64,000 bases of DNA from Pseudaquabacterium pictum (GTDB lineage Bacteria > Pseudomonadota > Gammaproteobacteria > Burkholderiales > Burkholderiaceae_C): assembly GCF_005403045.1 (NCBI RefSeq), contig NZ_BJCL01000007.1:1-64000 (forward strand), given 5' to 3'. Positions within the stretch are counted from its first letter, which is position 1; the number at the start of each line of letters is the position of its first letter. Positions 1 to 64,000 of this stretch are shown in pieces. The notes beneath the pieces were generated by a model. The model did no database searches, was not told where the DNA came from, and worked only from the letters and a program-made list of their open reading frames with translations. Position numbers and translations under genes: made by a program.

Positions 1-118
1 GCCGGTGGCGCCGCCGCGGATGGCCACACCGCCGGTGGCCGCCGCGCCGGCACCGCGCCCGGCACCGGCACCGGCGCCCGCCCCGGCCGGTGGCAGCGAC
101 GACTGGGAATCCTTCTAG
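1..118 (+). CDS. Methyl-accepting chemotaxis protein, C-terminal end (5' truncated by window)
   Basis: Only the last 38 codons are present, with the first complete codon at position 2. They encode a flexible Pro/Ala-rich linker ending in GGSDDWESF before the TAG at 116-118. A Pro/Ala linker followed by an acidic-Trp-Glu-x-Phe terminus is the layout of chemoreceptors that carry a C-terminal pentapeptide (NWETF in E. coli Tar/Tsr), which tethers the CheR methyltransferase and CheB methylesterase. The Cache-only protein that follows supports a chemoreceptor reading. The signalling domain itself lies outside the window, so the call rests on the tail alone. Confidence 0.6.
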   Translation, partial: PVAPPRMATPPVAAAPAPRPAPAPAPAPAGGSDDWESF

Positions 119-225
119 CCGCCCGGCCATCAAGTTCGGCCCACCGCGGCCGATCTGCTGGAAAGACGGGTGTCCAGTGGTCGAACAGCCGCCGCACTGG
201 CGGCAACACCGGTCAGGAGCGCACC

Positions 226-693
226 ATGCAACAGACAACATTCCGCTGGTCGGCCCGGCTGACCGCCGCCACCCTGGCCCTGGTGGCCAGCGCGGCGTGG
301 GCGGAGGCACCGCCGCCGGAGGTGGCCCGCAGCCTGCTCGACGGCGCGCTGGCCGAGATCCGCGCGCAAGGGCTGGAGAAGGCCGTCAAGGGCTTCAACG
401 CCGGCGGCAAGTGGAAGCAGGAGCGCGCCTACCTGGTGGCCGTGCAGATGGACGGCACGGTGCTGGCCAATTCGGCCAACGGCAAGCTGCCGGGCAACAA
501 CATGCTGGAGGCGCGCGACGCCAACGGCCGCCCGTTCGTCAAGCAGGCGATCCAGGTGGCCCGCACCAGCGGCAGCGGCCAGGTCGATCTGCGCTGGGGC
601 CACCCGGCCACCCGCCGGCTGAGCGATGCCACGATGTTCGTGCGCCGCGTGCCCGACCAGGAGGTGTACCTGGGCACGCTGGTCTTCAAGTGA
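226..693 (+). CDS. Periplasmic Cache-domain protein
   Basis: A 155-residue secreted protein. Residues 1-26 form a signal peptide (basic start, hydrophobic Ala/Leu core, cleavage near AWA-EA). The rest resembles a single small Cache sensor domain, with the strand pattern around AYLVAVQMDGTVLANS and a C-terminal VYLGTLVF strand. There is no membrane anchor, HAMP or kinase region. AGGAG lies 8 bases before the ATG. It follows the tail of a chemoreceptor by about 100 bp, so it may act as a soluble periplasmic ligand binder or accessory to that receptor; this is inference from position. Soluble single-Cache proteins are common in Burkholderiales but mostly unstudied. Confidence 0.75.
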   Translation: MQQTTFRWSARLTAATLALVASAAWAEAPPPEVARSLLDGALAEIRAQGLEKAVKGFNAGGKWKQERAYLVAVQMDGTVLANSANGKLPGNNMLEARDANGRPFVKQAIQVARTSGSGQVDLRWGHPATRRLSDATMFVRRVPDQEVYLGTLVFK

Positions 694-734
694 CCACCCC
701 CGGCCGCCGCGGCGGCCCTTGCTAAGCTCCTGAC

Positions 735-759
735 CGACGCCGGCCCTGCGCCGGCGTCG
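735..759 (+). terminator. Hairpin, possible terminator of the Cache gene
   Basis: A perfect 9-bp GC-rich stem (735-743 with 751-759) closes a 7-nt loop 41 bp after the Cache stop codon and before the next ribosome-binding site. No T-tract follows, so intrinsic termination is uncertain. Confidence 0.4.
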
Positions 760-789
760 TCACATGGGCAGGGCAGCGGGAGGCAGCGG

Positions 790-1962
790 ATGCGGGTGGT
801 GGTGATCGGCGGCGGCGCGGTGGGCGCAGCGGTGGCGTTGTTCCTGCGGCAACGCGGTGGCGCGGCGGTGGAGGTGCTGGTGGTCGAGGCCGACCCGACG
901 CTGGCCAGATCGTCGTCGGCGCTGTCGGCCGGCTCGGTGCGGCAGCAGTTCAGCAATGCGGTGAATGTGCAGATGTCGCGCTTCGGCCACCAAGTCATCA
1001 CCGAGGCCGATGCCTGGCTGGGCGTGGACGGCGCACCGGTGCCCGTGGGTTGGGTGCCCGGCGCCTACCTGTTCTGTGCCGGCGCCGCCGGCGTGCCGGT
1101 GCTGCAGCACAACCATGCGGTGCAGCGCCAGGCCGGCGCCGACGTGGCCCTGCTGCGGCGCGATGCGCTGGCCGCGCGCTTCCCCTGGCTGCACACCGAT
1201 GACATCGCGCTGGCCAGCCTGGGCCAGTCGGGCGAGGGCTGGCTGGACGGCGAGGCCTGGGCCCGCGCGCTGGGCGCCAAGGCGCGGGCGCTGGGCGCCC
1301 AATGGCGGCATGACCGGGTGACCGGCCTGCACCTGCAGGCCGGCCGGCTGGTGGCGGCCCGGCTGGCCAGCGGCGAGGTGCTGGCGGCCGATGCCTTCGT
1401 CAACGCCGCCGGGCCCTGGGCCGGCGCGGTGGGTGCGCTGGCCGGCCTGCCGGTGCCGGTGCATGCCCGCCGGCGCACCGTGTTCATGATGACCTGCCCG
1501 ACGCCGCTGCCGCCCACGCCGCTGGTGGTGGACAGCTCGGGCTGCTGGTTCCGCAGCGAGGGCCGCGGCTTCATCGGCGGCTGGTCACCCGGCGACGGCG
1601 ATGCCGATCCCGACGACCTGCCGCTGGACCAGCCCGACCTGGCGCAGTTCGAGGACCGGCTGTGGCCGGCCATGGCCCACCGGGTGCCGGCCTTCGAGGC
1701 GCTGCGGGTGCAGCAGGCCTGGGCCGGCTACTACGAGGTGCACCCGCTGGACCACAACGCGCTGATCGGCGCGCATCCGCACTGCGCCAATTTCTGGCTG
1801 TGCAACGGCTTCTCGGGCCATGGCCTGCAGCATGCGCCGGCGGCCGGCCGCGGCCTGGCCGAACTGCTGCTCACCGGCGGCTTCGAGACGCTGGACCTGT
1901 CGGCCTTCAGCCCGCAGCGGGTGCTGACCGGTCAGGCCTTCGTCGAGCAGGCGATCATCTGA
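790..1962 (+). CDS. FAD-dependent oxidoreductase of the D-amino-acid oxidase (DAO/DadA-like) family
   Basis: A 390-residue flavoprotein. The N-terminus has the Rossmann dinucleotide motif VVIGGGAVGAA followed by an acidic strand end (VVEADP). An SSSALSAGSVRQQF segment fits the FAD/substrate loop of DAO-type enzymes. The C-terminal YEVHPLDHNALIG and NGFSGHGLQHAPAAGR blocks are the usual family signature. Such enzymes oxidise the amine of sarcosine, glycine or D-amino acids to an imine and pass electrons to oxygen or a quinone; the substrate cannot be read here. No signal peptide or membrane segment is seen. GGGAGG at 778-783 sets the ATG at 790. It converges on the riboflavin synthase gene with 4 bp between stops. 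Confidence 0.85.
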   Translation: MRVVVIGGGAVGAAVALFLRQRGGAAVEVLVVEADPTLARSSSALSAGSVRQQFSNAVNVQMSRFGHQVITEADAWLGVDGAPVPVGWVPGAYLFCAGAAGVPVLQHNHAVQRQAGADVALLRRDALAARFPWLHTDDIALASLGQSGEGWLDGEAWARALGAKARALGAQWRHDRVTGLHLQAGRLVAARLASGEVLAADAFVNAAGPWAGAVGALAGLPVPVHARRRTVFMMTCPTPLPPTPLVVDSSGCWFRSEGRGFIGGWSPGDGDADPDDLPLDQPDLAQFEDRLWPAMAHRVPAFEALRVQQAWAGYYEVHPLDHNALIGAHPHCANFWLCNGFSGHGLQHAPAAGRGLAELLLTGGFETLDLSAFSPQRVLTGQAFVEQAII

Positions 1963-1966
1963 CGGG

Positions 1967-2671
1967 TCAGCCGGGCAGACGCAGGGCCGCGCCCAGGTCG
2001 TCGAGCGACTGGCCCTGCTGGGCCAGCAGCTTCTCCAGCGCGGGCAGCAGCGGGCCCAGGCGCTCGTCCAGCGCATCGCGCACGGTGTCCACCACCACCT
2101 GGGTGCTGCGCTCGATCTCGATGTTCAGCACATCGCCCACCTGCTTGTGGCCGAAGGTGGTCATGCGCAGCGTCTCGGGGATCAGCCAGACCTCGAACCA
2201 GCGCTCCTGGCGGTTGGCCTCGGCCACGGTGAGGCTGGCGCCGTTGACCGCGATGTAGCCCTTGGCGAAGACATAGCGCATGTGGCTGGCCGGCACGCCG
2301 ATGCGCAGCACATGGTTGTTCTCGGGCTGGCGGATGGACAGCAGCGTGCCCAGGCAATCGACATGGCCGCTGAGCGGGTGGCCGCCGATCTCGGCGCCAT
2401 CCTTGGCAGCGCGCTCCACGTTCAGCGGGCTGCCGGTGGCCAGCGCGCCCAGGGTGGTGAGGCCCAGGCTCTGCTGCATCACGTCGAAGCAGGCGCGGCC
2501 GGGACCGGGCAGCTGGGTGACGGTGAGGCAGACGCCGTCGCAGGCCACGCTGGCGCCGATCTCCAGACCGCTGTCGAAGCCCGGCGGAAAGGCCAGCTCG
2601 AAGCTGCGCAACCCGGGGCGGTCGGTCAGGGAAGCGACGGTGGCCAGGCCTTGCACGATGCCGGTGAACAT
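1967..2671 (-). CDS. ribC: Riboflavin synthase (alpha-subunit type)
   Basis: Dismutates two 6,7-dimethyl-8-ribityllumazine molecules into riboflavin and the pyrimidinedione. The start at 2671 is fixed by the invariant N-terminus MFTGIVQG. Two lumazine-binding barrels follow, roughly residues 1-97 and 98-195, with CDGVCLTV and VNGASLTV as the repeated strand motif and the GGHPLSGHVD loop. Overall it is closest to E. coli RibC, with a tail of about 35 residues beyond the second barrel containing LLPALEKLLAQQGQS. No other rib genes and no recognisable FMN riboswitch lie beside it, so it is probably a second, stand-alone copy rather than the rib-operon enzyme. Confidence 0.9.
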   Translation of the reverse strand: MFTGIVQGLATVASLTDRPGLRSFELAFPPGFDSGLEIGASVACDGVCLTVTQLPGPGRACFDVMQQSLGLTTLGALATGSPLNVERAAKDGAEIGGHPLSGHVDCLGTLLSIRQPENNHVLRIGVPASHMRYVFAKGYIAVNGASLTVAEANRQERWFEVWLIPETLRMTTFGHKQVGDVLNIEIERSTQVVVDTVRDALDERLGPLLPALEKLLAQQGQSLDDLGAALRLPG

Positions 2672-2765
2672 GGCGGAACGGCGCCCAGCGGCGCAGGGTT
2701 GCAGACAGGCGCCGAGGTTACCAGCGCACCCGCTGCCCCGCCGGCCACCAAGGTCGCCGCCAGGG

Positions 2766-4343
2766 TCAGCGGGCGACCGCGTCGCCGCCTTGCAGCCGGA
2801 AGGCCGACACCGCCTGCACCAGCTGCGCCGACTGCTCGCGCAGGCTCTCGGCAGCGGCGGCGCTCTGCTCGACCAGCGCCGCGTTCTGCTGCGTGGCATG
2901 GTCCATCTCGGCCACGCTGGCGCCGATCTGCGCCACGCCCTGGCTCTGCTCGCCGCTGGCGGCGCTGATCTCGGCGATCACATCGGAAGCGCGCCGGATC
3001 GAGGCGACGACCTCGTCCATCTTGTCGCGCGCCCGGCCCACCATCTGGCTGCCCAGCTCCACCTGCTCCACGCTGGTCTGGATCAGCTGCTTGATCTCGC
3101 GGGCGGCACTGGCCGAGCGGCCGGCCAGGGTGCGCACCTCGGAGGCGACCACGGCGAAGCCGCGGCCCTGCTCACCGGCGCGCGCGGCCTCCACCGCGGC
3201 ATTCAGTGCCAGGATGTTGGTCTGGAAGGCGATGCCGTCGACGACACCGATGATGTCGGCGATCTTGCGGCTGCTGTCGTGGATGCCGTGCATCGTCTGC
3301 ACCACCTCGGCCACCACGCCACCGCCGTCGGCAGCCACCGTGGAGGCCGCCTGGGCCAGCTGGCTGGCCTGGCGGGCGCTGTCGGCGGTGTGCTTCACGG
3401 TGGTGCCCAGCTCGTCCATGGCTGCCGCGGTCTGCTGCACGGCGGCCGCCTGGCGCTCGGTGCGCTGGCTCAGGTCGAGGTTGCCCTTGGCGATCTCGCC
3501 GCTGGCCATCGCCACCGACTCCGACCCCTGGCGCACGCCGCGCACCAGGCCGGTGAGCCCGTCGCGCATGCTGCGCAACGCATGCAGCATGCTGCGGTCG
3601 TCACCGGCGCGCAGCTGCACGTCGACCGACAGGTCCCCGCCGGCAATGCGGCGTGCCACATCGGCCGCGTCGGCGGGCTCACCGCCGATCTGCCGCAGCA
3701 GGCTGCGCGAGACAGCCAGGCCCAGCACCAGCAGCACGCCCATCAGCACCAGCGATTGCAGGCCGGTGCTGATGGCTGCCGACAGCACGGCGGCGTCGAC
3801 GCTGTCGACATAGACCCCCGAGCCCACGATCCAGCCCCAGGGCGCGAAGCCCTTGACGTAGGACAGCTTCTCCACCGGCTGCTCGCTGCCCGGCTTGGGC
3901 CACAGGTAGGAGACGAAGCCGCCGCCGCTGGCACGCACGGTGTCGACGAAGGCCACGAACAACGCCTTGCCCGACGGGTCCTTGGACTGCGTCAGGTCCT
4001 TGCCTTCGAGCTCGGGCTTGATCGGGTGCATGACCATGCGCGGGTGCATGTCGTTGATGAAGAAGTACTCGTCGCCGCTGTAGCGCAGCGCCTTGATCGC
4101 GGCCTTGGCGCGGGCCTGCGCCTCGTCCATCGGGTAGAGGCCGCGGGTGGCCGCCGCATGGTGGTGCACCAGGATCTCGTGGGCGATCTCGACGGTCTGG
4201 CGGACCGCGTTCTGGCGCTCTCCCAGCACGGTCCGCCATTCGGACACCAGGGTCAGCGTGGCAATCAGCACGATGCCCAGCAGCGCGCTGGCAATGACCA
4301 GCGCCAGCCGGGTTTGGACTCGGAGGCGATCGAGAAAATCCAT
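2766..4343 (-). CDS. Methyl-accepting chemotaxis protein with extracytoplasmic Cache sensor
   Basis: A 525-residue transmembrane chemoreceptor. The chosen start MDFLDRL leads directly into TM1 (about residues 11-31). A periplasmic single-Cache domain follows (about 35-190, with [17 protein letters not shown]), then TM2, a HAMP linker and the cytoplasmic signalling hairpin. The highly conserved hairpin tip ([19 protein letters not shown]) falls at about residues 368-388. The C-terminus ends [11 protein letters not shown] with no CheR/CheB pentapeptide, unlike the receptor tail at the window start. It should bind an external ligand, often a small organic acid for this Cache class, and control CheA. 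No che genes are adjacent. Confidence 0.92.
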
Positions 4344-4563
4344 GGAGAGTTGTCCAGGTTGGTTGGTGTGGCCCGATACCGCAGCATTGACGTCGGGTAT
4401 TTCGGTCCGAACGTTCCAGACTGGAGCATCCCTGCCGGCAGTGCGTGACGGAGTACCGACGCGCCAGCGCAACCGCGCCGGCACAACCGGCGCGCATGCA
4501 CAGGGGCCACGGTGCGCGCAAGCCCCAGGGTGGCGGCAGCCCGGGCTGAGGCAGCATGGCTGC

Positions 4564-5796
4564 ATGCAACACACCTCGCCTGCACCGGACTGGCTCCGCG
4601 GCTTCAGCCTGGCCGCCGCGCCGCCGGCCTTCATCGACGACCCCTACCCATTCCATGCCGCGCTGCGCACGCACAGCCCGGTGCATCCGCTGGCGCCAGG
4701 CCAGTGGCTGCTGACGCGCCATGCCGACGTGGCCGCGGTCTACCGTGCGCCGCAGGCCCGGTCGGACAAGCGGCGGGAGTTCGCGCCCAAGTTCGGCGCG
4801 GGCACGCCGCTGTTCGAGCACCACACCACCAGCCTGGTGTTCAACGACGCGCCGCTGCACACCCGGGTGCGCCGGCTGCTGCTGGGGGCGCTGAACCAGC
4901 GTGCCATCACCCGCATGGAGGCCGGCGTGGCCAAACTGGTGGAGCGCCTGCTCGACCAGCTGGCCGACCAGCCCGCGCCCGACCTGATCGCCCACTTTGC
5001 TGCCGAGATCCCGGTGGAGGTGATCGGCAACCTGCTGGATGTGCCGGCGGCCGACCGGGCGCCGCTGCGGGCCTGGTCACTGGCCATCCTGTCGGCGCTG
5101 GAGCCGGCGCCCTCGGCCGAGGTGCTGGCCCGCGGCCATGCCGCGGTGACCGACTTCTGCGACCAGCTGCGCAGCCTGGTGGCCCACCGCCGCGCCCACC
5201 CGGGCGATCCGCAGGCCGATGTGTTGACGCGGCTGATCCAGGGCGAGACCGACGGTGAGCGGCTGACCGAAGCCGAGCTGCTGCACAACTGCATCTTCCT
5301 GCTCAACGCCGGCCACGAGACCACCACCAACCTGATCGGCAACGGCGTGCATGCGCTGCTGACGCAGCGCGTGGCCTGGGCGCAACTGGTGGCCGAGCCG
5401 GCGCTGATCCACACCGCCGTGGAGGAGCTGCTGCGCTTCGAGAGTCCGCTGCAGCTGAACAACCGGCAGCTGGACGGGCCGCTGGAGCTGGGCAGCCAGC
5501 TGCTGCCGGCCGGCGACTTCCTGACCCTGGGCGTGGGCGCGGCCAACCACGACCCGACCGTCTTCCACGAGCCCGGCGTGCTGGACCTGGCCCGCAAGCC
5601 CAACCACCACCTGGCCTTCGGCCATGGTGCCCATGCCTGCGCAGGAATGAACGTGGCCCGCCTGGAGGCCCGCATCGCATTGGGCGCCCTGGCCCAACGC
5701 TACCCGCGCTTGGATCTGGCTGGGCCGCCAGTGCGCGACCGCCGCGTGCGTTTCCGCGGCTTTTCTGCGCTGCCGATCACGCTGGATGGTGGGTGA
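4564..5796 (+). CDS. Cytochrome P450
   Basis: A 410-residue soluble class I-type bacterial P450. Visible landmarks are the I-helix oxygen-activation motif AGHET (residues 249-253), the K-helix ExxR (E288, R291) and the haem loop [10 protein letters not shown] with the proximal ligand Cys359. The start [10 protein letters not shown] was chosen because family similarity begins here; the open frame runs further upstream without P450 character. There is no membrane anchor. No ferredoxin or ferredoxin reductase gene is nearby, so electrons must come from partners elsewhere. The substrate is unknown. The gene is monocistronic, diverges from the chemoreceptor and is followed by a strong hairpin. Confidence 0.92.
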
Positions 5797-5812
5797 CTGC
5801 TGGGGGCTCGTT

Positions 5813-5837
5813 GCGATCGCTTGGTTTGAGCGATCGC
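5813..5837 (+). terminator. Hairpin after the P450 gene
   Basis: A perfect 9-bp stem (5813-5821 GCGATCGCT with 5829-5837 AGCGATCGC) around a 7-nt loop, 17 bp after the P450 stop. No clear T-run follows. It may terminate transcription or protect the 3' end. Confidence 0.5.
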
Positions 5838-5844
5838 GCCGGTT

Positions 5845-5937
5845 CGGGTGGGCCTGTTTTGCTCCATGTCCCCCGTCCTACACGCCGCAAGCGGCGCATA
5901 GGACTCCTCCCCTACTTCCGCAAAACAGGCCCACCCG
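5845..5937. repeat. Long inverted repeat (18-bp perfect arms)
   Basis: The arms 5845-5862 and 5920-5937 are perfect reverse complements of 18 bp, separated by 57 bp. Inside lies a second small hairpin, CGCCGC-AA-GCGGCG, near 5883-5896. The cruciform-like layout suggests a repetitive extragenic element; no coding function is seen. Confidence 0.6.
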
Positions 5938-5993
5938 CCCCGACGCTCAACCACCACCGAGGTGTGCGCCGCATGCGGTGACCGTGGCTGGAC

Positions 5994-6083
5994 GAGGGCG
6001 TCGGGTGCCTGGCCGACGTAGGTAAAGAAGGGAGGGCCGAAGGCCCGGAATGACACGGAGTCGGCCAGGTACACGACGCCCTC
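5994..6083. repeat. Imperfect inverted repeat (24-bp arms, 22 matching)
   Basis: The arms 5994-6017 and 6060-6083 pair at 22 of 24 positions around a 42-bp centre, which itself holds a GGGCC-GAA-GGCCC hairpin near 6036. It lies about 60 bp before the Bug stop codon on the opposite strand, so it could also serve as that gene's 3' structure. It looks like a dispersed genomic repeat or miniature element, but only one copy is in the window. Confidence 0.55.
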
Positions 6084-6143
6084 GGCCTCGCGCCGAAGAT
6101 GGCAAGTCGGCAACTTCCGCTACGAGCCCGCAGCGACCCGCCG

Positions 6144-7109
6144 TCACTCCGCCTTGGCGCCCGAGTCCTTCACCACCTTCGCCCACTTGACCATCTCGGC
6201 GGCCTGGTACTTGGCCAGCTCCTCCGGCGTGGAGATCCAGGGCTCCAGGCCCAGGGACTTCATCTTCTCCACCACGTCGGGCAGCTTGAAGACGCGCTGC
6301 ATCTCGGTGTTGATCTTGGCCACCACGTCCTTGGGCGTACCGGCCGGGGCGAACACCGCGAACCAGGTGGTGGCCTCGAAACCGGGCACCGTCTCGGCGA
6401 CGGTGGGCACATCGGGCGCGGCAGCCGAGCGCTTGGCCGTGGTCTGCGCCACCGCACGGATCTTGCCTTCCTTGGCCATCGGCAGGGCCGAGGGCATGTT
6501 GTCGAACATCAGCTGGATCTGGCCGCCCACCAGATCAGGGATGGCGAACTGCCGGCCCTTGTAGGGCACATGCTGCATGCTGGTGCCGGTCAGGCTCTTG
6601 AACAGCTCACCCGACACATGCACCGAGCTGCCGATGCCCGGCGAGCCGAAGCTCAGCTTGTTCGGGTTGGCCTTCAGGTAGGCGATCAGCTCGGCCACCG
6701 TCTTCACCGGCAGGTCGTTGTTGACCACCAGCAGGTTGGGCGCGCTGGCCACATGCGCCACCGGGGTGAAGTCCTTCACCATGTCGTAGGGCATCTTGCT
6801 GTACAGCGCGCCGTTGATCGAGTGCGTGCCCACCGTGCCCATCACCAGCGTGTGGCCGTCGGGCGGGCTCTTGGCCACCTTGTCGGCACCGATGTTGCCG
6901 CCCGCACCGGGCACGTTGTCGATGACCACCGGCTGGCCCAGCTGGGCCTTGTCGGCGAACAGCCGCGACAGGATGTCGGGCGCACCACCGGCCGGGAAGG
7001 TGACGACCAGGCGGATCGGCTTGTTGGGGAAGGCCTGGGCCAGCGCCGAGGTGGTGGTGGCTGCGCACAGCAGCAGGGCGGCGGCCAGCCGCAGCGGGTG
7101 GAAGTGCAT
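6144..7109 (-). CDS. Bug-family periplasmic solute-binding receptor (TctC-like)
   Basis: A 321-residue extracytoplasmic binding protein. The Sec signal peptide spans residues 1-25 (hydrophobic LAAALLLCAA core, cleavage after ALA). The mature protein starts AFPNKPIRLVVTFPAGGAPD, the hallmark of Bug/TctC receptors, and HVPYKGRQFAIPDL is the second ligand-loop motif. The family binds carboxylates and similar small anions for tripartite tricarboxylate transporters. No TctA or TctB membrane gene is adjacent, so it is an orphan receptor. AGGAG lies 6 bases before the ATG. It follows an acyl-CoA ligase on the same strand by about 80 bp and may feed that ligase's substrate. Confidence 0.9.
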   Translation of the reverse strand: MHFHPLRLAAALLLCAATTTSALAQAFPNKPIRLVVTFPAGGAPDILSRLFADKAQLGQPVVIDNVPGAGGNIGADKVAKSPPDGHTLVMGTVGTHSINGALYSKMPYDMVKDFTPVAHVASAPNLLVVNNDLPVKTVAELIAYLKANPNKLSFGSPGIGSSVHVSGELFKSLTGTSMQHVPYKGRQFAIPDLVGGQIQLMFDNMPSALPMAKEGKIRAVAQTTAKRSAAAPDVPTVAETVPGFEATTWFAVFAPAGTPKDVVAKINTEMQRVFKLPDVVEKMKSLGLEPWISTPEELAKYQAAEMVKWAKVVKDSGAKAE

Positions 7110-7188
7110 CGTGTCTCCTGGTTGTCGTGGTGCGGCAGCGCCGCGGCGCGCAGGATACGGGAAGCCGCCCGGCCCTGCGGGCGCAGGC

Positions 7189-8748
7189 TTACCCGACGTT
7201 GCGCCCCTGCCCCGCCCAGAACGGCGCGCGCAGCACCTTCTTGTCGATCTTGCCCACCGCGGTGCGCGGCAGGTCGGCCACGAACTGCACCTGCTTGGGC
7301 GCGTAGACCTTGCCCTTGCGGTCGCGCACCATGTCGGTCAGCACCTCGGCCGGCACCTGCTGGCCGGGTTTGCAGACCACCATCGCGGTCACCGCCTCGC
7401 CCCACTTGGCATCGGGCACGCCGATCACCGCCACCATCGCCACCGCGGGGTGGCTGCTGATCACGTCCTCCACGTCACGCGGGTAGACGTTGAAGCCGCC
7501 GCTGACGATCATGTCCTTCTTGCGGTCGACGATGTAGAGGTAGCCGCGGTCATCGGCCCGCGCCATGTCGCCGGTGTGCAGCCAGCCGTTCTTCAGCGTG
7601 GCGGCGGTCAGTTCGGGCTGGTTGAGGTAGCCCTCCATCACCTGCCGGCTGCGCACGCACAGCTCGCCCACGCCGCCGGGCGCCACCGGCTGGTCGTCGT
7701 CATCGAGCAGCACCACGTGGCTGCCACTGGTGGGCAGGCCGCAGCTGCTGAACAGATCCGGTTGGGCCACGTCATGGTCGCTGCGCTTCAAGAAGCTGAC
7801 CGGGTAGCCCTCGGTCTGGCCATAGAGCTGCGCGAAGACCGGGCCGATGCGTTCCAGGCCCTCGACCAGCCGGGTGGGCGACATCGGGCTGGCGCCGTAC
7901 AGCAGGGTGTGCAGGCTGCTGAGATCGGTGCGGTCCAGCTCGGGGTGGTCGAGCAGGGTGTAGATCATCGTCGGCACCAGCAGTGTGAGGTTGATGCGCT
8001 CGGTGGCGATCAGCTCCAGCACCCGGCCGGGGTGGAAGCCCGACAGCAGGCGCATGGTGCCGCCGCGCATCAGCGTGGGCTGCACCACCGTGCCGGCCAC
8101 ATGGGTCATCGGCGCGGCGGCCAGGTAGTGCGGCGTCTCGGGCAGGTCGAAGTCGCTCAGCTTCTCGACCACCATCGCGGCGATGCCGGCCTGGGTGCGC
8201 GCCGCGCCCTTGCTGCGGCCGGTGGTGCCGCCGGTGTAGTTGACGACCGCCAGGCCGTCGGGCCGCGACAGGTCGCGCATCGTCGCGTGGCCGATGCGGT
8301 CGATCGCCGTGGCCAGGCTGGTGCCGAAGTCCGCGTCGGCCAAGGTGTAGACCTGCTGCAGGCCCGGGTGCCGCGCGGCCAGCGCCTGCGCCCGTTCGCC
8401 GAAGCCCTTGGCATCGCAGATGAGCACGGTGGCGCTGAAGTCCTGCAGCTGGAACAGGTGGTCGTCCAGGCTGCCCAGCTGGTGCAGCGCGGTGGTCACC
8501 ATGCCACTGGCCACCGCGGCCTGGCCAGCACACCAGGCTTCCACCTGGTTGGCTGCCAGGATGGCCACCCGCGTGCCCGGGCCCAGGCCGGCGGCGGCAA
8601 AGACCGCCTGCATGCGGCCGATGGTCTCGGCCGTCGCGCGGTAGCTGAGCTCCCCCGCATCCCAGCGGAAGGCAGTGCGCCCGGGGTGGCGCTGCAGCGC
8701 ACGCAGCAGCAGGGCGCTGGCGGTGGGGCCGGCCTGGTAGGGATGCAT
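7189..8748 (-). CDS. Acyl-CoA synthetase (AMP-binding family)
   Basis: A 519-residue ANL-superfamily ligase that activates a carboxylic acid through an acyl-adenylate to its CoA thioester. The P-loop-like motif YTGGTTGRSKGA, the adenine-binding YGQTEG, the hinge region DRKKDMIVSGGFNVYPRDVE and the C-terminal catalytic lysine in AVGKIDKK are all intact. The length is normal for a fatty-acyl or aryl-CoA ligase; the substrate is not evident. GGAGAGG precedes the ATG. The C-terminus ends LRAPFWAGQGRNVG, nearly the same tail as the ligase at 9731-11284, so the two are probably paralogues flanking a nitronate monooxygenase in one operon. Confidence 0.9.
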   Translation of the reverse strand: MHPYQAGPTASALLLRALQRHPGRTAFRWDAGELSYRATAETIGRMQAVFAAAGLGPGTRVAILAANQVEAWCAGQAAVASGMVTTALHQLGSLDDHLFQLQDFSATVLICDAKGFGERAQALAARHPGLQQVYTLADADFGTSLATAIDRIGHATMRDLSRPDGLAVVNYTGGTTGRSKGAARTQAGIAAMVVEKLSDFDLPETPHYLAAAPMTHVAGTVVQPTLMRGGTMRLLSGFHPGRVLELIATERINLTLLVPTMIYTLLDHPELDRTDLSSLHTLLYGASPMSPTRLVEGLERIGPVFAQLYGQTEGYPVSFLKRSDHDVAQPDLFSSCGLPTSGSHVVLLDDDDQPVAPGGVGELCVRSRQVMEGYLNQPELTAATLKNGWLHTGDMARADDRGYLYIVDRKKDMIVSGGFNVYPRDVEDVISSHPAVAMVAVIGVPDAKWGEAVTAMVVCKPGQQVPAEVLTDMVRDRKGKVYAPKQVQFVADLPRTAVGKIDKKVLRAPFWAGQGRNVG

Positions 8749-8767
8749 CGTGGACCTCTCCGCCGCT

Positions 8768-9724
8768 TCAGGCGATGGCTTTGTGAAACTCCTGCTCGAC
8801 CTGGGCGACCAGCGCCTCCACGGTCTGCACCTGCTGCACGCCGCTGACGCTGTGGCCGGCGCTCCAGATGTCGCGCCAGCGGCGCGGCCCTTCGCTGGCG
8901 TTGCCGTGGCTGCTGCCGCCGAACATCTGCGCTGCCGAGTTGGGCGTCACCGTCTCGTCCAGCGTGGCCGGGTCCAGCCCGGCGCGCTGGATGGACGGCA
9001 CCAGCATGCTGGTGGGCAGGCCGGTGAAGGCGCGGGTGAGCAGCACGTCGTCGATGCTGGCCTCGACCAGCATGCCGCGGTAGGCGTCGGGCGCCAGGCT
9101 CTCGCGGGTGGCGATGAAGCGGGTGCCCATGTAGCCCAGGTCGCAGCCCAACACCTGGGCAGCGCGCAGCGCCACGCCGTCGCTGATGCCGCCGGCCAGC
9201 ACGATGGGGCCGTCGTATTCCTGCCGCAGCGCGCGGACGAAGGCCATGCCGTTGAGCCAGCCGGTCTGACCGCCGGCGCCTGCGCTCAGCAGCACCAGGC
9301 CGTCGGCACCGGCGGCAATCGCCTTGCGGGCATGGGCCAGCGTGGCCACATCGGCCAGCACCAGGCAGCCGATGGCATGCAGCGCCGGCACCGCCGCGGC
9401 CGGCGAGCCCACGCTGGTGATCACCAGCTCGACCTGGTGGCGCACCAGGCAGGCCAGGTCATCGGCCATGCGGGGCGAGCGCATGATGAGATTCGGGCAG
9501 AACGGCGCAGCTTCTTCCGGCGCGGCGAACAGCCGGGCGCGGATCTCGGTCAGCCACTGGTCCAGCTGCTCGGGCGTGCGGGCGTTGGCAGTGGGAAAGG
9601 CGCCGATCACGCCGTTGCGGCAGGCGGCCACCACCAGATCGACGCCCGAGACGTTGAGCATGGGCGCGGCGATCAGCGGCAGGCGCAGCCGGCGGGTGAT
9701 GTGGTCAGGCAGGCGGTGTGTCAT
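8768..9724 (-). CDS. Nitronate monooxygenase / NPD-type flavoprotein
   Basis: A 318-residue FMN-dependent TIM-barrel enzyme of the 2-nitropropane dioxygenase family. It begins with LRLPLIAAPMLNVSG, the family start, and carries the FMN-phosphate region in AGADGLVLLSAGAGGQTG and LAGGISDGVALRAAQVLGCD. Members oxidise alkyl nitronates, but many homologues beside acyl-CoA genes act on other substrates or are uncharacterised. The ATG at 9724 was preferred over an in-frame GTG two codons earlier. It sits between two acyl-CoA ligases on the same strand with short spacers, which suggests a shared role in one catabolic unit. Confidence 0.85.
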   Translation of the reverse strand: MTHRLPDHITRRLRLPLIAAPMLNVSGVDLVVAACRNGVIGAFPTANARTPEQLDQWLTEIRARLFAAPEEAAPFCPNLIMRSPRMADDLACLVRHQVELVITSVGSPAAAVPALHAIGCLVLADVATLAHARKAIAAGADGLVLLSAGAGGQTGWLNGMAFVRALRQEYDGPIVLAGGISDGVALRAAQVLGCDLGYMGTRFIATRESLAPDAYRGMLVEASIDDVLLTRAFTGLPTSMLVPSIQRAGLDPATLDETVTPNSAAQMFGGSSHGNASEGPRRWRDIWSAGHSVSGVQQVQTVEALVAQVEQEFHKAIA

Positions 9725-9730
9725 GCGCAC

Positions 9731-11284
9731 TCAATTGACGTTGCGGGTCTTGCCCGCCCAGAACGGCGCGCGCAGGTCCACCTTCAGCACCTTGCCGGCG
9801 GCCGACAGCGGCAGCGCCTCACGGAACTCGACACTGCGCGGGCACTTGTAGCCGGCGATCAGCGTGCGGCAATGCGCCTGCAGTTCGGCCTCGGTCAGCG
9901 TGGCGCCGGGGCGCAGCACCACCACCGCATGCACCCGCTCGCCCCAGCGCTCGTCGGGCACGCCGATCACCGCCGCCATGCTGACCTGCGGCAGCTGGGT
10001 GATCGCGTTCTCGACCTCGGCGGAGTACACGTTCTCGCCGCCGCTGACGATCATGTCCTTGATGCGATCGACGACATAGAAAAAGCCGTCGGCATCCATG
10101 CGGCCACCGTCGCCGGTGTGCATCCAGCCGCCGCGCAGCGCCTCGGCGCTGAGTGCGGGCTGGCCCCAGTAGCCCTGCATCACCAGCGGGCCGCGCACCA
10201 CGATCTCGCCCACCGTGCCCGGCGGCACCGGGTTGTCGTCGGCATCGACGATGCGCACCTCGGCGATCGGCACCGCGCGGCCCACCGAGCGCAGCCGCTC
10301 CGGAGGCTGCCCTTGCGCATGGCACCAGGCTGGCAGCGCGCTGACCACCGGCGCCAGCTCGGTCATGCCGTAGAGCTGACAGAAGCCGGCCGCGGGCAGC
10401 GCCTGCCGCGCGCGGTTCAGCAGCGCCTCGTCGATGGGCGAGGCGCCGTACAGCACGCACTGCAGGCTGCTGGTGTCGAACTCGGCGAAGCGCGGATGCT
10501 CGACCAGGCGCTTGAGCATGGTGGGCACCAGGAAGGTCTCGGTGCCGCGCTCCTCGGCAATCGCCTGCAGCACCGGCAGCTCGTCGAAGCCGGGCAGCAC
10601 CACCTGGCGCGCCAGCCGCTGCACGATCTGCAGCACCAGGGCCATGCCGCCGACATGGAACATCGGCGCGCAGTGGATGCCCACGCTGTCGATGGGCCGC
10701 GGCGCCGCCTGGTTGGCGCTGAGCGCATTGATGACCAGGCTGGCATGGCTGTGCATCACGCCCTTGGGCCGGCCGGTGGTGCCGCCGGTGTAGAGCACCG
10801 CGGCCAGGTCCTGGCCACCGCGCAGGGCATCAGGCACCGGCATGGCGGCATCCACCAGCGCGGGCCCATCGATGAAGCCATCCGGCGCCGGGCCATCGCC
10901 CCAGTGCACCAGTTGCTGCAGGCTGCGGCTGCGGTCCTTCAGGCCGCCGACGACGCCATGGAAGTGGGCATCGACCAGCAGGATGCGGGTGTCGCAATCA
11001 TCCAGCGAGTAGGCGATCTCGGCCGCGCTCCAGCGCATGTTGACCGGGTTGACCACGCCGCCGGCCCACCACACCGCGTGGAAGAAGACGACGTAGTGGT
11101 CGCTGTTCATGCCCAGCATGCCGACCCGGTCGCCGGGCTGCAGCCCCAGCTGCTGCAGCACCGCGGCCAGGCGTGCCACGCGGTCGGCGAACTGGCCCCA
11201 GGTCCAGCGGCGGCCGGCACAGGCCAGGGCCTCGGCCTGCGGGCATTCGACCAGTGCCTTGTGCAGTGGCTGGGTGAGGTTCAT
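9731..11284 (-). CDS. Acyl-CoA synthetase (AMP-binding family)
   Basis: A 517-residue ANL ligase. Motifs are YTGGTTGRPKGVMHS (ATP loop), YGMTELAPV (adenine pocket), DRIKDMIVSGGENVYSAEVE (hinge) and the C-terminal SAAGKVLKVDLRAPFWAG with the catalytic lysine. The start MNLTQPL at 11284 matches where family similarity begins. The tail resembles that of the ligase at 7189-8748, indicating an old duplication. It is the first gene of a probable minus-strand run (ligase, nitronate monooxygenase, ligase, Bug receptor). The acid that is activated is unknown. Confidence 0.9.
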   Translation of the reverse strand: MNLTQPLHKALVECPQAEALACAGRRWTWGQFADRVARLAAVLQQLGLQPGDRVGMLGMNSDHYVVFFHAVWWAGGVVNPVNMRWSAAEIAYSLDDCDTRILLVDAHFHGVVGGLKDRSRSLQQLVHWGDGPAPDGFIDGPALVDAAMPVPDALRGGQDLAAVLYTGGTTGRPKGVMHSHASLVINALSANQAAPRPIDSVGIHCAPMFHVGGMALVLQIVQRLARQVVLPGFDELPVLQAIAEERGTETFLVPTMLKRLVEHPRFAEFDTSSLQCVLYGASPIDEALLNRARQALPAAGFCQLYGMTELAPVVSALPAWCHAQGQPPERLRSVGRAVPIAEVRIVDADDNPVPPGTVGEIVVRGPLVMQGYWGQPALSAEALRGGWMHTGDGGRMDADGFFYVVDRIKDMIVSGGENVYSAEVENAITQLPQVSMAAVIGVPDERWGERVHAVVVLRPGATLTEAELQAHCRTLIAGYKCPRSVEFREALPLSAAGKVLKVDLRAPFWAGKTRNVN

Positions 11285-11495
11285 CGGAAGGGGTGCCAGC
11301 TGCGTGCGACGGACTTGGTTGGCGTGGATCGTAGGCAGCCGCTGCAAGCCGCCTCAATCGTCGCTTCGGACGATGTTGGCGGGCTCGGGTACACCCTTAG
11401 CATCGTCACCGTGTCCCCGCGGGCCGGCCAGTTGTGAGCCGGCTCTTTTGTTTCCACGACCGACGGCCGCTTCCGGCCAGGAGAGTTCTGTTTCC

Positions 11496-12710
11496 ATGTT
11501 CCCCGTGTCCCCTGTTTCCCGCCGTCTTGCCCTGGCAGCGGCCATCGCCCTGAGCCTACCCCTCGCCGCCACGGCGCAGAAGAAGTACGACACCGGCGCC
11601 TCCGACAAGGAGATCCTGATCGGCAACACCGTGCCCTACAGCGGCCCCGCGTCGGCCTACGGCACCGTGGGCAAGGCCATGGCCGCGGTGTTCGACAAGG
11701 TCAATGCCGAAGGCGGCGTCAACGGCCGCAAGATCAAGTTCATCAGCCTGGACGACGGCTACAACCCGGCCAAGACGGTGGAGCAGGTGCGCAAGCTGGT
11801 CGAGGAAGAGGAAGTGCTGCTGATGCTGTCGCCGCTGGGCACGGCGCAGAACACCGCGGTGCACAAGTACATGAACCAGAAGAAGGTGCCGCACCTGTTC
11901 CTGAACACCGGCGCCAACAAGTGGGGCGACCCGAAGAACTTCCCCTGGACCATGGGCTTCATCCCCTCGTACTACACCGAGGGCAAGGCGTTTGCGAAGC
12001 ACATCCTGGCGACCAGGCCGAATGCCAAGGTGGGCGTGCTGTTCCAGAACGACGACTTCGGCAAGGACTACCTGAAGGGCGTGCTCGAGGGCCTGGGCGA
12101 CAAGGCCAAGACCATGGTGGTCAGCCAGCAGAGCTACGAGGTCAGCGACACCACCATCGACAGCCAGGTGCTGTCGCTCAAGGGCAGCGGCGCCGACACC
12201 TTCGTCAACATCACCACGCCCAAGTTCGCGGCCCAGGCCATCCGCCGCGCGGCGGAATCGGGCTGGAAGCCGACGCAATACTTGGTGAGCGTGTCGACCT
12301 CGGTCACCTCGGTGCTCAAGCCCGCGGGCTTCGAGAACGGCCAGGGCGTGATCTCGTCGGCCTACCTGCGTGATCCGTCGGACCCGTCGCACCACGGCAG
12401 CAAGGAATATCAAGACTACGCCGCGACGATCAAGAAGTACTACCCCAGCGGTGACGTGGCCGACAGCCTGAACGCCAACGGCTACAGCATCGCCCAGGCC
12501 ATGGTGGAGGTGCTGAAGAAGGCCGGCGACAACCTGACGCGCGACAACATCATGAAGATCGCCGCCAACCTGAACACGACGCTGCCGATGCTGGCCCCCG
12601 GCATCACGCTGCGCACCACGCCGGACGATTTCTATCCGGTCTCGCAGCTGCAGCTGACCAAGTTCGCCGGCCAGCGCTTCGAGCCGTTCGGCCCGGTCAT
12701 CGACCGCTAG
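11496..12710 (+). CDS. ABC transporter substrate-binding protein, branched-chain amino acid (LivK-like) type
   Basis: A 404-residue type I periplasmic binding protein. The signal peptide spans residues 1-29 (RRLALAAAIALSLPLAATAQ). The mature region has ILIGNTVPYSGPASAYGTVG, typical of Peripla_BP_6 receptors, plus LFQNDDFGKDYLKG and NANGYSIAQAMVEVLK. This large LivK class often binds aromatic or other hydrophobic acids rather than leucine. AGGAGAG precedes the ATG. No livHMGF genes are adjacent, so it must share membrane components encoded elsewhere. Its position divergent to an acyl-CoA ligase suggests it may capture that enzyme's substrate. Confidence 0.88.
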   Translation: MFPVSPVSRRLALAAAIALSLPLAATAQKKYDTGASDKEILIGNTVPYSGPASAYGTVGKAMAAVFDKVNAEGGVNGRKIKFISLDDGYNPAKTVEQVRKLVEEEEVLLMLSPLGTAQNTAVHKYMNQKKVPHLFLNTGANKWGDPKNFPWTMGFIPSYYTEGKAFAKHILATRPNAKVGVLFQNDDFGKDYLKGVLEGLGDKAKTMVVSQQSYEVSDTTIDSQVLSLKGSGADTFVNITTPKFAAQAIRRAAESGWKPTQYLVSVSTSVTSVLKPAGFENGQGVISSAYLRDPSDPSHHGSKEYQDYAATIKKYYPSGDVADSLNANGYSIAQAMVEVLKKAGDNLTRDNIMKIAANLNTTLPMLAPGITLRTTPDDFYPVSQLQLTKFAGQRFEPFGPVIDR

Positions 12711-13840
12711 ACCCGCAGGTCGAAGCCCGCCTCGGCCAGCACCTGGCCGTTGATGCGCACATCCACCACATGCGCACCCGGGTGGTAGCGGCGGGTGGTG
12801 ATCGGCTTGATCGCATGGCGCTTGACCAGCTGGCGCGCCTCGCCGGGCGCCAGGTCGAGCACCCAGCCCTTGAACACCTTGGGCGTGGTGTGGCCGCCAG
12901 CCTTGACATGGTGCACCGCATAGTCGATGGCCAGGCGCTGCGGGGTGCGGGCGGTGGATTGCATATCGAGCGTGAGCGTCAGCGCTTCGCCGACGGCCAG
13001 CGCCGCGGGTGACAGCGCCAGCTCCACCCGGCCGCGGAAGGCCGCGCCCAGGCCCCAGGCGGCCAGCACCGCGGCATCCCCCGCCTTCACCAGGCCGCGG
13101 CTGGCATGGCGCAGCAGTGCGCTGCGCTCGGCGCCGGCGCCGGGCAGGTGGATGGCCAGCCAGTCGGCCACCAGCGCCGGGTGGTCCTTGGCAATGTCGT
13201 TGAGGTGGTTGGCCACGCTGCGGCGCACATAGGCACTGGCGTCGTCCTGCAACTGCTGCAGCCAGGGCAGCGTGGGCGACGGATCGGCCACCAGGGCCTG
13301 CAGCCGCAGGCCCCAGGGCAGGCGCGGCCGGCTGCCCTCACTGACCAGGCGGCGCACATGGGCGCTGGGGTGGGCCAGCCAGCCGCCCACGGTGGCGAAG
13401 GTCACCGCCGGCTGTCGCACGAAGAACGGCCGGATCGCGAACTCGGCCGTCAGCCGCTGCGTCATCGCCTGCAGCGCGGCCAGGCCACGTTCCGGTGCGG
13501 CATCCACCGCCAGCAGCGCCACCGCCTCGGTCAGCGGCCACACCGGCCAGCCGGCCAGGCCGGCGTTGCTGGTGCGCAGGCTGCCCAGGTCATCCCCCTC
13601 GCCCGGCGGGCCCAGGCTGGCCTCCAGGATGCCGCAGGCGCGGTCGGCATCGGCCGGCAGGTGGGCCACCAGGGCCTGCGCCACCTGCATGACCCGGGCC
13701 TTGAGCTCCAGGCCGTCCAGCCCGGCCAGCGCCTGCGCGCGGAAGCCGGCGGCATCAAAGCCGCGCCAGCCACGCTGCACATGCGCGGCGATGGCCTGCA
13801 CCGCCGCCGCATCGATCAGGTTCTTGAAGGGCTCGGCCAT
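12707..13840 (-). CDS. alkC: AlkC-type DNA alkylation repair glycosylase
   Basis: A 377-residue HEAT-like-repeat DNA glycosylase that should remove cationic alkylated bases (3-methyladenine, 3-methylcytosine in characterised AlkC enzymes). The start MAEPFKNLID and the repeats containing ELKARVMQVAQAL and SAYVRRSVANHLNDIAKDHP are typical of AlkC rather than AlkD. The last roughly 95 residues (from about VELALSPAALAVGEAL) look like the Ig-like C-terminal domain described for one AlkC subgroup. The gene converges on the LivK-like gene with a 4-bp overlap of the stops. No other repair genes are nearby. Confidence 0.82.
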   Translation of the reverse strand: MAEPFKNLIDAAAVQAIAAHVQRGWRGFDAAGFRAQALAGLDGLELKARVMQVAQALVAHLPADADRACGILEASLGPPGEGDDLGSLRTSNAGLAGWPVWPLTEAVALLAVDAAPERGLAALQAMTQRLTAEFAIRPFFVRQPAVTFATVGGWLAHPSAHVRRLVSEGSRPRLPWGLRLQALVADPSPTLPWLQQLQDDASAYVRRSVANHLNDIAKDHPALVADWLAIHLPGAGAERSALLRHASRGLVKAGDAAVLAAWGLGAAFRGRVELALSPAALAVGEALTLTLDMQSTARTPQRLAIDYAVHHVKAGGHTTPKVFKGWVLDLAPGEARQLVKRHAIKPITTRRYHPGAHVVDVRINGQVLAEAGFDLRV

Positions 13841-13904
13841 GCGCACAGCATAAGACCGGTGCTGCGCACCACTTCCAGGCACCACCCCGCCAATTCACCC
13901 CGAA

Positions 13905-13990
13905 TTGGTGCATACAGCGCGCACCAAGCAAGGCATGCCGCTTGCTTGATTTGGTGCATCAAGCCGCGCCTTGGTGCGATCGATGCACAA
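13905..13990. promoter_or_regulatory. Clustered TTGGTGC half-sites upstream of the ammonium transporter
   Basis: TTGGTGC occurs at 13905-13911, 13951-13957 and 13971-13977, and its reverse complement GCACCAA at 13921-13927. The first pair forms a 7-9-7 inverted repeat, and the last half-site faces a GCAC at 13986. The core GGTGC/GCACC is that of NtrC-type nitrogen-control sites, but the spacing is not the classical one, so the binding protein is uncertain. Confidence 0.4.
13931..13946 (+). promoter_or_regulatory. Sigma-54-like promoter of amt
   Basis: The segment has GG at 13932-13933 and GC at 13944-13945, the exact 10-bp spacing of -24/-12 promoters. The surrounding bases GGCATG and TTGCT fit the GGCACG/TTGCW consensus apart from one position. 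It lies about 75 bp before the chosen amt start and among the TTGGTGC half-sites, as expected for a nitrogen-limited gene. Confidence 0.5.
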
Positions 13991-14021
13991 CAGCGGCACA
14001 ACAACTGTCGAGGAGACTGCT

Positions 14022-15224
14022 GTGGAAGCGATCGCCCAGGGCGCCGATGCCCTGTTCATCCTGCTGGGCGCCATCATGGTGCTGGCCATGCATGCGGGCT
14101 TTGCCTTCCTGGAGCTGGGCACGGTGCGCAAGAAGAACCAGGTCAATGCCCTGGTCAAGATCCTGGTCGACTTCGCGGTGTCGACCATCGCCTACTTCTT
14201 CGTCGGCTACCTGGTGGCCTACGGCACCGGCTTCATGATCGGTGCCGAGACGCTGGCGCAGAAGAACGGCTACGAGCTGGTGAAGTTCTTCTTCCTGCTC
14301 ACCTTCGCGGCGGCCATCCCGGCGATCGTGTCGGGCGGCATTGCCGAGCGGGCGCGCTTCGGCCCGCAGCTGATCGCCACCGCGGTGCTGGTGGGCCTGG
14401 TGTACCCGCTGTTCGAGGGCGTGGTGTGGAACCAGCGCTTCGGCATCCAGGCCTGGCTGAAGGCCACCACCGGCGCCGAGTTCCATGACTTCGCCGGCAG
14501 CGTGGTGGTGCATGCGGTGGGCGGCTGGATCGGCCTGGCCGCGGTGCTGCTGCTGGGCGCACGCGCCGGCCGCTACCGGCGCGACGGCAACATCAGCGCC
14601 CATCCGCCGTCGTCCATCCCCTTCCTGGCGCTGGGCGCCTGGATCCTGGCGGTGGGCTGGTTCGGCTTCAACGTGATGAGCGCGCAGACCGTGGCCAAGA
14701 TCAGCGGCCTGGTGGCCGTCAACTCGCTGATGGCCATGGTGGGCGGCACCCTGGTGGCGGTGCTGATGGGCAGGAACGACCCCGGCTTCGCCTACAACGG
14801 CCCGCTGGCCGGCCTGGTGGCCGTGTGCGCCGGCTCCGACGTGATGCACCCGGCCGGCGCGCTGGTGGTGGGCGGCGTGGCCGGCGCCATCTTCGTGGCC
14901 ATGTTCACCCTGACGCAGAACCGCTGGAAGATCGACGACGTGCTGGGCGTGTGGCCGCTGCACGGCCTGTGTGGTGCCTGGGGCGGCGTGGCCTGCGGCA
15001 TCTTCGGCAGCACGGCGCTGGGCGGCCTGGGCGGGGTGAGCCTGGGCGCGCAGCTGATCGGCACGGTGCTGGGCGTGGCCTGGGCGCTGGTGGGCGGCTT
15101 CGCCGTCTACGGCCTGCTGAAGGTGACGATGGGCCTGCGGCTGAGCGCCGAGGAGGAATACGACGGCGCCGACCTGTCGATCCACCGCATCGGCGCCACG
15201 CCCGACCGCGAGGTGAGCTGGTAG
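14022..15224 (+). CDS. amtB: Ammonium transporter (Amt/Mep/Rh family)
   Basis: A 400-residue inner-membrane ammonium channel with about 11 hydrophobic segments. The twin pore histidines are visible in VVVHAVGGWIG and WPLHGLCGAWG; GMSGG-type gates are not obvious. GTG at 14022 was chosen as start because AGGAG (14011-14015) is correctly spaced before it; an ATG at 13983 in the same frame lacks such a site. Unlike most bacterial amt genes it has no adjacent glnK (PII) gene. The upstream region carries a sigma-54-like promoter and repeated TTGGTGC sites, consistent with induction under nitrogen limitation. Confidence 0.9.
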   Translation: MEAIAQGADALFILLGAIMVLAMHAGFAFLELGTVRKKNQVNALVKILVDFAVSTIAYFFVGYLVAYGTGFMIGAETLAQKNGYELVKFFFLLTFAAAIPAIVSGGIAERARFGPQLIATAVLVGLVYPLFEGVVWNQRFGIQAWLKATTGAEFHDFAGSVVVHAVGGWIGLAAVLLLGARAGRYRRDGNISAHPPSSIPFLALGAWILAVGWFGFNVMSAQTVAKISGLVAVNSLMAMVGGTLVAVLMGRNDPGFAYNGPLAGLVAVCAGSDVMHPAGALVVGGVAGAIFVAMFTLTQNRWKIDDVLGVWPLHGLCGAWGGVACGIFGSTALGGLGGVSLGAQLIGTVLGVAWALVGGFAVYGLLKVTMGLRLSAEEEYDGADLSIHRIGATPDREVSW

Positions 15225-15291
15225 GCACCGCCGCGGCGGGTGCGATCATGGTGGCGGGCCCGCGCCGGGCCTGCCCTGCCACCGCCGCACC

Positions 15292-16263
15292 ATGCTGATC
15301 CTGGATGCCGAAGCCACCCGCGCCGCCCTGCCCTTCGACCGGCTGATCCCGGCGCTGCGCACGCTGTTCGCCACCGGCTGCGACGTGCCGCCCCGGCATG
15401 TGCACACCGTGCCGGCACCCGGCGGCGGCTTCACCTCGCTGATCATGCCGGCCTGGGTGCCGGGCGTCTGCTACGGCGTGAAGACGGTCAACGTGGCGCC
15501 GCACAACGCCGCCCACGGCCTGCCCGGCCTGCACAGCACCTACCTGCTCTACAGCGCCGCCACCGGCGCACCGCTGGCCTGGCTGAACGGCGACCAGATC
15601 ACCGCCCGCCGCACGGCGGCGGCCTCGGCGCTGGCGGCGTCGTTCCTGGCCCGCGCCGATGCCCGCCACCTGCTGCTGGTGGGCGCCGGCCAGGTGGCGC
15701 GCCTGCTGCCCGCGGCCTACCGGGTGGTGCGGCCGATCGACCGGGTGACGGTCTGGGCGCGGTCGGCCGACAGCGCCCGCGTCCTGGCAGAACAGCTGCG
15801 CGCCGACGGTTTCGACGCCCACCCCACCGCCGACCTGCCTGCCGCCGTGGCACGGGCCGACGTGGTCAGCTGCGCCACGCTGGCCACCGCGCCGCTGGTG
15901 CAGGGCGCCTGGCTGCAGCCGGGCAGCCACCTCGACCTGATCGGCAGCTTCACCCCGGCGATGCGCGAGGCCGACGACGCCTGCTTCGCCGGCGCGGCGC
16001 TGTACGTCGACACCGACGAGGCCCTGGCCAAGAGTGGCGACCTGCTCGGCCCGCTGGCGCGCGGCGTCCTCGCTGCCGGCGCGGTGCGCGGCACGCTGGC
16101 CACGCTGTGCGCCGGGCAGGCGGCCGGCCGGCAGGACGCCGCGGCACGCACGGTGTTCAAGTCGGTGGGCACGGCGCTGGAAGACCTGGCCGCCGCCATG
16201 CTGGCCTGCGGCCTCACGCCCGCCGACGGCCCCGGTGGCGGCACCGGCGCGCTGGCCGCCTGA
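15292..16263 (+). CDS. Ornithine cyclodeaminase / mu-crystallin family protein
   Basis: A 323-residue NAD(P)-dependent protein. The substrate-domain lysine lies in YGVKTVNVAP, the link QITARRTAAASALAA is the family signature, and the Rossmann loop is LLLVGAGQVARLL. Family members convert ornithine to proline with loss of ammonia, or reduce cyclic imino acids or make N-alkyl amino acids; the sequence does not decide between them. The start ATG at 15292 begins MLILDAEATRAAL, normal for the family. It follows amt by 67 bp on the same strand, so it may be co-transcribed and linked to nitrogen metabolism. Confidence 0.85.
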   Translation: MLILDAEATRAALPFDRLIPALRTLFATGCDVPPRHVHTVPAPGGGFTSLIMPAWVPGVCYGVKTVNVAPHNAAHGLPGLHSTYLLYSAATGAPLAWLNGDQITARRTAAASALAASFLARADARHLLLVGAGQVARLLPAAYRVVRPIDRVTVWARSADSARVLAEQLRADGFDAHPTADLPAAVARADVVSCATLATAPLVQGAWLQPGSHLDLIGSFTPAMREADDACFAGAALYVDTDEALAKSGDLLGPLARGVLAAGAVRGTLATLCAGQAAGRQDAAARTVFKSVGTALEDLAAAMLACGLTPADGPGGGTGALAA

Positions 16264-16447
16264 AAAAAAATTTCAGCCCCTCCGCCTGTTCACAAGCCTG
16301 TGCACAACCTGGGCGCAAGCCCTGGACAGGCCCTGTGTGGCGGTCTTGTCACCCCTTTGCCTCGGTTTTGAGCAGGCCCGCGGCGCCCCCCCGGATTGGC
16401 CGGCAGGCCCCTTTTCGGCGCCGCCGGCAACCGATAAGCTCCCACGG

Positions 16448-16864
16448 ATGTTGGACCCCGACGACACCGCCATGCGCTCCCGGGGCAGCATCCTGACGGT
16501 GGACGACTGCGCCACCACCCGGGCGCTGCTGGGCGTGCTGCTGGAATCGCTGGGCTACAGCGTGCAGGCGGTGGACAACGGCAGCGACGCGCTCGAAGCC
16601 GCCAGCCGCCAGGCCTTCGACGCCATCGTGCTCGACGTGGAAATGCCCGGCCTCGACGGCATGGCCGTGGGCCGCGCCCTGCGCCAGAACCCCCGCACCG
16701 CCGGCGCCAAGATCGCCATGCACACCGGCCTGGACGAGGCCCAGGTGCGCGCCGGCTTCAGCGGCTACGACGCCTTCGTGTCCAAGGCCGCCAGCCCGCG
16801 CCTGCTGTGCGAGCGGGTGGACGGCCTGGTGCACGGCACGGTGGCCGCCCAGCCGGCCGCCTGA
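16448..16864 (+). CDS. Stand-alone response-regulator receiver domain
   Basis: A 138-residue CheY-like protein without an output domain. The acidic pocket is D19/D20, the phospho-acceptor is Asp63 in VLDVEMPG, the switch residue is Thr93 (MHTG) and the invariant lysine is Lys113 (FVSKAAS). All essential residues are intact, so it should be phosphorylated. No sensor kinase or chemotaxis operon is beside it, so its partner is unknown. The start could also be the ATG at 16471, which would drop seven or eight residues. The 184 bp upstream contain an A-rich run just after the preceding stop and no other gene. Confidence 0.85.
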   Translation: MLDPDDTAMRSRGSILTVDDCATTRALLGVLLESLGYSVQAVDNGSDALEAASRQAFDAIVLDVEMPGLDGMAVGRALRQNPRTAGAKIAMHTGLDEAQVRAGFSGYDAFVSKAASPRLLCERVDGLVHGTVAAQPAA

Positions 16865-16877
16865 CCAGCCGCCGAGC

Positions 16878-17954
16878 TCAGACCGGCACGCCCGCCGCCA
16901 GCGCCTGCACAGTGCGCGCCGCCGGCCAGGCCGGCGCCAGCGCCGCCGATTGCCCGGCCCAGGCCTGCATGCGCTGCACATCGCCATCCACCACCGCCTG
17001 CTGCCGCATGGCCGCGGTCAGCCCCCGCTGCACCGGATAGGGCGCCGGCGGCGGTGCGCCGGGGGCGGCGGCGGCCTGCACATAGCCGGTGGCGATGCCG
17101 CGGCCGGCGCGGCCGCTGAAGGCGCGGGTGAGCCGGGTGTCCTCGGGCGCGGTGGTGGCCAGCGCATCGGCCCAGGCCGGCGGCAGGCCGGCCTCGGGCG
17201 CGCGCAGGAAGCCGGTGCCCACCTGCACCGCGCTGGCGCCCAGCGCCAAGGCCGCCGCCACGCCACGGGCGTCGGCGATGCCCCCGGTGGCCACCACCGG
17301 GATGCGCACCGCATCGGCCACCGCCGGCAGCAGGCTGAACAGGCCGACCTGCTGGGCCTCGGCCAGCGCCGCGTCGAAGCAGCCGCGGTGGCCGCCGGCC
17401 TCCATGCCCTGGGCCACCACCACATCGGCGCCGGCGGCGGCGGCGGCGCGCGCCTCGGCCACCGTGCTGATGTTGGCCCACCAGGCGATGCCGGCCGCCT
17501 TCAGCCGCTGCACGAAGGCCGGCGGGAACAGGCCCATCACCGACGAGACGATGGGCGCCCGGGCGGCCAGCAGCGCCTCGCACTGGGCGGCGAAGTCGGG
17601 CGGGCGGGCATCACCGGCCGCCGGCGTCACAGCCGGGCCCCAGGCAGCGAGGAAGTCGCAGAGCGCCTGCTCATGCGCGGCATCCCGCAACGGCGCCGGA
17701 TCGGGCACCCACAGGTTGATCTGGAACGGCCGGTCGGTGCCTGCACGCACCGCGGCGGCCCAGTCGAGGATGGCCGCTGGCGCCATCAGCAGCGCGCCGC
17801 AGGCGCCCAGGCCGCCGGCCTCGGCCACGGCGATGCTCAGCGCGGGCGGGCAGGCGCCGGCCATCGGCGCCAGCAGGATCGGATGGCGCAGGCCGTGGCG
17901 GTGGCAGAACGCGCGGGCGCGGTCGGCAGGGCTGGTGTGGACGGTGGCGGACAT
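16878..17954 (-). CDS. Nitronate monooxygenase / NPD-type flavoprotein
   Basis: A 358-residue FMN TIM-barrel protein, the second of this family in the window and longer than the copy at 8768-9724. The N-terminal [20 protein letters not shown], the central [14 protein letters not shown] (FMN and catalytic histidine region) and [22 protein letters not shown] are characteristic of class I-like nitronate monooxygenases. It should oxidise nitronates such as propionate-3-nitronate, or a related substrate. The stop codon lies 14 bp from the receiver-domain stop, on the opposite strand. It is separated from the TetR gene by a short spacer and is probably transcribed alone. Confidence 0.88.
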
Positions 17955-18022
17955 GGCGCAGTTCTACCGCAATCGCCCACGGCCTGGCAGAGCTCGGCCG
18001 CTTCGCCAGGCACAGAGGCTCC

Positions 18023-18673
18023 TCAGGAGCCTCTGTGCCCGGGCTCAGCCCGCAGCAGTTGCCCGGCCACCTGCAGCAGCCGGTCGCGCACCGCCACCAG
18101 CGGCAGCTTCGGATCGACCAGCCACTGCTGCATCACGCCGCGCATCGCGCCCAGCAGGATCACGGCGGTGATGCCGGGGTCGTTGTGCGGCGCGATCTCG
18201 CCACGGGCGATGCCGGTGGCGATGTGCTGCTCGAACCAGGCCAGCGCGCTGCGGTTGTAGGCGGCCACCACCGGCCGCAACTCGGGCTGGGCCTCGAGAC
18301 AGGCCTCGTTCATCATCACCAGCAGGGCCCGGCTGCTGAGCCAGGCACCGCCGCGGCGGCCGAAGTAGAAGCGGATGTTGCCGAGGATGGCGTCCAGCCC
18401 CGGCTGCAGCGCCGGGCCGCGGGCGCGTTGCTGGCCGAACTGCTCGCCGATGTAGCCGGCCAGCGCCTGCACCAGGCCGGCCTTGCTGCCGAAGCGGTGC
18501 GCTGCCAGGCCGCGGCTGTAGCCGGCCGCCTCGCCCACCTCGGCCAGCGTCATGCGCACGCTGCCGCGCTGGGCGACGATGGTCAGTGCCGCATCCAGCA
18601 ACCGGCGCTCAGCCTCCTCCCGCCGCTGGGCATGACTGCGGCGCACTCTCTTGGCGGGGGCGGGGGAACTCAC
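18023..18673 (-). CDS. TetR-family transcriptional regulator
   Basis: A 216-residue repressor-type protein. The N-terminal helix-turn-helix spans about residues 20-65 (LLDAALTIVAQRGSVRMTLAEVGEAAGYSRG, read in sections), followed by a ligand-binding helical domain. The GTG start at 18673 overlaps the TGA of the Bug gene (GTGA), implying translational coupling. It is therefore the last gene of the CoA-transferase, Bug, tetR operon. It most likely controls that operon and the divergent acyl-CoA dehydrogenase operon in response to an acyl-CoA or the imported acid; this is inference from context. Confidence 0.87.
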   Translation of the reverse strand: MSSPAPAKRVRRSHAQRREEAERRLLDAALTIVAQRGSVRMTLAEVGEAAGYSRGLAAHRFGSKAGLVQALAGYIGEQFGQQRARGPALQPGLDAILGNIRFYFGRRGGAWLSSRALLVMMNEACLEAQPELRPVVAAYNRSALAWFEQHIATGIARGEIAPHNDPGITAVILLGAMRGVMQQWLVDPKLPLVAVRDRLLQVAGQLLRAEPGHRGS

Positions 18674-19635
18674 TCGGGTTTGATGCCGGCCGTGTCGGCC
18701 ACGCGCTTGAAGCGTTGGTATTCACGCAGCTGGAATTCTCCCAGCGCCTTCGGGCCCATCATCATTGGCTGCGATGGCAAGCTGGCGTGGTAGGCCTTGC
18801 CGACGTCCGACGTCATGATCTTCTGGATGGCGGCGGCCAGCTTCTCGACCACGTCGTCCGGCGTCTCGGCGCGCATGAAGAAGGCCGACCAGACGGAGGT
18901 TTCGAAGTCGGCGAAGCCGCTCTCCTTCATCGTCGGGATGTCGGGGAACTTCGCATCGCGCGCTGGCGCGGTGATCGCCAGCACCCGCAGCTTGCCGCCC
19001 TTGAGCAGCTCGATGGTGCCGGTGAAGTCGATCACGCCGACCTCCAGCGCGCCGCCGATCACGTCGGTCAGCATCTGCGCGCCGCCCTTGTAGGGGATGT
19101 GCGTCACCGGCAAGCCGCTGGCCGTGCCCAGCCAGGCGGCCACCAGCTGGTAGCCGGCCGAGTAGTTGCCCAGCTGCAGCGGGCGGTTCTCCTTCCTGGC
19201 GGCGGCCACCACATCGCCGATCGTCTTGTAGGGCGAGTCGGCCTTCACCGCGAAGGCCACCGGGCTGATGGCCAGGCCGTAGAGCGGGCGCAGGTCCTTG
19301 AACGGGTCGTAAGGCAGGTTCTTGATGGTGATGGCATTGACCACCGCCGGCGAGTTGCTGCCCATCAGGATGGTGTGGCCGTCGGCTGGCAGCTGGCGCA
19401 CCGCCTGCACCGCGATCACGCCGCTGCCGCCGGGCTTGTTCTCCACCGTCACCGTCTGGTTCAGCAGCTTGGACAGCTGCTCGCCATAGAAGCGCGACGA
19501 GCTGTCCGCACCGCTGCCGGCGGTGAACGGCACCAGGATCTTCATCGGCTTGCTCGGAAAGGCCTGGGCCCCCGCCAGCAACGGCGACAGCGCCAGCGTG
19601 GTGGCGGCCAGGATCCAGCGGGTGCAGCGTCTCAT
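18670..19635 (-). CDS. Bug-family periplasmic solute-binding receptor
   Basis: A 321-residue orphan TctC-like receptor. The signal peptide covers residues 1-24 (cleavage after AGA-QA). The mature start AFPSKPMKILVPFTAGSGAD and the loop THIPYKGGAQMLTDVIGG mark the Bug family. The ATG at 19635 overlaps the stop of the CoA-transferase (ATGA), with GGAG upstream. It is coupled to a CoA-transferase and a TetR regulator and faces an acyl-CoA dehydrogenase operon, so it probably captures the carboxylic acid that these enzymes process. Confidence 0.9.
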   Translation of the reverse strand: MRRCTRWILAATTLALSPLLAGAQAFPSKPMKILVPFTAGSGADSSSRFYGEQLSKLLNQTVTVENKPGGSGVIAVQAVRQLPADGHTILMGSNSPAVVNAITIKNLPYDPFKDLRPLYGLAISPVAFAVKADSPYKTIGDVVAAARKENRPLQLGNYSAGYQLVAAWLGTASGLPVTHIPYKGGAQMLTDVIGGALEVGVIDFTGTIELLKGGKLRVLAITAPARDAKFPDIPTMKESGFADFETSVWSAFFMRAETPDDVVEKLAAAIQKIMTSDVGKAYHASLPSQPMMMGPKALGEFQLREYQRFKRVADTAGIKPE

Positions 19636-20888
19636 CGGGGTGTCTCCGTCGTGGTGATGGTGTGGTTGGCCTGCAGCCGATCGATCTCGTCGGTGGCGAA
19701 GCCGGCCTCCTGCAGCACCTGGGTGCTGTGCTCGCCCAGCGTGGGCGCATGCAGCGCCAGATCGGCCGGCGTGCGGCCGAACAGCGTGGTGGGCCGCACG
19801 GCCGTGATCGGCCCCACCACGGGGTGCTGCTGCGGCTGGAACAGGCCCACCGCCTGCAGGTGCGGATGCTGCGGCAGGTCTTGGATGTCGTGGATGCGGG
19901 TGGCCGGGATGTCGAGCTGGCGGCACAGCGCCAGCAGGGTCTCGGTGGTCAGCGTGCGGGTGATGCTGGCCATGTCGGCATACAGCTCCTTCACCCGCGC
20001 GTTGCGGGCATGGCGGTCGTCGCTGCCGTACTTGGTGTGCAGGTCGGGCCGGCCGGTGGCGGTGAAGAAGCGCTGCCAGTGATCCCCGGTGTAGGGCAGC
20101 ATGGCCACATGGCCGTCCAGCGTGGGCGCGGGCTGGCGGCCGCCGGCCAGCAGCCGGGCATAACCCGCCGGTGCGGTGGGCGGGTCGAAGGTCAGCCCGC
20201 CCAGGTGCTCGGCCAGGGTGAAGGCCACCATGGTCTCGAACATCGGCACTTCCACATACTGGCCCTGCCCGCTCTGCGTGCGCTCGTACAGCGCGGCCAG
20301 CACGGCATTGCACAGCGCCATGCCGGTGGTCTTGTCGGCGATCAGGCTGGGCACGTAGTTGGGCTGGCCGCTCTGCGGTCCACCTTCATGGCCGATCAGC
20401 CCGGCCAGCCCGCAGGCGGCCTGGATCACGTCGTCGAAGGCGGGCTGGCCAGCGCTGGGGCCGTCTTCGCCGAAGCCGGTGGCCACGCAGTACAGCAACT
20501 TCGGGTTGATGGCGGCGCAGGCGGCGTGGCCCAGGCCCAGGCGCTCGATGGCGGCGGTGCGCATGTTGTGCACCAGCACATCCACCGTGGGCAGCAGGCG
20601 CTGGATGACCTCGATGCCGGCGGGCTGCTTCAGGTCGACCGCCAGCGAGCGCTTGTTGCGGTTGATGGCCAGGAAGATCGAGCTCATGCCGCGCACCGTG
20701 GACACGCCGTTGGCGCGCATCAGGTCGCCCTCGGGCGGCTCGACCTTGATCACGTCGGCACCCCAGTCGCCCAGGATCTGCGTGGCCAGCGGGCCCAGCA
20801 CCACGGCGGTGAGGTCGAGCACCCGCACGCCCGCCAGCGGGCCGCTGCGGCGGGGGGCAGGGGTCGGTGCGGCGGTGTCCAGCGTCAT
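19632..20888 (-). CDS. Class III CoA-transferase (CaiB/BaiF family)
   Basis: A 418-residue family III CoA-transferase that moves CoA from one acyl-CoA (often succinyl-CoA) to a free acid. It begins, after a short Pro-rich leader, with GPLAGVRVLDLTAVVLGPLATQILGDWGADVIKVEPPEGD (read as the usual family start). The catalytic aspartate is expected in GQPAFDDVIQA. The ATG at 20888 was preferred; an upstream in-frame TTG would add unconserved residues. It is first in an operon with a Bug receptor and TetR, and divergent from an acyl-CoA dehydrogenase. It is probably the activation step for the imported acid. Confidence 0.9.
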   Translation of the reverse strand: MTLDTAAPTPAPRRSGPLAGVRVLDLTAVVLGPLATQILGDWGADVIKVEPPEGDLMRANGVSTVRGMSSIFLAINRNKRSLAVDLKQPAGIEVIQRLLPTVDVLVHNMRTAAIERLGLGHAACAAINPKLLYCVATGFGEDGPSAGQPAFDDVIQAACGLAGLIGHEGGPQSGQPNYVPSLIADKTTGMALCNAVLAALYERTQSGQGQYVEVPMFETMVAFTLAEHLGGLTFDPPTAPAGYARLLAGGRQPAPTLDGHVAMLPYTGDHWQRFFTATGRPDLHTKYGSDDRHARNARVKELYADMASITRTLTTETLLALCRQLDIPATRIHDIQDLPQHPHLQAVGLFQPQQHPVVGPITAVRPTTLFGRTPADLALHAPTLGEHSTQVLQEAGFATDEIDRLQANHTITTTETPR

Positions 20889-20938
20889 GGTGGCGACAGC
20901 GGCCAGGCACGCCGCGGGTTTGAATCGGAACCCATATG

Positions 20939-20958
20939 TTTGTTGCCCGGCCAACAAA
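20939..20958. promoter_or_regulatory. 20-bp palindrome in the divergent promoter
   Basis: A perfect inverted repeat, TTTGTTG-N6-CAACAAA, sits in the 123-bp gap between the divergent CoA-transferase and acyl-CoA dehydrogenase starts. Its size and position suit a dimeric repressor site, most simply for the TetR regulator encoded in the same operon. No binding data are implied. Confidence 0.55.
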
Positions 20959-21011
20959 TGCCATCCAGAATTGCCCCACTCTCAGCCTGAGATCCACCAG
21001 GAGACAACCCG

Positions 21012-22166
21012 ATGCAGGGCCTGACCATCCCCCCCGGCGCCTTGCCGCCGGAGGCCGAAGCACTGCGCGCCGAGGTGCGCGCCTTCCTGGCCGCCGAGAT
21101 GCCGGCCATCCCGCCACTGAAGCGCTGCCGCAACTGGTCGGGCGCCGATGCCGACTTCAGCCGCAAGATGGGCGAGCGCGGCTGGCTGGGCATGACCTGG
21201 CCCAAGGCCTACGGCGGCCATGAGCGCAGTGCGCTGGAGCGCTATGTGGTGCTGGAAGAGATGCTGTGCGCCGGCGCGCCGGTGGGCGCGCACTGGGTGG
21301 CCGAGCGGCAGAGCGGCCCGCAGCTGATGCGCTTTGCGCCCACCACGCTGGCGCCGAAGATCGTGCCGCGCATCGCCCGCGGCGAGGTGTTCTTCTGCAT
21401 CGGCATGAGCGAGCCTGATTCGGGCTCCGACCTGGCCTCCATCCGGACGAAAGCCACGCGCAGCCACAAGGACGGCCAAGGCGATGGCTGGGTGATCAAC
21501 GGCCGCAAGCTCTGGACATCCGGCGCCCACCGCGCCCACTACATGATCGCCCTGGTGCGCACCGGCGAGAAGAGCGAGAACCGCCACGGCGGCATGTCGC
21601 AGTTCCTGGTCGACATGACCACGCCCGGCCTGACCGTGCGGCCCATCGTCAACCAGCTGGGCGAGCATGACTTCAATGAAGTGACGTTCGACGATGTGTG
21701 GGTGCCGGCCGAGAACCTGATCGGCGCCGAAGGCGACGGCTGGGCGCAGGTGGGCGCCGAGCTGGCCTACGAGCGCAGCGGCCCCGAGCGCTACATGAGC
21801 TGCAGCCAGCTGCTGCTGGAGATGCTGGACGCCAGCGATGCCGAAGACGCCCGCCAGGCCGAGGTCATCGGCCGCATCGTGGCCAGCTACGGCGCGCTGC
21901 GGCAGATGAGCCTGGGCGTGGCCAGCATGCTGGCCCGCGGCGAGAACCCGGCCCTGGCCGCCAGCCTGGTCAAGGACCAGGGTGCGCTGGTGGAGCAGGC
22001 CATGCCCGACACCGCCCATGCGCTGTTCGGCGGCCGGGTGGCGCCCGGCTCCACGCTCGACCAGGCCATGCGCTACACCACGCTGGCCGTGCCTTCGTTC
22101 TCCCTGCGCGGCGGCACGCGCGAGATCCTGCGCGGGATCATTGCCAAGGGATTGGATTTGCGATGA
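21012..22166 (+). CDS. Acyl-CoA dehydrogenase, first of a pair
   Basis: A 384-residue FAD enzyme that forms an alpha,beta double bond in an acyl-CoA. Motifs are CIGMSEPDSGSDLASIRTKA (FAD and substrate loop), KLWTSGAHRAHYMIAL and the C-terminal SLRGGTREILRGIIAKGL. The region where single-gene enzymes carry the catalytic Glu is occupied by AHALFGGRVAPGS. This fits a heteromeric (alpha2beta2) dehydrogenase in which the partner, encoded by the next gene, supplies the Glu. AGGAG lies 7 bases before the ATG. The stop overlaps the next start (ATGA). Confidence 0.9.
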   Translation: MQGLTIPPGALPPEAEALRAEVRAFLAAEMPAIPPLKRCRNWSGADADFSRKMGERGWLGMTWPKAYGGHERSALERYVVLEEMLCAGAPVGAHWVAERQSGPQLMRFAPTTLAPKIVPRIARGEVFFCIGMSEPDSGSDLASIRTKATRSHKDGQGDGWVINGRKLWTSGAHRAHYMIALVRTGEKSENRHGGMSQFLVDMTTPGLTVRPIVNQLGEHDFNEVTFDDVWVPAENLIGAEGDGWAQVGAELAYERSGPERYMSCSQLLLEMLDASDAEDARQAEVIGRIVASYGALRQMSLGVASMLARGENPALAASLVKDQGALVEQAMPDTAHALFGGRVAPGSTLDQAMRYTTLAVPSFSLRGGTREILRGIIAKGLDLR

Positions 22167-23251
22167 GCCAAGACACGTTGACCGACACGCTGATCGAAGA
22201 CAGCGCTGCCAAGCTCTTTTCCACCCAGGTCGACAAGGACCGGCGCCTGCGCGCCGAGACCGGCGAGTGGGACGCCGCGCTGTGGCAACAGGTGGCCGAC
22301 AGCGGCTTCCACCTGCTGCTGGCCAGCGAGGCCAGCGGCGGCTACGGCCAGGGCTGGACAGCCGCCTACCCGCTGCTGCGCGGCCTGGGCTACTGGCAGG
22401 TGCCCCTGCCGCTGGCCGAGACCATGCTGGCAGCCCAGCTGGCATCGGCCGCCGGCTTCGACATCCCCGACGGCCCGCTGACGCTGATCGAGCAGGGCCA
22501 GGGCAACCAGCTCACGGTGGCGGCCGGTGACGGTCTGGCCACGCTATCCGGAACCGCCCATGCCGTGCCCTGGGCGCGCCATGCCACCGCAGCGCTGGTG
22601 TCGCTGGCCGATGGCCGGGTGGCGCTGCTCGATCTGCAGGGCGCACCCGGCGTGCAGGTGCAGCCGCATGCCAACCACGCCGGCCTGCCGTCGGACACCC
22701 TGGTGCTGCAGCAGGCCCGGCTGCGCGCCGTGGCCGCCAACCCGCTGGCGCTGGACCGGCCAGTCTGGACGCTGGGCGCGCTGGCCCGCAGCACGATGCT
22801 GGTGGGCGCGCTGGAATCGGCGCTGGAGCAGGCGGTGCGCTATGCCGGCGAGCGGGTGCAGTTCGGCAAGGCCATCGGCAAGTACCAGGCCATCCAGCAG
22901 CAGCTGGCGTTGATGGCGGGCGATGTGTCAGCCGCCCGCGTGGCCACGCAGGTGGCCCTGGCCGATGCACCGGGCGGGGACCAGCACAGCTGCGCCGCCA
23001 CCCACTTCTCCACCGCCGTGGCCAAGGTGCGCGCCGGCGAGGCCGCCACCCGCGGCACCAGCATCGCCCACCAGGTGCATGGCGCCATCGGCTTCACCCA
23101 TGAACATGCGCTGCACTTCGCCACCCGGCGGCTGTGGGCCTGGCGGGAAGAGTTCGGCAGCGATGCCGCCTGGGCGTCCGAGCTGGGCCGCGCCGCCATC
23201 GCCGCACGTGCCGCCGGCTTCTGGCCCGGCATCACCGCCAAGACCTTCTGA
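22163..23251 (+). CDS. Acyl-CoA dehydrogenase, second of a pair
   Basis: A 362-residue acyl-CoA dehydrogenase-family subunit. The N-terminal helical domain is followed by a degenerate middle barrel (LATLSGTAHAVPWARHA) and a normal C-terminal bundle with YAGERVQFGKAIGKYQAIQQ. The block VHGAIGFTHEHALHF is like the GFTWEHD box of heterotetrameric dehydrogenases, where this Glu is the catalytic base. The ATG overlaps the previous stop (ATGA), which suggests the two subunits are made together. The substrate may be bulky, as with other paired dehydrogenases that act on steroid or ring-bearing acyl-CoAs; this is inference. Confidence 0.88.
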   Translation: MSQDTLTDTLIEDSAAKLFSTQVDKDRRLRAETGEWDAALWQQVADSGFHLLLASEASGGYGQGWTAAYPLLRGLGYWQVPLPLAETMLAAQLASAAGFDIPDGPLTLIEQGQGNQLTVAAGDGLATLSGTAHAVPWARHATAALVSLADGRVALLDLQGAPGVQVQPHANHAGLPSDTLVLQQARLRAVAANPLALDRPVWTLGALARSTMLVGALESALEQAVRYAGERVQFGKAIGKYQAIQQQLALMAGDVSAARVATQVALADAPGGDQHSCAATHFSTAVAKVRAGEAATRGTSIAHQVHGAIGFTHEHALHFATRRLWAWREEFGSDAAWASELGRAAIAARAAGFWPGITAKTF

Positions 23252-23269
23252 TCCGACGGAGACACCAAG

Positions 23270-24052
23270 ATGTCCAACGACTACACCGACGTGCAGGTCA
23301 CCTTCGACGGCCACGTGGCCACGGTGGAGATGTGCAAGCCGCCGCACAACTTCTTCACCATCCCGCTGATCCGCACGCTGGCCGATGCGTTTGAAGACCT
23401 GGAGGCCGACCGCCGCTGCCATGCCATCGTGCTGGCGGCGCAGGGCACCAGCTTCTGCGCCGGCGCCGACTTCAGCAACCGCGAGGCCACGCCGCCGCAG
23501 CGCAGCCCGCGCGCGCTGAACCCCATCTACGACGAGGCGCTGCGCATGTTCGCCTGCCGCAAGCCGGTGGTGGCCGCCGTGCAGGGCCCGGCCATCGGCG
23601 GTGGCCTGGGCGTGGCCCTGGTGGCGGATTTCCGCGTCACCTGCGCCGAGGCCAAGTTCTCGGCCAACTTCAACCGGCTGGGTTTCCACCCCGGCTTCGG
23701 CCTGTCGTGCACGCTGCCGCGCCTGGTCGGCATGCAGAAGGCGGCCATGCTGTTCTACACCGGCCGCCGCATCAACGGCACCGAGGCCGTGGCCATGGGC
23801 CTGGCCGACCTGCTGGTGCCGCAGGACCAGGTGCGCGCCGAGGCACAGAAGCTGGCGCGCGAGATCGCCGTCTCGGCGCCGCTGGCGGTGCAGGGCACGC
23901 GCGACACCCTGCGCGCCGGCCTGGTCGAGCAGATCCGCCTGGCCGTGGCGCGCGAGAGCGAGCAGCAGAACTGGCAGTTCAAGACCGAGGACTTCAAGGA
24001 AGGCGTGGCCGCGATGGCCGCCCGCCGCGAGCCGGTGTTCAAGGGCGAGTGA
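23270..24052 (+). CDS. Crotonase-family protein lacking both hydratase glutamates
   Basis: A 260-residue enoyl-CoA hydratase/isomerase-fold protein. The CoA/oxyanion-hole segments are intact (SFCAGADF near 61-68 and GPAIGGGLG near 106-114). By alignment from memory to rat or E. coli enoyl-CoA hydratase, the two catalytic Glu positions (144 and 164 of the rat enzyme) are Gly114 and Phe134 here. It is therefore unlikely to be an ordinary hydratase; it may be an isomerase, hydrolase, decarboxylase or C-C lyase of the superfamily. It follows the dehydrogenase pair by 18 bp with GGAG before the ATG. Confidence 0.85.
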   Translation: MSNDYTDVQVTFDGHVATVEMCKPPHNFFTIPLIRTLADAFEDLEADRRCHAIVLAAQGTSFCAGADFSNREATPPQRSPRALNPIYDEALRMFACRKPVVAAVQGPAIGGGLGVALVADFRVTCAEAKFSANFNRLGFHPGFGLSCTLPRLVGMQKAAMLFYTGRRINGTEAVAMGLADLLVPQDQVRAEAQKLAREIAVSAPLAVQGTRDTLRAGLVEQIRLAVARESEQQNWQFKTEDFKEGVAAMAARREPVFKGE

Positions 24053-24061
24053 CGCAGCGCC

Positions 24062-24892
24062 ATGTTCCAACCTGACCTGCTGGCCGGCCAGCGCATCCTG
24101 GTCACCGGCGGCGGCAGCGGCCTGGGCGCGGCGATGGCCACGCGTTTCGCCGAACTCGGCGCCCGCTTGCTGCTGGCCGGCCGCCGCGCCGAGGTGCTGG
24201 AGGCCACCGCCGCCACGTTGCGGGCCGCTGGCGCCCAGGTCGACACCGCCGTGTGCGATGTGCGTGATGCCGCCGCGGTGGAGGCCATGGTCGATGCGCA
24301 GTGGGCGGTTGCGCCGATCGACGTGCTGGTCAACAACGCCGCCGCCACCTTCATCGCCCGCACCGAGACGCTGTCGGCCCGCGCGGCCGATGCCATCCTG
24401 GCCACCACGCTGCACGGCGCGCTGTACTGCACGCTGGCGCTGGGCAAGCGTTGGATCGCGGCGCAGCGGCCCGGCGTGGTGCTCAGCATCCTGTCGACCA
24501 GCACCCTCACCGGCCGGGCCTTCACCGTGCCGTCGGCGATGGCCAAGTCGGGCCTGCTGGCCATGACCCGCAGCCTGGCGGTGGAATGGGGGCCGCACGG
24601 CATCCGGCTGGTGGCCATCGCGCCCGGGCCCTTCCCCACCGACGGCAGCAACCGCCAGCTGAACCCCGGCGAACGCGCCGGCAGCGCCGCCCGCGCGCCG
24701 CTCAACCCCACCGGCCGTGTCGGCCAGCCGCCCGAGCTGGCCAACCTGGCGGCGTATCTCGTCAGCCCGCAGGCGGCCTACATCAACGGCGAGATGGTGG
24801 CCATCGACGGCGGCGCCCACCTGCGCACCTCCGGCGCCGAGGACCTGCTGCAGTGGGGCCCGGCGCAGTGGGATGCGCTGCGCAAGCGCTGA
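24062..24892 (+). CDS. SDR oxidoreductase similar to 2,4-dienoyl-CoA reductase (DECR1 type)
   Basis: A 276-residue short-chain dehydrogenase. The cofactor loop is TGGGSGLGAAM and the NNAA motif is DVLVNNAAATF. The block TVPSAMAKSGLLAMTRSLAVEWG with the active lysine, and the tail with INGEMVAIDGG and QWDALRKR, resemble mitochondrial DECR1 more than ordinary FabG-type SDRs. At the place of the DECR1 tyrosine I count a Ser (in SILSTSTLTG), so the chemistry may differ. It probably reduces an unsaturated or keto acyl-CoA made by the upstream enzymes. It starts 10 bp after the crotonase stop. Confidence 0.85.
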   Translation: MFQPDLLAGQRILVTGGGSGLGAAMATRFAELGARLLLAGRRAEVLEATAATLRAAGAQVDTAVCDVRDAAAVEAMVDAQWAVAPIDVLVNNAAATFIARTETLSARAADAILATTLHGALYCTLALGKRWIAAQRPGVVLSILSTSTLTGRAFTVPSAMAKSGLLAMTRSLAVEWGPHGIRLVAIAPGPFPTDGSNRQLNPGERAGSAARAPLNPTGRVGQPPELANLAAYLVSPQAAYINGEMVAIDGGAHLRTSGAEDLLQWGPAQWDALRKR

Positions 24893-25009
24893 CGGGCTGA
24901 CCGCCGCCACCGGCGGCCACACCCGGGATTGCCCTGTGCGGGGTTTCCGCAGCACCGCGGCGGCCGGCGGCACGCACACTCCGGCACCTTGCACGCACCG
25001 GAGTCGTTG

Positions 25010-26008
25010 ATGCGCCCCATGTTCCAGTCCCCTGCCCGCCGCCGCTGGCTGGGGCATGCCTTGGCCAGCCTGGCCGCCCTGGCCCTGCCCGCCCTCAGCC
25101 AGGCCCAGGCCTGGCCCACCGCCGGCCCGATCCGCCTGGTGGCGGTGTTCCCGCCCGGCGGCTCGGTCGACCAGGTGGCGCGCATCCTGGCGCCGGCGCT
25201 GCAGCAGCAGCTGGGCGTATCGGTGATCGTCGAGAACAAGGGCGGCGCATCGGGCGCCATCGGCACCGGCGAGGTGGCGCGCGGCGCGGCCGACGGCAGC
25301 CAGTTCGGCGTGGTGTTCGACACCCATGGCGTGAACCCGGCGCTGCAGCCCAAGCTGGCCTTCGACACCCGGCGCGACCTGACCACCGTCGCCCTGCTGG
25401 GCACCAGCCCGATGGTGATCAGCACCCATGCCGACCAGCCCTACAAGAGCTTCACCGACGTGGCAGCCGCCGCCAAGGCCGGTGGCAAGGGCGTGGCCTA
25501 CGGCACCATCGGCAACGGCAGCCTGGGGCACCTGGCGGTGACGCTGCTGGCCAAGGGCGCCGGGCTGGAGCTGGTGCATGTGCCCTACAAGGGCGGCGGC
25601 CCGCTGATGCAGGACGCCATCGCCGGCCATGTGCCGCTGTCCATCGGTTCGGTGTTCGTCGCCAAGCCGCACATCGACAGCAAGCGGCTGCGGCCGCTGG
25701 CCGTCACCACCGCGCAGCGCCACCCGTCGCTGCCCGATGTGCCCACGCTGGCCGAGCTGGGCTTCCGCAACTTCGAGGCGCCGGCCTGGTGGGCGGTGAT
25801 CGCGCCGGCCAAGATGGCGCCCGAGCTGGTGCAGCGCATGAACGCCGAGATCAACAAGGCACTGCAGAACCCCGACGTGGCCGCCCGCCTGGCGCAGCAG
25901 GGCATCAGCGTGAACACCGGGACGCCGGCCCAGGCACAAACCTTCGTCGATCGCCAGCTGGAGACCTGGGGCAAAGTGGTGCGCGACAACGGCATCACCC
26001 CGGATTGA
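25010..26008 (+). CDS. Bug-family periplasmic solute-binding receptor
   Basis: A 332-residue orphan TctC-like receptor. The signal peptide extends over residues 1-34 (RRRWLGHALASLAALALPAL, cleavage near SQA-QA), with a twin-Arg-like start. Mature motifs are IRLVAVFPPGGSVDQVAR and VHVPYKGGGPLMQDAIAG. CGGAG precedes the ATG at 25010; another in-frame ATG lies three codons later. It is the last gene after the dehydrogenase, crotonase and SDR genes, 117 bp downstream. The putative acid-degradation locus thus has a Bug receptor at each end. Confidence 0.9.
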   Translation: MRPMFQSPARRRWLGHALASLAALALPALSQAQAWPTAGPIRLVAVFPPGGSVDQVARILAPALQQQLGVSVIVENKGGASGAIGTGEVARGAADGSQFGVVFDTHGVNPALQPKLAFDTRRDLTTVALLGTSPMVISTHADQPYKSFTDVAAAAKAGGKGVAYGTIGNGSLGHLAVTLLAKGAGLELVHVPYKGGGPLMQDAIAGHVPLSIGSVFVAKPHIDSKRLRPLAVTTAQRHPSLPDVPTLAELGFRNFEAPAWWAVIAPAKMAPELVQRMNAEINKALQNPDVAARLAQQGISVNTGTPAQAQTFVDRQLETWGKVVRDNGITPD

Positions 26009-26042
26009 CCGGCGCGGCAGCGGGCCGCGCGCTTGCGGCAAC

Positions 26043-26432
26043 ATGCCGGGCATGCACGCCATGGATGACTTCTTGAACGCCGAGGGCCTGCGCGCCGCGC
26101 TGGGCCCGGCCACCGGTTGCGACCACTGCGCCGGGCTGCAATGCGCCGGCTGGGAATCGGTGACCGCGCCGCTGGGTGCGCCGCTGCTGCAGCCGCTGGG
26201 CACGCTGCGCGACCCGGCCATCGACGAGCCCACCTACCTGGAGCGCCATGCCGAGGGCACCAGCTTCTGGCATGCGCGGGCGCCGGTGGCGCTGACGCAC
26301 TTTCCGTACAACCGCTGCACCGTCTGGCGCTGCCCGCAGTGCCGGCGCGGCTTCCTCCAGTACACCGAGGCCGGCGGCTATTACGTGGACCACCGGGTGC
26401 GCGCCATCGACCCGGCCCTGATCGAGGCATGA
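26043..26432 (+). CDS. Small Cys-rich protein of unknown function
   Basis: A 129-residue soluble protein that I do not recognise. It has a CDHCAGLQC cluster near residues 26-34 and a later CTVWRCPQCRRGFLQYTE segment containing CPQC, so four cysteines in two pairs could form a zinc-ribbon-like site. A YYVDHRVRAIDP tail follows. No signal peptide or membrane segment is present. An alternative start is the ATG at 26052. It lies 4 bp before the SulP gene and is probably co-transcribed with it, suggesting a link to anion transport or its control. Confidence 0.65.
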   Translation: MPGMHAMDDFLNAEGLRAALGPATGCDHCAGLQCAGWESVTAPLGAPLLQPLGTLRDPAIDEPTYLERHAEGTSFWHARAPVALTHFPYNRCTVWRCPQCRRGFLQYTEAGGYYVDHRVRAIDPALIEA

Positions 26433-26436
26433 GCCC

Positions 26437-28641
26437 TTGCAGGCGCGCGTGATCCCGGCGTCGGCCCACGCCAACGCCCCCTGGTCCACCGAACTGCTGG
26501 GCGGTGCCACCGGTGCGGTGGTGATGCTGGCGGTGGTGGTCACGCTGGGCCTGCTGGCCTACGCGCCGCTGGGGCCGGCACTGGCGCCGCAGGGCGTCAC
26601 CGCAGCGCTGGCCACCGCCGGCATCGGCGGCCTGGTGTTTGCGCTGCAGCGCCACCAGCGCCTGCCGGTCAGCGGGCCCAGCTCGGCCACGGCGCTGATC
26701 TATGCCGGACTGATCGCCCAGCTGACCGCCGACCCGCAGTGGCGGGCCGATCCCGCCGCCACGCTGGGCCCGTTGCTGGTGGCCGCCGGGGTGGCGGTGT
26801 CGCTCAGCGGCGTGCTGCAGATCGCGCTGGCCCTGCTGCGCCTGGGCCGGCTGGCGCAGTACGTGCCGCAGCCGGTGCTGGCCGGCTTCATGAACGGCGT
26901 GTCGCTGCTGATCCTGCTGGCCCAGGTGCCGGTGCTGCTGGGCACCGGGCCGCAGGGCTTCCATCCGGCCCCGCTGCTGGTGGGCCTGGGCGCCGCAGCC
27001 ACCACCTGGGTGGCGGCATGGCGCTTTCCACGGGCCCCGGCCCAATTGGTCGGCCTGGCCCTGGGGCTGGCCCTGCATGCCGCGTTGCAGGCCACCATGC
27101 CCGGCCTGCACCTGGGCCCCCAGGTGGGCGCACTGCCCCAGGGCCTGCCACTGCCCCAGGTGGCCTGGCAGCTGCTGGCGCCGGAGACGGCCGGCTTCCT
27201 GGCCCGCCAGGCCCCGGCGGTGCTGACCACCGCCGCGGTGCTGGCGCTGATCGGCGCGCTGGAATCGGTGCTGGGTGCGCTGGCGCTGGAGCAGCAGGTG
27301 GGCAGCCGCGCCCAGCCCGATGCCATGCTGCTCAGCCTGGGCCTGGCCAACCTGGTGGTGGGGCTGTTCAGCGGGCTGCCCAGCGTGCTGCTGCGCGCCC
27401 GCGCCCTGGCCACGCTGCAGGCGGGCGGCCGCGGCCGCCGTGCCGCGCTGGCCGGAGCCGCCACCTTCCTGCTGGTGGCGGTGGCCCTGGGCCCGCTGGT
27501 GGCGAGGCTGCCGGTGGCGGTGCTGGCCGGCATCATGCTGACGGTGGCGGTGTCGCTGTCCGACCGCTGGACCCGCCAGTTGATCGACCAGTGGCGCAGC
27601 GGCGAGCGCAGCGCCGACCTGTGGCAGAGCCTGGCCATCGTGGCGGTGGTGTGTGCGGTCACCGTGTGGCAGGGCTTTGCGCTGGGCGTGGCTGCCGGCT
27701 GCGTGGTGGCACTGGGCGTGTTCGTGCGCGGCATGAACCGGTCGCTGGTGCATGCGCGCTACACCGCAGCGGCCAGCCCGTCGCGGCGCATGTGGCCGCT
27801 GGCGCATGAGGCCCGGCTGCAGGCCGGGCGCGAACGGGTCCTGGTGCTGGAACTGGAGGGCGCGCTGTTCTTCGGCAGCGCCGAGCGGGTGGCGCAGGCG
27901 GCATCGGACCTGCCCGCCACCGTGCGCTGGCTGGTGCTGGACCTGCGCGGCGTCAGCATGATCGATGCCACCGGCGCCATGGTGCTGCAGCGCCTGTCGA
28001 CCACGCTGGCCGATGGCGGCGTGCAGCTGCTGCTGGCCGGCGTGACGGCCACCAACCTCCATGGCCGCCGGCTGCGCGCGGTGGGCTGCTTCCGCGACGA
28101 GCCGCGCGACGACTGGTTCCCCGATGTCGACCGCGCCACCGAGGCGGCCGAACGCCGCCTGCTGGCCGAGGCCGGCCTGGCCGATGCCGACCCGCAGCTG
28201 CCGCTGACCGACAGCACGCTGTGCCTGGGGCTGGATGCGGCGCAGCTGGCGCTGCTGGCCGCGCGGATGCCGCTGCGCCGGCTGGCGCCGGGCGAGGTGC
28301 TGTTCCGCCAGGGCGATGCCGCCGACGGGCTGTATGTGCTGACACGCGGCTCGGTCACCATCGTGGCCGGCCGGTCGCCGGGGCAGGACCAGCAGCGCTT
28401 CGGCAGCCTGTCGGTGGGCATGATGCTGGGCGAAACCGCCATGCTCGACGGCGCCGGCCGCAGCGGCACCGCGGTGGCCGATGGCGAGGTGGAACTGCGC
28501 CAGCTCAGCCTGGCCACGCTGGACACCCTGCTGGCCGAGCAGCCGGCGCTGGCGGCGCAGTTGCACCGCAACATCGCGCTGCACCTGTCGCAGCGGCTGC
28601 GCCGGTCGACCCAGCTGCGCCCGCGCGACAACGCGGGCTGA
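26437..28641 (+). CDS. SulP anion transporter fused to STAS and cyclic-nucleotide-binding domains
   Basis: A membrane transporter of about 730 residues. Residues about 20-440 hold the SLC26/SulP membrane domain with many hydrophobic helices, including the LPVSGPSSATALIYAGL signature. A STAS domain (about 465-560) contains VSMIDATGAMVL. A C-terminal cNMP-type domain (about 593-720) contains RLAPGEVLFRQGDAADGLYVLTRGSV and GMMLGETAMLDGAGRSGTAVA, the phosphate-binding cassette, here with GETAML-x8-TAVA instead of the CRP-like RTA. It should move sulfate, bicarbonate or an organic anion under possible nucleotide control. The start is unsure: TTG at 26437 or GTG at 26449. Confidence 0.88.
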   Translation: MQARVIPASAHANAPWSTELLGGATGAVVMLAVVVTLGLLAYAPLGPALAPQGVTAALATAGIGGLVFALQRHQRLPVSGPSSATALIYAGLIAQLTADPQWRADPAATLGPLLVAAGVAVSLSGVLQIALALLRLGRLAQYVPQPVLAGFMNGVSLLILLAQVPVLLGTGPQGFHPAPLLVGLGAAATTWVAAWRFPRAPAQLVGLALGLALHAALQATMPGLHLGPQVGALPQGLPLPQVAWQLLAPETAGFLARQAPAVLTTAAVLALIGALESVLGALALEQQVGSRAQPDAMLLSLGLANLVVGLFSGLPSVLLRARALATLQAGGRGRRAALAGAATFLLVAVALGPLVARLPVAVLAGIMLTVAVSLSDRWTRQLIDQWRSGERSADLWQSLAIVAVVCAVTVWQGFALGVAAGCVVALGVFVRGMNRSLVHARYTAAASPSRRMWPLAHEARLQAGRERVLVLELEGALFFGSAERVAQAASDLPATVRWLVLDLRGVSMIDATGAMVLQRLSTTLADGGVQLLLAGVTATNLHGRRLRAVGCFRDEPRDDWFPDVDRATEAAERRLLAEAGLADADPQLPLTDSTLCLGLDAAQLALLAARMPLRRLAPGEVLFRQGDAADGLYVLTRGSVTIVAGRSPGQDQQRFGSLSVGMMLGETAMLDGAGRSGTAVADGEVELRQLSLATLDTLLAEQPALAAQLHRNIALHLSQRLRRSTQLRPRDNAG

Positions 28642-28747
28642 CCCGCCGCCGCGCCACAACCGCGCGCGGCTGTCACCTGCAGTGCAGCGGCAGGCCGGGG
28701 CGGCCACCTAGAGTGGCCCGATTGCCCATCCGCCCCGAGGATTGCCC

Positions 28748-30295
28748 GTGCTGCACCCACTCCACCATGCCCGCACCACCCCCGACAAAGCCGCCCTGGT
28801 GATGGCCGACACCGGCGTGGTGGTCACCTACCGCCAGCTGGAAGACGGCGCCAACCGGGTGGCGCAGCTGTTCCGATCCTTGGGCCTGCAATCGGGCGAC
28901 CACATCGCGCTGATGCTGGAGAACCATCCGCGTTATTTCGAGATCTGCTGGGGCGCGCACCGCGCCGGGCTGATCTACACCGCGATGAGCACCCGGCTGA
29001 CCGAGGCCGAGGTCAGCTACATCGTCAACGACTGCAACGCCAAGGCGGTGGTGGCCTCGCAGGCGATGACCAAGTCGGTGGCGCCGCTGCCGGCCAGCTG
29101 CCCGGGCGTGCGCAGCTGGCTGATGCTGGACGGCACCATCGCGGGCTGGACGGCTTACGAAGCCGCGGTGGCCGCCCAGCCGGCCGAGCGCATCGCCGAC
29201 GAGCTGGCTGGCGGCGACATGCTGTATTCCAGCGGCACCACCGGCCGGCCCAAGGGCGTGTTCGTGCCGCCGCAGACCACCGAGATCGACGCCGCCAGCC
29301 CGATGACCGACATCATGGTCAACCTCTACGGCGTGTCGGCCGAGACCATCTACCTGTCGCCGGCGCCGCTGTACCACGCCGCGCCGCTGCGCTACACCCT
29401 GGGCGTGCAGCGCCTGGGCGGCACGGTGGTGGTGATGGAGCACTTCGACCCCGAGCGCTACCTGCAGCTGGTGCAGCAGCACAGGATCACCCACACCCAG
29501 CTGGTGCCGACGATGTTCGTGCGCATGCTCAAGCTGCCCGAGGCCACCCGCAAGCAATACGACCTGCGCTCGCTGCGGGTGGCCATCCATGCCGCCGCGC
29601 CCTGCCCGGTGGAGGTGAAGAAGCAGATGATCGCCTGGTGGGGCCCGGTGATCTGGGAGTACTACGCCGGCACCGAGGGCAACGGCGTGACCATGGTCAA
29701 CAGCGCCCAGTGGCTGACGCACCCGGGCACGGTGGGCAAGGCGGTGGTGGGCGAGCTGAAGATCTGCGACGACGAGACCGGCGCCGAGCTGCCGCCCGGC
29801 CAGAGCGGCACCATCTACTTCGCCAACGGCCGGCCGTTTGCTTACCACAACGATGCCGCCAAGACCGCCAGCAGCACCCACCCCAAGGGCTGGACCACGC
29901 TGGGCGATGTGGGCTACGTGGACGCCGAGGGCTACCTGTACCTGACCGACCGCAAGGCCTACATGATCATCAGCGGCGGGGTGAACATCTACCCGCAGGA
30001 AGCCGAGAACGTGCTGATCAACCACCCCCAGGTGGCCGACGTGGCCGTGCTGGGCGTGCCCAACGAGGAGTTCGGCGAAGAGGTGAAGGCCGTGGTGCAG
30101 CCGCGCGACATGCGCGATGCCGGGCCCGAACTGGAAGCCGCACTGATCGCCTACTGCCGCGAGCACCTGTCACCGATCAAGTGCCCGAAGTCGGTCGACT
30201 TCGAGGCCGAACTGCCGCGCCACCCCACCGGCAAGCTGTACAAGCGCCTGCTGAAGGACCGCTACTGGGCGGGGCACGCGTCGAAGATCATCTGA
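28748..30295 (+). CDS. Acyl-CoA synthetase (AMP-binding family)
   Basis: A 515-residue ANL ligase, the third in the window. Motifs are MLYSSGTTGRPKGVFVP, YYAGTEGNGVTMVNS, DRKAYMIISGGVNIYPQEAE and HPTGKLYKRLLKDRYWAG with the catalytic lysine. It differs from the two paralogous ligases at 7-11 kb, including in the C-terminal tail. The GTG at 28748 was preferred because GAGG is well placed before it; the TTG six bases earlier is too close. It likely activates a fatty or aromatic acid. It is monocistronic and converges on the racemase-like gene across a 142-bp gap with only weak hairpins. Confidence 0.9.
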   Translation: MLHPLHHARTTPDKAALVMADTGVVVTYRQLEDGANRVAQLFRSLGLQSGDHIALMLENHPRYFEICWGAHRAGLIYTAMSTRLTEAEVSYIVNDCNAKAVVASQAMTKSVAPLPASCPGVRSWLMLDGTIAGWTAYEAAVAAQPAERIADELAGGDMLYSSGTTGRPKGVFVPPQTTEIDAASPMTDIMVNLYGVSAETIYLSPAPLYHAAPLRYTLGVQRLGGTVVVMEHFDPERYLQLVQQHRITHTQLVPTMFVRMLKLPEATRKQYDLRSLRVAIHAAAPCPVEVKKQMIAWWGPVIWEYYAGTEGNGVTMVNSAQWLTHPGTVGKAVVGELKICDDETGAELPPGQSGTIYFANGRPFAYHNDAAKTASSTHPKGWTTLGDVGYVDAEGYLYLTDRKAYMIISGGVNIYPQEAENVLINHPQVADVAVLGVPNEEFGEEVKAVVQPRDMRDAGPELEAALIAYCREHLSPIKCPKSVDFEAELPRHPTGKLYKRLLKDRYWAGHASKII

Positions 30296-30437
30296 CCAGG
30301 CGCCAGGTCGCATCGGCATGCATGCGATGCCCATGCGCCAGGAGTCCGCCGTCCTGTCAGTCCGCCCCGCACCAGCCCGTGCGGTCTGTGGGCCGCACCC
30401 CGACTGCGGTTGGAGACGTCCAGGCGCCTCCTGGTCT

Positions 30438-31184
30438 TCAGCGTCGCGCCAGCAAAGCCTGGATGCCCATCGACAGCCCCGCATTCGGCTTCACCGGCGG
30501 CAGCGCAAAGCTGCCGGCGCGGGCCTTGGCCGGCGCCAGTGCGGCCAGGGTTTCAGCATGGCGCACGGCGCTGGACAAGCCATCGACCACCGGCACGGGC
30601 AGCAGGTCGCGCACCTGGCGGGCCAGGCCAGCCAGGGGCGCGCCGGCCAGCACGATCACGTCGGCGCCGTCCTCGGCCACGGCGCGCTCGGCCAGGGCCA
30701 CCAGGGCGTCGCGGTGGTCCTGCTGGATGCTGGCAACATCGCGCAGCGGGCTGCCCAGGCTGCGGATGCTGGCCAGCCGGCCCAGCAGGCCATGGGCATC
30801 GACACATTCGCGGTACCACGCGCTGATGCGGGTGGAGATGGCAATGATCGAGAAGCGCTGGCCCAGCAGGCAGGCACTCATCAGCGCGGCTTCCGTCAAG
30901 CCGGTGACCGGCATGGGCAGCACCTCGCGCAGCGCCTGCAGACCGGGGTCGCCAAAGGCCGCGACGATCACCGCGTCATGGCCTGCCGCCTGCTCGGCCG
31001 CCGCCTCGGCGGTGGCATGGGCGCCCAGCATGGCCTCGAAGCGGGTCTCGATGTAGGCCACGCCGAAGCGGGCGGTGGCCATGGTCAGCACGGTGCCGGG
31101 CGACGCGGCGCGGCGCGCCTCGGCTTCGATCAGGTCGGTCACCGACGGGCTGATGTTGGGGTTGATGATGAGCAGGCGTGCCAT
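30438..31184 (-). CDS. Asp/Glu/hydantoin racemase-family protein without catalytic cysteines
   Basis: A 248-residue protein with the N-terminal RLLIINPNISPSVTDLI and the fold pattern of hydantoin racemases. Classical HyuA enzymes use Cys76 (ACFGDPG) and Cys181 (LGCAGM). Here those positions are Ala76 (AAFGDPGL) and Gly181 (LAGAPL), so two-base racemisation by cysteines is not possible. It may be a lyase, decarboxylase or binding protein of the superfamily. It is the last gene of the minus-strand hydantoinase operon, 16 bp after the Bug receptor stop, with AGGGAA before the ATG. A Cys-less paralogue is at 48013-48771. Confidence 0.85.
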   Translation of the reverse strand: MARLLIINPNISPSVTDLIEAEARRAASPGTVLTMATARFGVAYIETRFEAMLGAHATAEAAAEQAAGHDAVIVAAFGDPGLQALREVLPMPVTGLTEAALMSACLLGQRFSIIAISTRISAWYRECVDAHGLLGRLASIRSLGSPLRDVASIQQDHRDALVALAERAVAEDGADVIVLAGAPLAGLARQVRDLLPVPVVDGLSSAVRHAETLAALAPAKARAGSFALPPVKPNAGLSMGIQALLARR

Positions 31185-31200
31185 GGCCGTTCCCTTGTGC

Positions 31201-32169
31201 TCACTCGGCCTTCATGCCGGTGTCCTTCACCAGCCTGGCATAGCGCCGGATCTCGGCGGCCAGGAAGGCCTGCAGCTCGGCCGGCGTGCCCTTGCCGGCC
31301 TCGGCGCCCATGGCGGTGTAGCGCTCCTGCAGATCCGCCGCGCCCAGGCTGCGCGCCACCTGGGCATTCAGCTTGGCCACCACGGGCGCCGGCGTGCCCG
31401 ACGGCGCCAGCAGCAGGAACCAGGCCGCAAAGGCATACCCCGGCACGCCGGCCTCGGCCATGGTGGGCAGGTCGGGCGCCAGCGGCGACCGGGTGGCCGA
31501 ACTGATGGCCAGGGCCCGCAGCTTGCCGGCCTTCACATGCTGGGCCGACGACAGCAGCGGGTCGATCATCAGCTGCACCTGGCCCGCGATCAGATCGGTC
31601 AGTGCCGGTGCCGAGCCCTTGTAGGGCACGTGCAGCATCTGCACCCCGGCCATGCTGGCCAGCAGTGCCGCCGCCACATGGCTGGTGGTGGCGTTGCCCG
31701 ACGAGGCATAGGCCAGCTTGTCGGGCTGCACCTTGGCCAGGGCCAGCAGTTCCTTCAGGTTCTGCGCCGGCACGGCGGGGTTGACCACCAGCACGCTGGG
31801 CACGGTGGCCAGCTTGGCCACCGGCTGCAGGTCTTTCTCGGTGTCGTAGGGCAGCCGGGGGTACAGGCTGGGGTTGACTGCATGGCCCACGGTGACGACC
31901 AGCAGCGTGTGGCCGTCGGCCGGCGCGGTGGCCACGGCCTGGGTGGCGATCTGACCGCCGGCTCCGGGCTTGTTCTCGATGACCGCGGCCTGGCCCCAGG
32001 CCTCACCCAGCTTCTGGCCGATCAGGCGGGCAAAGTTGTCGGCCGCGCCGCCCGGCGGGAAGGGCACGACGATCTTGATCGGCTTGCTGGGGTAGCTGTC
32101 CTGGGCCTGGACGGCTGGGGCCAGCAGCAGGCACAAGGCCAGACCCAGCAGGGCGAACGGGGTTTTCAT
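31201..32169 (-). CDS. Bug-family periplasmic solute-binding receptor
   Basis: A 322-residue orphan TctC-like receptor. The signal peptide spans residues 1-22 (LLGLALCLLLAPAVQA). Mature motifs are IKIVVPFPPGGAADNFAR and LHVPYKGSAPALTDLIAG. AAGGAAG precedes the ATG. It lies between the amidohydrolase (31 bp upstream) and the racemase-like gene in the hydantoinase operon, so it probably binds the heterocycle, or a carboxylate derived from it, that these enzymes break down. No TctA/TctB partner is present. Confidence 0.9.
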   Translation of the reverse strand: MKTPFALLGLALCLLLAPAVQAQDSYPSKPIKIVVPFPPGGAADNFARLIGQKLGEAWGQAAVIENKPGAGGQIATQAVATAPADGHTLLVVTVGHAVNPSLYPRLPYDTEKDLQPVAKLATVPSVLVVNPAVPAQNLKELLALAKVQPDKLAYASSGNATTSHVAAALLASMAGVQMLHVPYKGSAPALTDLIAGQVQLMIDPLLSSAQHVKAGKLRALAISSATRSPLAPDLPTMAEAGVPGYAFAAWFLLLAPSGTPAPVVAKLNAQVARSLGAADLQERYTAMGAEAGKGTPAELQAFLAAEIRRYARLVKDTGMKAE

Positions 32170-32200
32170 GGGGCTTCCTTCGGTGGGGGTTGGCAGGTGG

Positions 32201-33568
32201 TCAGTACGGCTTGCCGACGGCGGCCCAGAGCTGGCGGGCAGCGGCTTCTGCCTCGGCGCAGACGGTGTCCAGGTCGACACGGGTGGGGCGGCCGTCTTCG
32301 ACCACCAGCTCACCGTCCACCAGCACATGGCGCACATCGCGGCCCTGGCCGCAGTGCACCAGCGTGCCCAGCGGATCGGCCTGCGGCACCCAGTGCGGCC
32401 GGCGCGCGTCGAAGACCACCAGGTCGGCGCACTTGCCCACGGTGATCGAGCCGGTCTCGCCGTCCAGCCCCAGCGCGCGGGCGCCGCCCAGCGTGGCCAT
32501 GGCGAACACATGCTGCGGCTGCCAGTCGGCATCGACGCCGCCGGTCTGCACCCGGGCGGTCATCAGGGCCCAGCGTGGCAGCTCCACCATGTCGGCATGC
32601 TGGGTGTCGGTGGCCAGCGCCAGGTTCACGCCGGCGGCCTTCAGCCTGGGCGTGGGCGCCAGCCGGCCCGAGGTGGCATTGCACTTGGGGATGTGGATGA
32701 CGGTGGCCCGGGCGGCGGCCAGCAGGGCGATGTCGCCGTCGCTCAAGTAGATGCCGTGGCCACCCATCAGGCGGTGGTTCAGCAGCCCGCAGTCGGCCAG
32801 CACCTGGGTGGCGGTGCGCCCGCAGCGGGCCTGCACCCGGTCCACCTCGACCCGACTTTGCGACAGGTGGGTGTTGACATGCATGCCCGATGACGCCGAC
32901 AGCGCCGCCACCTGGCGCAGCAGGTCTTCGCTGCAGGTGTCCACCGCATGCGCGGCCAGCTGCGGATGGACGCGCGGGTGGCCGTGCCAGCGCGCATGCA
33001 GGTCGGCCGCGCGGCGCAGCAGGCGCTCGCCGATGGCGGCATCGAAGTGCCAGTCGCCCTGCGCCACGCGGGCGAAGTCGACATCGTGGATGCGCCAGCT
33101 GGGCGCCAGTTTCAGGCCGGTCTCTGCCATGGCCTCGGTGCTGACATCGGCATGCACGAAGTGGTCGCCCAGCACGGTGCTGCCGAACATCAGCGCCTCG
33201 CAGGCGCCCAGCCGGGCCAGCGCACGGGCCTGCTCGGGGTTGACCTGCGTGCCCTGCGGAATGCCGGGGGTGTACGACGGCGCAAAACCCAGATCCGCCG
33301 CCACACCGCGCACCAGGCTCAGGATGGCATGCTGGTGCGGGTTGACGAAGCCGGGCGTGACCACATGCCCCTGCAGCGCCAGCCGGCGGCCGATCCGCGC
33401 CCCCGGCGGCAGCTGCGTGCCGATCCAGGCGATGCGGCCATCCTGCACGGCCAGGCTGGCACCGCGCAGCAGCGGCTGCTGCGCGTCGCCGGTGATCAGC
33501 GTGGCGCCGTCCAGCAGCAGGTCGAATTGAAGGCCGGGGGATGGGCCGGCGGGCGGCGCTGTCGTCAC
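32201..33568 (-). CDS. Metal-dependent amidohydrolase/deaminase (ATZ/TRZ-like)
   Basis: A 455-residue TIM-barrel amidohydrolase. Metal ligands are visible as H78-Q-H80 (GFVNPHQHA), the His of NTHLSQS, the His of GHGIYLSDGD and the Asp of LATDTQHAD. In most ATZ/TRZ deaminases a Glu stands three residues after the second-barrel His; here it is Gln (HLSQ). The GTG start at 33568 overlaps the hydantoinase stop (GTGA). A clear paralogue lies at 45693-47072, with the shared block DLGFAP-x-YTPGIP. It probably removes an amino group or opens a ring of a nitrogen heterocycle; the substrate is unknown. Confidence 0.88.
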   Translation of the reverse strand: MTTAPPAGPSPGLQFDLLLDGATLITGDAQQPLLRGASLAVQDGRIAWIGTQLPPGARIGRRLALQGHVVTPGFVNPHQHAILSLVRGVAADLGFAPSYTPGIPQGTQVNPEQARALARLGACEALMFGSTVLGDHFVHADVSTEAMAETGLKLAPSWRIHDVDFARVAQGDWHFDAAIGERLLRRAADLHARWHGHPRVHPQLAAHAVDTCSEDLLRQVAALSASSGMHVNTHLSQSRVEVDRVQARCGRTATQVLADCGLLNHRLMGGHGIYLSDGDIALLAAARATVIHIPKCNATSGRLAPTPRLKAAGVNLALATDTQHADMVELPRWALMTARVQTGGVDADWQPQHVFAMATLGGARALGLDGETGSITVGKCADLVVFDARRPHWVPQADPLGTLVHCGQGRDVRHVLVDGELVVEDGRPTRVDLDTVCAEAEAAARQLWAAVGKPY

Positions 33569-35022
33569 GCATCCAGCTCCAGCCACTGCCGCCAGCCGCC
33601 GCTGCGGGTGCGCGGCCGCGCCAGCGCCGGGCGGTCGCAGCGCAGGAACTGGCCCTGGCCGGGCGTGCCGGTGAAGTGCTGGCCGTCCCACACCACCTGG
33701 CCGCGCAGCAGGGTCAGGGCCGGCCAGGCCTGCAGCTCACGGCCCTCGTAGGGCGTGTAGTCGACGTTGTGGTGCAGGTGTTCGTTGCGGATGACATGCG
33801 GTTGGCCGGTGTCCCAGATCACCAGGTCGGCATCGCTGCCCACGGCCAGCGTGCCCTTGCGCGGGTACAGGCCGTACAGGTGGGCGGCATTGGTGGCCGT
33901 GAGGGCCACGAACTGCTGGACCGACAGCCGCCCGGTCAGCACGCCTTCGCTGAACAGCAGCGGCATGCGCGTCTCCAGCCCCGGGATGCCGTTGGGGATG
34001 TAGGGAAACGGCGGCTCGCGGCCACCCAGCCGCTTGCCGTTGGGGTCGTCGTAGTTGAACGGCGCATGGTCGGACGACACCACGGTGAACAGGCCGTCGG
34101 CCAGCGCGTCCCACACCACCTGCTGGTTGGCCTTGTCGCGCGGCGGCGGGCTGCAGACGCAGCGTGCACCGCCGAAGCCGGTGGTGGCCAGGTCGTCCTG
34201 CGTCAGGAACAGGTATTGCGGGCAGGTCTCGGCATGGATGTTCAGGCCCTTGCCGCGGGCCCAGCGGATCTGCTCGATCGCCTCGCCGCCCGACACGTGC
34301 ACGATCAGGATGGGCACGTCCAGCAGCTCGGACAGCGTGATGGCGCGGTGGGTGGCCTCGCGCTCCACCGGCGCGGGGCGCGACAGGCCGTGGTAGCCGG
34401 GCGCTGTCTTGCCCGCCGCCAGCAGCCGCTCGGTGAGGAAGGCGATGGCGTCGCTGTTCTCGGCATGGATCATCGCCATGGCCTGCTCGCGCCGGGCCAG
34501 TTCCAGCACCTGCAGGATCTGGCCGTCGGCCAGCTTCAGGTCGTCGTAGGTCATGTACATCTTGAAGGATGTGCAGCCTTCGGCGATGAGCTCCGGCAGC
34601 TCGTGCTGCAGCACCTGCGGCGTGGGGTCGGCCACGATCAGGTGAAAGGCGTAGTCGACGCTGGCCTTGCCGGCGGCACGCTGGTGGTAGTCGGTCACCG
34701 CCGCACGCAAGGAGCCGCCCTTGGCCTGCGCCGCGAACGGGATGATGGTGGTGGTGCCGCCGCAGGCCGCCGAGCGGGTGCCGGTCTCGAAGTCGTCGGC
34801 CATGCGCACCGGCGGCAGCATCGGCTGGTCGACATGGCAGTGCGCATCGATGCCGCCGGGCGTGACGAAGCGGCCGGCGGCGTCGATCTCGCGTGTGGCC
34901 GGCCCGGCCACCAGCGATTGCGCCAGCGCCACGATGCGCCCGCCGGTGATGCCGATGTCGGCATCGAACACGTCGCCGGCGGTGGCCACATGCGCACGGC
35001 GCACGATCAGGTCGAAGCTCAT
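33565..35022 (-). CDS. Dihydropyrimidinase / D-hydantoinase family enzyme
   Basis: A 485-residue cyclic-amide hydrolase. The binuclear metal site is intact: H61-C-H63 (GIDAHCHVD), the carboxylated Lys154 (TSFKMYMTY), His in IHAEN and IVHVSG, and Asp in SSDHAPF. It should open a hydantoin, dihydropyrimidine or related cyclic ureide to a carbamoyl amino acid; the DPNGKRLGG loop is typical of the family. AGGAG precedes the ATG at 35022, which overlaps the upstream gene's stop (ATGA), and its own stop overlaps the amidohydrolase start. No N-carbamoylase is in the operon; the amidase or PuuE-like protein elsewhere in the cluster could take that place. Confidence 0.92.
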   Translation of the reverse strand: MSFDLIVRRAHVATAGDVFDADIGITGGRIVALAQSLVAGPATREIDAAGRFVTPGGIDAHCHVDQPMLPPVRMADDFETGTRSAACGGTTTIIPFAAQAKGGSLRAAVTDYHQRAAGKASVDYAFHLIVADPTPQVLQHELPELIAEGCTSFKMYMTYDDLKLADGQILQVLELARREQAMAMIHAENSDAIAFLTERLLAAGKTAPGYHGLSRPAPVEREATHRAITLSELLDVPILIVHVSGGEAIEQIRWARGKGLNIHAETCPQYLFLTQDDLATTGFGGARCVCSPPPRDKANQQVVWDALADGLFTVVSSDHAPFNYDDPNGKRLGGREPPFPYIPNGIPGLETRMPLLFSEGVLTGRLSVQQFVALTATNAAHLYGLYPRKGTLAVGSDADLVIWDTGQPHVIRNEHLHHNVDYTPYEGRELQAWPALTLLRGQVVWDGQHFTGTPGQGQFLRCDRPALARPRTRSGGWRQWLELDA

Positions 35023-35744
35023 CGGTTCTCCTCGAACAGCCGGCCCCAGCCGCGCACGCGCGCGGTGTCCACGCCGCACAGGCGCAGGCACTGCCAGACG
35101 GCGGTGGCCGTGGTGTCGTACAGCGGGATGCCCAGCTCGGCTTCGAGCTGGGCGGCCAGCTGCGCCGCATGCAGGTTGGTGCAGAAGGTGGTGATGCACT
35201 GCGCGCCGGCCGCGGCCACCTCGTGCGACAGCTGGTGCAGCACGGCGGGGGCCACCTCGGCAAACTCGAAATTGACCGACAGCGACAGGTGCCGCTCGGC
35301 CACGCAGGCATAGCCGCTGGCGGCGTAGTTGTCGACGATGCGCTGCTGCACGTCGGCGGTGTAGGGCGTCACCAGGCCGAAGCGGCGCTGGTCGTTGCGG
35401 GTCATCAGGGTGTTGAGCGCCAGCACGGAGGTGCAGGCGGGGATGCCGGTCTCGCGGGTGATGGCCGCGCACAGTGCCTCGTCACGGTCGAAGCCCAGCC
35501 AGCCGGCGGCCGTGCCGTTCCAGGCGATCACGTCCACCCGGGCATCGGCCAGCAGTTGCGCCGCCTGCAGGATGGGCTGCAGCTCGAACTGGCCCAGGGC
35601 CTGCTGCGCCAGGGAAATCTGGGTGACGCGGAAGCGGGCGAAGTGCACCGACACCTCGGGCAGGCCGGCCAGCATGGCCGCGCACAGCGGCTCCAGCGCG
35701 GTGTTGGACGAGGGCGTCAACATGCCCAGGCGGATGCGCTTCAT
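35019..35744 (-). CDS. Asp/Glu-racemase superfamily protein with arylmalonate-decarboxylase-like active site
   Basis: A 241-residue protein of the maleate isomerase / arylmalonate decarboxylase branch. Maleate isomerases use two cysteines. Here the first position is Gly77 (WNGTAAG) and the second is Cys188 (TTFCTNL). This Gly-plus-single-Cys pattern is that of Bordetella arylmalonate decarboxylase (Gly74, Cys188, as I recall). The ending GWGRLFEEN also resembles that enzyme's GYGRLFDES. The N-terminal LGMLTPSSNT is shared with maleate isomerases. It may decarboxylate a malonate-type intermediate made after ring opening. It is the first gene of the hydantoinase operon, with AAGGAG before the ATG. 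Confidence 0.8.
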   Translation of the reverse strand: MKRIRLGMLTPSSNTALEPLCAAMLAGLPEVSVHFARFRVTQISLAQQALGQFELQPILQAAQLLADARVDVIAWNGTAAGWLGFDRDEALCAAITRETGIPACTSVLALNTLMTRNDQRRFGLVTPYTADVQQRIVDNYAASGYACVAERHLSLSVNFEFAEVAPAVLHQLSHEVAAAGAQCITTFCTNLHAAQLAAQLEAELGIPLYDTTATAVWQCLRLCGVDTARVRGWGRLFEENR

Positions 35745-35788
35745 GCTGCTGTCTCCTTCAGCCTGCGCCAGGCCGGCGCGGCATTTGC

Positions 35789-36553
35789 ATGGACGGCTGG
35801 ACAATCATGGTTCCCTCTGCGCCGCTCCTGCCCCCCTGCCCGATGCCGCCCCGCACCCCTGCTGCAACCCCCACCCTGGATGGCGTGGCCCTGCGCGAAG
35901 CCATCTTCGACCGCATCTGGCGCGCGGTGCTCGAGCACCGCCTGCCGCCCGGCACCAAGCTGGTCGAAGACCGCCTGGCCGAGCTGTTCACCACCAGCCG
36001 CGCCCAGGTGCGCGACGTGCTGGCGCGCCTGGCCAACGAAGGCATCGTCGACATGGTGCCCAACCGCGGCGCCTTCATCGCCAGCCCCACGCCCGAGCAG
36101 ACCCGCGAGGTGTTCGAGGCGCGCCGCCTGCTGGAACCGGCGCTGGTGCGGCGCCTGGTCGCACGGCGCGATGCCGCCGCCATCGCCGCGCTGCGGGCGG
36201 TGGTGGCCGACGAGCAGGCGGCCCGGGGCCGGGCTGACCGGCCCACCATCGTGCGGCTGTCGGGCTGGTTCCACATCGAACTGGCGCGCCTGGCCGGCAA
36301 CCGGCCGCTGGCCCACACCATGCGCGAGCTGGCCACCATGACGGTGCTGGCGATCTTCCTGTACGACGCGCCGCATGCCACCGCCTGCCGCGAGGACGAG
36401 CACGAGCAGCTGCTCAATGCCATCGAGCGCCGGCGCACCGAGCGCGCGGTGGAGCTGATGCTGCATCACCTGGACCACATCGAGGGTTCGCTCAACCTGG
36501 CACCGCGGGCAGATGCACCGATCGACCTGGCTGCGGTGCTGGGCGGGGATTGA
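35789..36553 (+). CDS. GntR-family regulator, FCD (FadR-like) subgroup
   Basis: A regulator of up to 254 residues. The winged helix-turn-helix covers about residues 30-95 (DRIWRAVLEHRLPPGTKLVEDRLAELF, then TSRAQVRDVLARLANEGIV). The FCD ligand domain follows, with His residues in FHIELARLAGN, DEHEQLLNAIERR and HHLDHIEG that would hold a metal and a carboxylate effector. Alternative starts are ATGs at 35807 and 35843, and 35843 gives the most typical N-terminus. It diverges from the hydantoinase operon and is the obvious candidate for control of the surrounding cluster. A GGACAATC half-site overlaps its 5' end. Confidence 0.88.
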   Translation: MDGWTIMVPSAPLLPPCPMPPRTPAATPTLDGVALREAIFDRIWRAVLEHRLPPGTKLVEDRLAELFTTSRAQVRDVLARLANEGIVDMVPNRGAFIASPTPEQTREVFEARRLLEPALVRRLVARRDAAAIAALRAVVADEQAARGRADRPTIVRLSGWFHIELARLAGNRPLAHTMRELATMTVLAIFLYDAPHATACREDEHEQLLNAIERRRTERAVELMLHHLDHIEGSLNLAPRADAPIDLAAVLGGD

Positions 36554-37606
36554 TCAGACCTTCACCTCGCGGTTGAAGCGGTCGATGTACTCGGCGCGGC
36601 GCGGGTTCAGCTTGGCCCAGTCGACACCGTTCATCGCCTCCAGCGCGGCGGTGTTGGCCGCGTAGGCCTGCAGGGCCTTGCTGAAGCTGGCCTTGGAGCT
36701 GGTGGGCGCCACCATGTAGGGCGCATCGGCCATCTGGGTCTGCACCTCGGGGCTGATGGCGGCGTTGATGTAGGCCGCCGCCAGGTCCACGTTCTTCGAG
36801 TTCTTGACGATGTGCATCGAGCTCTTGATGTGGATCCAGCCGGTGTCGGGCTTGGCCAGCGCGATCGGCACGCCCTTGGACTGCAGGTCGCCGACGTTGT
36901 TGTTGTAGTGCACCGAGATGTCGATCTGGCCCTGCTGGAACAGCGTGGCCAGCGAGCCAGGGTTGGACGCAACCGCGCTGACATTGGGCAGCAGCCGCTT
37001 GACGAACTGGAAGGCGGGTTCCATGTTCTCCTCGCTGCCGCCGTTGAGGCGGGCGATCTCGACCATCCAGGCCGACATCAGCGTGCTGCCCATGCCGGCC
37101 AGGCCCACGCGGCCCTTGAACTCGGGCTTGAGCAGATCGTTCCAGTTGCGCGGCGGGGTCTTGATCTTGTCGGTGTTGTAGGCGATGCCGATGATCTGGC
37201 CCGAGCAGAACACGCCCAGGCCACGTGGGTCGATGAACTTGGCCGGGATGTCCTTGAGGTTGGGCACCTTGTCGGTGGGCACCTTCTCGAAGATGTCGTG
37301 CTGCAGGGCGTTGAGGTACGGACCCTCGTCCAGGATGATCACGTCGAACGGCGGGTTGGCCTTGGACGCCACGATCTTGCTGACCGTGTCCACCGCCAGG
37401 CTGGCCACCAGGTTGGTGCTGCCGCCGCTGGCCTTGGCAAAGGCCGGCAGCAGGATCTGCCGGTGGGCGGATTCCCAGGCACCGGGGTAGGTGGTGGCGG
37501 AGATCGTCTTGCCCTGGGCAAGGGCCAGGCCGGGCAGGCCCAGCGCGGCGGCGGCGGCGGCGCCGGTGTGCAGGAACGCGCGGCGCGGCAGGGAACGGAT
37601 GGCCAT
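36554..37606 (-). CDS. ABC transporter substrate-binding protein, spermidine/putrescine (PotD) type
   Basis: A 350-residue periplasmic receptor of the bacterial extracellular solute-binding class. The N-terminus has a twin-arginine-like signal (SLPRRAFLHTGAAAAAALG, cleavage near ALAQG). The mature part contains TYPGAWESAHRQILLPAF, FDVIILDEGPYLNAL and AWMVEIARLNGG. AAAGGA precedes the ATG. Its stop abuts the GntR stop. It is divergent from the ATPase and two permease genes at 37.9-40.7 kb, which together form a complete uptake system. The ligand is probably a positively charged or nitrogen-rich compound, but this is inferred from the family. Confidence 0.88.
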   Translation of the reverse strand: MAIRSLPRRAFLHTGAAAAAALGLPGLALAQGKTISATTYPGAWESAHRQILLPAFAKASGGSTNLVASLAVDTVSKIVASKANPPFDVIILDEGPYLNALQHDIFEKVPTDKVPNLKDIPAKFIDPRGLGVFCSGQIIGIAYNTDKIKTPPRNWNDLLKPEFKGRVGLAGMGSTLMSAWMVEIARLNGGSEENMEPAFQFVKRLLPNVSAVASNPGSLATLFQQGQIDISVHYNNNVGDLQSKGVPIALAKPDTGWIHIKSSMHIVKNSKNVDLAAAYINAAISPEVQTQMADAPYMVAPTSSKASFSKALQAYAANTAALEAMNGVDWAKLNPRRAEYIDRFNREVKV

Positions 37607-37751
37607 GGGAATCCTTTCTGGCGGAGAGATCGAAGGTCAGTCCCAGCCGCAAAGACCATGCCACGGGCGTTGCCGCACACCGCGGGGCGGCGCCGCACCC
37701 ACCCGCACCAAGTTGGCGCCATGTCGCCCCGTTTGTTTGCATCAACGCACT

Positions 37752-37767
37752 GGATTGTCGACAATCC
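37752..37767. promoter_or_regulatory. Perfect 16-bp palindrome, probable GntR/FCD operator
   Basis: GGATTGTCGACAATCC lies in the 259-bp gap between the divergent PotD-like and PotA-like genes. ATTGTC-GACAAT-type palindromes are typical of FCD-subgroup GntR regulators, and such a regulator is encoded about 1.2 kb away. A matching GGACAATC half-site is present at 35799-35806. Confidence 0.6.
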
Positions 37768-37865
37768 GAATCTCTGGTGTGGACGATCCATGGCCTGGTC
37801 AGGTTACAGCCGGCACCGTGCCGGCATGCTTCTTGAATGGCTTTCGGCCTGTGACCCAGCCCGCC

Positions 37866-38974
<1,109 letters not shown>

Positions 38975-38975
<1 letters not shown>

Positions 38976-39835
38976 TGGCCGCCGCCGCACTGCCTGCAGA
39001 CCGGTCGGCCCCCCTGGGCCTGGCGGCGCCACTGGGCCTGTTCTTTGCCGTCTTCGTGCTGCTGCCGCTGCTGCTGCTGGTGTTCGTCAGCACCTATGCC
39101 GACGCGGCGATGACCGGCCACGGCCTCCACCAGTACACCCGCTTCCTGGGCGACGCCTTCAACCGCGGCGTGCTGCTGGGCACGCTCAGCCTGGGCCTAC
39201 AGGTCACCGGGCTGTCGCTGCTGCTGGGCCTGCCGCTGGCCTATGCCTACACCCTGGTGTCGGCGCGCTGGCAGGGCCTGCTGATGCTGCTGATCGTGCT
39301 GCCGCTGCTGACCAGCGCGGTGGTGCGCACCTTTGCCTGGGTGGTGATCCTGGGGCGGCAGGGCATCGTCAACACCAGCCTGCTGCAGCTGGGCTGGATC
39401 GACGACCCGCTGCGCCTGCTCTACACGCAGGGTGCCACGGTGGTGGCGCTCACCCAGATCGAGCTGCCGCTGATGGTGCTGCCGCTGATCACCGCCCTGC
39501 TCAACATCGACCCCAATCTGCGCCAGGCCAGCCTGGCCCTGGGCGCCGGCCACTGGCGCACGCTGTGGCAGGTGACGCTGCCGCTGGCCGTGCCCGGGCT
39601 GCTGGCGGGCGCGCTGCTGGTGTTCGCGTCCAGCGTCAGCGCCTTTGTCACCCAGACCCTGGTGGGCGGCGGCCAGCACATCCTGATGCCGTTCTACATG
39701 TACCAGCAGGCGATCCAGGCCAACGACTACCCGTTTGCCGCCGCCATCGCGGTGCTGCTGCTGGTGTCGGTGCTGGTGGTGGTGACGCTGGTCAACACCC
39801 TGGGCCGGCGGGCGCGGGGCTTCGTGCATGCCTGA
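38975..39835 (+). CDS. ABC transporter permease, PotB type
   Basis: A 286-residue inner-membrane subunit with about six hydrophobic helices, starting PLGLFFAVFVLLPLLLLVFV. The coupling EAA-like loop is ALGAGHWRTLWQVTLPLAVPG. ATG at 38975 shares its A with the ATPase stop; a GTG three bases earlier is an alternative. The end overlaps the second permease gene by 8 bp. It forms the channel of the spermidine/putrescine-like importer together with the following gene. Confidence 0.9.
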
Positions 39836-40676
39836 GCCCTTGCTGCCCCTGGCCGCCGCCCGCGAGAGCCTGGCCTCGGCGCTGGAGCGCCGCAGCTTCT
39901 TCGGCCTGCTGGTGGCGCTGGCGCTGGTGGCCGGGGTGCTGCTGATCGCGCCCACGGTGGTGGTGCTGATCACCTCGTTCACCAGCGGCTTCTCGCTGAA
40001 GTTTCCGCCGCCAGGCTATTCACCGCGCTGGTACCTGGCGCTGTGGACCGAGTCGCCCGAGATCATCGCGGCCCTGCTGCTGTCGCTGAAGGTGGCGGCG
40101 CTGGCCACCAGCGTGTCCATCGTGCTGGCGGTGTCGGCCGCGCTGCCGCTGGCGCGCCGCCCCGAAGCCTGGGCGCGCGCGGTGGAGGCCTTCTTCCTGT
40201 CGCCGCTGATGCTGCCCACGCTGGCCATCGGCCTGGCGCTGCTGATGCTGTTCAACCTGGCCGGCGGCGGCCTCAGCTTCTGGACGCTGGTGGCCGGCCA
40301 CATCGCCATCACCGCGCCCTATGTGTTCCGCACCACCACCGCCAGCCTGGTGCAGCTGGACGGCGCCTTGTTCGAATGCGCGCGCAGCCTGGGGGCGTCG
40401 CCGCTGTTCCTGTTCCGCACCGTCACGCTGCCGCTGATCTTCCGCGGCGTGGCGGCGGGCGCCTTCATCGGCTTCATGTACTCGTTCGACAACGTGGCGG
40501 TCAGCCTGTTTTTGTCGGACGCCCGCTCCGAGGTGCTGCCCATCCGCATGTGGCACCTGATCGAGAGCAGCCTGGATGTGCGGGCGGCCGCCGTGTCCGG
40601 CGTGCTGATCCTCGCCACGCTGGTGTTGATGCTGGTGATGGAACGTGTGGCCGGCATCTCCCGGCACCTCCGGTGA
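39828..40676 (+). CDS. ABC transporter permease, PotC type
   Basis: A 282-residue inner-membrane subunit, six helices expected, with the EAA-like loop SLGASPLFLFRTVTLPLIFRG and the IGFMYSFDNVAVSLFLSD segment common in PotC-like permeases. It overlaps the previous permease by 8 bp. Its TGA stop is also the first three bases of a 91-bp repeat shared with the end of another transporter gene at 45084. It completes the importer operon. Confidence 0.9.
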   Translation: MPEPLLPLAAARESLASALERRSFFGLLVALALVAGVLLIAPTVVVLITSFTSGFSLKFPPPGYSPRWYLALWTESPEIIAALLLSLKVAALATSVSIVLAVSAALPLARRPEAWARAVEAFFLSPLMLPTLAIGLALLMLFNLAGGGLSFWTLVAGHIAITAPYVFRTTTASLVQLDGALFECARSLGASPLFLFRTVTLPLIFRGVAAGAFIGFMYSFDNVAVSLFLSDARSEVLPIRMWHLIESSLDVRAAAVSGVLILATLVLMLVMERVAGISRHLR

Positions 40677-40764
40677 CATGGACCACCCCCTACGCGCTTC
40701 GCGCGCCCCCTCAAGGGGGCAATGCCAGCGGCCCGGCAAAGCCGGTTCCGCGGCGTTCGCTTGG
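40674..40764. repeat. 91-bp dispersed repeat, copy 1
   Basis: It matches 45084-45174 at 87 of 91 positions. The repeat starts at the TGA of the PotC-like gene and contains three potential hairpins: CGCG-CTT-CGCG, CCCCCT-CA-AGGGGG and CCGGC-AAA-GCCGG. I recall the sequence type as a common intergenic element in Comamonadaceae-like genomes. On the minus strand it is read as the end of the deaminase gene. Confidence 0.85.
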
Positions 40765-41235
40765 GTCCTTTCCCCAGCGCAGGCGCAGCGCCAGGTACGG
40801 CGCTTCCAGCACGCCGTCGTCGATCTCCATCGCGTGCCCGGCCATCGCGCAGAAGGCTTCCACGCTGAAGCTGCCCAGGTCGCTGCGTCGCAGGGTGGCG
40901 TGCCGCAGCGCCAGCACCAGGCGGGTGATGCCGGCCAGCTTCAGCGCGCCGGCGCACATCGGGCAGGGCTCCATCGTGCAGTACAGCGTGGCGCCCTGCG
41001 TGGCGCCGGGGCCGTGCCGGGCAACGGCCTGGCGGATGGCGTCGGGCTCGGCATGCAGCAACACGTCGCCGGTGCTCACCTGCCGGTTCTGGCCGCTGGC
41101 CAGCCACTGCCCGTCCTTCACGATCACCGCGCCGGTGGGCCAGTCGCCCCGGGCATGGGCCGCCTCGGCTTCGGCCAGGGCCTGTGCCATCCAGTGCCGG
41201 TCGGCGGCGGCGGCCGCTTCGGTGTCCTTGTCCAT
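40711..41235 (-). CDS. Cytidine-deaminase-fold nucleobase deaminase (guanine/tRNA-adenosine deaminase-like)
   Basis: A 174-residue zinc deaminase. The zinc site and proton shuttle are His61-Ala-Glu63 (HAEPDAI) and Cys91/Cys94 (EPCPMCAGA), all intact. It is closer to guanine deaminase/TadA-like proteins than to cytidine deaminase and should hydrolytically deaminate a purine-like or similar amino-heterocycle. It is divergent from a second deaminase-type amidohydrolase, with only 17 bp between starts. About the last 17 residues (PSERRGTGFAGPLALPP) are encoded by the 91-bp repeat, so the original C-terminus has been replaced. Confidence 0.85.
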   Translation of the reverse strand: MDKDTEAAAAADRHWMAQALAEAEAAHARGDWPTGAVIVKDGQWLASGQNRQVSTGDVLLHAEPDAIRQAVARHGPGATQGATLYCTMEPCPMCAGALKLAGITRLVLALRHATLRRSDLGSFSVEAFCAMAGHAMEIDDGVLEAPYLALRLRWGKDPSERRGTGFAGPLALPP

Positions 41236-41252
41236 GCCAGGAGAGAAGCACG

Positions 41253-42752
41253 ATGAATGCCATGATCCTGCGCGGTGCCTCGGCCCTGCTGGGCGACGCG
41301 CTGCAGTTCGAGCCCGCGCCGCTGGATGTGCGGGTGGACGGCGGCCGCATCGCCGCCATCGCGCCAGCCGGCACGCTGCAGGGCGCGCCGGTGATCGACC
41401 TGCCCAAGCAGTTGCTGGTGCCGGGCCTGGTCAACGGCCACCAGCATTCGCATGAGCACTTCCAGCGCGGTCGCACCGAGAACCTGCCGCTGGAGCTGTG
41501 GATGCACCTGGTGCGCACCCGCATCCCCGTGCCGCTGACGCCGCGCCAGGTCTACCTGCGCACGCTGATCGGCGGCATCGAGGCGCTGCGCACCGGCTGC
41601 ACCACGCTGGTCGACGACATGGCGCTGGGTGGCGCCATCGACGCCGAGCGCATAGCCGCCGCACTGCAGGCCTACGACGACATCGGCGTGCGCGCGCTGA
41701 TGGGCTTCGCGATGATGGACAAGCCCATCATCGACAACTTCCCGTTCGTGGCCGAGCTGGTGCCACCCGCGCTGGCGGCCGAGCTGCGCGCCGCGCCGCG
41801 CCCCACGGGGGATGACCAGCTGGCCCTGGTGCGCCGCCTGGCCGCCAGCCGCCATCCGCAGCAGCAGCGCGTGGGCGTGCTGGTGTCGGTGTCGGCGCCG
41901 CAGCGTGCCACCCGCGGCTTCCTGCAGCAGGTGCGGGCGCTGGCCGACGAGCTGGCGCTGCCGGTCATCAGCCATGTGCAGGAAACCCGGCTGCAGGTGG
42001 TGACCGGCCAGCTGTTCTTCGGCAAGCCGATGGTCGAGTACCTCGACGAGATCGGCTTCCTGAAACCCGCCACCAGCCTGATCCACGCGGTGTGGCTGAA
42101 CCCGCGCGAGATCGCCGCGCTGGCGCGCAGCGGCGCGACCGCCCAGCACAACCCCTGGAGCAACCTGCTGCTGGGCTCGGGCGTGCAGCCGGTGCGCGAG
42201 CTGCTGGACGCCGGCGTCAACGTCAGCCTGGGGTCCGACGGCTCCTGCTCCACAGTCACCACCAACATGCTGAACGTGCTGGGCAGCGCGGCCGGCGTGG
42301 CCAAGCTGCGCGGCGACGACCCCGGCCGCTGGCTATCGGCGCGCGAGACGCTGCAGGCCGGCACCCTGGCCGGCGGCCGCGCGCTGGGCTTCGGCGAGCA
42401 GCTGGGCAGCCTGCGCGTGGGCGCCATCGCCGACATCGTGGGCTACCGGCTCGACAGCGTCACCTTCAGCCCGCTGACCGATCCGGTGCGCCAGCTGGTC
42501 TATGCCGAGCGCGGCGCGGGCGTCAGCTTCGCCATGGTCGATGGCCGGCCCGTGCTGCAGCAGGGCCGGCTGACCGGCATCGACGAGGCCGCCATCCTGG
42601 CCGAGATCGCCGACGAATACCGCGGCCTGGCCGACCGCTACACCGAGGCCGAGGCCTCGGTGGCGCCGATCCTGGCGGCGGTGGAGCAGATCTACCGCCG
42701 CAGCCTGGCCACGCCCGTGCCCGCCGACACCTACCCCGCGCGCCTGGGCTGA
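41253..42752 (+). CDS. Metal-dependent amidohydrolase/deaminase (ATZ/TRZ-like)
   Basis: A 499-residue TIM-barrel enzyme. Metal ligands are H63-Q-H65 (LVNGHQHSHEHF), the His and catalytic Glu of SHVQETRLQ, the His of LIHAVWLN and the Asp of LGSDGSCS. It thus has the complete deaminase or chlorohydrolase set, unlike the two Gln-containing paralogues in the cluster. QHNPWSNLLLGSGVQPVRELLDAGV is the usual family block near the last ligand. AGGAGAG precedes the ATG. It is followed by an amino-acid-type ABC importer, which could bring in its substrate. The substrate is likely an amino-substituted heterocycle, by inference. Confidence 0.88.
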   Translation: MNAMILRGASALLGDALQFEPAPLDVRVDGGRIAAIAPAGTLQGAPVIDLPKQLLVPGLVNGHQHSHEHFQRGRTENLPLELWMHLVRTRIPVPLTPRQVYLRTLIGGIEALRTGCTTLVDDMALGGAIDAERIAAALQAYDDIGVRALMGFAMMDKPIIDNFPFVAELVPPALAAELRAAPRPTGDDQLALVRRLAASRHPQQQRVGVLVSVSAPQRATRGFLQQVRALADELALPVISHVQETRLQVVTGQLFFGKPMVEYLDEIGFLKPATSLIHAVWLNPREIAALARSGATAQHNPWSNLLLGSGVQPVRELLDAGVNVSLGSDGSCSTVTTNMLNVLGSAAGVAKLRGDDPGRWLSARETLQAGTLAGGRALGFGEQLGSLRVGAIADIVGYRLDSVTFSPLTDPVRQLVYAERGAGVSFAMVDGRPVLQQGRLTGIDEAAILAEIADEYRGLADRYTEAEASVAPILAAVEQIYRRSLATPVPADTYPARLG

Positions 42753-42800
42753 CGGCCCGTCTGGCGCACCCTGCCCGTTCCACCCCTTCCGGAGGCTTCC

Positions 42801-43649
42801 ATGACCTTGTCCCGCCGCCAGTTCACCGCCGCCACGGCCGCCGCCACCGCATCCACCCTGCTGCCCGGCTGGGCCCGGGCCCAGGCCACCGGCCTGACCC
42901 TGGCGCAGATCAAGGCCAGCGGCGAGTTGCGCATCGGTTGCGAAGCCGCCTACGTGCCCTTCACCTACCGGCAGGACGGCAAGATCGTCGGCTACGACGT
43001 CGAGCTGGCCGAGGTGCTGTGCAAGTCGCTGGGCGTCAAGCCCAACTTCATCGACACCGCCTGGGCCGGCGTGATCCCGTCGCTGTATGCCAAGAAGTTC
43101 GACGTGATCATGAGCTCGATGAGCTACACCAAGGAGCGGCTCGAACGGGTGGCCTTCAGCATCCCCTATGCCGAGGCCTCGCAGGCGCTGCTGGTGCGCG
43201 CGGCCGATGCCGCCACCATCAAGTCGGGGGCCGACCTGAACAACAAGACCCTGGCCGTCAAGCTGGGCAGCCCGGGCCAGATCCTGCAGGAGCGCATCAA
43301 CGCCGGGCTCAAGAGCAGCGGCGGCGCCGGCTTCAAGGAGCTGCGCACCTTCGACGACCATCCCTCCGCCTACGTGGCCCTGGCGCAGAACCGGGTCGAC
43401 GGCGTGCTCAACACCCTGGCCACGCTGGCCATGGTGCTGAAGGATGCGCCGGGCAAGTACGCCATCGTCAAGGGCCTGGGCGCCGACAACTGGGCCGGCA
43501 TCGCCGCCCGCAAGGAAGACACCGAGCTGGTGGCCTGGCTCAACACCGAGCTGGGCAAGCTGCGCGCCGACGGCACGCTGTTCCAGCTGCAGGAGAAGTG
43601 GTTCGGTTTCCGCATGAACCTGGCCGACAAGGTGCCCAGCTTCAGCTGA
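42801..43649 (+). CDS. ABC transporter substrate-binding protein, polar amino acid type (SBP_bac_3)
   Basis: A 282-residue periplasmic receptor. The leader has a twin-arginine motif (SRRQFTAA) and ends near ARAQA. The mature part has LRIGCEAAYVPFTYRQDGKI and VIPSLYAKKFDVIMSSMSYT, typical of family 3 receptors, and YVALAQNRVDGVLN. GGAGG precedes the ATG. It is followed at 19 bp by the permease and ATPase genes of the same importer. The position after the amidohydrolase suggests that it binds the heterocycle or an amino acid-like product. Confidence 0.9.
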   Translation: MTLSRRQFTAATAAATASTLLPGWARAQATGLTLAQIKASGELRIGCEAAYVPFTYRQDGKIVGYDVELAEVLCKSLGVKPNFIDTAWAGVIPSLYAKKFDVIMSSMSYTKERLERVAFSIPYAEASQALLVRAADAATIKSGADLNNKTLAVKLGSPGQILQERINAGLKSSGGAGFKELRTFDDHPSAYVALAQNRVDGVLNTLATLAMVLKDAPGKYAIVKGLGADNWAGIAARKEDTELVAWLNTELGKLRADGTLFQLQEKWFGFRMNLADKVPSFS

Positions 43650-43668
43650 CCACACGGGCGCAAGCACC

Positions 43669-44322
43669 ATGAACTTCGACTGGGCCCTGGTCGGCAAGGC
43701 CGTGCCGCTGCTGGCCACCGGGCTGCTGACCACGGTGAAGATCTGCTCGCTGGCCATGCTGCTGGGCGTGGCGCTGGGCGGCCTGCTGGGCCTGGGCTCG
43801 CTGTCGCGCCTGGCGCCGCTGCGCTGGGCGGTGCGGGCCTATGTCGATTTCATCCGCGGCACGCCGCTCTTGATCCAGATCTTCCTGGTGTACTTCGCGC
43901 TGCCGGTCATCGGCATCAACCTGCCCGAGTTCTGGGCCGGCGTGATCGCGCTGGGGCTGAACGCGGCGGGCTTCATCGCCGAGATCGTGCGCTCGGGCGT
44001 GGGCGCGGTGGAGCGCGGGCAGTCGGAGGCGGCGCGCTCGATCGGCATGACACACGGGCAGATCCTGTGGCACATCCTGCTGCCGCAATCGCTGCGCACC
44101 GTGGTGCCGCCCACCACCAACGAGTTGATCACCCTGGTCAAGGGCTCGGCCCTGCTGTCGGTGATCTCGGTCTACGAACTCACGCGCGCGGGCCAGGCCA
44201 TCATCGCGGTGCACTTCGCGCCCTTCGAGATCTTCCTGCTGATCGCGCTGTACTACTACCTCACCATCTCGACGCTGGCCTGGTTGTCGCGCTGGCTGGA
44301 ACGAAAGCTGCCTGTATGGTGA
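43669..44322 (+). CDS. ABC transporter permease, polar amino acid (HisM/GlnP) type
   Basis: A 217-residue inner-membrane permease. It has the family FIRGTPLLIQIFLVYFALP block and the EAA loop EAARSIGMTHGQILWHILLP. About five helices are expected, and it would act as a homodimer since no second permease gene is present. The end overlaps the ATPase start by 7 bp. It works with the receptor upstream. Confidence 0.92.
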   Translation: MNFDWALVGKAVPLLATGLLTTVKICSLAMLLGVALGGLLGLGSLSRLAPLRWAVRAYVDFIRGTPLLIQIFLVYFALPVIGINLPEFWAGVIALGLNAAGFIAEIVRSGVGAVERGQSEAARSIGMTHGQILWHILLPQSLRTVVPPTTNELITLVKGSALLSVISVYELTRAGQAIIAVHFAPFEIFLLIALYYYLTISTLAWLSRWLERKLPVW

Positions 44323-45086
44323 GCGCCGCCAACACCCCCGTGCTGCAGGTCGATGGCCTGGGCAAGCACTACGGCGGCCGCACCGTGCTGCGCGGTGCGG
44401 CGCTGCAGGTGGCCGAAGGCGAGACGGTGGTGATCATCGGCCCGTCGGGTTCGGGCAAGACCACGCTGCTGCGCTGCCTGAACTGGCTGGAGACACCCGA
44501 CACCGGCCAGGTGCTGCTGCGCGGCGAGCCGATCGGCCGCACCGCCGCCGGCAAGCCCTTGCCCGAGGCCCGGCTGGCCGCGCAGCGCGCCCGCTTCGGC
44601 TTCGTGTTCCAGCGCTTCAACCTGTTTGCCCACCTGTCGGCACTGGACAACGTGGCCATCGGGCCGCAGCGGGTGCTGGGCCTGTCGGCCGCAGACGCGC
44701 GCGAGCGCGCCCGCCAGCAGCTCGACCGGGTGCACCTGGCCAGCCATGTGGACAAGCGGCCCAGCCAGCTGTCGGGCGGGCAGCAGCAGCGGGTGGCCAT
44801 CGCCCGGGCGCTGGCGATGCAGCCCGAGCTGATCCTGTTCGACGAGCCCACGTCGGCGCTCGACCCCGAGCTGGTGACCGAGGTGGTCGACGTGATGGCG
44901 GAACTGGCCGCCGGCGGCATGACCATGGTGGCCGTCACCCACGAGATGCGCTTTGCCCGCAGCGCCGCCGACCGGGTGGTGTTCATCGACGACGGCGCGG
45001 TGGTGGAAGAAGGCCCGCCGGCGCAACTCTTCGACGCGCCGCTGAACGAGCGCACGCGGCGCTTCCTGAGCCACCTGCACGGCTGA
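44316..45086 (+). CDS. ABC transporter ATP-binding protein, polar amino acid (GlnQ) type
   Basis: A 256-residue ATPase. Walker A is GPSGSGKTT with Lys48, the signature is LSGGQQQR, Walker B is LILFDEPTSALD and the switch His is in AVTHEMRFA. There is no TOBE domain, as expected for GlnQ/HisP types. The start is ATG at 44316 or GTG at 44319, both overlapping the permease stop. Its own TGA stop is the first codon of the second 91-bp repeat. It energises the importer encoded just upstream. Confidence 0.92.
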   Translation: MVSAANTPVLQVDGLGKHYGGRTVLRGAALQVAEGETVVIIGPSGSGKTTLLRCLNWLETPDTGQVLLRGEPIGRTAAGKPLPEARLAAQRARFGFVFQRFNLFAHLSALDNVAIGPQRVLGLSAADARERARQQLDRVHLASHVDKRPSQLSGGQQQRVAIARALAMQPELILFDEPTSALDPELVTEVVDVMAELAAGGMTMVAVTHEMRFARSAADRVVFIDDGAVVEEGPPAQLFDAPLNERTRRFLSHLHG

Positions 45087-45174
45087 CATGACCCACCCCC
45101 TACGCGCTTCGCGCGCCCCCTCAAGGGGGCAACGCCAGCGGCCCGGCGAAGCCGGTTCCGCGGCGTTCGCTTGG
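45084..45174. repeat. 91-bp dispersed repeat, copy 2
   Basis: It matches copy 1 at 40674-40764 at 87 of 91 positions, in the same orientation and also starting at the stop codon of a transporter gene. The three hairpins are conserved. Here it lies in the gap before the DUF3830 gene and is not part of a credible gene on the minus strand. It could terminate or attenuate transcription between the importer and the next operon. Confidence 0.85.
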
Positions 45175-45219
45175 CCCGGCGGGTATCGGCGCTGAGTTGC
45201 CAATCAGGAATCTGCCCCC

Positions 45220-45651
45220 ATGACACGCATCCGCATCACCGCCGCCGGCCTGGTGTTCACCGCCGAGCCGGTGGCCGAGGCGCCGGCCACGCTGGCCGCC
45301 TTCCGTCAGTTGCTGCCCTACCGCCAGAAGCTGATCCATGTGCGCTGGAGCGGCGAGGCGGTGTGGGTGCCGCTGGGCGACTTCCAGCTCGGCGTGGGTT
45401 TCGAGAACCACACCAGCCACCCCTCGGTGGGCGATGTGCTGTTCTACCCCGGCGGCTACAGCGAGACCGAGCTGCTGATCGCCTACGGCGGCTGCAGCTT
45501 CGCCAGCAAGATGGGCCCGCTGGCCGGCAACCACTTCCTGCGCATCACCGAAGGCCGCGCGCAGTTGCCCCAGCTGGGCCGGCTGGTGCTGTGGCATGGC
45601 GCGCAGGACGTGCTGTTCGAGGCCATCGACGACCCGGCGCCCACGCCCTGA
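45220..45651 (+). CDS. DUF3830 protein (cyclophilin-like fold)
   Basis: A 143-residue soluble protein that matches my recollection of the DUF3830 family. Family-like blocks are VWVPLGDF, SHPSVGDVLFYPGGYSETE, IAYGGCSFASKMGPLAGNHF and the final LGRLVLWHGAQDVLFE. The fold is thought to be cyclophilin-like, but no reaction is established. AGGA lies before the ATG. It is the first gene of a tight run ending with an amidase (amidohydrolase, PuuE-like, racemase-like, amidase), which suggests a role in the same catabolic route, perhaps as a small hydrolase or isomerase. Confidence 0.78.
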   Translation: MTRIRITAAGLVFTAEPVAEAPATLAAFRQLLPYRQKLIHVRWSGEAVWVPLGDFQLGVGFENHTSHPSVGDVLFYPGGYSETELLIAYGGCSFASKMGPLAGNHFLRITEGRAQLPQLGRLVLWHGAQDVLFEAIDDPAPTP

Positions 45652-45692
45652 ACCACCCCCCGCACCCCAGCCCGCCCGCCAGAAAGCACGCC

Positions 45693-47072
45693 ATGACCCT
45701 GCCCCTGCCCCCCAGCGACCCGGCCGACCTGCTGCTGACCGGGCTGACGCTGATCACCGTCGATGCCGGGATGGCGGTCATCCCCGATGCCGCGCTGCTG
45801 GTGCGGCAAGGCCGCATCCAATGGCTGGGCCCGCAGGCCGACCTGCCACCGGGTACCAGCGCCACCCGTACGCTGGCCCTGCCCGGCCGCGTGGCCTGCC
45901 CCGGCTTCGTCAACGTGCACACCCATGCCATCCTCAGCATGGTGCGCGGCGTGGCCGAAGACCTGGGCTTTGCGCCGGCCTACACACCCGGCATCCCGCA
46001 TGGCCATGATGTGACGCCCGACGAGGCCGTGGCCCTGGCCCGGCTGGGCACGGTGGAAGCGCTGCTGTTCGGCTCCACCCTGATCAACGACACCTATGTG
46101 CATGCCGACCTGACCCTGCCGGCCATGGCCGACCTGGGCGGGCGGGTGTTCAGCTGCGGCCGCATCCACGATGCCGACTTCTCGCTGATCGGCGACGGCC
46201 GCTGGGAGCACCACACCGCCATCGGCCAGCGCACCCTGGGCGAGGCCCTGGCCCTGGCCGAGCGCTGGAACGGCGCCTTCGGCGGCCGCACCGGCGTGCA
46301 GCTGTCGGCCCATGCGCCCGACACCTGCAGCGATGCCTTCCTGCGCGAGATCGCCGCCGCATCCCGCGCCCAGGGCCTGCGTGTCAACACCCACCTGGCG
46401 CAGAGCCGCAGCGAGGTGGCGCAGATCCAGCGCCGCAGCGGCTGCACACCGGCGCAGCTGCTCGACGACGTGGGCCTGCTGAACAACCGCCTGATCGCCG
46501 CCCACGGCATCCACATGGACGATGCCGACATCGCCCGCTGCGGCCGCGCCGGCATGTACCTGGCCCATGTGCCCAAGGGCAATGCCACCGGCGGCACCCT
46601 GGCACGCACGTCGGCCTTCCGCCGCGCCGGCGCCAACATCGCGCTCGGCAGCGACAACATGCATGCCGACCTGGTGGAGGTGATGCGCTGGGCCCTGTGC
46701 ATCGGCCGGCTGCAGGAAGGCGCGGTCGACGACTTCTGGCAGCCGGGCGACGTGCTGCGCATGGCCACCATCGACGGTGCGCGGGCCATGGGCCTGGACG
46801 ACCGCATCGGCTCGCTGGAAGTGGGCAAGCAGGCCGACATCGTGGTGTTCGACTTCCGCCGCCCGCACCTGGTGCCCTGCGAGAACCCGCTGGGCAACCT
46901 GGTGCACGTGGCCCAGGGCCGCGATGTGGAGCATGTGTTCGTCGACGGACAGCAGGTGGTGGCCAGCGGCCGGCCGGTGCATGCCGACCTGGACCAGCTG
47001 CTGGCCGACGCCTCGGCCGCCAGCCGGGCGCTGTGGCAGCGGGCCAGGGCATCCACCGGAGCGCCGGCATGA
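45693..47072 (+). CDS. Metal-dependent amidohydrolase/deaminase (ATZ/TRZ-like), paralogue of 32201-33568
   Basis: A 459-residue TIM-barrel enzyme. Metal ligands are H76-T-H78 (GFVNVHTHA), the His of NTHLAQS, the His of AHGIHMDDAD and the Asp of LGSDNMHAD. As in its paralogue, Gln (HLAQ) occupies the position that is usually a catalytic Glu. The two share DLGFAP-A/S-YTPGIP and long stretches elsewhere, so they arose by duplication and may act on related compounds or successive intermediates. The stop overlaps the PuuE-like start (ATGA). The substrate is unknown. Confidence 0.88.
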   Translation: MTLPLPPSDPADLLLTGLTLITVDAGMAVIPDAALLVRQGRIQWLGPQADLPPGTSATRTLALPGRVACPGFVNVHTHAILSMVRGVAEDLGFAPAYTPGIPHGHDVTPDEAVALARLGTVEALLFGSTLINDTYVHADLTLPAMADLGGRVFSCGRIHDADFSLIGDGRWEHHTAIGQRTLGEALALAERWNGAFGGRTGVQLSAHAPDTCSDAFLREIAAASRAQGLRVNTHLAQSRSEVAQIQRRSGCTPAQLLDDVGLLNNRLIAAHGIHMDDADIARCGRAGMYLAHVPKGNATGGTLARTSAFRRAGANIALGSDNMHADLVEVMRWALCIGRLQEGAVDDFWQPGDVLRMATIDGARAMGLDDRIGSLEVGKQADIVVFDFRRPHLVPCENPLGNLVHVAQGRDVEHVFVDGQQVVASGRPVHADLDQLLADASAASRALWQRARASTGAPA

Positions 47073-48016
47073 CGACCGCCCGCACCCGTGACTTCGACGG
47101 CTACCGCGGCCGCTACCCCGCCTTCCGCTGGCCCGGCGATGCCGGCCTGGCGGTCAGCTTCGTGCTGAACGTGGAAGAAGGCGCCGAGCTGTCGCTGACC
47201 GCCGGCGACGAGCGCAATGAGTCGCGCCACGAAGTCAACCACGAGGTGGTGGGCGCGCCCGACCTGTGCATGGAGAGCATGTTCGAGTACGGGGCGCGGG
47301 TGGGCTATGCCCGCATCGCCCAGGTGCTGGTGGATGCCGGCCTGCCGCTCACCCTGAACGCCTGCGCCCGCGCGCTGGAGACCACGCCCTGGATCGCCCA
47401 GGATGCCGCCGACCGCGGCTTCGAGGTGTGCTGCCACGGCTGGCGCTGGGAATCCCACGCCGGCATGGACGAGGCCCGAGAGCGGACGCTGATCGCCCGC
47501 TGCGTGCAGACCATCGCCCGGCTGCACGGCAAGCCGCCGCTGGGCTGGCACACCAAGAGCTCGGCCTCGGTCAACACCCGGCGCCTGCTGGTCGAGCATG
47601 GCGGCTTCCTCTACGACAGCGACGCCTACAACGACGACCTGCCGTACTGGCTGCCGGTGGCCACCAGCGCCGGCCCGCGCCAGCAGCTGGTGCTGCCCTA
47701 TGCCTTCGACACCAACGACATGCGCTTCTTCGACAGCTTTGCCTATGTGCGCGGCAGCGACTTCGCCGACTACGCCATCGCCGCCGTCGATGCCCTGATG
47801 CTGGAAGCGCAGGCATCGCCACGCATGCTGTCGATCGGCCTGCACACCCGCATCATCGGCCGGCCCGGGCGCATCGGCGGGTTGCGCCAGCTGGTGGCCT
47901 ACGTGCAGCAGCAGCGTGGCGCCTGGGTGGCCACGCGCGAGCAGATCGCCCGCCACTTCATGCAGGCGGTGCCGCCGCCGGGCGCAGCGGCCACGCCAGC
48001 CGGGGCAGGCCGGTGA
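47069..48016 (+). CDS. PuuE-like allantoinase / polysaccharide-deacetylase-fold hydrolase
   Basis: A 315-residue NodB-fold protein that resembles the metal-independent allantoinase PuuE. Shared blocks are VSFVLNVEEGAEL, SMFEYGARVGYARI, EVCCHGWRWESH and FLYDSDAYNDDLPYW. PuuE hydrolyses the hydantoin ring of allantoin to allantoate. Here, next to an amidohydrolase, an Asp/Glu-racemase-like protein and an amidase, it could open another hydantoin or cyclic ureide. The ATG overlaps the amidohydrolase stop, and its own stop overlaps the next GTG start. No uricase, HIU hydrolase or OHCU decarboxylase is nearby, so classical urate degradation is not indicated. Confidence 0.85.
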   Translation: MTTARTRDFDGYRGRYPAFRWPGDAGLAVSFVLNVEEGAELSLTAGDERNESRHEVNHEVVGAPDLCMESMFEYGARVGYARIAQVLVDAGLPLTLNACARALETTPWIAQDAADRGFEVCCHGWRWESHAGMDEARERTLIARCVQTIARLHGKPPLGWHTKSSASVNTRRLLVEHGGFLYDSDAYNDDLPYWLPVATSAGPRQQLVLPYAFDTNDMRFFDSFAYVRGSDFADYAIAAVDALMLEAQASPRMLSIGLHTRIIGRPGRIGGLRQLVAYVQQQRGAWVATREQIARHFMQAVPPPGAAATPAGAGR

Positions 48017-48771
48017 AGATCCTGCTGGTCAACCCCAACCTGACCCAGGCCGTGACCGACCGGGTGCTGCAGGCCGCCCAGGCCGCGGCCCGGCCCGGTA
48101 CCGAGCTGCTGGCGGTGACCGGCAGCTTTGGCCCGCAGGTCATCGGATCACGCGCAGAGAACGCACTGGCCGCCCATGGCGTGCTGGACCTGGTGGCACG
48201 GCATGCGCCGGGCTGTGATGCCGTGGTGCTGGCCGTGTCGCTGGACACCGCGCTGTGGGCCTGCCGTGAGCTGCTGGACATCCCCGTGGTGGGCATGACC
48301 GAAGCGGGGCTGTGGACCGCCGCCATGCTGGCGCCGCGCTTTGGCCTGCTGACCTATGGCCAGCGCCTGGTGCCGGTGTACCGGGAACTGGTGGAGGCTG
48401 CCGGGCTGGGCAGCCGGCTGGCCGCCATCGGCGCCGTGGACATGACGCCCGAGCAGACCTTCAGCGAGCCCGATCGCGTGCAGGCGGCCGTGCTGGCCGA
48501 GGCCCAGCGCCTGGTGGACGGCGGTGCCGAGGCGGTGCTGCTGGCCGGCGCCGCGATGGCCGCGATGGCGCCGCTGCTGCAGCCGGCGCTGGCCGTGCCG
48601 CTGCTGGACGGCGTGCGCTGCGCCGTGGGCCTGGCCGAGACCCTGGCGCACCAGGGGTGGATGAAGCCGCGCGTGGGCAGCGTCAGCGCCACCGGCGGGC
48701 GGCAGGCGCACGGCATCAGCCCGGCGCTGGCGGCCCTGATGGCCCGCCCCCACCGCCCGCCGCACGCATGA
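48013..48771 (+). CDS. Asp/Glu/hydantoin racemase-family protein without catalytic cysteines
   Basis: A 252-residue paralogue of the protein at 30438-31184, starting KILLVNPNLTQAVTDRV. The two racemase cysteines are replaced by Val75 (LAVSLDTAL, in place of ACFGDPGL) and Gly179 (LLAGAAM, in place of LGCAGM). It should therefore not be a classical two-cysteine racemase. The GTG start overlaps the PuuE-like stop and its stop overlaps the amidase start, so it is tightly coupled to both. A lyase, isomerase or structural role is possible. Confidence 0.85.
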   Translation: MKILLVNPNLTQAVTDRVLQAAQAAARPGTELLAVTGSFGPQVIGSRAENALAAHGVLDLVARHAPGCDAVVLAVSLDTALWACRELLDIPVVGMTEAGLWTAAMLAPRFGLLTYGQRLVPVYRELVEAAGLGSRLAAIGAVDMTPEQTFSEPDRVQAAVLAEAQRLVDGGAEAVLLAGAAMAAMAPLLQPALAVPLLDGVRCAVGLAETLAHQGWMKPRVGSVSATGGRQAHGISPALAALMARPHRPPHA

Positions 48772-50150
48772 GCTGGCACACCACCACCGCCAGGGCGCTG
48801 GCCGCCCAGGTGCAGGCGCGTACCACCACCGCATTGGCCGTGGCCGAGCACTTCATCGCCCGGGTACAGGCCCACAACCCGGCCCTGAACGCGCTGGTGC
48901 AGTTCCACCCCGACCGGGTGCGCGCCGAGGCGGCAGACGTCGACCAGCGCCTGGCCAGCGGCGCCAGCCTGCCGCTGGCTGGCGTGCCGGTGACGGTGAA
49001 GGACAACGTGTGGGTGGCCGGCTATGCGCAGCAGCAGGGCTCGCGGGTGCACGACGGCTTCGTGGCCCCCCGCGACGCCTGGGTGGTGGCCCGCCTGAAG
49101 TCCCTGGGCGCGGTGGTGCTGGGCATCAGCAATTGCTCCGAGTTCGCCTGCAAGGGCAACACCGTCAATTTGGTCTACGGCGCCACCCGGCACCCGATGG
49201 ATCGGACCCTGACGCCAGGCGGCTCGTCTGGCGGCGCGGCGGCGGCGGTGGCCGCCGGCCTGGGCCTGCTGGCCATCGGGACCGATGCGGGCGGCTCCAC
49301 CCGCAGGCCGGCGGCGCACACCGGCCTGGTCGGCCTGAAGCCCAGCCCCGGGCTGATCCCGCACCCCTGGGGCTTTGCCGAACCCAACTACGGCCTGTCG
49401 GTGATCGGCCTGCTGGGGCGCGATGTGGGCGACGTGGCGTGGTTGTTCGACCGGCTGATCGCGTTCGATGCCGCCGACCCGTCAGCGCCGCCGCTGGCGG
49501 TGGACCTGGGCGTTGGTGAGCTGCAGCCGCCACCGCGCGCCCTGCGCATCGGCTGGAGCCCGCAGCTGGGCTGCGGCTTCGCGGTGGATGCCGATGTGGC
49601 GGCCGCGCTGCAGGCCCGGGTGGATGCCCTGCGCGCCCAGGGCTGGACCATCACCGATGCCGACCCGGCCTGGCCAGACGGCACCCGCGAGTACCCGCTG
49701 ATCAAGCTGCAGCATGCCGGGCTGCATGCGCTGTATGGCCGGCACCTGGACGCCGGCCACCCGCCGATCGACCCGGACCTGGCCGCCCAGATCACCCTGG
49801 GCGCCCAGGTGACCGCGGCCGACGTGGCCACGGCGCTGCGCCTGCGCGAGCGCATCACCAGCGCGCTGGCCACCTATTTCGACCGGTTCGACCTGCTGCT
49901 GACGCCGACTGCCCCGGTCACGGCCTGGCCCGTCGACCAGCTGGGCCCAGCTGTGATCGGGGGGCTGCCGGCCGGGCCGCGCGGCCACGCGGCCTTCACG
50001 CCCCTGTTCAACTATGCGGGGGTGCCCGCCATCTCCGTGCCAGCGGGCATGGTGCGCAACCTGCCCGTCGGCATGCAGGTGGTCGCCCCGCGGTACGAGG
50101 ACGCCAGGGCCATGCGGTTTGCAGCGATGCTGGAGTGCGCGGGCGGATGA
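48768..50150 (+). CDS. Amidase (amidase-signature family)
   Basis: A 460-residue serine hydrolase. The Ser-cisSer-Lys triad is Lys78 (VTVKDNVW), Ser153 (TPGGSSGG) and Ser177 (DAGGSTRRPA), with the usual 24-residue spacing between the two serines. It hydrolyses a linear amide, ureide or carbamoyl compound to an acid and ammonia, and would suit the last step after ring opening in this cluster. The start overlaps the racemase-like stop (ATGA). Related enzymes include allophanate hydrolase and the GatA subunit, but the length and context fit a catabolic amidase. Confidence 0.9.
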   Translation: MSWHTTTARALAAQVQARTTTALAVAEHFIARVQAHNPALNALVQFHPDRVRAEAADVDQRLASGASLPLAGVPVTVKDNVWVAGYAQQQGSRVHDGFVAPRDAWVVARLKSLGAVVLGISNCSEFACKGNTVNLVYGATRHPMDRTLTPGGSSGGAAAAVAAGLGLLAIGTDAGGSTRRPAAHTGLVGLKPSPGLIPHPWGFAEPNYGLSVIGLLGRDVGDVAWLFDRLIAFDAADPSAPPLAVDLGVGELQPPPRALRIGWSPQLGCGFAVDADVAAALQARVDALRAQGWTITDADPAWPDGTREYPLIKLQHAGLHALYGRHLDAGHPPIDPDLAAQITLGAQVTAADVATALRLRERITSALATYFDRFDLLLTPTAPVTAWPVDQLGPAVIGGLPAGPRGHAAFTPLFNYAGVPAISVPAGMVRNLPVGMQVVAPRYEDARAMRFAAMLECAGG

Positions 50151-50175
50151 GGGCGCCGCGATTGGGATGTCGCGC

Positions 50176-50330
50176 TCAGACCAAGTGAAGCCGCTCAGGC
50201 TCGGCGCTTGCGCGGCGGCTCTGGCCGGAAGCAGTCTTGTGCGGATCAACGCCTCCGATGACCGCTCCGGCTTCGGGACCGATCAGGCGCATGACGCCGC
50301 GGTGACTGCGGCGGCTGAACGACCGCTGTG
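50176..50330 (-). pseudogene. Possible transposase remnant
   Basis: A short minus-strand stretch reads VIGGVDPHKTASG, which recalls the first conserved Asp block of IS110-type transposases (GVDPHK). Family similarity stops there and the frame ends at 50176. The surrounding DNA from about 50160 to 50700 is less GC-rich and uses codons unlike its neighbours. No terminal repeats or complete transposase can be defined, so the call is tentative. Confidence 0.3.
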
Positions 50331-50428
50331 ACCGGCCGCAAACTGTCACGAACGGTCCGATGGCACCGTCGGCTGCTTCGAATTGAGCACCCATCGGCGG
50401 ATCTCCGGCTCGGTGTGACGAGTTTGGG

Positions 50429-50941
50429 TCACACCACTCCCTCGGACACAAGTTTTGGCGGGCAACGACGGGTTCGAGACGGGGTCGAGCTGGCCTGTCC
50501 GGACCTGCGCGACGAGCCAGCCGCCTTCCGCGGTTGTTGGGCTGTGGTGCCCCTCCACCACGTCTGCGTTGGCCTGTTGCACAAGGCGTTCGCAGGCTTG
50601 TGAGGAGCGGACCGAGCGCAAGGGTTTGAAGGCTCACGCTTGCACGCGCCACATGCCGTCGGTCCAGCGCCGCCACATCGCCTGACGGGCGACGATTCGA
50701 CCTGGCGCTCAACCGCCGCTTGCCGTGCCAGACGCCACAGGTTCACAGGCACCAGCAGCAGGTGCAGGGCCAGAACTGGCCAGAGCTGCTCGCTCGCGCC
50801 GTACACGATGAAGGTGGCGTTCGCGCCCAGCGCCGTGTAGCGCAATCGGCGCGTGTCCGTGCACAGGAAGGTCAGCAGGGTCAGCGCGGACGCCAACCAG
50901 CCGAAAGTGTCCGGCGGTAGTGTGGATGCGAAGCTGTTCAT
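50429..50941 (-). CDS. Small membrane protein with an unrelated C-terminal tail (probably truncated)
   Basis: The N-terminal 75 or so residues, from MNSFASTLPPDTFGWLA, form three hydrophobic segments (about 12-30, 37-52, 53-70) ending in VPVNLWRLARQ. This resembles small inner-membrane proteins of the YgjV/Popeye-like type found in Burkholderiales. From about residue 81 the frame continues for 90 residues of Pro/Arg/Ser-rich sequence that looks non-coding and overlaps the suspected insertion remnant. The gene has probably lost its original 3' end near 50700, and whether it is still expressed is unclear. It lies just after the Bug receptor gene on the same strand. Confidence 0.45.
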   Translation of the reverse strand: MNSFASTLPPDTFGWLASALTLLTFLCTDTRRLRYTALGANATFIVYGASEQLWPVLALHLLLVPVNLWRLARQAAVERQVESSPVRRCGGAGPTACGACKREPSNPCARSAPHKPANALCNRPTQTWWRGTTAQQPRKAAGSSRRSGQASSTPSRTRRCPPKLVSEGVV

Positions 50942-50987
50942 GGCATGGTGCCAGGCAAGGCGGGGTTCCGCGTCGATGCTGCGCTGT

Positions 50988-51962
50988 TCAGCGCGTGCGC
51001 CCGAACACAGCCAGCCGCATGGCGTCGACCTCCTGCAACCGGCGGCGCACCATCGCCGCGGTGGCATCGAGGCCGATGGGCGTCGGCTCGATCGCGACAT
51101 CGCGGTAGCGCTGCACGATCTCCGGCTCGCTGAGCGTCTCGACAAGCCAGGCGTTCAGCTGCGCCGCTTGCGACGCCAGAGCCGCAGGTGCGTAGAGAAA
51201 CAGGCCCCCGTGGAACACCTGGTCGGCCAGGCCCAGTTCGCGCACGTTCGGCGGCTCACCGGGCAGCGGCAGCCGCTCGTCGGTCAGTGTCGCCAGGGCC
51301 CGCAGCCGGCCGGCCTTGAGCAGAGGCAGCACCGCCGGTGTCGGCGCGACGACGAAGTGGATGCGCCCGGCCAGCAGGTCGGGCATCCACGGATCGCGAT
51401 AGGGCACGTGCTGCGCCTCGACACCCGCCGCACGGCACAGACGCGCCGAAACCAGGTGCGCAGTGGTGCCCTCGCCGAGGCTGGCGTAGTTCAGCGGCTC
51501 GCGGCGCGAACGTTCGGCCAATGCCGCCAGCGTGCGCGGGCCGTGGTCGCTGGCCGTGACGACGACCCAGGTGTCGCGGTTGATTGCACCCACAGGCACG
51601 AAGTCCACCAGCGGATCGAGCGCCCGGCGGTTGCTGTTGAGATGCGAATAGGCGACGTGATCCAACCCGCCGAGCAGCAGCGTGCCGCTGTCGGGTGCCG
51701 CAGCCAGCACGGCATCGGCGGCCAGCGCCCCGGCCGCGCCGGGACGGTTGACCACCAGGCCGGGCACGCCGGCACGCCGCGCCAGCGGATCGATCAGCCA
51801 GCGCGCAATCACGTCGGGCTGCGCGCCCGGTGGCACAGGCACCACGAGTTGCAGGCCGCGCAGCGGGGCTGCCGTTTTGGCGTGCCCACGCGCAGCGACG
51901 CCAGCGAGCGGGGCCAGCGCAGCGAATCGCAGCAAACGGCGGCGGGACAGGTGGGTACTCAT
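50988..51962 (-). CDS. Bug-family periplasmic solute-binding receptor (divergent)
   Basis: A 324-residue TctC-like receptor. The leader has a twin-arginine-like start (LSRRRLLRFAALAPLAG, cleavage near GHA-KT). The mature part begins LRGLQLVVPVPPGAQPDVIAR, a variant of the Bug PFPPGG motif. The second loop is QHVPYRDPWMPDLLAG, again more divergent than the other four Bug proteins in the window. AGGAG precedes the ATG at 51962. It is divergent from a LysR regulator across 166 bp, the classic layout of a LysR-controlled target. The ligand is unknown. Confidence 0.85.
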   Translation of the reverse strand: MSTHLSRRRLLRFAALAPLAGVAARGHAKTAAPLRGLQLVVPVPPGAQPDVIARWLIDPLARRAGVPGLVVNRPGAAGALAADAVLAAAPDSGTLLLGGLDHVAYSHLNSNRRALDPLVDFVPVGAINRDTWVVVTASDHGPRTLAALAERSRREPLNYASLGEGTTAHLVSARLCRAAGVEAQHVPYRDPWMPDLLAGRIHFVVAPTPAVLPLLKAGRLRALATLTDERLPLPGEPPNVRELGLADQVFHGGLFLYAPAALASQAAQLNAWLVETLSEPEIVQRYRDVAIEPTPIGLDATAAMVRRRLQEVDAMRLAVFGRTR

Positions 51963-52023
51963 CGGGAACTCCTGGCTGTGGTTCGGTGTTGTGCGGATGG
52001 GTGTGATGCTGGGCAAGGTTCAC

Positions 52024-52073
52024 GTCTGCGGCAATACTCACGGCAGACAACGTCGCATGAGCTGAATGCTCAT
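52024..52073. promoter_or_regulatory. Inverted repeats between the divergent Bug and LysR genes
   Basis: Two perfect dyads are present: GTCTGC (52024-52029) with GCAGAC (52043-52048), and ATGAGC-TGAAT-GCTCAT (52057-52073). Both are of a size and place suited to LysR-type binding and autoregulation. The second is only 56 bp before the lysR start. Confidence 0.45.
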
Positions 52074-52128
52074 ACGGGCAGCAGGCAACCTGCGTCCTGG
52101 CTTCACCATCCGCCAAGGAGGCGCATCG

Positions 52129-53145
52129 ATGGCCATTCACAAGCTGCGCGGCCTCGAGTACCTGGTGGCCGTGGTCGACCAGGGCGGCTTCAACGCCGCC
52201 GCGCGCCACCTCGGCGTCTCTGCGCCTTCGGTGCACCGTCTGGTCCAGGCCCTCGAGGCCGAGCTCGGTACGCCCTTGATCGATCGCTCGGCGCAGCCGC
52301 TCAAGCCCGCCGCCCATGCGCTGGCCTACATCGAGCGCGCGCGGTCGCTGCTGGACGAACTGCGCGAACTCGACGCCAGCCTGCGCGACCAGAGCCACGC
52401 GCCGCGCGGCAAGATCGTGGTCGCGGCACACAGTGTCGTGCTGCAGTTCGTGCTGGCCGACGCGCTGCCGCGCTTCCACGCACGCTATCCCGAGGTGCAT
52501 GTCGAACTGACCGATGCGGGATCGAGCCGCGATCTGGCGCGGCTCGGCGCTGACGCGATGCTGCAGTTCGGCTGGCCCCCGGAGCAGGACGCGATCCTGC
52601 GAACGCTGGCCGAGACGCGCTGGCTGGTCGTGGCCACACCCGCCTACTGGGCAAGGCACGGAACGCCGGCGCACCCCTCAGCGCTGGCTGGCTACCCCTG
52701 TGCGCTGTTCAAGACGCCGTTCGGCGAAGTGATCCGGCGCTGGAGTTTCGAGCGCGGTGGCGAGCGCGTGGAAGTCGGCGTCGACGGCTGGCTGGTGAGC
52801 GACAGCCGGCCGGCGCTGGACGCGCCGCTCTACAGCGGCCAGCTGGCGGCGCGCATCAACGACCTGACCCTGCATCCAGGGCTTGCGAACGGCACGCTGC
52901 AGCCCGTGCTGCTGGACTGGCACGGCCTCAACGCCCCCCCTCTCAGTCTGCTGTTGCGGCGCTCACTGGCCCGCCAGCCGCGCGTGCGGGCCTGGGTGGA
53001 CTTCCTGGTCGAGACCACCGACCGCCTGACCGCACATCGCCTGCCCGCAGGCCTGCCCCCAGTCCCCGCTTCGGTGCGACCGGACTGGTGGCGAAAGCGC
53101 GTCCAGCCGTCGCCCAGGCGTGGCGCGGCGGTGGACCCGCGCTGA
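52129..53145 (+). CDS. LysR-family transcriptional regulator
   Basis: A 338-residue LTTR. The N-terminal winged helix-turn-helix includes LVAVVDQGGFNAAARHLGVS and PSVHRLVQALEAELG. The effector domain follows from about residue 90 (GKIVVAAHSVVLQFVLADALPRF). AAGGAGG at 52115-52121 sets the ATG at 52129. The C-terminal tail (PDWWRKRVQPSPRRGAAVDPR, last 40 or so residues) is longer than usual. It probably activates the divergent Bug receptor gene in response to its ligand. Confidence 0.9.
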   Translation: MAIHKLRGLEYLVAVVDQGGFNAAARHLGVSAPSVHRLVQALEAELGTPLIDRSAQPLKPAAHALAYIERARSLLDELRELDASLRDQSHAPRGKIVVAAHSVVLQFVLADALPRFHARYPEVHVELTDAGSSRDLARLGADAMLQFGWPPEQDAILRTLAETRWLVVATPAYWARHGTPAHPSALAGYPCALFKTPFGEVIRRWSFERGGERVEVGVDGWLVSDSRPALDAPLYSGQLAARINDLTLHPGLANGTLQPVLLDWHGLNAPPLSLLLRRSLARQPRVRAWVDFLVETTDRLTAHRLPAGLPPVPASVRPDWWRKRVQPSPRRGAAVDPR

Positions 53146-53520
53146 TGTGTGCCGGCGGTGCCGCTGCCTCGGACAAGCCCGCGACAGCTTGTCCGGGCTG
53201 GTCATGAGGCAGCTTCGGAGCGCGGCGACGGGCTGGCAAGGGTCGGCAGTGACCTGTCGAACGCTGAAGCTGCAGTCGTTCGGTCGAGCCCCGGCGATGT
53301 CCAGTCCTTCTCGGGCAAATCGACCCCTCGCAGCGGATCCAGGCGCCGGCCATGGCAGCCACACCGCCTGCAGCTGTCGTTGCCGGCAGCCGCGAAGGTG
53401 CGCCCGAACGTGAGCAAGGCGGCCGAGACCGTGCGCTCGAGGGTTGCCGGCCACCGACTGCACCCGCTGCACAACGGCCCCTGAACGGGCCCATGCAATC
53501 CCCACACACCCCCAGCCACC
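53146..53520. other. Gene-free stretch between lysR and the DMT transporter
   Basis: These 375 bp hold no gene I can support on either strand. The only clear structure is the hairpin at 53170-53195. The two flanking genes converge on this spacer, so promoters are not expected here. Confidence 0.6.
53170..53195 (+). terminator. Hairpin after lysR
   Basis: A perfect 9-bp stem (53170-53178 CGGACAAGC with 53187-53195 GCTTGTCCG) around an 8-nt loop, 24 bp after the lysR stop. There is no T-tract. Confidence 0.5.
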
Positions 53521-54453
53521 TCAAGCCGCCCGCCGCCCCAGCAGCAGTTGCACAGCCCCAAACGCCACCAGCAGCCCCGCCACCACCGCCACGATCCCCA
53601 GCACCTGCAGCAGTGTCGGCACCTCGCCCAGCACCGGGATGGCCAGCAGCGCCGCCGCGCCGGGCACCATGGCGCCAAAGAACGCGGCCCGGCCCGATCC
53701 CAGCAGCGCCGCCGCCCGGCTGAAGGCCAGCACCGCGATCAGCCCGGCGCCCAGGCCCTGGGCCAGCACCTGAAGCGCCAGCATGCCTGGACCTGCTGCC
53801 GCCAGCCGCTGCCAGTCGGCCAGCAGCGCAAAGCCCGGCGCAAACATCCCGAACGACAGCACCACCACCACGCCGGTCACCCGCAGCGGGTCCACCTGCC
53901 AGCGCCGCGACAGCGCGCCGAACAGGCCCCAGCAGGTGCCGGCCGCCGCAAACAGCGCATCGCCCAGCAGCGTCATCCGGCCCTCGCCGTGCAGCAGGCT
54001 GTCACCGCCCATGCAGGCCAGGCCGATCAGCACGCCCACCGCGCCGATGGCGGTCTCGCGGGTCCAGCGCTGGTGGGCGATCAGGGCGGCCAGGGTCAGG
54101 CCGGTCAGCATCTGGAAGGCCGGCGCCACCACCGCGCCATGGGCCAGCGGCGCCAGGGTGAAGCCGGTCATGAACAACAGGCTGAAGCCTGGGCCGGCCA
54201 ACACCGTCAGCACCAGGCCGCGGCGCCAGCCGATGCCGGCCAGATCCCGCCAGCCCCAGCGGAACAGGAAGGGCAGCATGATCAGCGCGCCCGGTGCAAA
54301 ACGCAGCAGCGTCAGGTCGCCCGGGCTCAGCCCGGCCTTGACGGCCAGGCGCGCCAGCACCGAGTAGCTGGCCCAGATGGCCGCGGCCAGCAGGCCCCAG
54401 GCCAGGCCGGCCGCGATCGATGGGGCCGGTGTGGCGGCAGGGGGCGGGTTCAT
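53521..54453 (-). CDS. DMT-superfamily (EamA) transporter
   Basis: A 310-residue inner-membrane protein with ten predicted helices arranged as two EamA repeats. The first begins AGLAWGLLAAAIWASYSVLARLAVK and the second near LLGDALFAAAGTCWGLFGAL. Such carriers usually export metabolites or amino acids, but the substrate cannot be read from sequence. The ATG at 54453 begins a short Pro-rich leader before helix 1. It is 46 bp downstream of the TonB receptor stop on the same strand and could be co-transcribed with it. Confidence 0.88.
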   Translation of the reverse strand: MNPPPAATPAPSIAAGLAWGLLAAAIWASYSVLARLAVKAGLSPGDLTLLRFAPGALIMLPFLFRWGWRDLAGIGWRRGLVLTVLAGPGFSLLFMTGFTLAPLAHGAVVAPAFQMLTGLTLAALIAHQRWTRETAIGAVGVLIGLACMGGDSLLHGEGRMTLLGDALFAAAGTCWGLFGALSRRWQVDPLRVTGVVVVLSFGMFAPGFALLADWQRLAAAGPGMLALQVLAQGLGAGLIAVLAFSRAAALLGSGRAAFFGAMVPGAAALLAIPVLGEVPTLLQVLGIVAVVAGLLVAFGAVQLLLGRRAA

Positions 54454-54499
54454 GCCTGCAGGCTAACAGCCGGCCCGCAGCCGCGCTGTCACCCCGCCA

Positions 54500-57211
54500 T
54501 CAGCGGAAGCTGTAGTTCAGGCTGGCGTAGAAGCTGCGGCCGCGCGGATCGGTGTAGGTCGGGTCGTAGGTCGACAGGAAGTAGTAGCTCTGGTTGGAGA
54601 ACGGCGGCGCGGTGTCCAGCAGGTTCTGCACGCCGGCGCGCAGCTTCAGCGCCTTGTTCACCGACCAGGCGCCCGACAGGTCCCACAGCGAATAGGCCTC
54701 CACCCGGCGCGGCGCCGTGTCGGGCAGGTAGCTGTCGTCTGTGTAGCCGCTGTAGTAGGTGTTGCCCAGCGTGGCCGAGAACGGGCCGTTCTCCCAGTCG
54801 ATGCCGATGCGGTGGCGCCAGCGCTGGATCACCTGGTCGTTCAGGAACTTGCCCACGTTGCTGACCAGCGGCTCCAGCTTGCCGAACTGGCGCTTGTAGG
54901 CGATCACGTAGGTGCCGCTCAGGCTGGCGCCCATGCGGCCGATCGGCGTGGCGATGCCGCGCAGGTTCAGCTCGATGTCCAGGCCCGAGGTCTGCAGCTT
55001 GCCCTGGTTCTCCTTCTTCAGCAGCACGGTGGGCACGTCGTCGGCATCGCGGCTGATGTAGGCGGCGTAGCGCGTCGGGTTGGCCAGTATGGTCTTCTCG
55101 TAGAGGTCGCTGATGACGTCGGTCTTGCGGATGTTCCAGTAGTCCAGGCTCACGTTCATGTCACGCACCGGCTCCACCACGATGCCCAGCGAGAACTGGC
55201 GCGACTTCTCCGGCTTCAGGTCGGGGTTGGCCTGCTTGATGGTGGGCCACTGGTCGAAGTCGTCGATCACCGTGTCGTACAGGAAGGCCGGGCTGGTGCC
55301 GTTGACCGTGGGCCGGTACAGCTCGCTGAACGACGGCGCGCGGAAGCCGGTGCCGGCCGAGCCGCGCACCAGCACCGCCGCGGTGGGCTGCCAGCGCACG
55401 CCCAGCTTGGGGTTCACCGTGCTGCCGATCTGGTCGTAGCGGTCGTAGCGCAGCGCGGCCTGCAGCTCCAGCTGCTGGCTCAGCGGCGCGTTCAGCTCGC
55501 CATAGACCGACGTGATGTTGCGTGAATGGCTGGTGGCCACCACCGTCGGATCGGGGTTGTTGCCCAGCGACGCGCGGCGGTCGCCGGCGATGTTGTTGCT
55601 GGCCAGCAGGGCCGACGGCGTGTAGCTTTGCGTCTCGCGGCGCAGTTCGGCGCCCACGGCCACGCCGAGCGGGCCGCCGGGCAGCTCGGTCAGCGTGCCG
55701 GTGATCTTGCCGTCCAGCGCCGTGGTGCGGCCGGTGGACTGGCGCGCCACATCGTCGATGCGCAGCGAATCGATCAGCGCCTTGCCCGCGGCCGACGAGG
55801 GCCCGAACGGGTTGATCAGGCCGCTGCGCACGCCAGCGTCGAACTCCTTGAACTGGAAGTAGCCGTTGACGTAGCGGTCCTTGGTGCTGTTCTCGGCCAC
55901 GTTGACGGCCACCGCATAGTCCCAGTCCTTGGCCACGGTGCCGTTGATGCCCAGCACCACCCGCATCGCATCGCTGGTCACCTCGTTGCTGCGGTTGCCG
56001 GCCTCGGTGGCGCGGAAGCGGATGTCGAAGCTGTGGTCGTTGGGCTCGTTCACCGGCCGCGGCAGCAGGCTGTTGATCTGGCTCCACTTCACGCCAGTCA
56101 GCGTGGTCGGGTTGGGTGACAGCACGTAGGTGGTCTTGGCCCTGGCCTTCAGCACCTCGGCAAAGGCCTGGGTGTCGGCGTTGAGCTGCAGCACGCCGCG
56201 GCCCAGGAACGAGACCTTGTCCGATTGCGGGTAGATCTCGGTGTCGGCCATGTAGTCGTAGCCGCAGGCCTGGGTGCCGACGATGGTGGTGTAGACCGAG
56301 GCCGGCGGCGCGCAGCCGGGGGCCGAGAAGTTGATGGTGCGCTGGTTGAATGGCGCGCCGTTGAAGCTGTAGCCGGCCGCGTTGATGGCCGCCAGCTGGG
56401 CATTGCGCCGGCCGGCATTGCTCTGCAGCCGGATGTTGCCCGGGTAGGGCCGGCTGGACAGGTAGAACGGCACGGTGTCGGCCAGCGGGCGCTCCTGGAT
56501 GAAGTCGCGCTCGGACGACCGCAGCGCATCCAGCTTCTGCACGTCCAGCGTGCCGAAGATGTTGAAACCGTCCTTGGCCAGGTTGCCGAAACCGGCGCTG
56601 ATGGTGCCGGTGGTCTTGCCGGCGCCGCCGTCCTGGGTGCGCATCACATGGGCGCCCACGTCCACGCCCTGGTAGTCCTGGCGGGTGATGAAGTTGATGA
56701 CGCCGCCGATGGCGTCGGTGCCGTAGATGGCCGAGGCGCCGTCCTTCAGCACCTCCACCCGCTGGATGGCGCCGGCCGGGATGCTGTTCAGGTCCACGCC
56801 CGCCGCATCGCCGGGCGAGGCAAAGTTGGCCAGCCGCCGGCCATTCAGTAGCACCAGGGTGCTGCTGACGCCCAGGCCGCGCAGGTTGGCACCGTTGAAG
56901 CCGCGCTGGCCGCCGGTGTTGTCGCTGATGCTGGCGCCGTCACTCAGCGGCGCGGTGCCGGCGCTGATGTTGCGCAGCAGCTCGGCGGCGGTGGTCACGC
57001 CCGACTTGTCGATGTCGCCGCGGGTGATGGTCTGCACCGGCAGCGCCGTCTCGCCCTGGATGCGCTTGATGCTGGACCCGGTGATCTCCACCCGCTGGTT
57101 GCTGTCCTGCGCCAGGGCCGTGCCGGCCAGCAGCGCGGCCAGGCTGGCGATGGCGGTGGGGCGGAACAGGCGCCGGTGCATCCGGGGCACGGAATGGGTG
57201 CGTGGGGTCAT
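54500..57211 (-). CDS. TonB-dependent outer-membrane receptor
   Basis: A 903-residue outer-membrane transporter. The signal peptide ends near residue 34 (AGTALAQ). A TonB box-like QRVEITGSSIKR segment precedes the plug domain (about 50-180, with NLRGLGVSSTLVLLNGRRL and GASAIYGTDAIGGVINFIT). A 22-strand barrel follows, ending YASLNYSFR. The architecture is that of the large catecholate/oligosaccharide-like class with RVEVLKDGAS. GAGG precedes the ATG; another ATG ten codons later is possible. The substrate is unknown. It is divergent from argR, so control by ArgR is conceivable. No exbB/exbD/tonB genes are nearby. Confidence 0.93.
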   Translation of the reverse strand: MTPRTHSVPRMHRRLFRPTAIASLAALLAGTALAQDSNQRVEITGSSIKRIQGETALPVQTITRGDIDKSGVTTAAELLRNISAGTAPLSDGASISDNTGGQRGFNGANLRGLGVSSTLVLLNGRRLANFASPGDAAGVDLNSIPAGAIQRVEVLKDGASAIYGTDAIGGVINFITRQDYQGVDVGAHVMRTQDGGAGKTTGTISAGFGNLAKDGFNIFGTLDVQKLDALRSSERDFIQERPLADTVPFYLSSRPYPGNIRLQSNAGRRNAQLAAINAAGYSFNGAPFNQRTINFSAPGCAPPASVYTTIVGTQACGYDYMADTEIYPQSDKVSFLGRGVLQLNADTQAFAEVLKARAKTTYVLSPNPTTLTGVKWSQINSLLPRPVNEPNDHSFDIRFRATEAGNRSNEVTSDAMRVVLGINGTVAKDWDYAVAVNVAENSTKDRYVNGYFQFKEFDAGVRSGLINPFGPSSAAGKALIDSLRIDDVARQSTGRTTALDGKITGTLTELPGGPLGVAVGAELRRETQSYTPSALLASNNIAGDRRASLGNNPDPTVVATSHSRNITSVYGELNAPLSQQLELQAALRYDRYDQIGSTVNPKLGVRWQPTAAVLVRGSAGTGFRAPSFSELYRPTVNGTSPAFLYDTVIDDFDQWPTIKQANPDLKPEKSRQFSLGIVVEPVRDMNVSLDYWNIRKTDVISDLYEKTILANPTRYAAYISRDADDVPTVLLKKENQGKLQTSGLDIELNLRGIATPIGRMGASLSGTYVIAYKRQFGKLEPLVSNVGKFLNDQVIQRWRHRIGIDWENGPFSATLGNTYYSGYTDDSYLPDTAPRRVEAYSLWDLSGAWSVNKALKLRAGVQNLLDTAPPFSNQSYYFLSTYDPTYTDPRGRSFYASLNYSFR

Positions 57212-57331
57212 CGCTGCAGGTCCTCGGGATCGGTGGGTGGGCGGGAGTCAGGGCGCCCATGGCCGGCTGGCCGGGCTTGGCGGCGCACTCTAGGCAGGGC
57301 TCCGGCAGCCGTCTCGGGTGGCGCGGCCGGC

Positions 57332-57373
57332 AGTCGCCTGGCCGAAAGTGGCCGTCGCAAAACCGACATCGCG
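57332..57373 (+). promoter_or_regulatory. Putative ArgR (AraC-type) operator upstream of argR
   Basis: Two direct half-sites start 21 bp apart: AGTCGC at 57332 and CGTCGC at 57353. The first is followed by N8, AA and N5 exactly as in the Pseudomonas aeruginosa ArgR half-site TGTCGC-N8-AA-N5 (consensus from memory). The second has CA where AA is expected. The site ends 31 bp before the argR start, suggesting autoregulation. Confidence 0.55.
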
Positions 57374-57403
57374 CCAGACATCCAGCGGCAACACGCTGGC
57401 AAC

Positions 57404-58465
57404 ATGCCTGCAGCCGCCGCGCCCACCCCACCTGCCCGCATGCAACGCTTCGTCCATGGCTTCCTGCTGCTGCCGCGCTGCTCGCTGCTGGCGCTGGGCG
57501 GCGCGCTGGACGCACTGGATGCCGCCAATGCCACGCTGGGCCATGCCCAGCACAGCAGCCTGTGCCTCAGCCTGGACGGCCGGCCGGTGCGCTGCAGCAC
57601 CGGCACCAAGGTGCAGGTGGACCATGGCCTGGCCGATGCGCCCGAGCTGCAGAGCCTGTTCATCCTGGCCGACCTGCCGCTGCCCGATGCCGCGCGCGAT
57701 GGCCATGCCCGCCAGCTGCACCCCTGGCTGCAGGAGCGCGCCCGCTACGGCATGCTGCTGGGCGGCATCGGCAGCGGCGCCGCGGTGCTGGCCCAGGCCG
57801 GCCTGCTGGACGGCCACCGCGCCACCCTGGCCTGGGCCCAGGTACCGCAGCTGGGCGACAGCCACCCGGCGGTGCTGTGGTCGTCCCGCGTCTACGAGAT
57901 CGACCGCCAGCGCCTGAGCTGCGGCGCCGGCACCGCCAGCCTCGATCTGCTGATCGCCTGGCTGGGCCGCCTGCACGGCGAGCGCCTGGCCCAGGCCCTG
58001 GTGGGCCACTTCGGCCTGGACCGGCTGCGCGGCGCCGACGAGCGCCAGCCCTCGCCGGTGCAGGCGCGCATCGGCACCGGCGGCGCCAAGCTGGCCGAAG
58101 CCGTGGCGCTGATGGAGGCCAACCTCGGCGAGCCGCTGCCCACCGAGGAGATCGCCCGCCTGGCCGGCGTGTCGCGCCGGCAGCTGGAGCGGCTGTTCAA
58201 GCAGCACCTCGATGCCCTGCCCTCGCGCTACTACGCCGAGCTGCGGCTGATGCGCGCCAGGCGCCTGCTGCAGCAGACCGGCCAGTCCATCCTGCAGATC
58301 GGCCTGGCCTGCGGCTTTGCCTCGGGCTCGCACTTCAGCAGCGCCTACCGCAGCCGCTTCGGCCACACCCCGCGCGAGGCCCGCAGCCAGCGCGCCCTGG
58401 CCTGGCGCGACGAACCCGACCAGCCCCCATCGGCCGACAGCGGCCGGACCGAGAGCCCGCCATGA
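57404..58465 (+). CDS. argR: ArgR-type transcriptional regulator (GATase1-like plus AraC domain)
   Basis: A 353-residue GlxA/ArgR-like regulator. The N-terminal DJ-1/amidotransferase-like domain (about 12-190) begins FVHGFLLLPRCSLLALGGAL. The AraC helix-turn-helix pair (about 225-330) includes PTEEIARLAGVSRRQLERLF and QIGLACGFASGSHFSSAYR. In Pseudomonas the homologous ArgR activates arginine uptake and the succinyltransferase pathway. Here it heads the same gene set (astA, aot genes), with its stop overlapping astA (ATGA). The ATG at 57404 was chosen as the first codon before family similarity. Probable operators lie upstream of argR and aotJ. Confidence 0.88.
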   Translation: MPAAAAPTPPARMQRFVHGFLLLPRCSLLALGGALDALDAANATLGHAQHSSLCLSLDGRPVRCSTGTKVQVDHGLADAPELQSLFILADLPLPDAARDGHARQLHPWLQERARYGMLLGGIGSGAAVLAQAGLLDGHRATLAWAQVPQLGDSHPAVLWSSRVYEIDRQRLSCGAGTASLDLLIAWLGRLHGERLAQALVGHFGLDRLRGADERQPSPVQARIGTGGAKLAEAVALMEANLGEPLPTEEIARLAGVSRRQLERLFKQHLDALPSRYYAELRLMRARRLLQQTGQSILQIGLACGFASGSHFSSAYRSRFGHTPREARSQRALAWRDEPDQPPSADSGRTESPP

Positions 58466-59526
58466 CCGACCCGCACCACCTGCTGCTGCGCAGCGCCCGG
58501 CCCGACGACCTGGACGCGCTGGAGCGCTTTGCCGCCGCCAGCGCCATCGGCATCACCACCCTGCCGGCCGACCGCGCCCGGCTGGCCGACCGGCTGGCCC
58601 GCTCGGCCCAGGCCTTTGCGTCGCAGGACGACAGCAGCGGCGAGGAGATCTACCTTTTCGTGCTGCAAGACATGGCCAGCGGCGCGGTGGTGGGCACCAG
58701 CGGCATCGCCGCGCGGGCGGGCTTTGCCGACCGCTTCTACACCTACCGCAACGAGGTGGTGGTGCATGCCAGCGCGGCGCTGGGCATCAGCAACCGCATC
58801 CACACCCTGCACCTGTGCCACGACCTGACCGGCTGCACCCTGCTCACCTCGTTCTACATCGACCCCGCCTACGAGCAGACGCTGGCGCCGCAGCTGCTGT
58901 CGCGGGCGCGGCTGCTGTTCATCGCCGAGTTCGCCGACCGCTTCTCCGACCGCATCGCCGCCGAGAGCCCGGGCCTGGCCGACGAGCATGGCCGCTGCCC
59001 GTTCTGGGATGCGGTGGGCCGCCGCTTCTTCGGCATGGACTACCCGGCGGCCGAGCAGCTGGCCGGCGGCCGCAGCAAGGCCTTCATCGCCGAGCTGCTG
59101 CCGCAGAGCCCGATCTACGTGCCGCTGCTGCCCGAGGCCGCGCAGTGGGCCATCGGCCAGCTGCACCCGGTGGCCGAGCTGCCGTTCTCCATCCTGCAGG
59201 ACGAGGGTTTCGATGCCGACACCTATGTCGACATCTTCGACGGCGGGCCGACGGTGGAGGCGCGGGTGGCCATGCTGCGCACCGTGGCCGCGGCGCGCCG
59301 CGCCACGCTGGCGGCGCAGGCCGCGCCACCGCCCGCCGCCGGCGCCAGCCCCTGGGGCCTGGTGGCCAATGGCCGGCGCGCCGACTTCCGCGCCGTGCTG
59401 GCGCCCACTGCGCCGGTGCGCCAGCAGCTGGCGCTGACGGCCGACCAGCAGCATTGGCTGCAGGCCAGCCCCGGCCAGGCGCTGCGTGCCGCCCCGCTGA
59501 CCCTGGCCCCCCGGAGCGACGCATGA
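58462..59526 (+). CDS. astA: Arginine N-succinyltransferase
   Basis: A 354-residue enzyme that transfers succinyl from succinyl-CoA to arginine, the first step of the AST pathway. AstA blocks are clear: LRSARPDDLDALERFAA, TYRNEVVVHASAALGISN, LHLCHDLTGCTLLTSFYID, CPFWDAVGRRFFGMDY, IYVPLLPEAAQ and DIFDGGPTVEAR. The length is normal. The start overlaps the argR stop. The next gene is a shortened paralogue, recalling the two-subunit AruF/AruG enzyme of Pseudomonas. The rest of the ast pathway (astB, astC, astD) is not in the window. Confidence 0.93.
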   Translation: MTDPHHLLLRSARPDDLDALERFAAASAIGITTLPADRARLADRLARSAQAFASQDDSSGEEIYLFVLQDMASGAVVGTSGIAARAGFADRFYTYRNEVVVHASAALGISNRIHTLHLCHDLTGCTLLTSFYIDPAYEQTLAPQLLSRARLLFIAEFADRFSDRIAAESPGLADEHGRCPFWDAVGRRFFGMDYPAAEQLAGGRSKAFIAELLPQSPIYVPLLPEAAQWAIGQLHPVAELPFSILQDEGFDADTYVDIFDGGPTVEARVAMLRTVAAARRATLAAQAAPPPAAGASPWGLVANGRRADFRAVLAPTAPVRQQLALTADQQHWLQASPGQALRAAPLTLAPRSDA

Positions 59527-60242
59527 GCCTGGACGACCACTTCACCGTGCGCGACGCCAGCGCGGCCGACACCCCTGCGCTGGCCGCCCTGCTGGCCACG
59601 ACCACCGATCTGGCACTGGCCGACGGCGCCCGCCGCCTGGTGGCTGCAGCGCCCGATGGCCGCCTGCTGGCCACGCTGCGGCTGGACCCGCCGCTGGGCC
59701 TGCAGACGCCGCGCCACTGGTACCGGGTGGGCTGCACGGTGCATGCCTCGGCCGAGCTGCGGCTGTTCCTGCGCCAGGCCACGCTGCTGCTGGGCAATGA
59801 CCTCACCGGCGCCCATGAGCTGACTGACCTGGCGATGGCACCGGGCGCCGACGACGCGCTGCAGGCCCTGGTGTGGGCCGCGCGGCATGCACTGGCCAGC
59901 AACCCGGCCACGGGCAACGGCCACCGCCTCATCGCCGAACTGCCCGGCCTGCGGGATGCGCAAGGCCGCTCGCCGTTCTGGGACGGCCTGGGCCGGCCGT
60001 TCTGCGCGCTGGACCCGGCCGAGGCGCTGGCCCGCCACGGCCCCGGCTGGCTGACCGACGTGGCCGCGCTGCTGCCGCGCCAGCTGCTCTACGCCGCCTT
60101 CCTGCCCGATGCGGCCCAGGCCGCCATCGGCGCGGTGCACCCGTCGGCACAGGCGGTGCACGATGTGCTGCAGGCCTGCGGCCTGCGCTGGCAGCACCAG
60201 ATCCGCATCGACGACGGCGGCCCGGTGCTGGAAGCCAGCTGA
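59523..60242 (+). CDS. Shortened AstA paralogue, probable second subunit of arginine succinyltransferase
   Basis: A 239-residue protein that aligns with AstA over most of its length but lacks about 115 residues. Corresponding blocks are HWYRVGCTVHASAELRLF, LLGNDLTGAHELTDL (AstA has LCHDLTG), SPFWDGLGRPFCALD, LLYAAFLPDAAQAAIGAVHP and IDDGGPVLEA. The Cys-His pair of the CHDLTG block is replaced by Gly-Asn, so it may not be catalytic. It may act as the alpha-like partner of AstA, like AruF. The ATG overlaps the astA stop (ATGA). Confidence 0.82.
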   Translation: MSLDDHFTVRDASAADTPALAALLATTTDLALADGARRLVAAAPDGRLLATLRLDPPLGLQTPRHWYRVGCTVHASAELRLFLRQATLLLGNDLTGAHELTDLAMAPGADDALQALVWAARHALASNPATGNGHRLIAELPGLRDAQGRSPFWDGLGRPFCALDPAEALARHGPGWLTDVAALLPRQLLYAAFLPDAAQAAIGAVHPSAQAVHDVLQACGLRWQHQIRIDDGGPVLEAS

Positions 60243-60257
60243 GGGGTCGACAGCCGC

Positions 60258-60299
60258 GCCAGCATCGGCCAAGCGACATCGGCTTGCCGATCCCGGACA
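60258..60299 (-). promoter_or_regulatory. Putative ArgR operator upstream of aotJ
   Basis: On the minus strand two half-sites start 21 bp apart: TGTCCG (60299 downward), followed by N8, AA and N5, then TGTCGC (60278 downward). This is the tandem arrangement expected for a Pseudomonas-type ArgR site. It lies in the 141-bp gap before aotJ, about 85 bp from its start. Confidence 0.55.
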
Positions 60300-60383
60300 T
60301 GCGGCGCGCCGGGCGCGCCGCCGGCGCAGGGGCACTGCTACAACCCCGGCTCGCCGCACCCCAGCGGCCTGCCGGAGACCACG

Positions 60384-61184
60384 ATGCACCCCACCCGCCG
60401 CCGCTTCACTGCGCTGCTGAGCGCCCTGCTCGCCACCGCTGCCGCCACCCTGCTGCCCAACGCCGCCTTGGCCCAGGCACCTGACTGGGCCAAGGTGCGC
60501 GTGGGCGTCGAGGGCAACTACCCGCCGTTCTCCAAGCTGGGCACCGACGGCAAGTTGTCGGGCTTCGACATCGACATCGCGCTGGCGGTGTGTGCCCGCA
60601 TCCGCGCCGAGTGCACCCTGGTGCAACAGGAGTGGGACGGCATGATGCCGGCGCTGGGCGCGAAGAAGTTCGACATGATCGTCGCGTCGATGACCATCAC
60701 CGACGAGCGCCGCAAGGCCGCCGAGTTCAGCGACCCGTACTACGACGTGCCCTCGCGCTGGGTGGCCCGCGCCGGTGCCTTCAAGGACCACAGCCCGGCG
60801 TCGTTCAAGGGCAAGAAGATCATCGTGCTGCGCAACAGCCCGCGCGCCAAGCATGTGGCCGAGCAGTACAAGGACAGCGAGGTGCTGCTGGTCAACAAGG
60901 AGACCGATGTCTACCTGGAACTGGCCGCCGGCCGCGGCGACATCGGCTTCGGCTCCAGCGTGGTGTCGAACGAGGCCTTCCTGAAGCGGCCCGAAGGCAA
61001 GGGCTTTGCGCAGGTGGGCACCACGGTGCGGCTGGACGGCGGCGGCGTGGGCATCGCCTTCCGCAAGACCGACACCGCGCTGCGCGACAAGGTCAACGTG
61101 GCGCTGAAGGCGATCAAGGCCGACGGCACCTACAAGAAGCTGGCCGACCAGTACTTCGACTTCGACGTGTCTGGCGGGCAGTGA
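60384..61184 (+). CDS. aotJ: Arginine/basic amino acid ABC transporter, substrate-binding protein
   Basis: A 266-residue family 3 receptor. The signal peptide covers residues 1-31 (RRRFTALLSALLATAAATLL, cleavage near ALA-QA). The mature part has VRVGVEGNYPPFSKLGTDGK and GFDIDIALAVCARI, the classic lysine/arginine/ornithine-type start, and WDGMMPALGAKKFDMIVASM. GGAG precedes the ATG. Gene order aotJ, aotQ, aotM, aotO, aotP matches the Pseudomonas aeruginosa arginine/ornithine operon, and the position after argR and astA supports arginine as ligand. Confidence 0.88.
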   Translation: MHPTRRRFTALLSALLATAAATLLPNAALAQAPDWAKVRVGVEGNYPPFSKLGTDGKLSGFDIDIALAVCARIRAECTLVQQEWDGMMPALGAKKFDMIVASMTITDERRKAAEFSDPYYDVPSRWVARAGAFKDHSPASFKGKKIIVLRNSPRAKHVAEQYKDSEVLLVNKETDVYLELAAGRGDIGFGSSVVSNEAFLKRPEGKGFAQVGTTVRLDGGGVGIAFRKTDTALRDKVNVALKAIKADGTYKKLADQYFDFDVSGGQ

Positions 61185-61206
61185 CGCCAGAGTCTTCGCA
61201 CTGACC

Positions 61207-61893
61207 ATGCTGCACGGATACGGACCCGCCATCCTCGGCGGACTGGGGGCCACGCTGGGCGTGGCCGCGGCCTCGCTGGCGCTGGCCTGCGTCTTCGGCC
61301 TGCTGGGCGCGGTGGCCAAGCTGTCGGGCGTGCGCGCGCTGCGCTGGGCGGCCGAGGTCTACACCACGCTGATCCGCGGCCTGCCCGAGCTGGTGCTGAT
61401 GCTGGCCATCTTCTACGGCGGGCAGACCCTGCTCAACAGCCTGGCCGAGCGCCACGACTGGGCGCTGATCGAGATCCCGCCGCTGGCCGCGGGCGTGGGC
61501 ACCATCGGCTTCATCTTCGGCGCCTACCTGACCGAGACCTTCCGTGGCGCCATCCTGGCCATCCCGCGCGGGCAGGCCGAGGCGGCGCTGGCTTGCGGCA
61601 TGCGGCGCGGCCAGGTGCTGCGGCGCATCGTGCTGCCGCAGATGGTGCGGCACGCCATCCCGGGCTTCGCCAACAACTGGCTGGTGATGGTCAAGGCCAC
61701 CGCGCTGGTGTCGATCATCGGGCTGGACGACATGGTGCACCGCGCCAACCTGGCTGCCGCCGCCACCCGTGAGCCCTTCACCTTCTACATGCTGATCGCC
61801 GGCCTGTACCTGGTCATCACCACGGTGTCGATCCTGGCGCTGTCGCGGCTGGAGAAGCGCTTCAGCCTGGGCGTGCGGGCGGTGACGTTCTGA
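61207..61893 (+). CDS. aotQ: Arginine/ornithine ABC transporter permease AotQ
   Basis: A 228-residue inner-membrane permease of the HisQ type. It has TTLIRGLPELVLMLAIFYGG and the EAA loop EAALACGMRRGQVLRRIVLP. About five helices are expected. It starts 22 bp after aotJ and would pair with AotM to form the channel. Confidence 0.9.
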   Translation: MLHGYGPAILGGLGATLGVAAASLALACVFGLLGAVAKLSGVRALRWAAEVYTTLIRGLPELVLMLAIFYGGQTLLNSLAERHDWALIEIPPLAAGVGTIGFIFGAYLTETFRGAILAIPRGQAEAALACGMRRGQVLRRIVLPQMVRHAIPGFANNWLVMVKATALVSIIGLDDMVHRANLAAAATREPFTFYMLIAGLYLVITTVSILALSRLEKRFSLGVRAVTF

Positions 61894-61903
61894 CGGGACC
61901 GCG

Positions 61904-62617
61904 ATGATCGACTGGACCGTCATCGCCGACAGCCTGCCCGCCTTTGCCGGCGGCCTGCAGGTGTGCCTGGGGCTGCTGGCCATCAGCCTGGCCACCGGGC
62001 TGCTGCTGTCGGCGCCGCTGGCGGTGGCGCGGGTGTCGCGCCACCGGGTGCTGGCCAGCGCGGTGTGGGCCTACACCTATGTGTTCCGCGGCACGCCACT
62101 GCTGGTGCAGCTGTTCGTGGTCTACCACGGCCTGGCGCAGTTTCCGGCGCTGCGCGAGTCCATCCTGTGGCCGCTGCTGCGCGAGGCCTGGTTCTGCGCC
62201 TGGCTGGCCTTTGCGCTGAACACCACCGCCTACACCACCGAGATCTTTGCCGGCGCGCTGCGCGCCACGCCGCATGGCGAGGTGGAGGCCGCGCGCGCCT
62301 ACGGCCTGCAGGGCTGGCGGCTGTACATCCGCATCCTGCTGCCCAGCGCCTGGCGCCGCGCGCTGCCGCAGTACGGCAACGAGGTGGTGGGCCTGATGCA
62401 TGCCACCGCCATCGCCAGCACCGTCACGCTGGTCGACATCACCCGCGTGGCGCGGGATGTCTATGCCAACAGCCTGCTGGCGTCGGAGGCCTTCGGCACC
62501 GCTGCCGTCCTGTACTTCACGCTGACCTTCACCCTGGTGGGTGGCTTCAAGCTGCTGGAGTGGCGCTTCCTGCGCCACCTGCGGCCGCAGCGCCCCACCC
62601 CTGCCCATGCACATTGA
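61904..62617 (+). CDS. aotM: Arginine/ornithine ABC transporter permease AotM
   Basis: A 237-residue HisM-type permease. It has YVFRGTPLLVQLFVVYHGLAQF and the EAA loop EAARAYGLQGWRLYIRILLP. The gap to aotQ is 10 bp, and the end overlaps aotO by 11 bp, so the genes are tightly coupled. Confidence 0.9.
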   Translation: MIDWTVIADSLPAFAGGLQVCLGLLAISLATGLLLSAPLAVARVSRHRVLASAVWAYTYVFRGTPLLVQLFVVYHGLAQFPALRESILWPLLREAWFCAWLAFALNTTAYTTEIFAGALRATPHGEVEAARAYGLQGWRLYIRILLPSAWRRALPQYGNEVVGLMHATAIASTVTLVDITRVARDVYANSLLASEAFGTAAVLYFTLTFTLVGGFKLLEWRFLRHLRPQRPTPAHAH

Positions 62618-63722
62618 CACCATCCACCTGATCCCCGCCGCGCCCGGCGTGCAGCACCGGCTGCAGGTGCTGCGCTTCGGCCCGGCCGGCGCCGCGCGCA
62701 GCGCCACCATCCAGGCTGCGCTGCATGCCGACGAGGTGCCGGCCATGCTGGTGGCCCAGCAGCTGCGCCATCAGCTTGCGGTGCTGGAAGACGCCGGCCA
62801 GCTGCTCGGCCAGATCCAGCTCGTGCCCTACGCCAACCCGCTGGGCCTGGGCCAGCTGCTGCTGGGCCAGCACCAGGGCCGCTTCGACCTGCGCGACGGC
62901 GGCAACTTCAACCGCCACCATGTCGACCTGGCCGAGGCGGTGGCCCGGCAGGTGGGCCCGGCGCTGGGCACCGATGCCGCCACCAACCAGCGCCTGGTGC
63001 GCCAGGCCCTGCAGCAGGCGGCCGACGCGCTGCACACCCACAACGCGGTGCAGGACCTGAAGCACCGGCTGCTGCAGCTGGCCATCGGCAGCGAGGTGGT
63101 GCTGGACCTGCACTGCGACAGCGAGGCCGCCATGCACCTGTACACGCTGACGCCGCATGCCGCGCCGGGCAGCGAGCTGGGCGCGCTGCTGGGCGCGCGG
63201 GCGGTTCTGCTGGCCACCGAGTCGGGCGACGGCCCGTTCGACGAGGCCTGCAGCCGCCCCTGGCTGGTGCTGGCCGATCGCTTTGCCGACCGGCCCATCC
63301 CGCTGGCCTGCTTCAGCGCCACGGTGGAACTGCGTGGCGAGCGCGACACCGGCCACGGCCTGGCCCAGCGTGATGCCTGGGCGATCATCGAATTCCTGCG
63401 CCGCCGCGGCCTGGTGGCCGGCACGCCGGCGCCGTTGCCGGCGCCGCGTTGCGCGCCCACGCCGCTGGCAAGCTCGGAGCCGGTCACCGCGCCCTGTGCC
63501 GGCGTGCTGGTGTTCCATGTCGAGCCCGGCCAGGAGGTGGCCGCCGGTGAACTGGTGGCCGACATCGTCGACGTGGACAGCGGCGCCCACACGCCGGTGC
63601 GGGCCCGGTCGGCCGGCGTGCTCTATGCTCGCTGCGGCACACGCTGGGCCTGGCCCGGCAAGCGGCTGGCGAAGATCGCCGGCACCACGCTGCAACGCAC
63701 CGGAACCCTGCTGAGCCCCTGA
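62607..63722 (+). CDS. aotO: AotO, succinylglutamate desuccinylase/aspartoacylase-family protein
   Basis: A 371-residue zinc-carboxypeptidase-fold protein. Zinc ligands are suggested by ALHADEVPAM (HxxE) and a second His in VLDLHCDSEA. A C-terminal biotinyl-lipoyl-like barrel (about 295-365, CAGVLVFHVEPGQEVAAGEL) is typical of one subgroup of this family. In Pseudomonas aeruginosa the homologous gene lies within the aot transport operon but is not essential for transport as I recall. A deacylation or desuccinylation of an arginine-derived compound is possible. It overlaps aotM by 11 bp and its TGA shares an A with the aotP ATG. Confidence 0.83.
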   Translation: MHIDTIHLIPAAPGVQHRLQVLRFGPAGAARSATIQAALHADEVPAMLVAQQLRHQLAVLEDAGQLLGQIQLVPYANPLGLGQLLLGQHQGRFDLRDGGNFNRHHVDLAEAVARQVGPALGTDAATNQRLVRQALQQAADALHTHNAVQDLKHRLLQLAIGSEVVLDLHCDSEAAMHLYTLTPHAAPGSELGALLGARAVLLATESGDGPFDEACSRPWLVLADRFADRPIPLACFSATVELRGERDTGHGLAQRDAWAIIEFLRRRGLVAGTPAPLPAPRCAPTPLASSEPVTAPCAGVLVFHVEPGQEVAAGELVADIVDVDSGAHTPVRARSAGVLYARCGTRWAWPGKRLAKIAGTTLQRTGTLLSP

Positions 63723-64000
63723 TGGATCCCACCAAGACCCCCCCGCTGCTGCTGGCCGAGGGCCTGACCAAGCGCTTTGGCGCCAACGAGGTGCTCAAGG
63801 GCGTCAGCGTCTGCGCCCGCCAGGGCGACGTGATCTCGATGATCGGCAGCAGCGGCTCGGGCAAGAGCACCTTCCTGCGCTGCCTGAACCTGCTGGAGGC
63901 GCCCAACGCCGGCAGCATCACCGTCGACGGCGAGGCCCTGGACCTGGTGCCTGGCCGCGATGGCGCGCTGAAGGCGCGCGATGCGGCCCAACTGCAGCGG
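63722..64000 (+). CDS. aotP: Arginine/ornithine ABC transporter ATPase AotP (3' truncated by window)
   Basis: The first 93 codons of a HisP-type ATPase. Walker A is SSGSGKST with Lys48. LEAPNAGSITVDGEAL and GALKARDAAQLQR follow, typical of the HisP/AotP type with its longer insertion before the Q-loop. The start overlaps the aotO stop (TGATG). The rest of the protein, including Walker B, lies beyond the window. Confidence 0.9.
   Translation, partial: MDPTKTPPLLLAEGLTKRFGANEVLKGVSVCARQGDVISMIGSSGSGKSTFLRCLNLLEAPNAGSITVDGEALDLVPGRDGALKARDAAQLQR

What the first reader, a model, noticed from the sequence alone, without database searches (positions are those of the whole stretch)
30438..50150. 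A large cluster that looks like an undescribed nitrogen-heterocycle degradation pathway
Within 20 kb there are a hydantoinase, three ATZ/TRZ-type amidohydrolases, a CDA-fold deaminase, a PuuE-like allantoinase, an amidase, DUF3830 and three Asp/Glu-racemase-superfamily proteins. Three importers (Bug, PotABCD-like, GlnQ-like) and a GntR/FCD regulator go with them. Genes are coupled by ATGA/GTGA overlaps in both halves. Known purine routes need uricase or HIU hydrolase, and known reductive pyrimidine routes need dihydropyrimidine dehydrogenase; neither is present. A deamination, ring-opening, decarboxylation and amide-hydrolysis sequence on an amino-heterocycle would use all the enzymes.
Basis: partly seen in the sequence, partly recalled or inferred. 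Interest (0 to 1): 0.75.

Follow-up and report, generated by a model that had tools for sequence, protein, structure and literature searches.

The report
Two-armed cluster for breaking nitrogen rings
A bacterium carries twenty neighbouring genes that look like an undescribed route for importing and cutting open a nitrogen-containing ring compound, with two matching sets of enzymes and a likely shared control site; the compound itself is still unknown.

Summary
In detail: 20 genes at 30438-50150, every named family present, with 4-base ATGA/GTGA overlaps. The genes recur as a modular set. Ten of 80 relatives fetched around the AMDase-like gene also carry right-half genes, four of these with the hydantoinase too; related versions occur in Azospirillum, Rhizobium and Salipiger. 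A rare palindrome, ATTGTNNACAAT, has two places in the 6.1-Mb genome; one is the cluster's central divergent promoter. It recurs at matching promoters of relatives.

This is not canonical pyrimidine or purine breakdown; genes of both lie elsewhere in the genome. Several labels need correcting. Two 'racemases' lack both catalytic cysteines (42/42 and 17/17), and the 'allantoinase' is a separate clade. Two amidohydrolases carry HxxQ instead of HxxE. The third racemase-like protein keeps much of the arylmalonate decarboxylase catalytic site but not its hydrophobic pocket.

Best reading: a two-armed regulon for a hydantoin- or imide-type ring: import, deamination, ring opening by hydantoinase or PuuE paralog, decarboxylation, amide cleavage. 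The substrate is unproven. New variant of a known kind.

The parts
30438..31184 (-). AspGluRac1: allantoin/hydantoin-racemase-fold protein without the two catalytic cysteines
   Evidence: PF01177 145 bits; nearest solved chain 5lfd allantoin racemase; Ala and Gly at the two Cys columns in 42 of 42 distinct sequences
31201..32169 (-). TctC/Bug solute receptor
   Evidence: PF03401 239 bits
32201..33568 (-). AH_A: ATZ/TRZ-type amidohydrolase, HxxQ variant
   Evidence: PF01979; 54% identical to AH_C; H234 and Q237 invariant in 7 rows, 6 distinct; GTGA overlap with Hyd
33565..35022 (-). Hyd: D-hydantoinase/dihydropyrimidinase family, metal ligands intact
   Evidence: NCBIfam PRK13404 and TIGR02033 above cut-off; H61, H63, K154, H186, H242, D318 conserved
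35019..35744 (-). AMDase-like single-cysteine protein, candidate decarboxylase
   Evidence: PF17645 69 bits; G74/T75/Y126/C188 equivalents in 92/91/92/91 of 92 distinct sequences, but N at V156, F at M159, T at G189 in 92 of 92
35885..36553 (+). GntR/FCD regulator
   Evidence: PF00392 and PF07729; homologues beside AMDase-like/Hyd genes in some relatives
36554..37606 (-). SBP6: solute-binding protein of the PotABC-like importer
   Evidence: PF13343/PF13416
37752..37767 (.). palindrome GGATTGTCGACAATCC, candidate operator in the SBP6|PotA divergent promoter
   Evidence: ATTGTNNACAAT at only two places in the genome; enriched at matching promoters of relatives
37887..38975 (+). PotA-like ATPase
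   Evidence: PF00005 plus TOBE_2
38972..39835 (+). PotB-like permease
   Evidence: PF00528
39828..40676 (+). PotC-like permease
   Evidence: PF00528
40711..41235 (-). CDA-fold deaminase
   Evidence: PF00383 85 bits; HAE and PCxxC; next to AH_B in relatives
41253..42752 (+). AH_B: ATZ/TRZ-type amidohydrolase with the deaminase-type HxxE
   Evidence: PF01979; H241 and E244 invariant in 27 rows, 21 distinct
42801..43649 (+). SBP3 amino-acid-type solute-binding protein
   Evidence: PF00497
43669..44322 (+). amino-acid-type ABC permease
   Evidence: PF00528; TIGR01726 104.9 bits against cut-off 42.2
44316..45086 (+). GlnQ-type ATPase
   Evidence: PF00005
45220..45651 (+). DUF3830 protein
   Evidence: PF12903 106 bits; in loci with AMDase-like genes in Caballeronia/Paraburkholderia-type relatives and in Rhizobium pRL10
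45693..47072 (+). AH_C: ATZ/TRZ-type amidohydrolase, HxxQ variant
   Evidence: PF01979; Q237 in 3 of 3 sequences; 54% identical to AH_A
47069..48016 (+). PuuE-like ring-opening hydrolase; caller start 47033, likely start ATG 47069
   Evidence: TIGR03212 293.8 bits, below cut-off 424.6; own clade, 23 of 56 distinct sequences, support 0.996
48013..48771 (+). AspGluRac2: allantoin/hydantoin-racemase-fold protein without the two catalytic cysteines
   Evidence: PF01177 151 bits; Val/Ile and Gly at the Cys columns in 17 of 17 sequences
48768..50150 (+). amidase-signature amidase, Lys/Ser motif intact
   Evidence: PF01425 307 bits; K78, GGSSGG, GGST

Best explanation
A regulated uptake-and-breakdown cluster for an N-heterocycle of the hydantoin/cyclic-imide type. 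Two importers and a receptor bring in the compound or its relatives. AH_B and, where present, the CDA protein remove an exocyclic nitrogen from the ring (inferred from the intact deaminase motifs). The ring, now a cyclic ureide or imide, is opened by one of two alternative enzymes: the D-hydantoinase in the left arm or the PuuE paralog in the right arm (inferred from family and conserved motifs). Each arm pairs its ring-opener with one HxxQ amidohydrolase (AH_A or AH_C, 54% identical) and one racemase-fold protein without the catalytic cysteines (39% identical), so the arms look like parallel lines for related or enantiomeric substrates. The AMDase-like enzyme then decarboxylates a malonate-type acid by its single Cys188 (inferred from residues), and the amidase releases the last nitrogen. 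A GntR/FCD regulator binding the palindrome at 37752-37767 controls at least the importer promoters (inferred). Shown here: the gene set, its recurrence, the motifs and the enrichment of the palindrome. Not shown: any activity, the substrate, the order of steps.
For: Co-conservation: among the best 80 of 430 relatives confirmed with the AMDase-like alignment, Hyd lies in 62 of 80 loci and adjacent in 57 of 80; 10 of 80 also carry at least two right-half genes, from five named genera plus one uncultured bacterium, and 4 of these 10 carry Hyd as well. G422, another family of the order, holds homologues of 11 of the 20 genes within 14 kb: AMDase-like, GntR, Hyd, amidase, PuuE-like, AH_B, PotA, PotB, PotC, SBP6 and AspGluRac2. 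Alphaproteobacterial versions: Azospirillum ABC importer-AH_A-AMDase-like-Hyd-amidase in a row; Rhizobium pRL10 SBP3-permease-GlnQ-RidA-AH_B-AMDase-like-amidohydrolase-GntR-DUF3830; Salipiger SBP6-PotABC-PuuE-like-amidase-racemase fold, then Hyd-AMDase-like. Palindrome: ATTGTNNACAAT at two places in 6.14 Mb, one in this cluster; TTGTNNACAA 13 times in 22,661 bases of GntR/SBP6/AMDase-like promoters against 4 in 221,953 bases of other promoters. Ring type: Hyd is closest to solved D-hydantoinases, PuuE-like to PuuE allantoinase, both racemase-fold proteins to allantoin racemase. Precedent for a PuuE-superfamily ring opener followed by an amidase: HxnM/HxnN in fungal nicotinate breakdown (PMC9304392, passages).
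Against: Both arms also occur apart, so they need not serve one substrate. G006 has neither CDA nor AspGluRac2 between the flanking genes. In the evenly drawn order sample only 2 genomes other than the window's hold both AMDase-like (12) and AH_B (9) of 398, expected 0.27, p 0.027: weak on its own. The palindrome is found in this window only at SBP6|PotA; the AMDase-like|GntR promoter has none, and the one one-mismatch core match lies inside the AMDase-like gene. The promoter classes were chosen after seeing the hits, related loci are not independent, and one of the 13 hits (L071) is the near-identical site of the close relative. AMDase-like and PuuE-like have family-wide changes at conserved or pocket positions, so their chemistry could differ from the named relatives. 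The racemase-fold proteins have other common but not invariant cysteines (at best 34 of 42 and 15 of 17), so a different cysteine chemistry is not excluded.
Confidence: 0.5

Rival explanations
1. Two unrelated catabolic modules that merely lie side by side: a hydantoinase/AMDase-like operon on the left and an importer/AH_B/PuuE-like/amidase module on the right, each with its own substrate.
For: Each module occurs without the other in the loci seen: Cupriavidus, Ralstonia, Pandoraea and Burkholderia loci mostly show a GntR-MFS-AMDase-like-Hyd operon only; Comamonadaceae OTU4NAUVB1 has SBP6-PotABC-CDA-AH_B-PuuE-like without the left arm in the 29-kb stretch.
Against: The AMDase-like gene stands with right-half genes in 10 of 80 loci and in G422; in Pseudacidovorax it sits inside the right-hand set; the same palindrome type marks promoters of both modules in relatives.
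Confidence: 0.22
2. A side branch of purine/ureide breakdown: AH_B and CDA deaminate a modified purine, and the PuuE-like, racemase-fold and amidase proteins act on an allantoin derivative.
For: In genus g28 (family f13) the amidase-PuuE-like-AspGluRac2-TctCBA block lies beside OHCU decarboxylase, HIU hydrolase, a canonical-type PuuE and an M20 hydrolase, in varying completeness (Pfam run on representatives from L062-L064 only); in some of these loci an AH_B relative, once or twice with a weak FAD-binding match (22.5 bits, cut-off 22), is next to it.
Against: All those cases are one genus. No uricase, HIU hydrolase or OHCU decarboxylase match among the 20 window genes. The PuuE-like clade differs from the other PuuE sequences at seven positions conserved in both groups.
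Confidence: 0.13
3. A six-membered cyclic-imide pathway like the fungal HxnM/HxnN steps: the ring is a piperidine-dione, opened to a half-amide and then deamidated.
For: Same superfamily pairing of a PuuE/HpPgdA-type opener and an amidase; PuuE-like and amidase lie in one coupled operon and are directly adjacent in G006.
Against: PuuE-like is far closer to PuuE allantoinase (3cl6, 255 bits) than to HpPgdA on the imidase side (3qbu, 46 bits). Hydantoinase and hydantoin-racemase-fold proteins would then need another explanation.
Confidence: 0.1

Closest known systems
hyu hydantoin-utilisation operons
   Same: D-hydantoinase in a cluster with a hydantoin-racemase-fold gene
   Different: No M20 or CN-hydrolase match, so no known carbamoylase type, among the 20 proteins; both racemase-fold proteins lack the cysteines; extra AMDase-like, PuuE-like and ATZ-type genes. 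hyu layout from PMC3546935, passages
Reductive pyrimidine pathway PreTA-HydA-carbamoylase
   Same: A dihydropyrimidinase-family enzyme
   Different: The genome has this set at C7 about 279-285 kb (PreA 705 bits against cut-off 335); the window Hyd is a 36-37% identical paralog in another context
PuuE allantoinase purine pathway
   Same: A PuuE-superfamily protein and an allantoin-racemase-fold protein
   Different: Canonical PuuE (475.7 bits) and HIU hydrolase are on contig C8; the window protein belongs to a separate clade
Arylmalonate decarboxylase (AMDase)
   Same: Gly74, Thr75, Tyr126 and Cys188 equivalents; no Cys at position 74
   Different: Asn and Phe in the hydrophobic pocket, Thr at Gly189, neither signature motif; criteria from PMC4996985, abstract and passages
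Fungal nicotinate steps HxnM and HxnN
   Same: PuuE-superfamily cyclic imide hydrolase followed by an amidase
   Different: Works on a six-membered imide, with no hydantoinase or AMDase-like enzyme in the passages seen (PMC9304392)
Gut-bacterial purine cluster (SsnA, HyuA and others)
   Same: ATZ-type amidohydrolase with a hydantoinase-type enzyme
   Different: Recalled only, from no call and not tested; other partner genes

Membership tests
hyu hydantoin-utilisation operon | D- or L-hydantoinase | tested here: met
   TIGR02033 538 bits, above cut-off
hyu hydantoin-utilisation operon | N-carbamoyl-amino-acid hydrolase in the cluster | tested here: not met
   No M20 or CN-hydrolase Pfam match in the 20 proteins
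hyu hydantoin-utilisation operon | two-cysteine hydantoin racemase | tested here: not met
   Both cysteine columns lost in 42/42 and 17/17 distinct sequences
Reductive pyrimidine pathway | dihydropyrimidine dehydrogenase beside the dihydropyrimidinase | tested here: not met
   None among the 20; PreA lies about 245 kb away on the same contig
PuuE allantoinase | TIGR03212 above its cut-off | tested here: not met
   293.8 against 424.6 bits; genomic paralog on C8 passes with 475.7
PuuE allantoinase | placement among canonical sequences in a tree | tested here: not met
   23 window-like distinct sequences of 56 form one clade, support 0.996 (33 of 67 rows and 0.993 before duplicates were dropped)
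Allantoin/hydantoin racemase | catalytic Cys79 and Cys184 (KpAllR numbering) | tested here: not met
   in OpaE the C90S mutant kept 4.8% and C199S at most 0.3% (PMC12661438, passages). In the reference chain 5lfd the first column reads Gly in my alignment, so one named allantoin racemase entry may differ there too
Arylmalonate decarboxylase | Gly74 and Cys188 | tested here: met
   92 and 91 of 92 distinct sequences
Arylmalonate decarboxylase | dioxyanion hole T75, S76, Y126, G189 | tested here: inconclusive
   T 91/92, S 85/92 (window has A79), Y 92/92, but T instead of G189 in 92/92
Arylmalonate decarboxylase | hydrophobic pocket V156, M159 and motifs LMGTSLSF, ILLSCGGL | tested here: not met
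   N and F in 92/92; window reads WNGTAAG and ITTFCTNL
Arylmalonate decarboxylase | P14/P15, L40, V43, Y48 | not tested
   the reference fragment used starts at residue 54
ATZ/TRZ deaminase (AH_B) | HxxE after the HxH motif (role of Glu recalled) | tested here: met
   H241, E244 invariant in 27 rows, 21 distinct
ATZ/TRZ deaminase (AH_A, AH_C) | HxxE | tested here: not met
   Q237 in 7/7 rows (6 distinct) and 3/3; E in 4f0r at the place aligned with AH_C
All families above | enzyme activity on the named substrate | not testable with these tools
   needs purified protein

The most novel reading that the evidence does not exclude
The cluster breaks down a carboxylated or carboxamidated iminohydantoin, such as those formed when guanine is oxidised: AH_B/CDA turn the imino group into an oxo group, a hydantoinase or PuuE paralog opens the ring, the single-cysteine enzyme decarboxylates the aminomalonate-like product and the amidase frees the last nitrogen. 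The racemase-fold proteins without catalytic cysteines would be a new enzyme class acting on the hydantoin ring. Nothing here excludes this; nothing tests it directly. The chemistry of oxidised guanine is recalled, from no call.
Probability: 0.05. Interest if true: 0.85.

Novelty: new variant of a known kind. Interest (0 to 1): 0.55.

Why it matters
The gene set links little-known families (DUF3830, AMDase-like single-cysteine proteins, racemase-fold proteins without the catalytic cysteines, HxxQ amidohydrolases and a PuuE side clade) to one likely chemistry, and so gives each a testable substrate class. [quoted passage not shown] the association of a sister family with hydantoinases offers a lead. 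A predicted operator makes the inducing compound findable with a simple reporter screen.

Tried and rejected
Rejected: canonical reductive pyrimidine route (PreA-HydA-carbamoylase set lies elsewhere); canonical purine route (PuuE and HIU hydrolase elsewhere; uricase PF01014 has 0 matches in the genome; FAD-type urate hydroxylases were not searched for); ordinary hyu operon (no carbamoylase match); ordinary two-thiol racemases (lost cysteines).

Led nowhere: transcriptome hints for the Rhizobium pRL10 version (one paper, five passages, no relevant gene seen). A search for 12-base words shared with at most one mismatch between five promoter regions gave one hit, not at the palindrome. A sigma-70 promoter scan of 35700-37950 found none. 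The ten paper searches listed no description of this gene set; I saw listings, and passages or abstracts of five papers; DUF3830 occurs in 0 held papers. Two structure jobs, DUF3830 and AspGluRac1, had not finished at the last polls; no structural result is used.

In one search intergenic regions under about 40 or over about 1500 bases were dropped, as were regions without a promoter side. Alignments kept only homologues above the identity limits in the scripts. The first counts held duplicates (L051 and L071 are one contig; L022-L031 repeat genes of later loci); one search dropped rows sharing their middle 80 residues, and its counts are used. Window-like and other PuuE groups were first split by identity to the window protein, then confirmed by the tree. 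My gene caller missed or merged some genes in relatives, for example PotA and SBP6 in L074.


Full report
WHAT IS THERE. The window lies on contig C7 of a 6.14-Mb genome in 64 contigs. A relative with a 95% identical AMDase-like protein is titled Aquabacterium sp. in the public record, order Burkholderiales; the window's own record may be left out of such listings. A codon-bias gene caller gives 57 genes in the window and 20 in the finding's range. From the left: AspGluRac1, TctC, AH_A, Hyd and the AMDase-like gene read leftwards, AMDase-like/Hyd/AH_A with ATGA and GTGA overlaps; GntR/FCD reads right; SBP6 reads left, divergent from PotABC; CDA reads left, divergent from AH_B; then SBP3-permease-GlnQ; then DUF3830, AH_C, PuuE-like, AspGluRac2 and amidase, the last four joined by ATGA, GTGA and ATGA overlaps if PuuE-like starts at 47069.

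SYMMETRY OF THE ARMS. AH_A and AH_C are 54.0% identical, AspGluRac1 and AspGluRac2 38.8%. So each arm holds an HxxQ amidohydrolase, a racemase-fold protein without the catalytic cysteines and a ring-opener (Hyd or PuuE-like); the left adds the AMDase-like gene, the right the amidase. This looks like two parallel lines rather than one chain (inference).

CO-CONSERVATION. Around the AMDase-like protein, 430 relatives were confirmed in genome contigs and the best 80 kept. Hyd is in 62 of 80 loci and next to it, same strand and within 1 kb, in 57 of 80; AspGluRac1 is in 36 of 80. Ten of 80 also carry at least two right-half genes: Aquabacterium L071, Pseudorhodoferax L072, Variovorax L074, an uncultured bacterium L075, five Pseudacidovorax L076-L080 and Caballeronia L100; of these L071, L072, L074 and L100 also carry Hyd. 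In the Pseudacidovorax loci Hyd and AH_A are not found within the flanks while AMDase-like, SBP6, PotABC, AH_B, CDA and PuuE-like are present, so Hyd and PuuE-like look like alternatives; their whole genomes were not searched. An MFS-family gene is in 57 of the 80 loci, a second GntR family in 53, a beta-lactamase-fold hydrolase in 32, an FAH-family hydrolase in 21 and an M20 hydrolase in 21, and the common layout is GntR-MFS-AMDase-like-Hyd. In 399 Burkholderiales genomes drawn evenly the AMDase-like protein is in 13 and AH_B in 10, own genome counted in both; both are in 2 besides the own genome, expected 0.27, p 0.027. G422 holds homologues of 11 of the 20 genes in 14 kb. G006, same genus and 97% identical in Hyd, has no CDA between PotC and AH_B and no AspGluRac2 between PuuE-like and amidase, so those two are not always needed; it is a MAG 88% complete. 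Alphaproteobacterial plasmids show further versions.

REGULATION. Between SBP6 and PotA lies a perfect 16-base palindrome, GGATTGTCGACAATCC. Its core ATTGTNNACAAT occurs at two places in the genome. In 116 related loci (2,235,446 bases) TTGTNNACAA occurs 20 times, 18 of them between called genes. It is found 13 times in 114 promoter regions of GntR, SBP6 or AMDase-like genes (22,661 bases) and 4 times in 830 other promoter regions (221,953 bases), a 32-fold difference, Fisher p 6e-11; 200 Markov-resampled versions of the first set had mean 0.24 and maximum 2. The classes were set after one search was seen and loci are related, so the p-value is only indicative. Examples cover both arms: GntR|AMDase-like in L100, Hyd|GntR in L123 and L150, GntR|SBP6 in L159, SBP6|PotA in L157. 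In the window the AMDase-like|GntR promoter has no such site, which is against a simple one-operator model.

WHAT THE PROTEINS ARE NOT. The genome holds PreA, a dihydropyrimidinase and a hydantoinase/carbamoylase-family hydrolase, each above a curated cut-off, with a GltD/PreT-type oxidoreductase (below cut-offs) in front, about 215 kb beyond the window's end on the same contig (PreA 705 bits against 335). Canonical PuuE (475.7 bits) and HIU hydrolase lie on contig C8; uricase PF01014 has no match. The window's PuuE-like protein scores 293.8 against 424.6 and falls in a clade of 23 distinct sequences out of 56, support 0.996. Seven positions separate the groups, among them His173 for Tyr and Ser176 for Arg. 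AspGluRac1 and AspGluRac2 lack both catalytic cysteines in 42 of 42 and 17 of 17 distinct sequences; other cysteines are common but not invariant (at best 34 of 42, at window C105, and 15 of 17, at C203). In the related enzyme OpaE the two cysteine mutants kept 4.8% and at most 0.3% of activity (PMC12661438, passages). The AMDase-like family keeps Gly74, Thr75, Tyr126 and Cys188 (92, 91, 92 and 91 of 92 distinct) but has Asn, Phe and Thr at V156, M159 and G189 in 92 of 92; by the published criteria (PMC4996985, passages) it is not an AMDase, though it may work like one. AH_A and AH_C have HxxQ where AH_B and the solved relative 4f0r have HxxE.

MECHANISM. Three families point to a hydantoin-type ring: the hydantoinase, the allantoinase paralog and the allantoin-racemase-fold proteins. 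AH_B and CDA suggest a preceding deamination, the AMDase-like enzyme a decarboxylation of a malonate-type acid, the amidase a last hydrolysis. A ring-opener of PuuE/HpPgdA type followed by an amidase is known from fungal nicotinate breakdown (HxnM, HxnN; PMC9304392, passages). Order and substrate are inference.

AGAINST AND OPEN. The arms also occur apart. In one genus the PuuE-like/amidase block sits beside ureide genes, which keeps a purine-derivative reading alive. The transporter type changes between relatives (PotABC-like, NMT1-type, TRAP, MFS, amino-acid type), so transport does not fix the substrate. Structure predictions did not finish.

VERDICT. A genuine, modular catabolic gene set, not described in the papers my searches listed, made of known enzyme families with several altered members. 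Novel as a pathway, not as a kind of system.

Noticed in passing
window 40677-40760 and 45087-45170: A direct repeat of at least 84 bases (80 of 84 identical) follows PotC and GlnQ and brackets the CDA-AH_B-importer block; the end of the CDA gene lies in it. A 24-base core occurs at three places in the genome; a 20-base core is not found in the relative's L051, L052 or L071.
   Followed up: partly
G000 contig C3:55147-55158: The only other ATTGTNNACAAT site in the genome; its neighbours were not looked at.
   Followed up: no
L081-L150: A widespread Burkholderiales layout GntR-MFS-(beta-lactamase-fold hydrolase)-AMDase-like-Hyd with AspGluRac1, FAH-family or M20 partners.
   Followed up: partly
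L154 (Klebsiella michiganensis plasmid): GntR, ABC importer, dehydrogenase-type genes, AMDase-like, hydA and FAH-family hydrolase on a plasmid typed as mobilizable.
   Followed up: no
L152 (Caballeronia pNK83): AMDase-like gene with UbiD/UbiX, an NCS2-type permease and amidohydrolases: another context for the same family.
   Followed up: no
L059, L062-L064, L192: Amidase, PuuE-like, AspGluRac2, TctCBA and a VOC-fold protein, in varying completeness, near ureide-pathway genes in genus g28.
   Followed up: partly
window 18670-30295: TctC receptors, CoA-transferase III, two acyl-CoA dehydrogenase-family proteins, enoyl-CoA hydratase, SDR, sulfate permease and AMP-binding enzyme: a CoA-linked catabolic cluster.
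   Followed up: no
window 57440-63722: Two AstA-type arginine succinyltransferase genes, amino-acid importer genes and an AstE/AspA-type gene: arginine succinyltransferase pathway.
   Followed up: no
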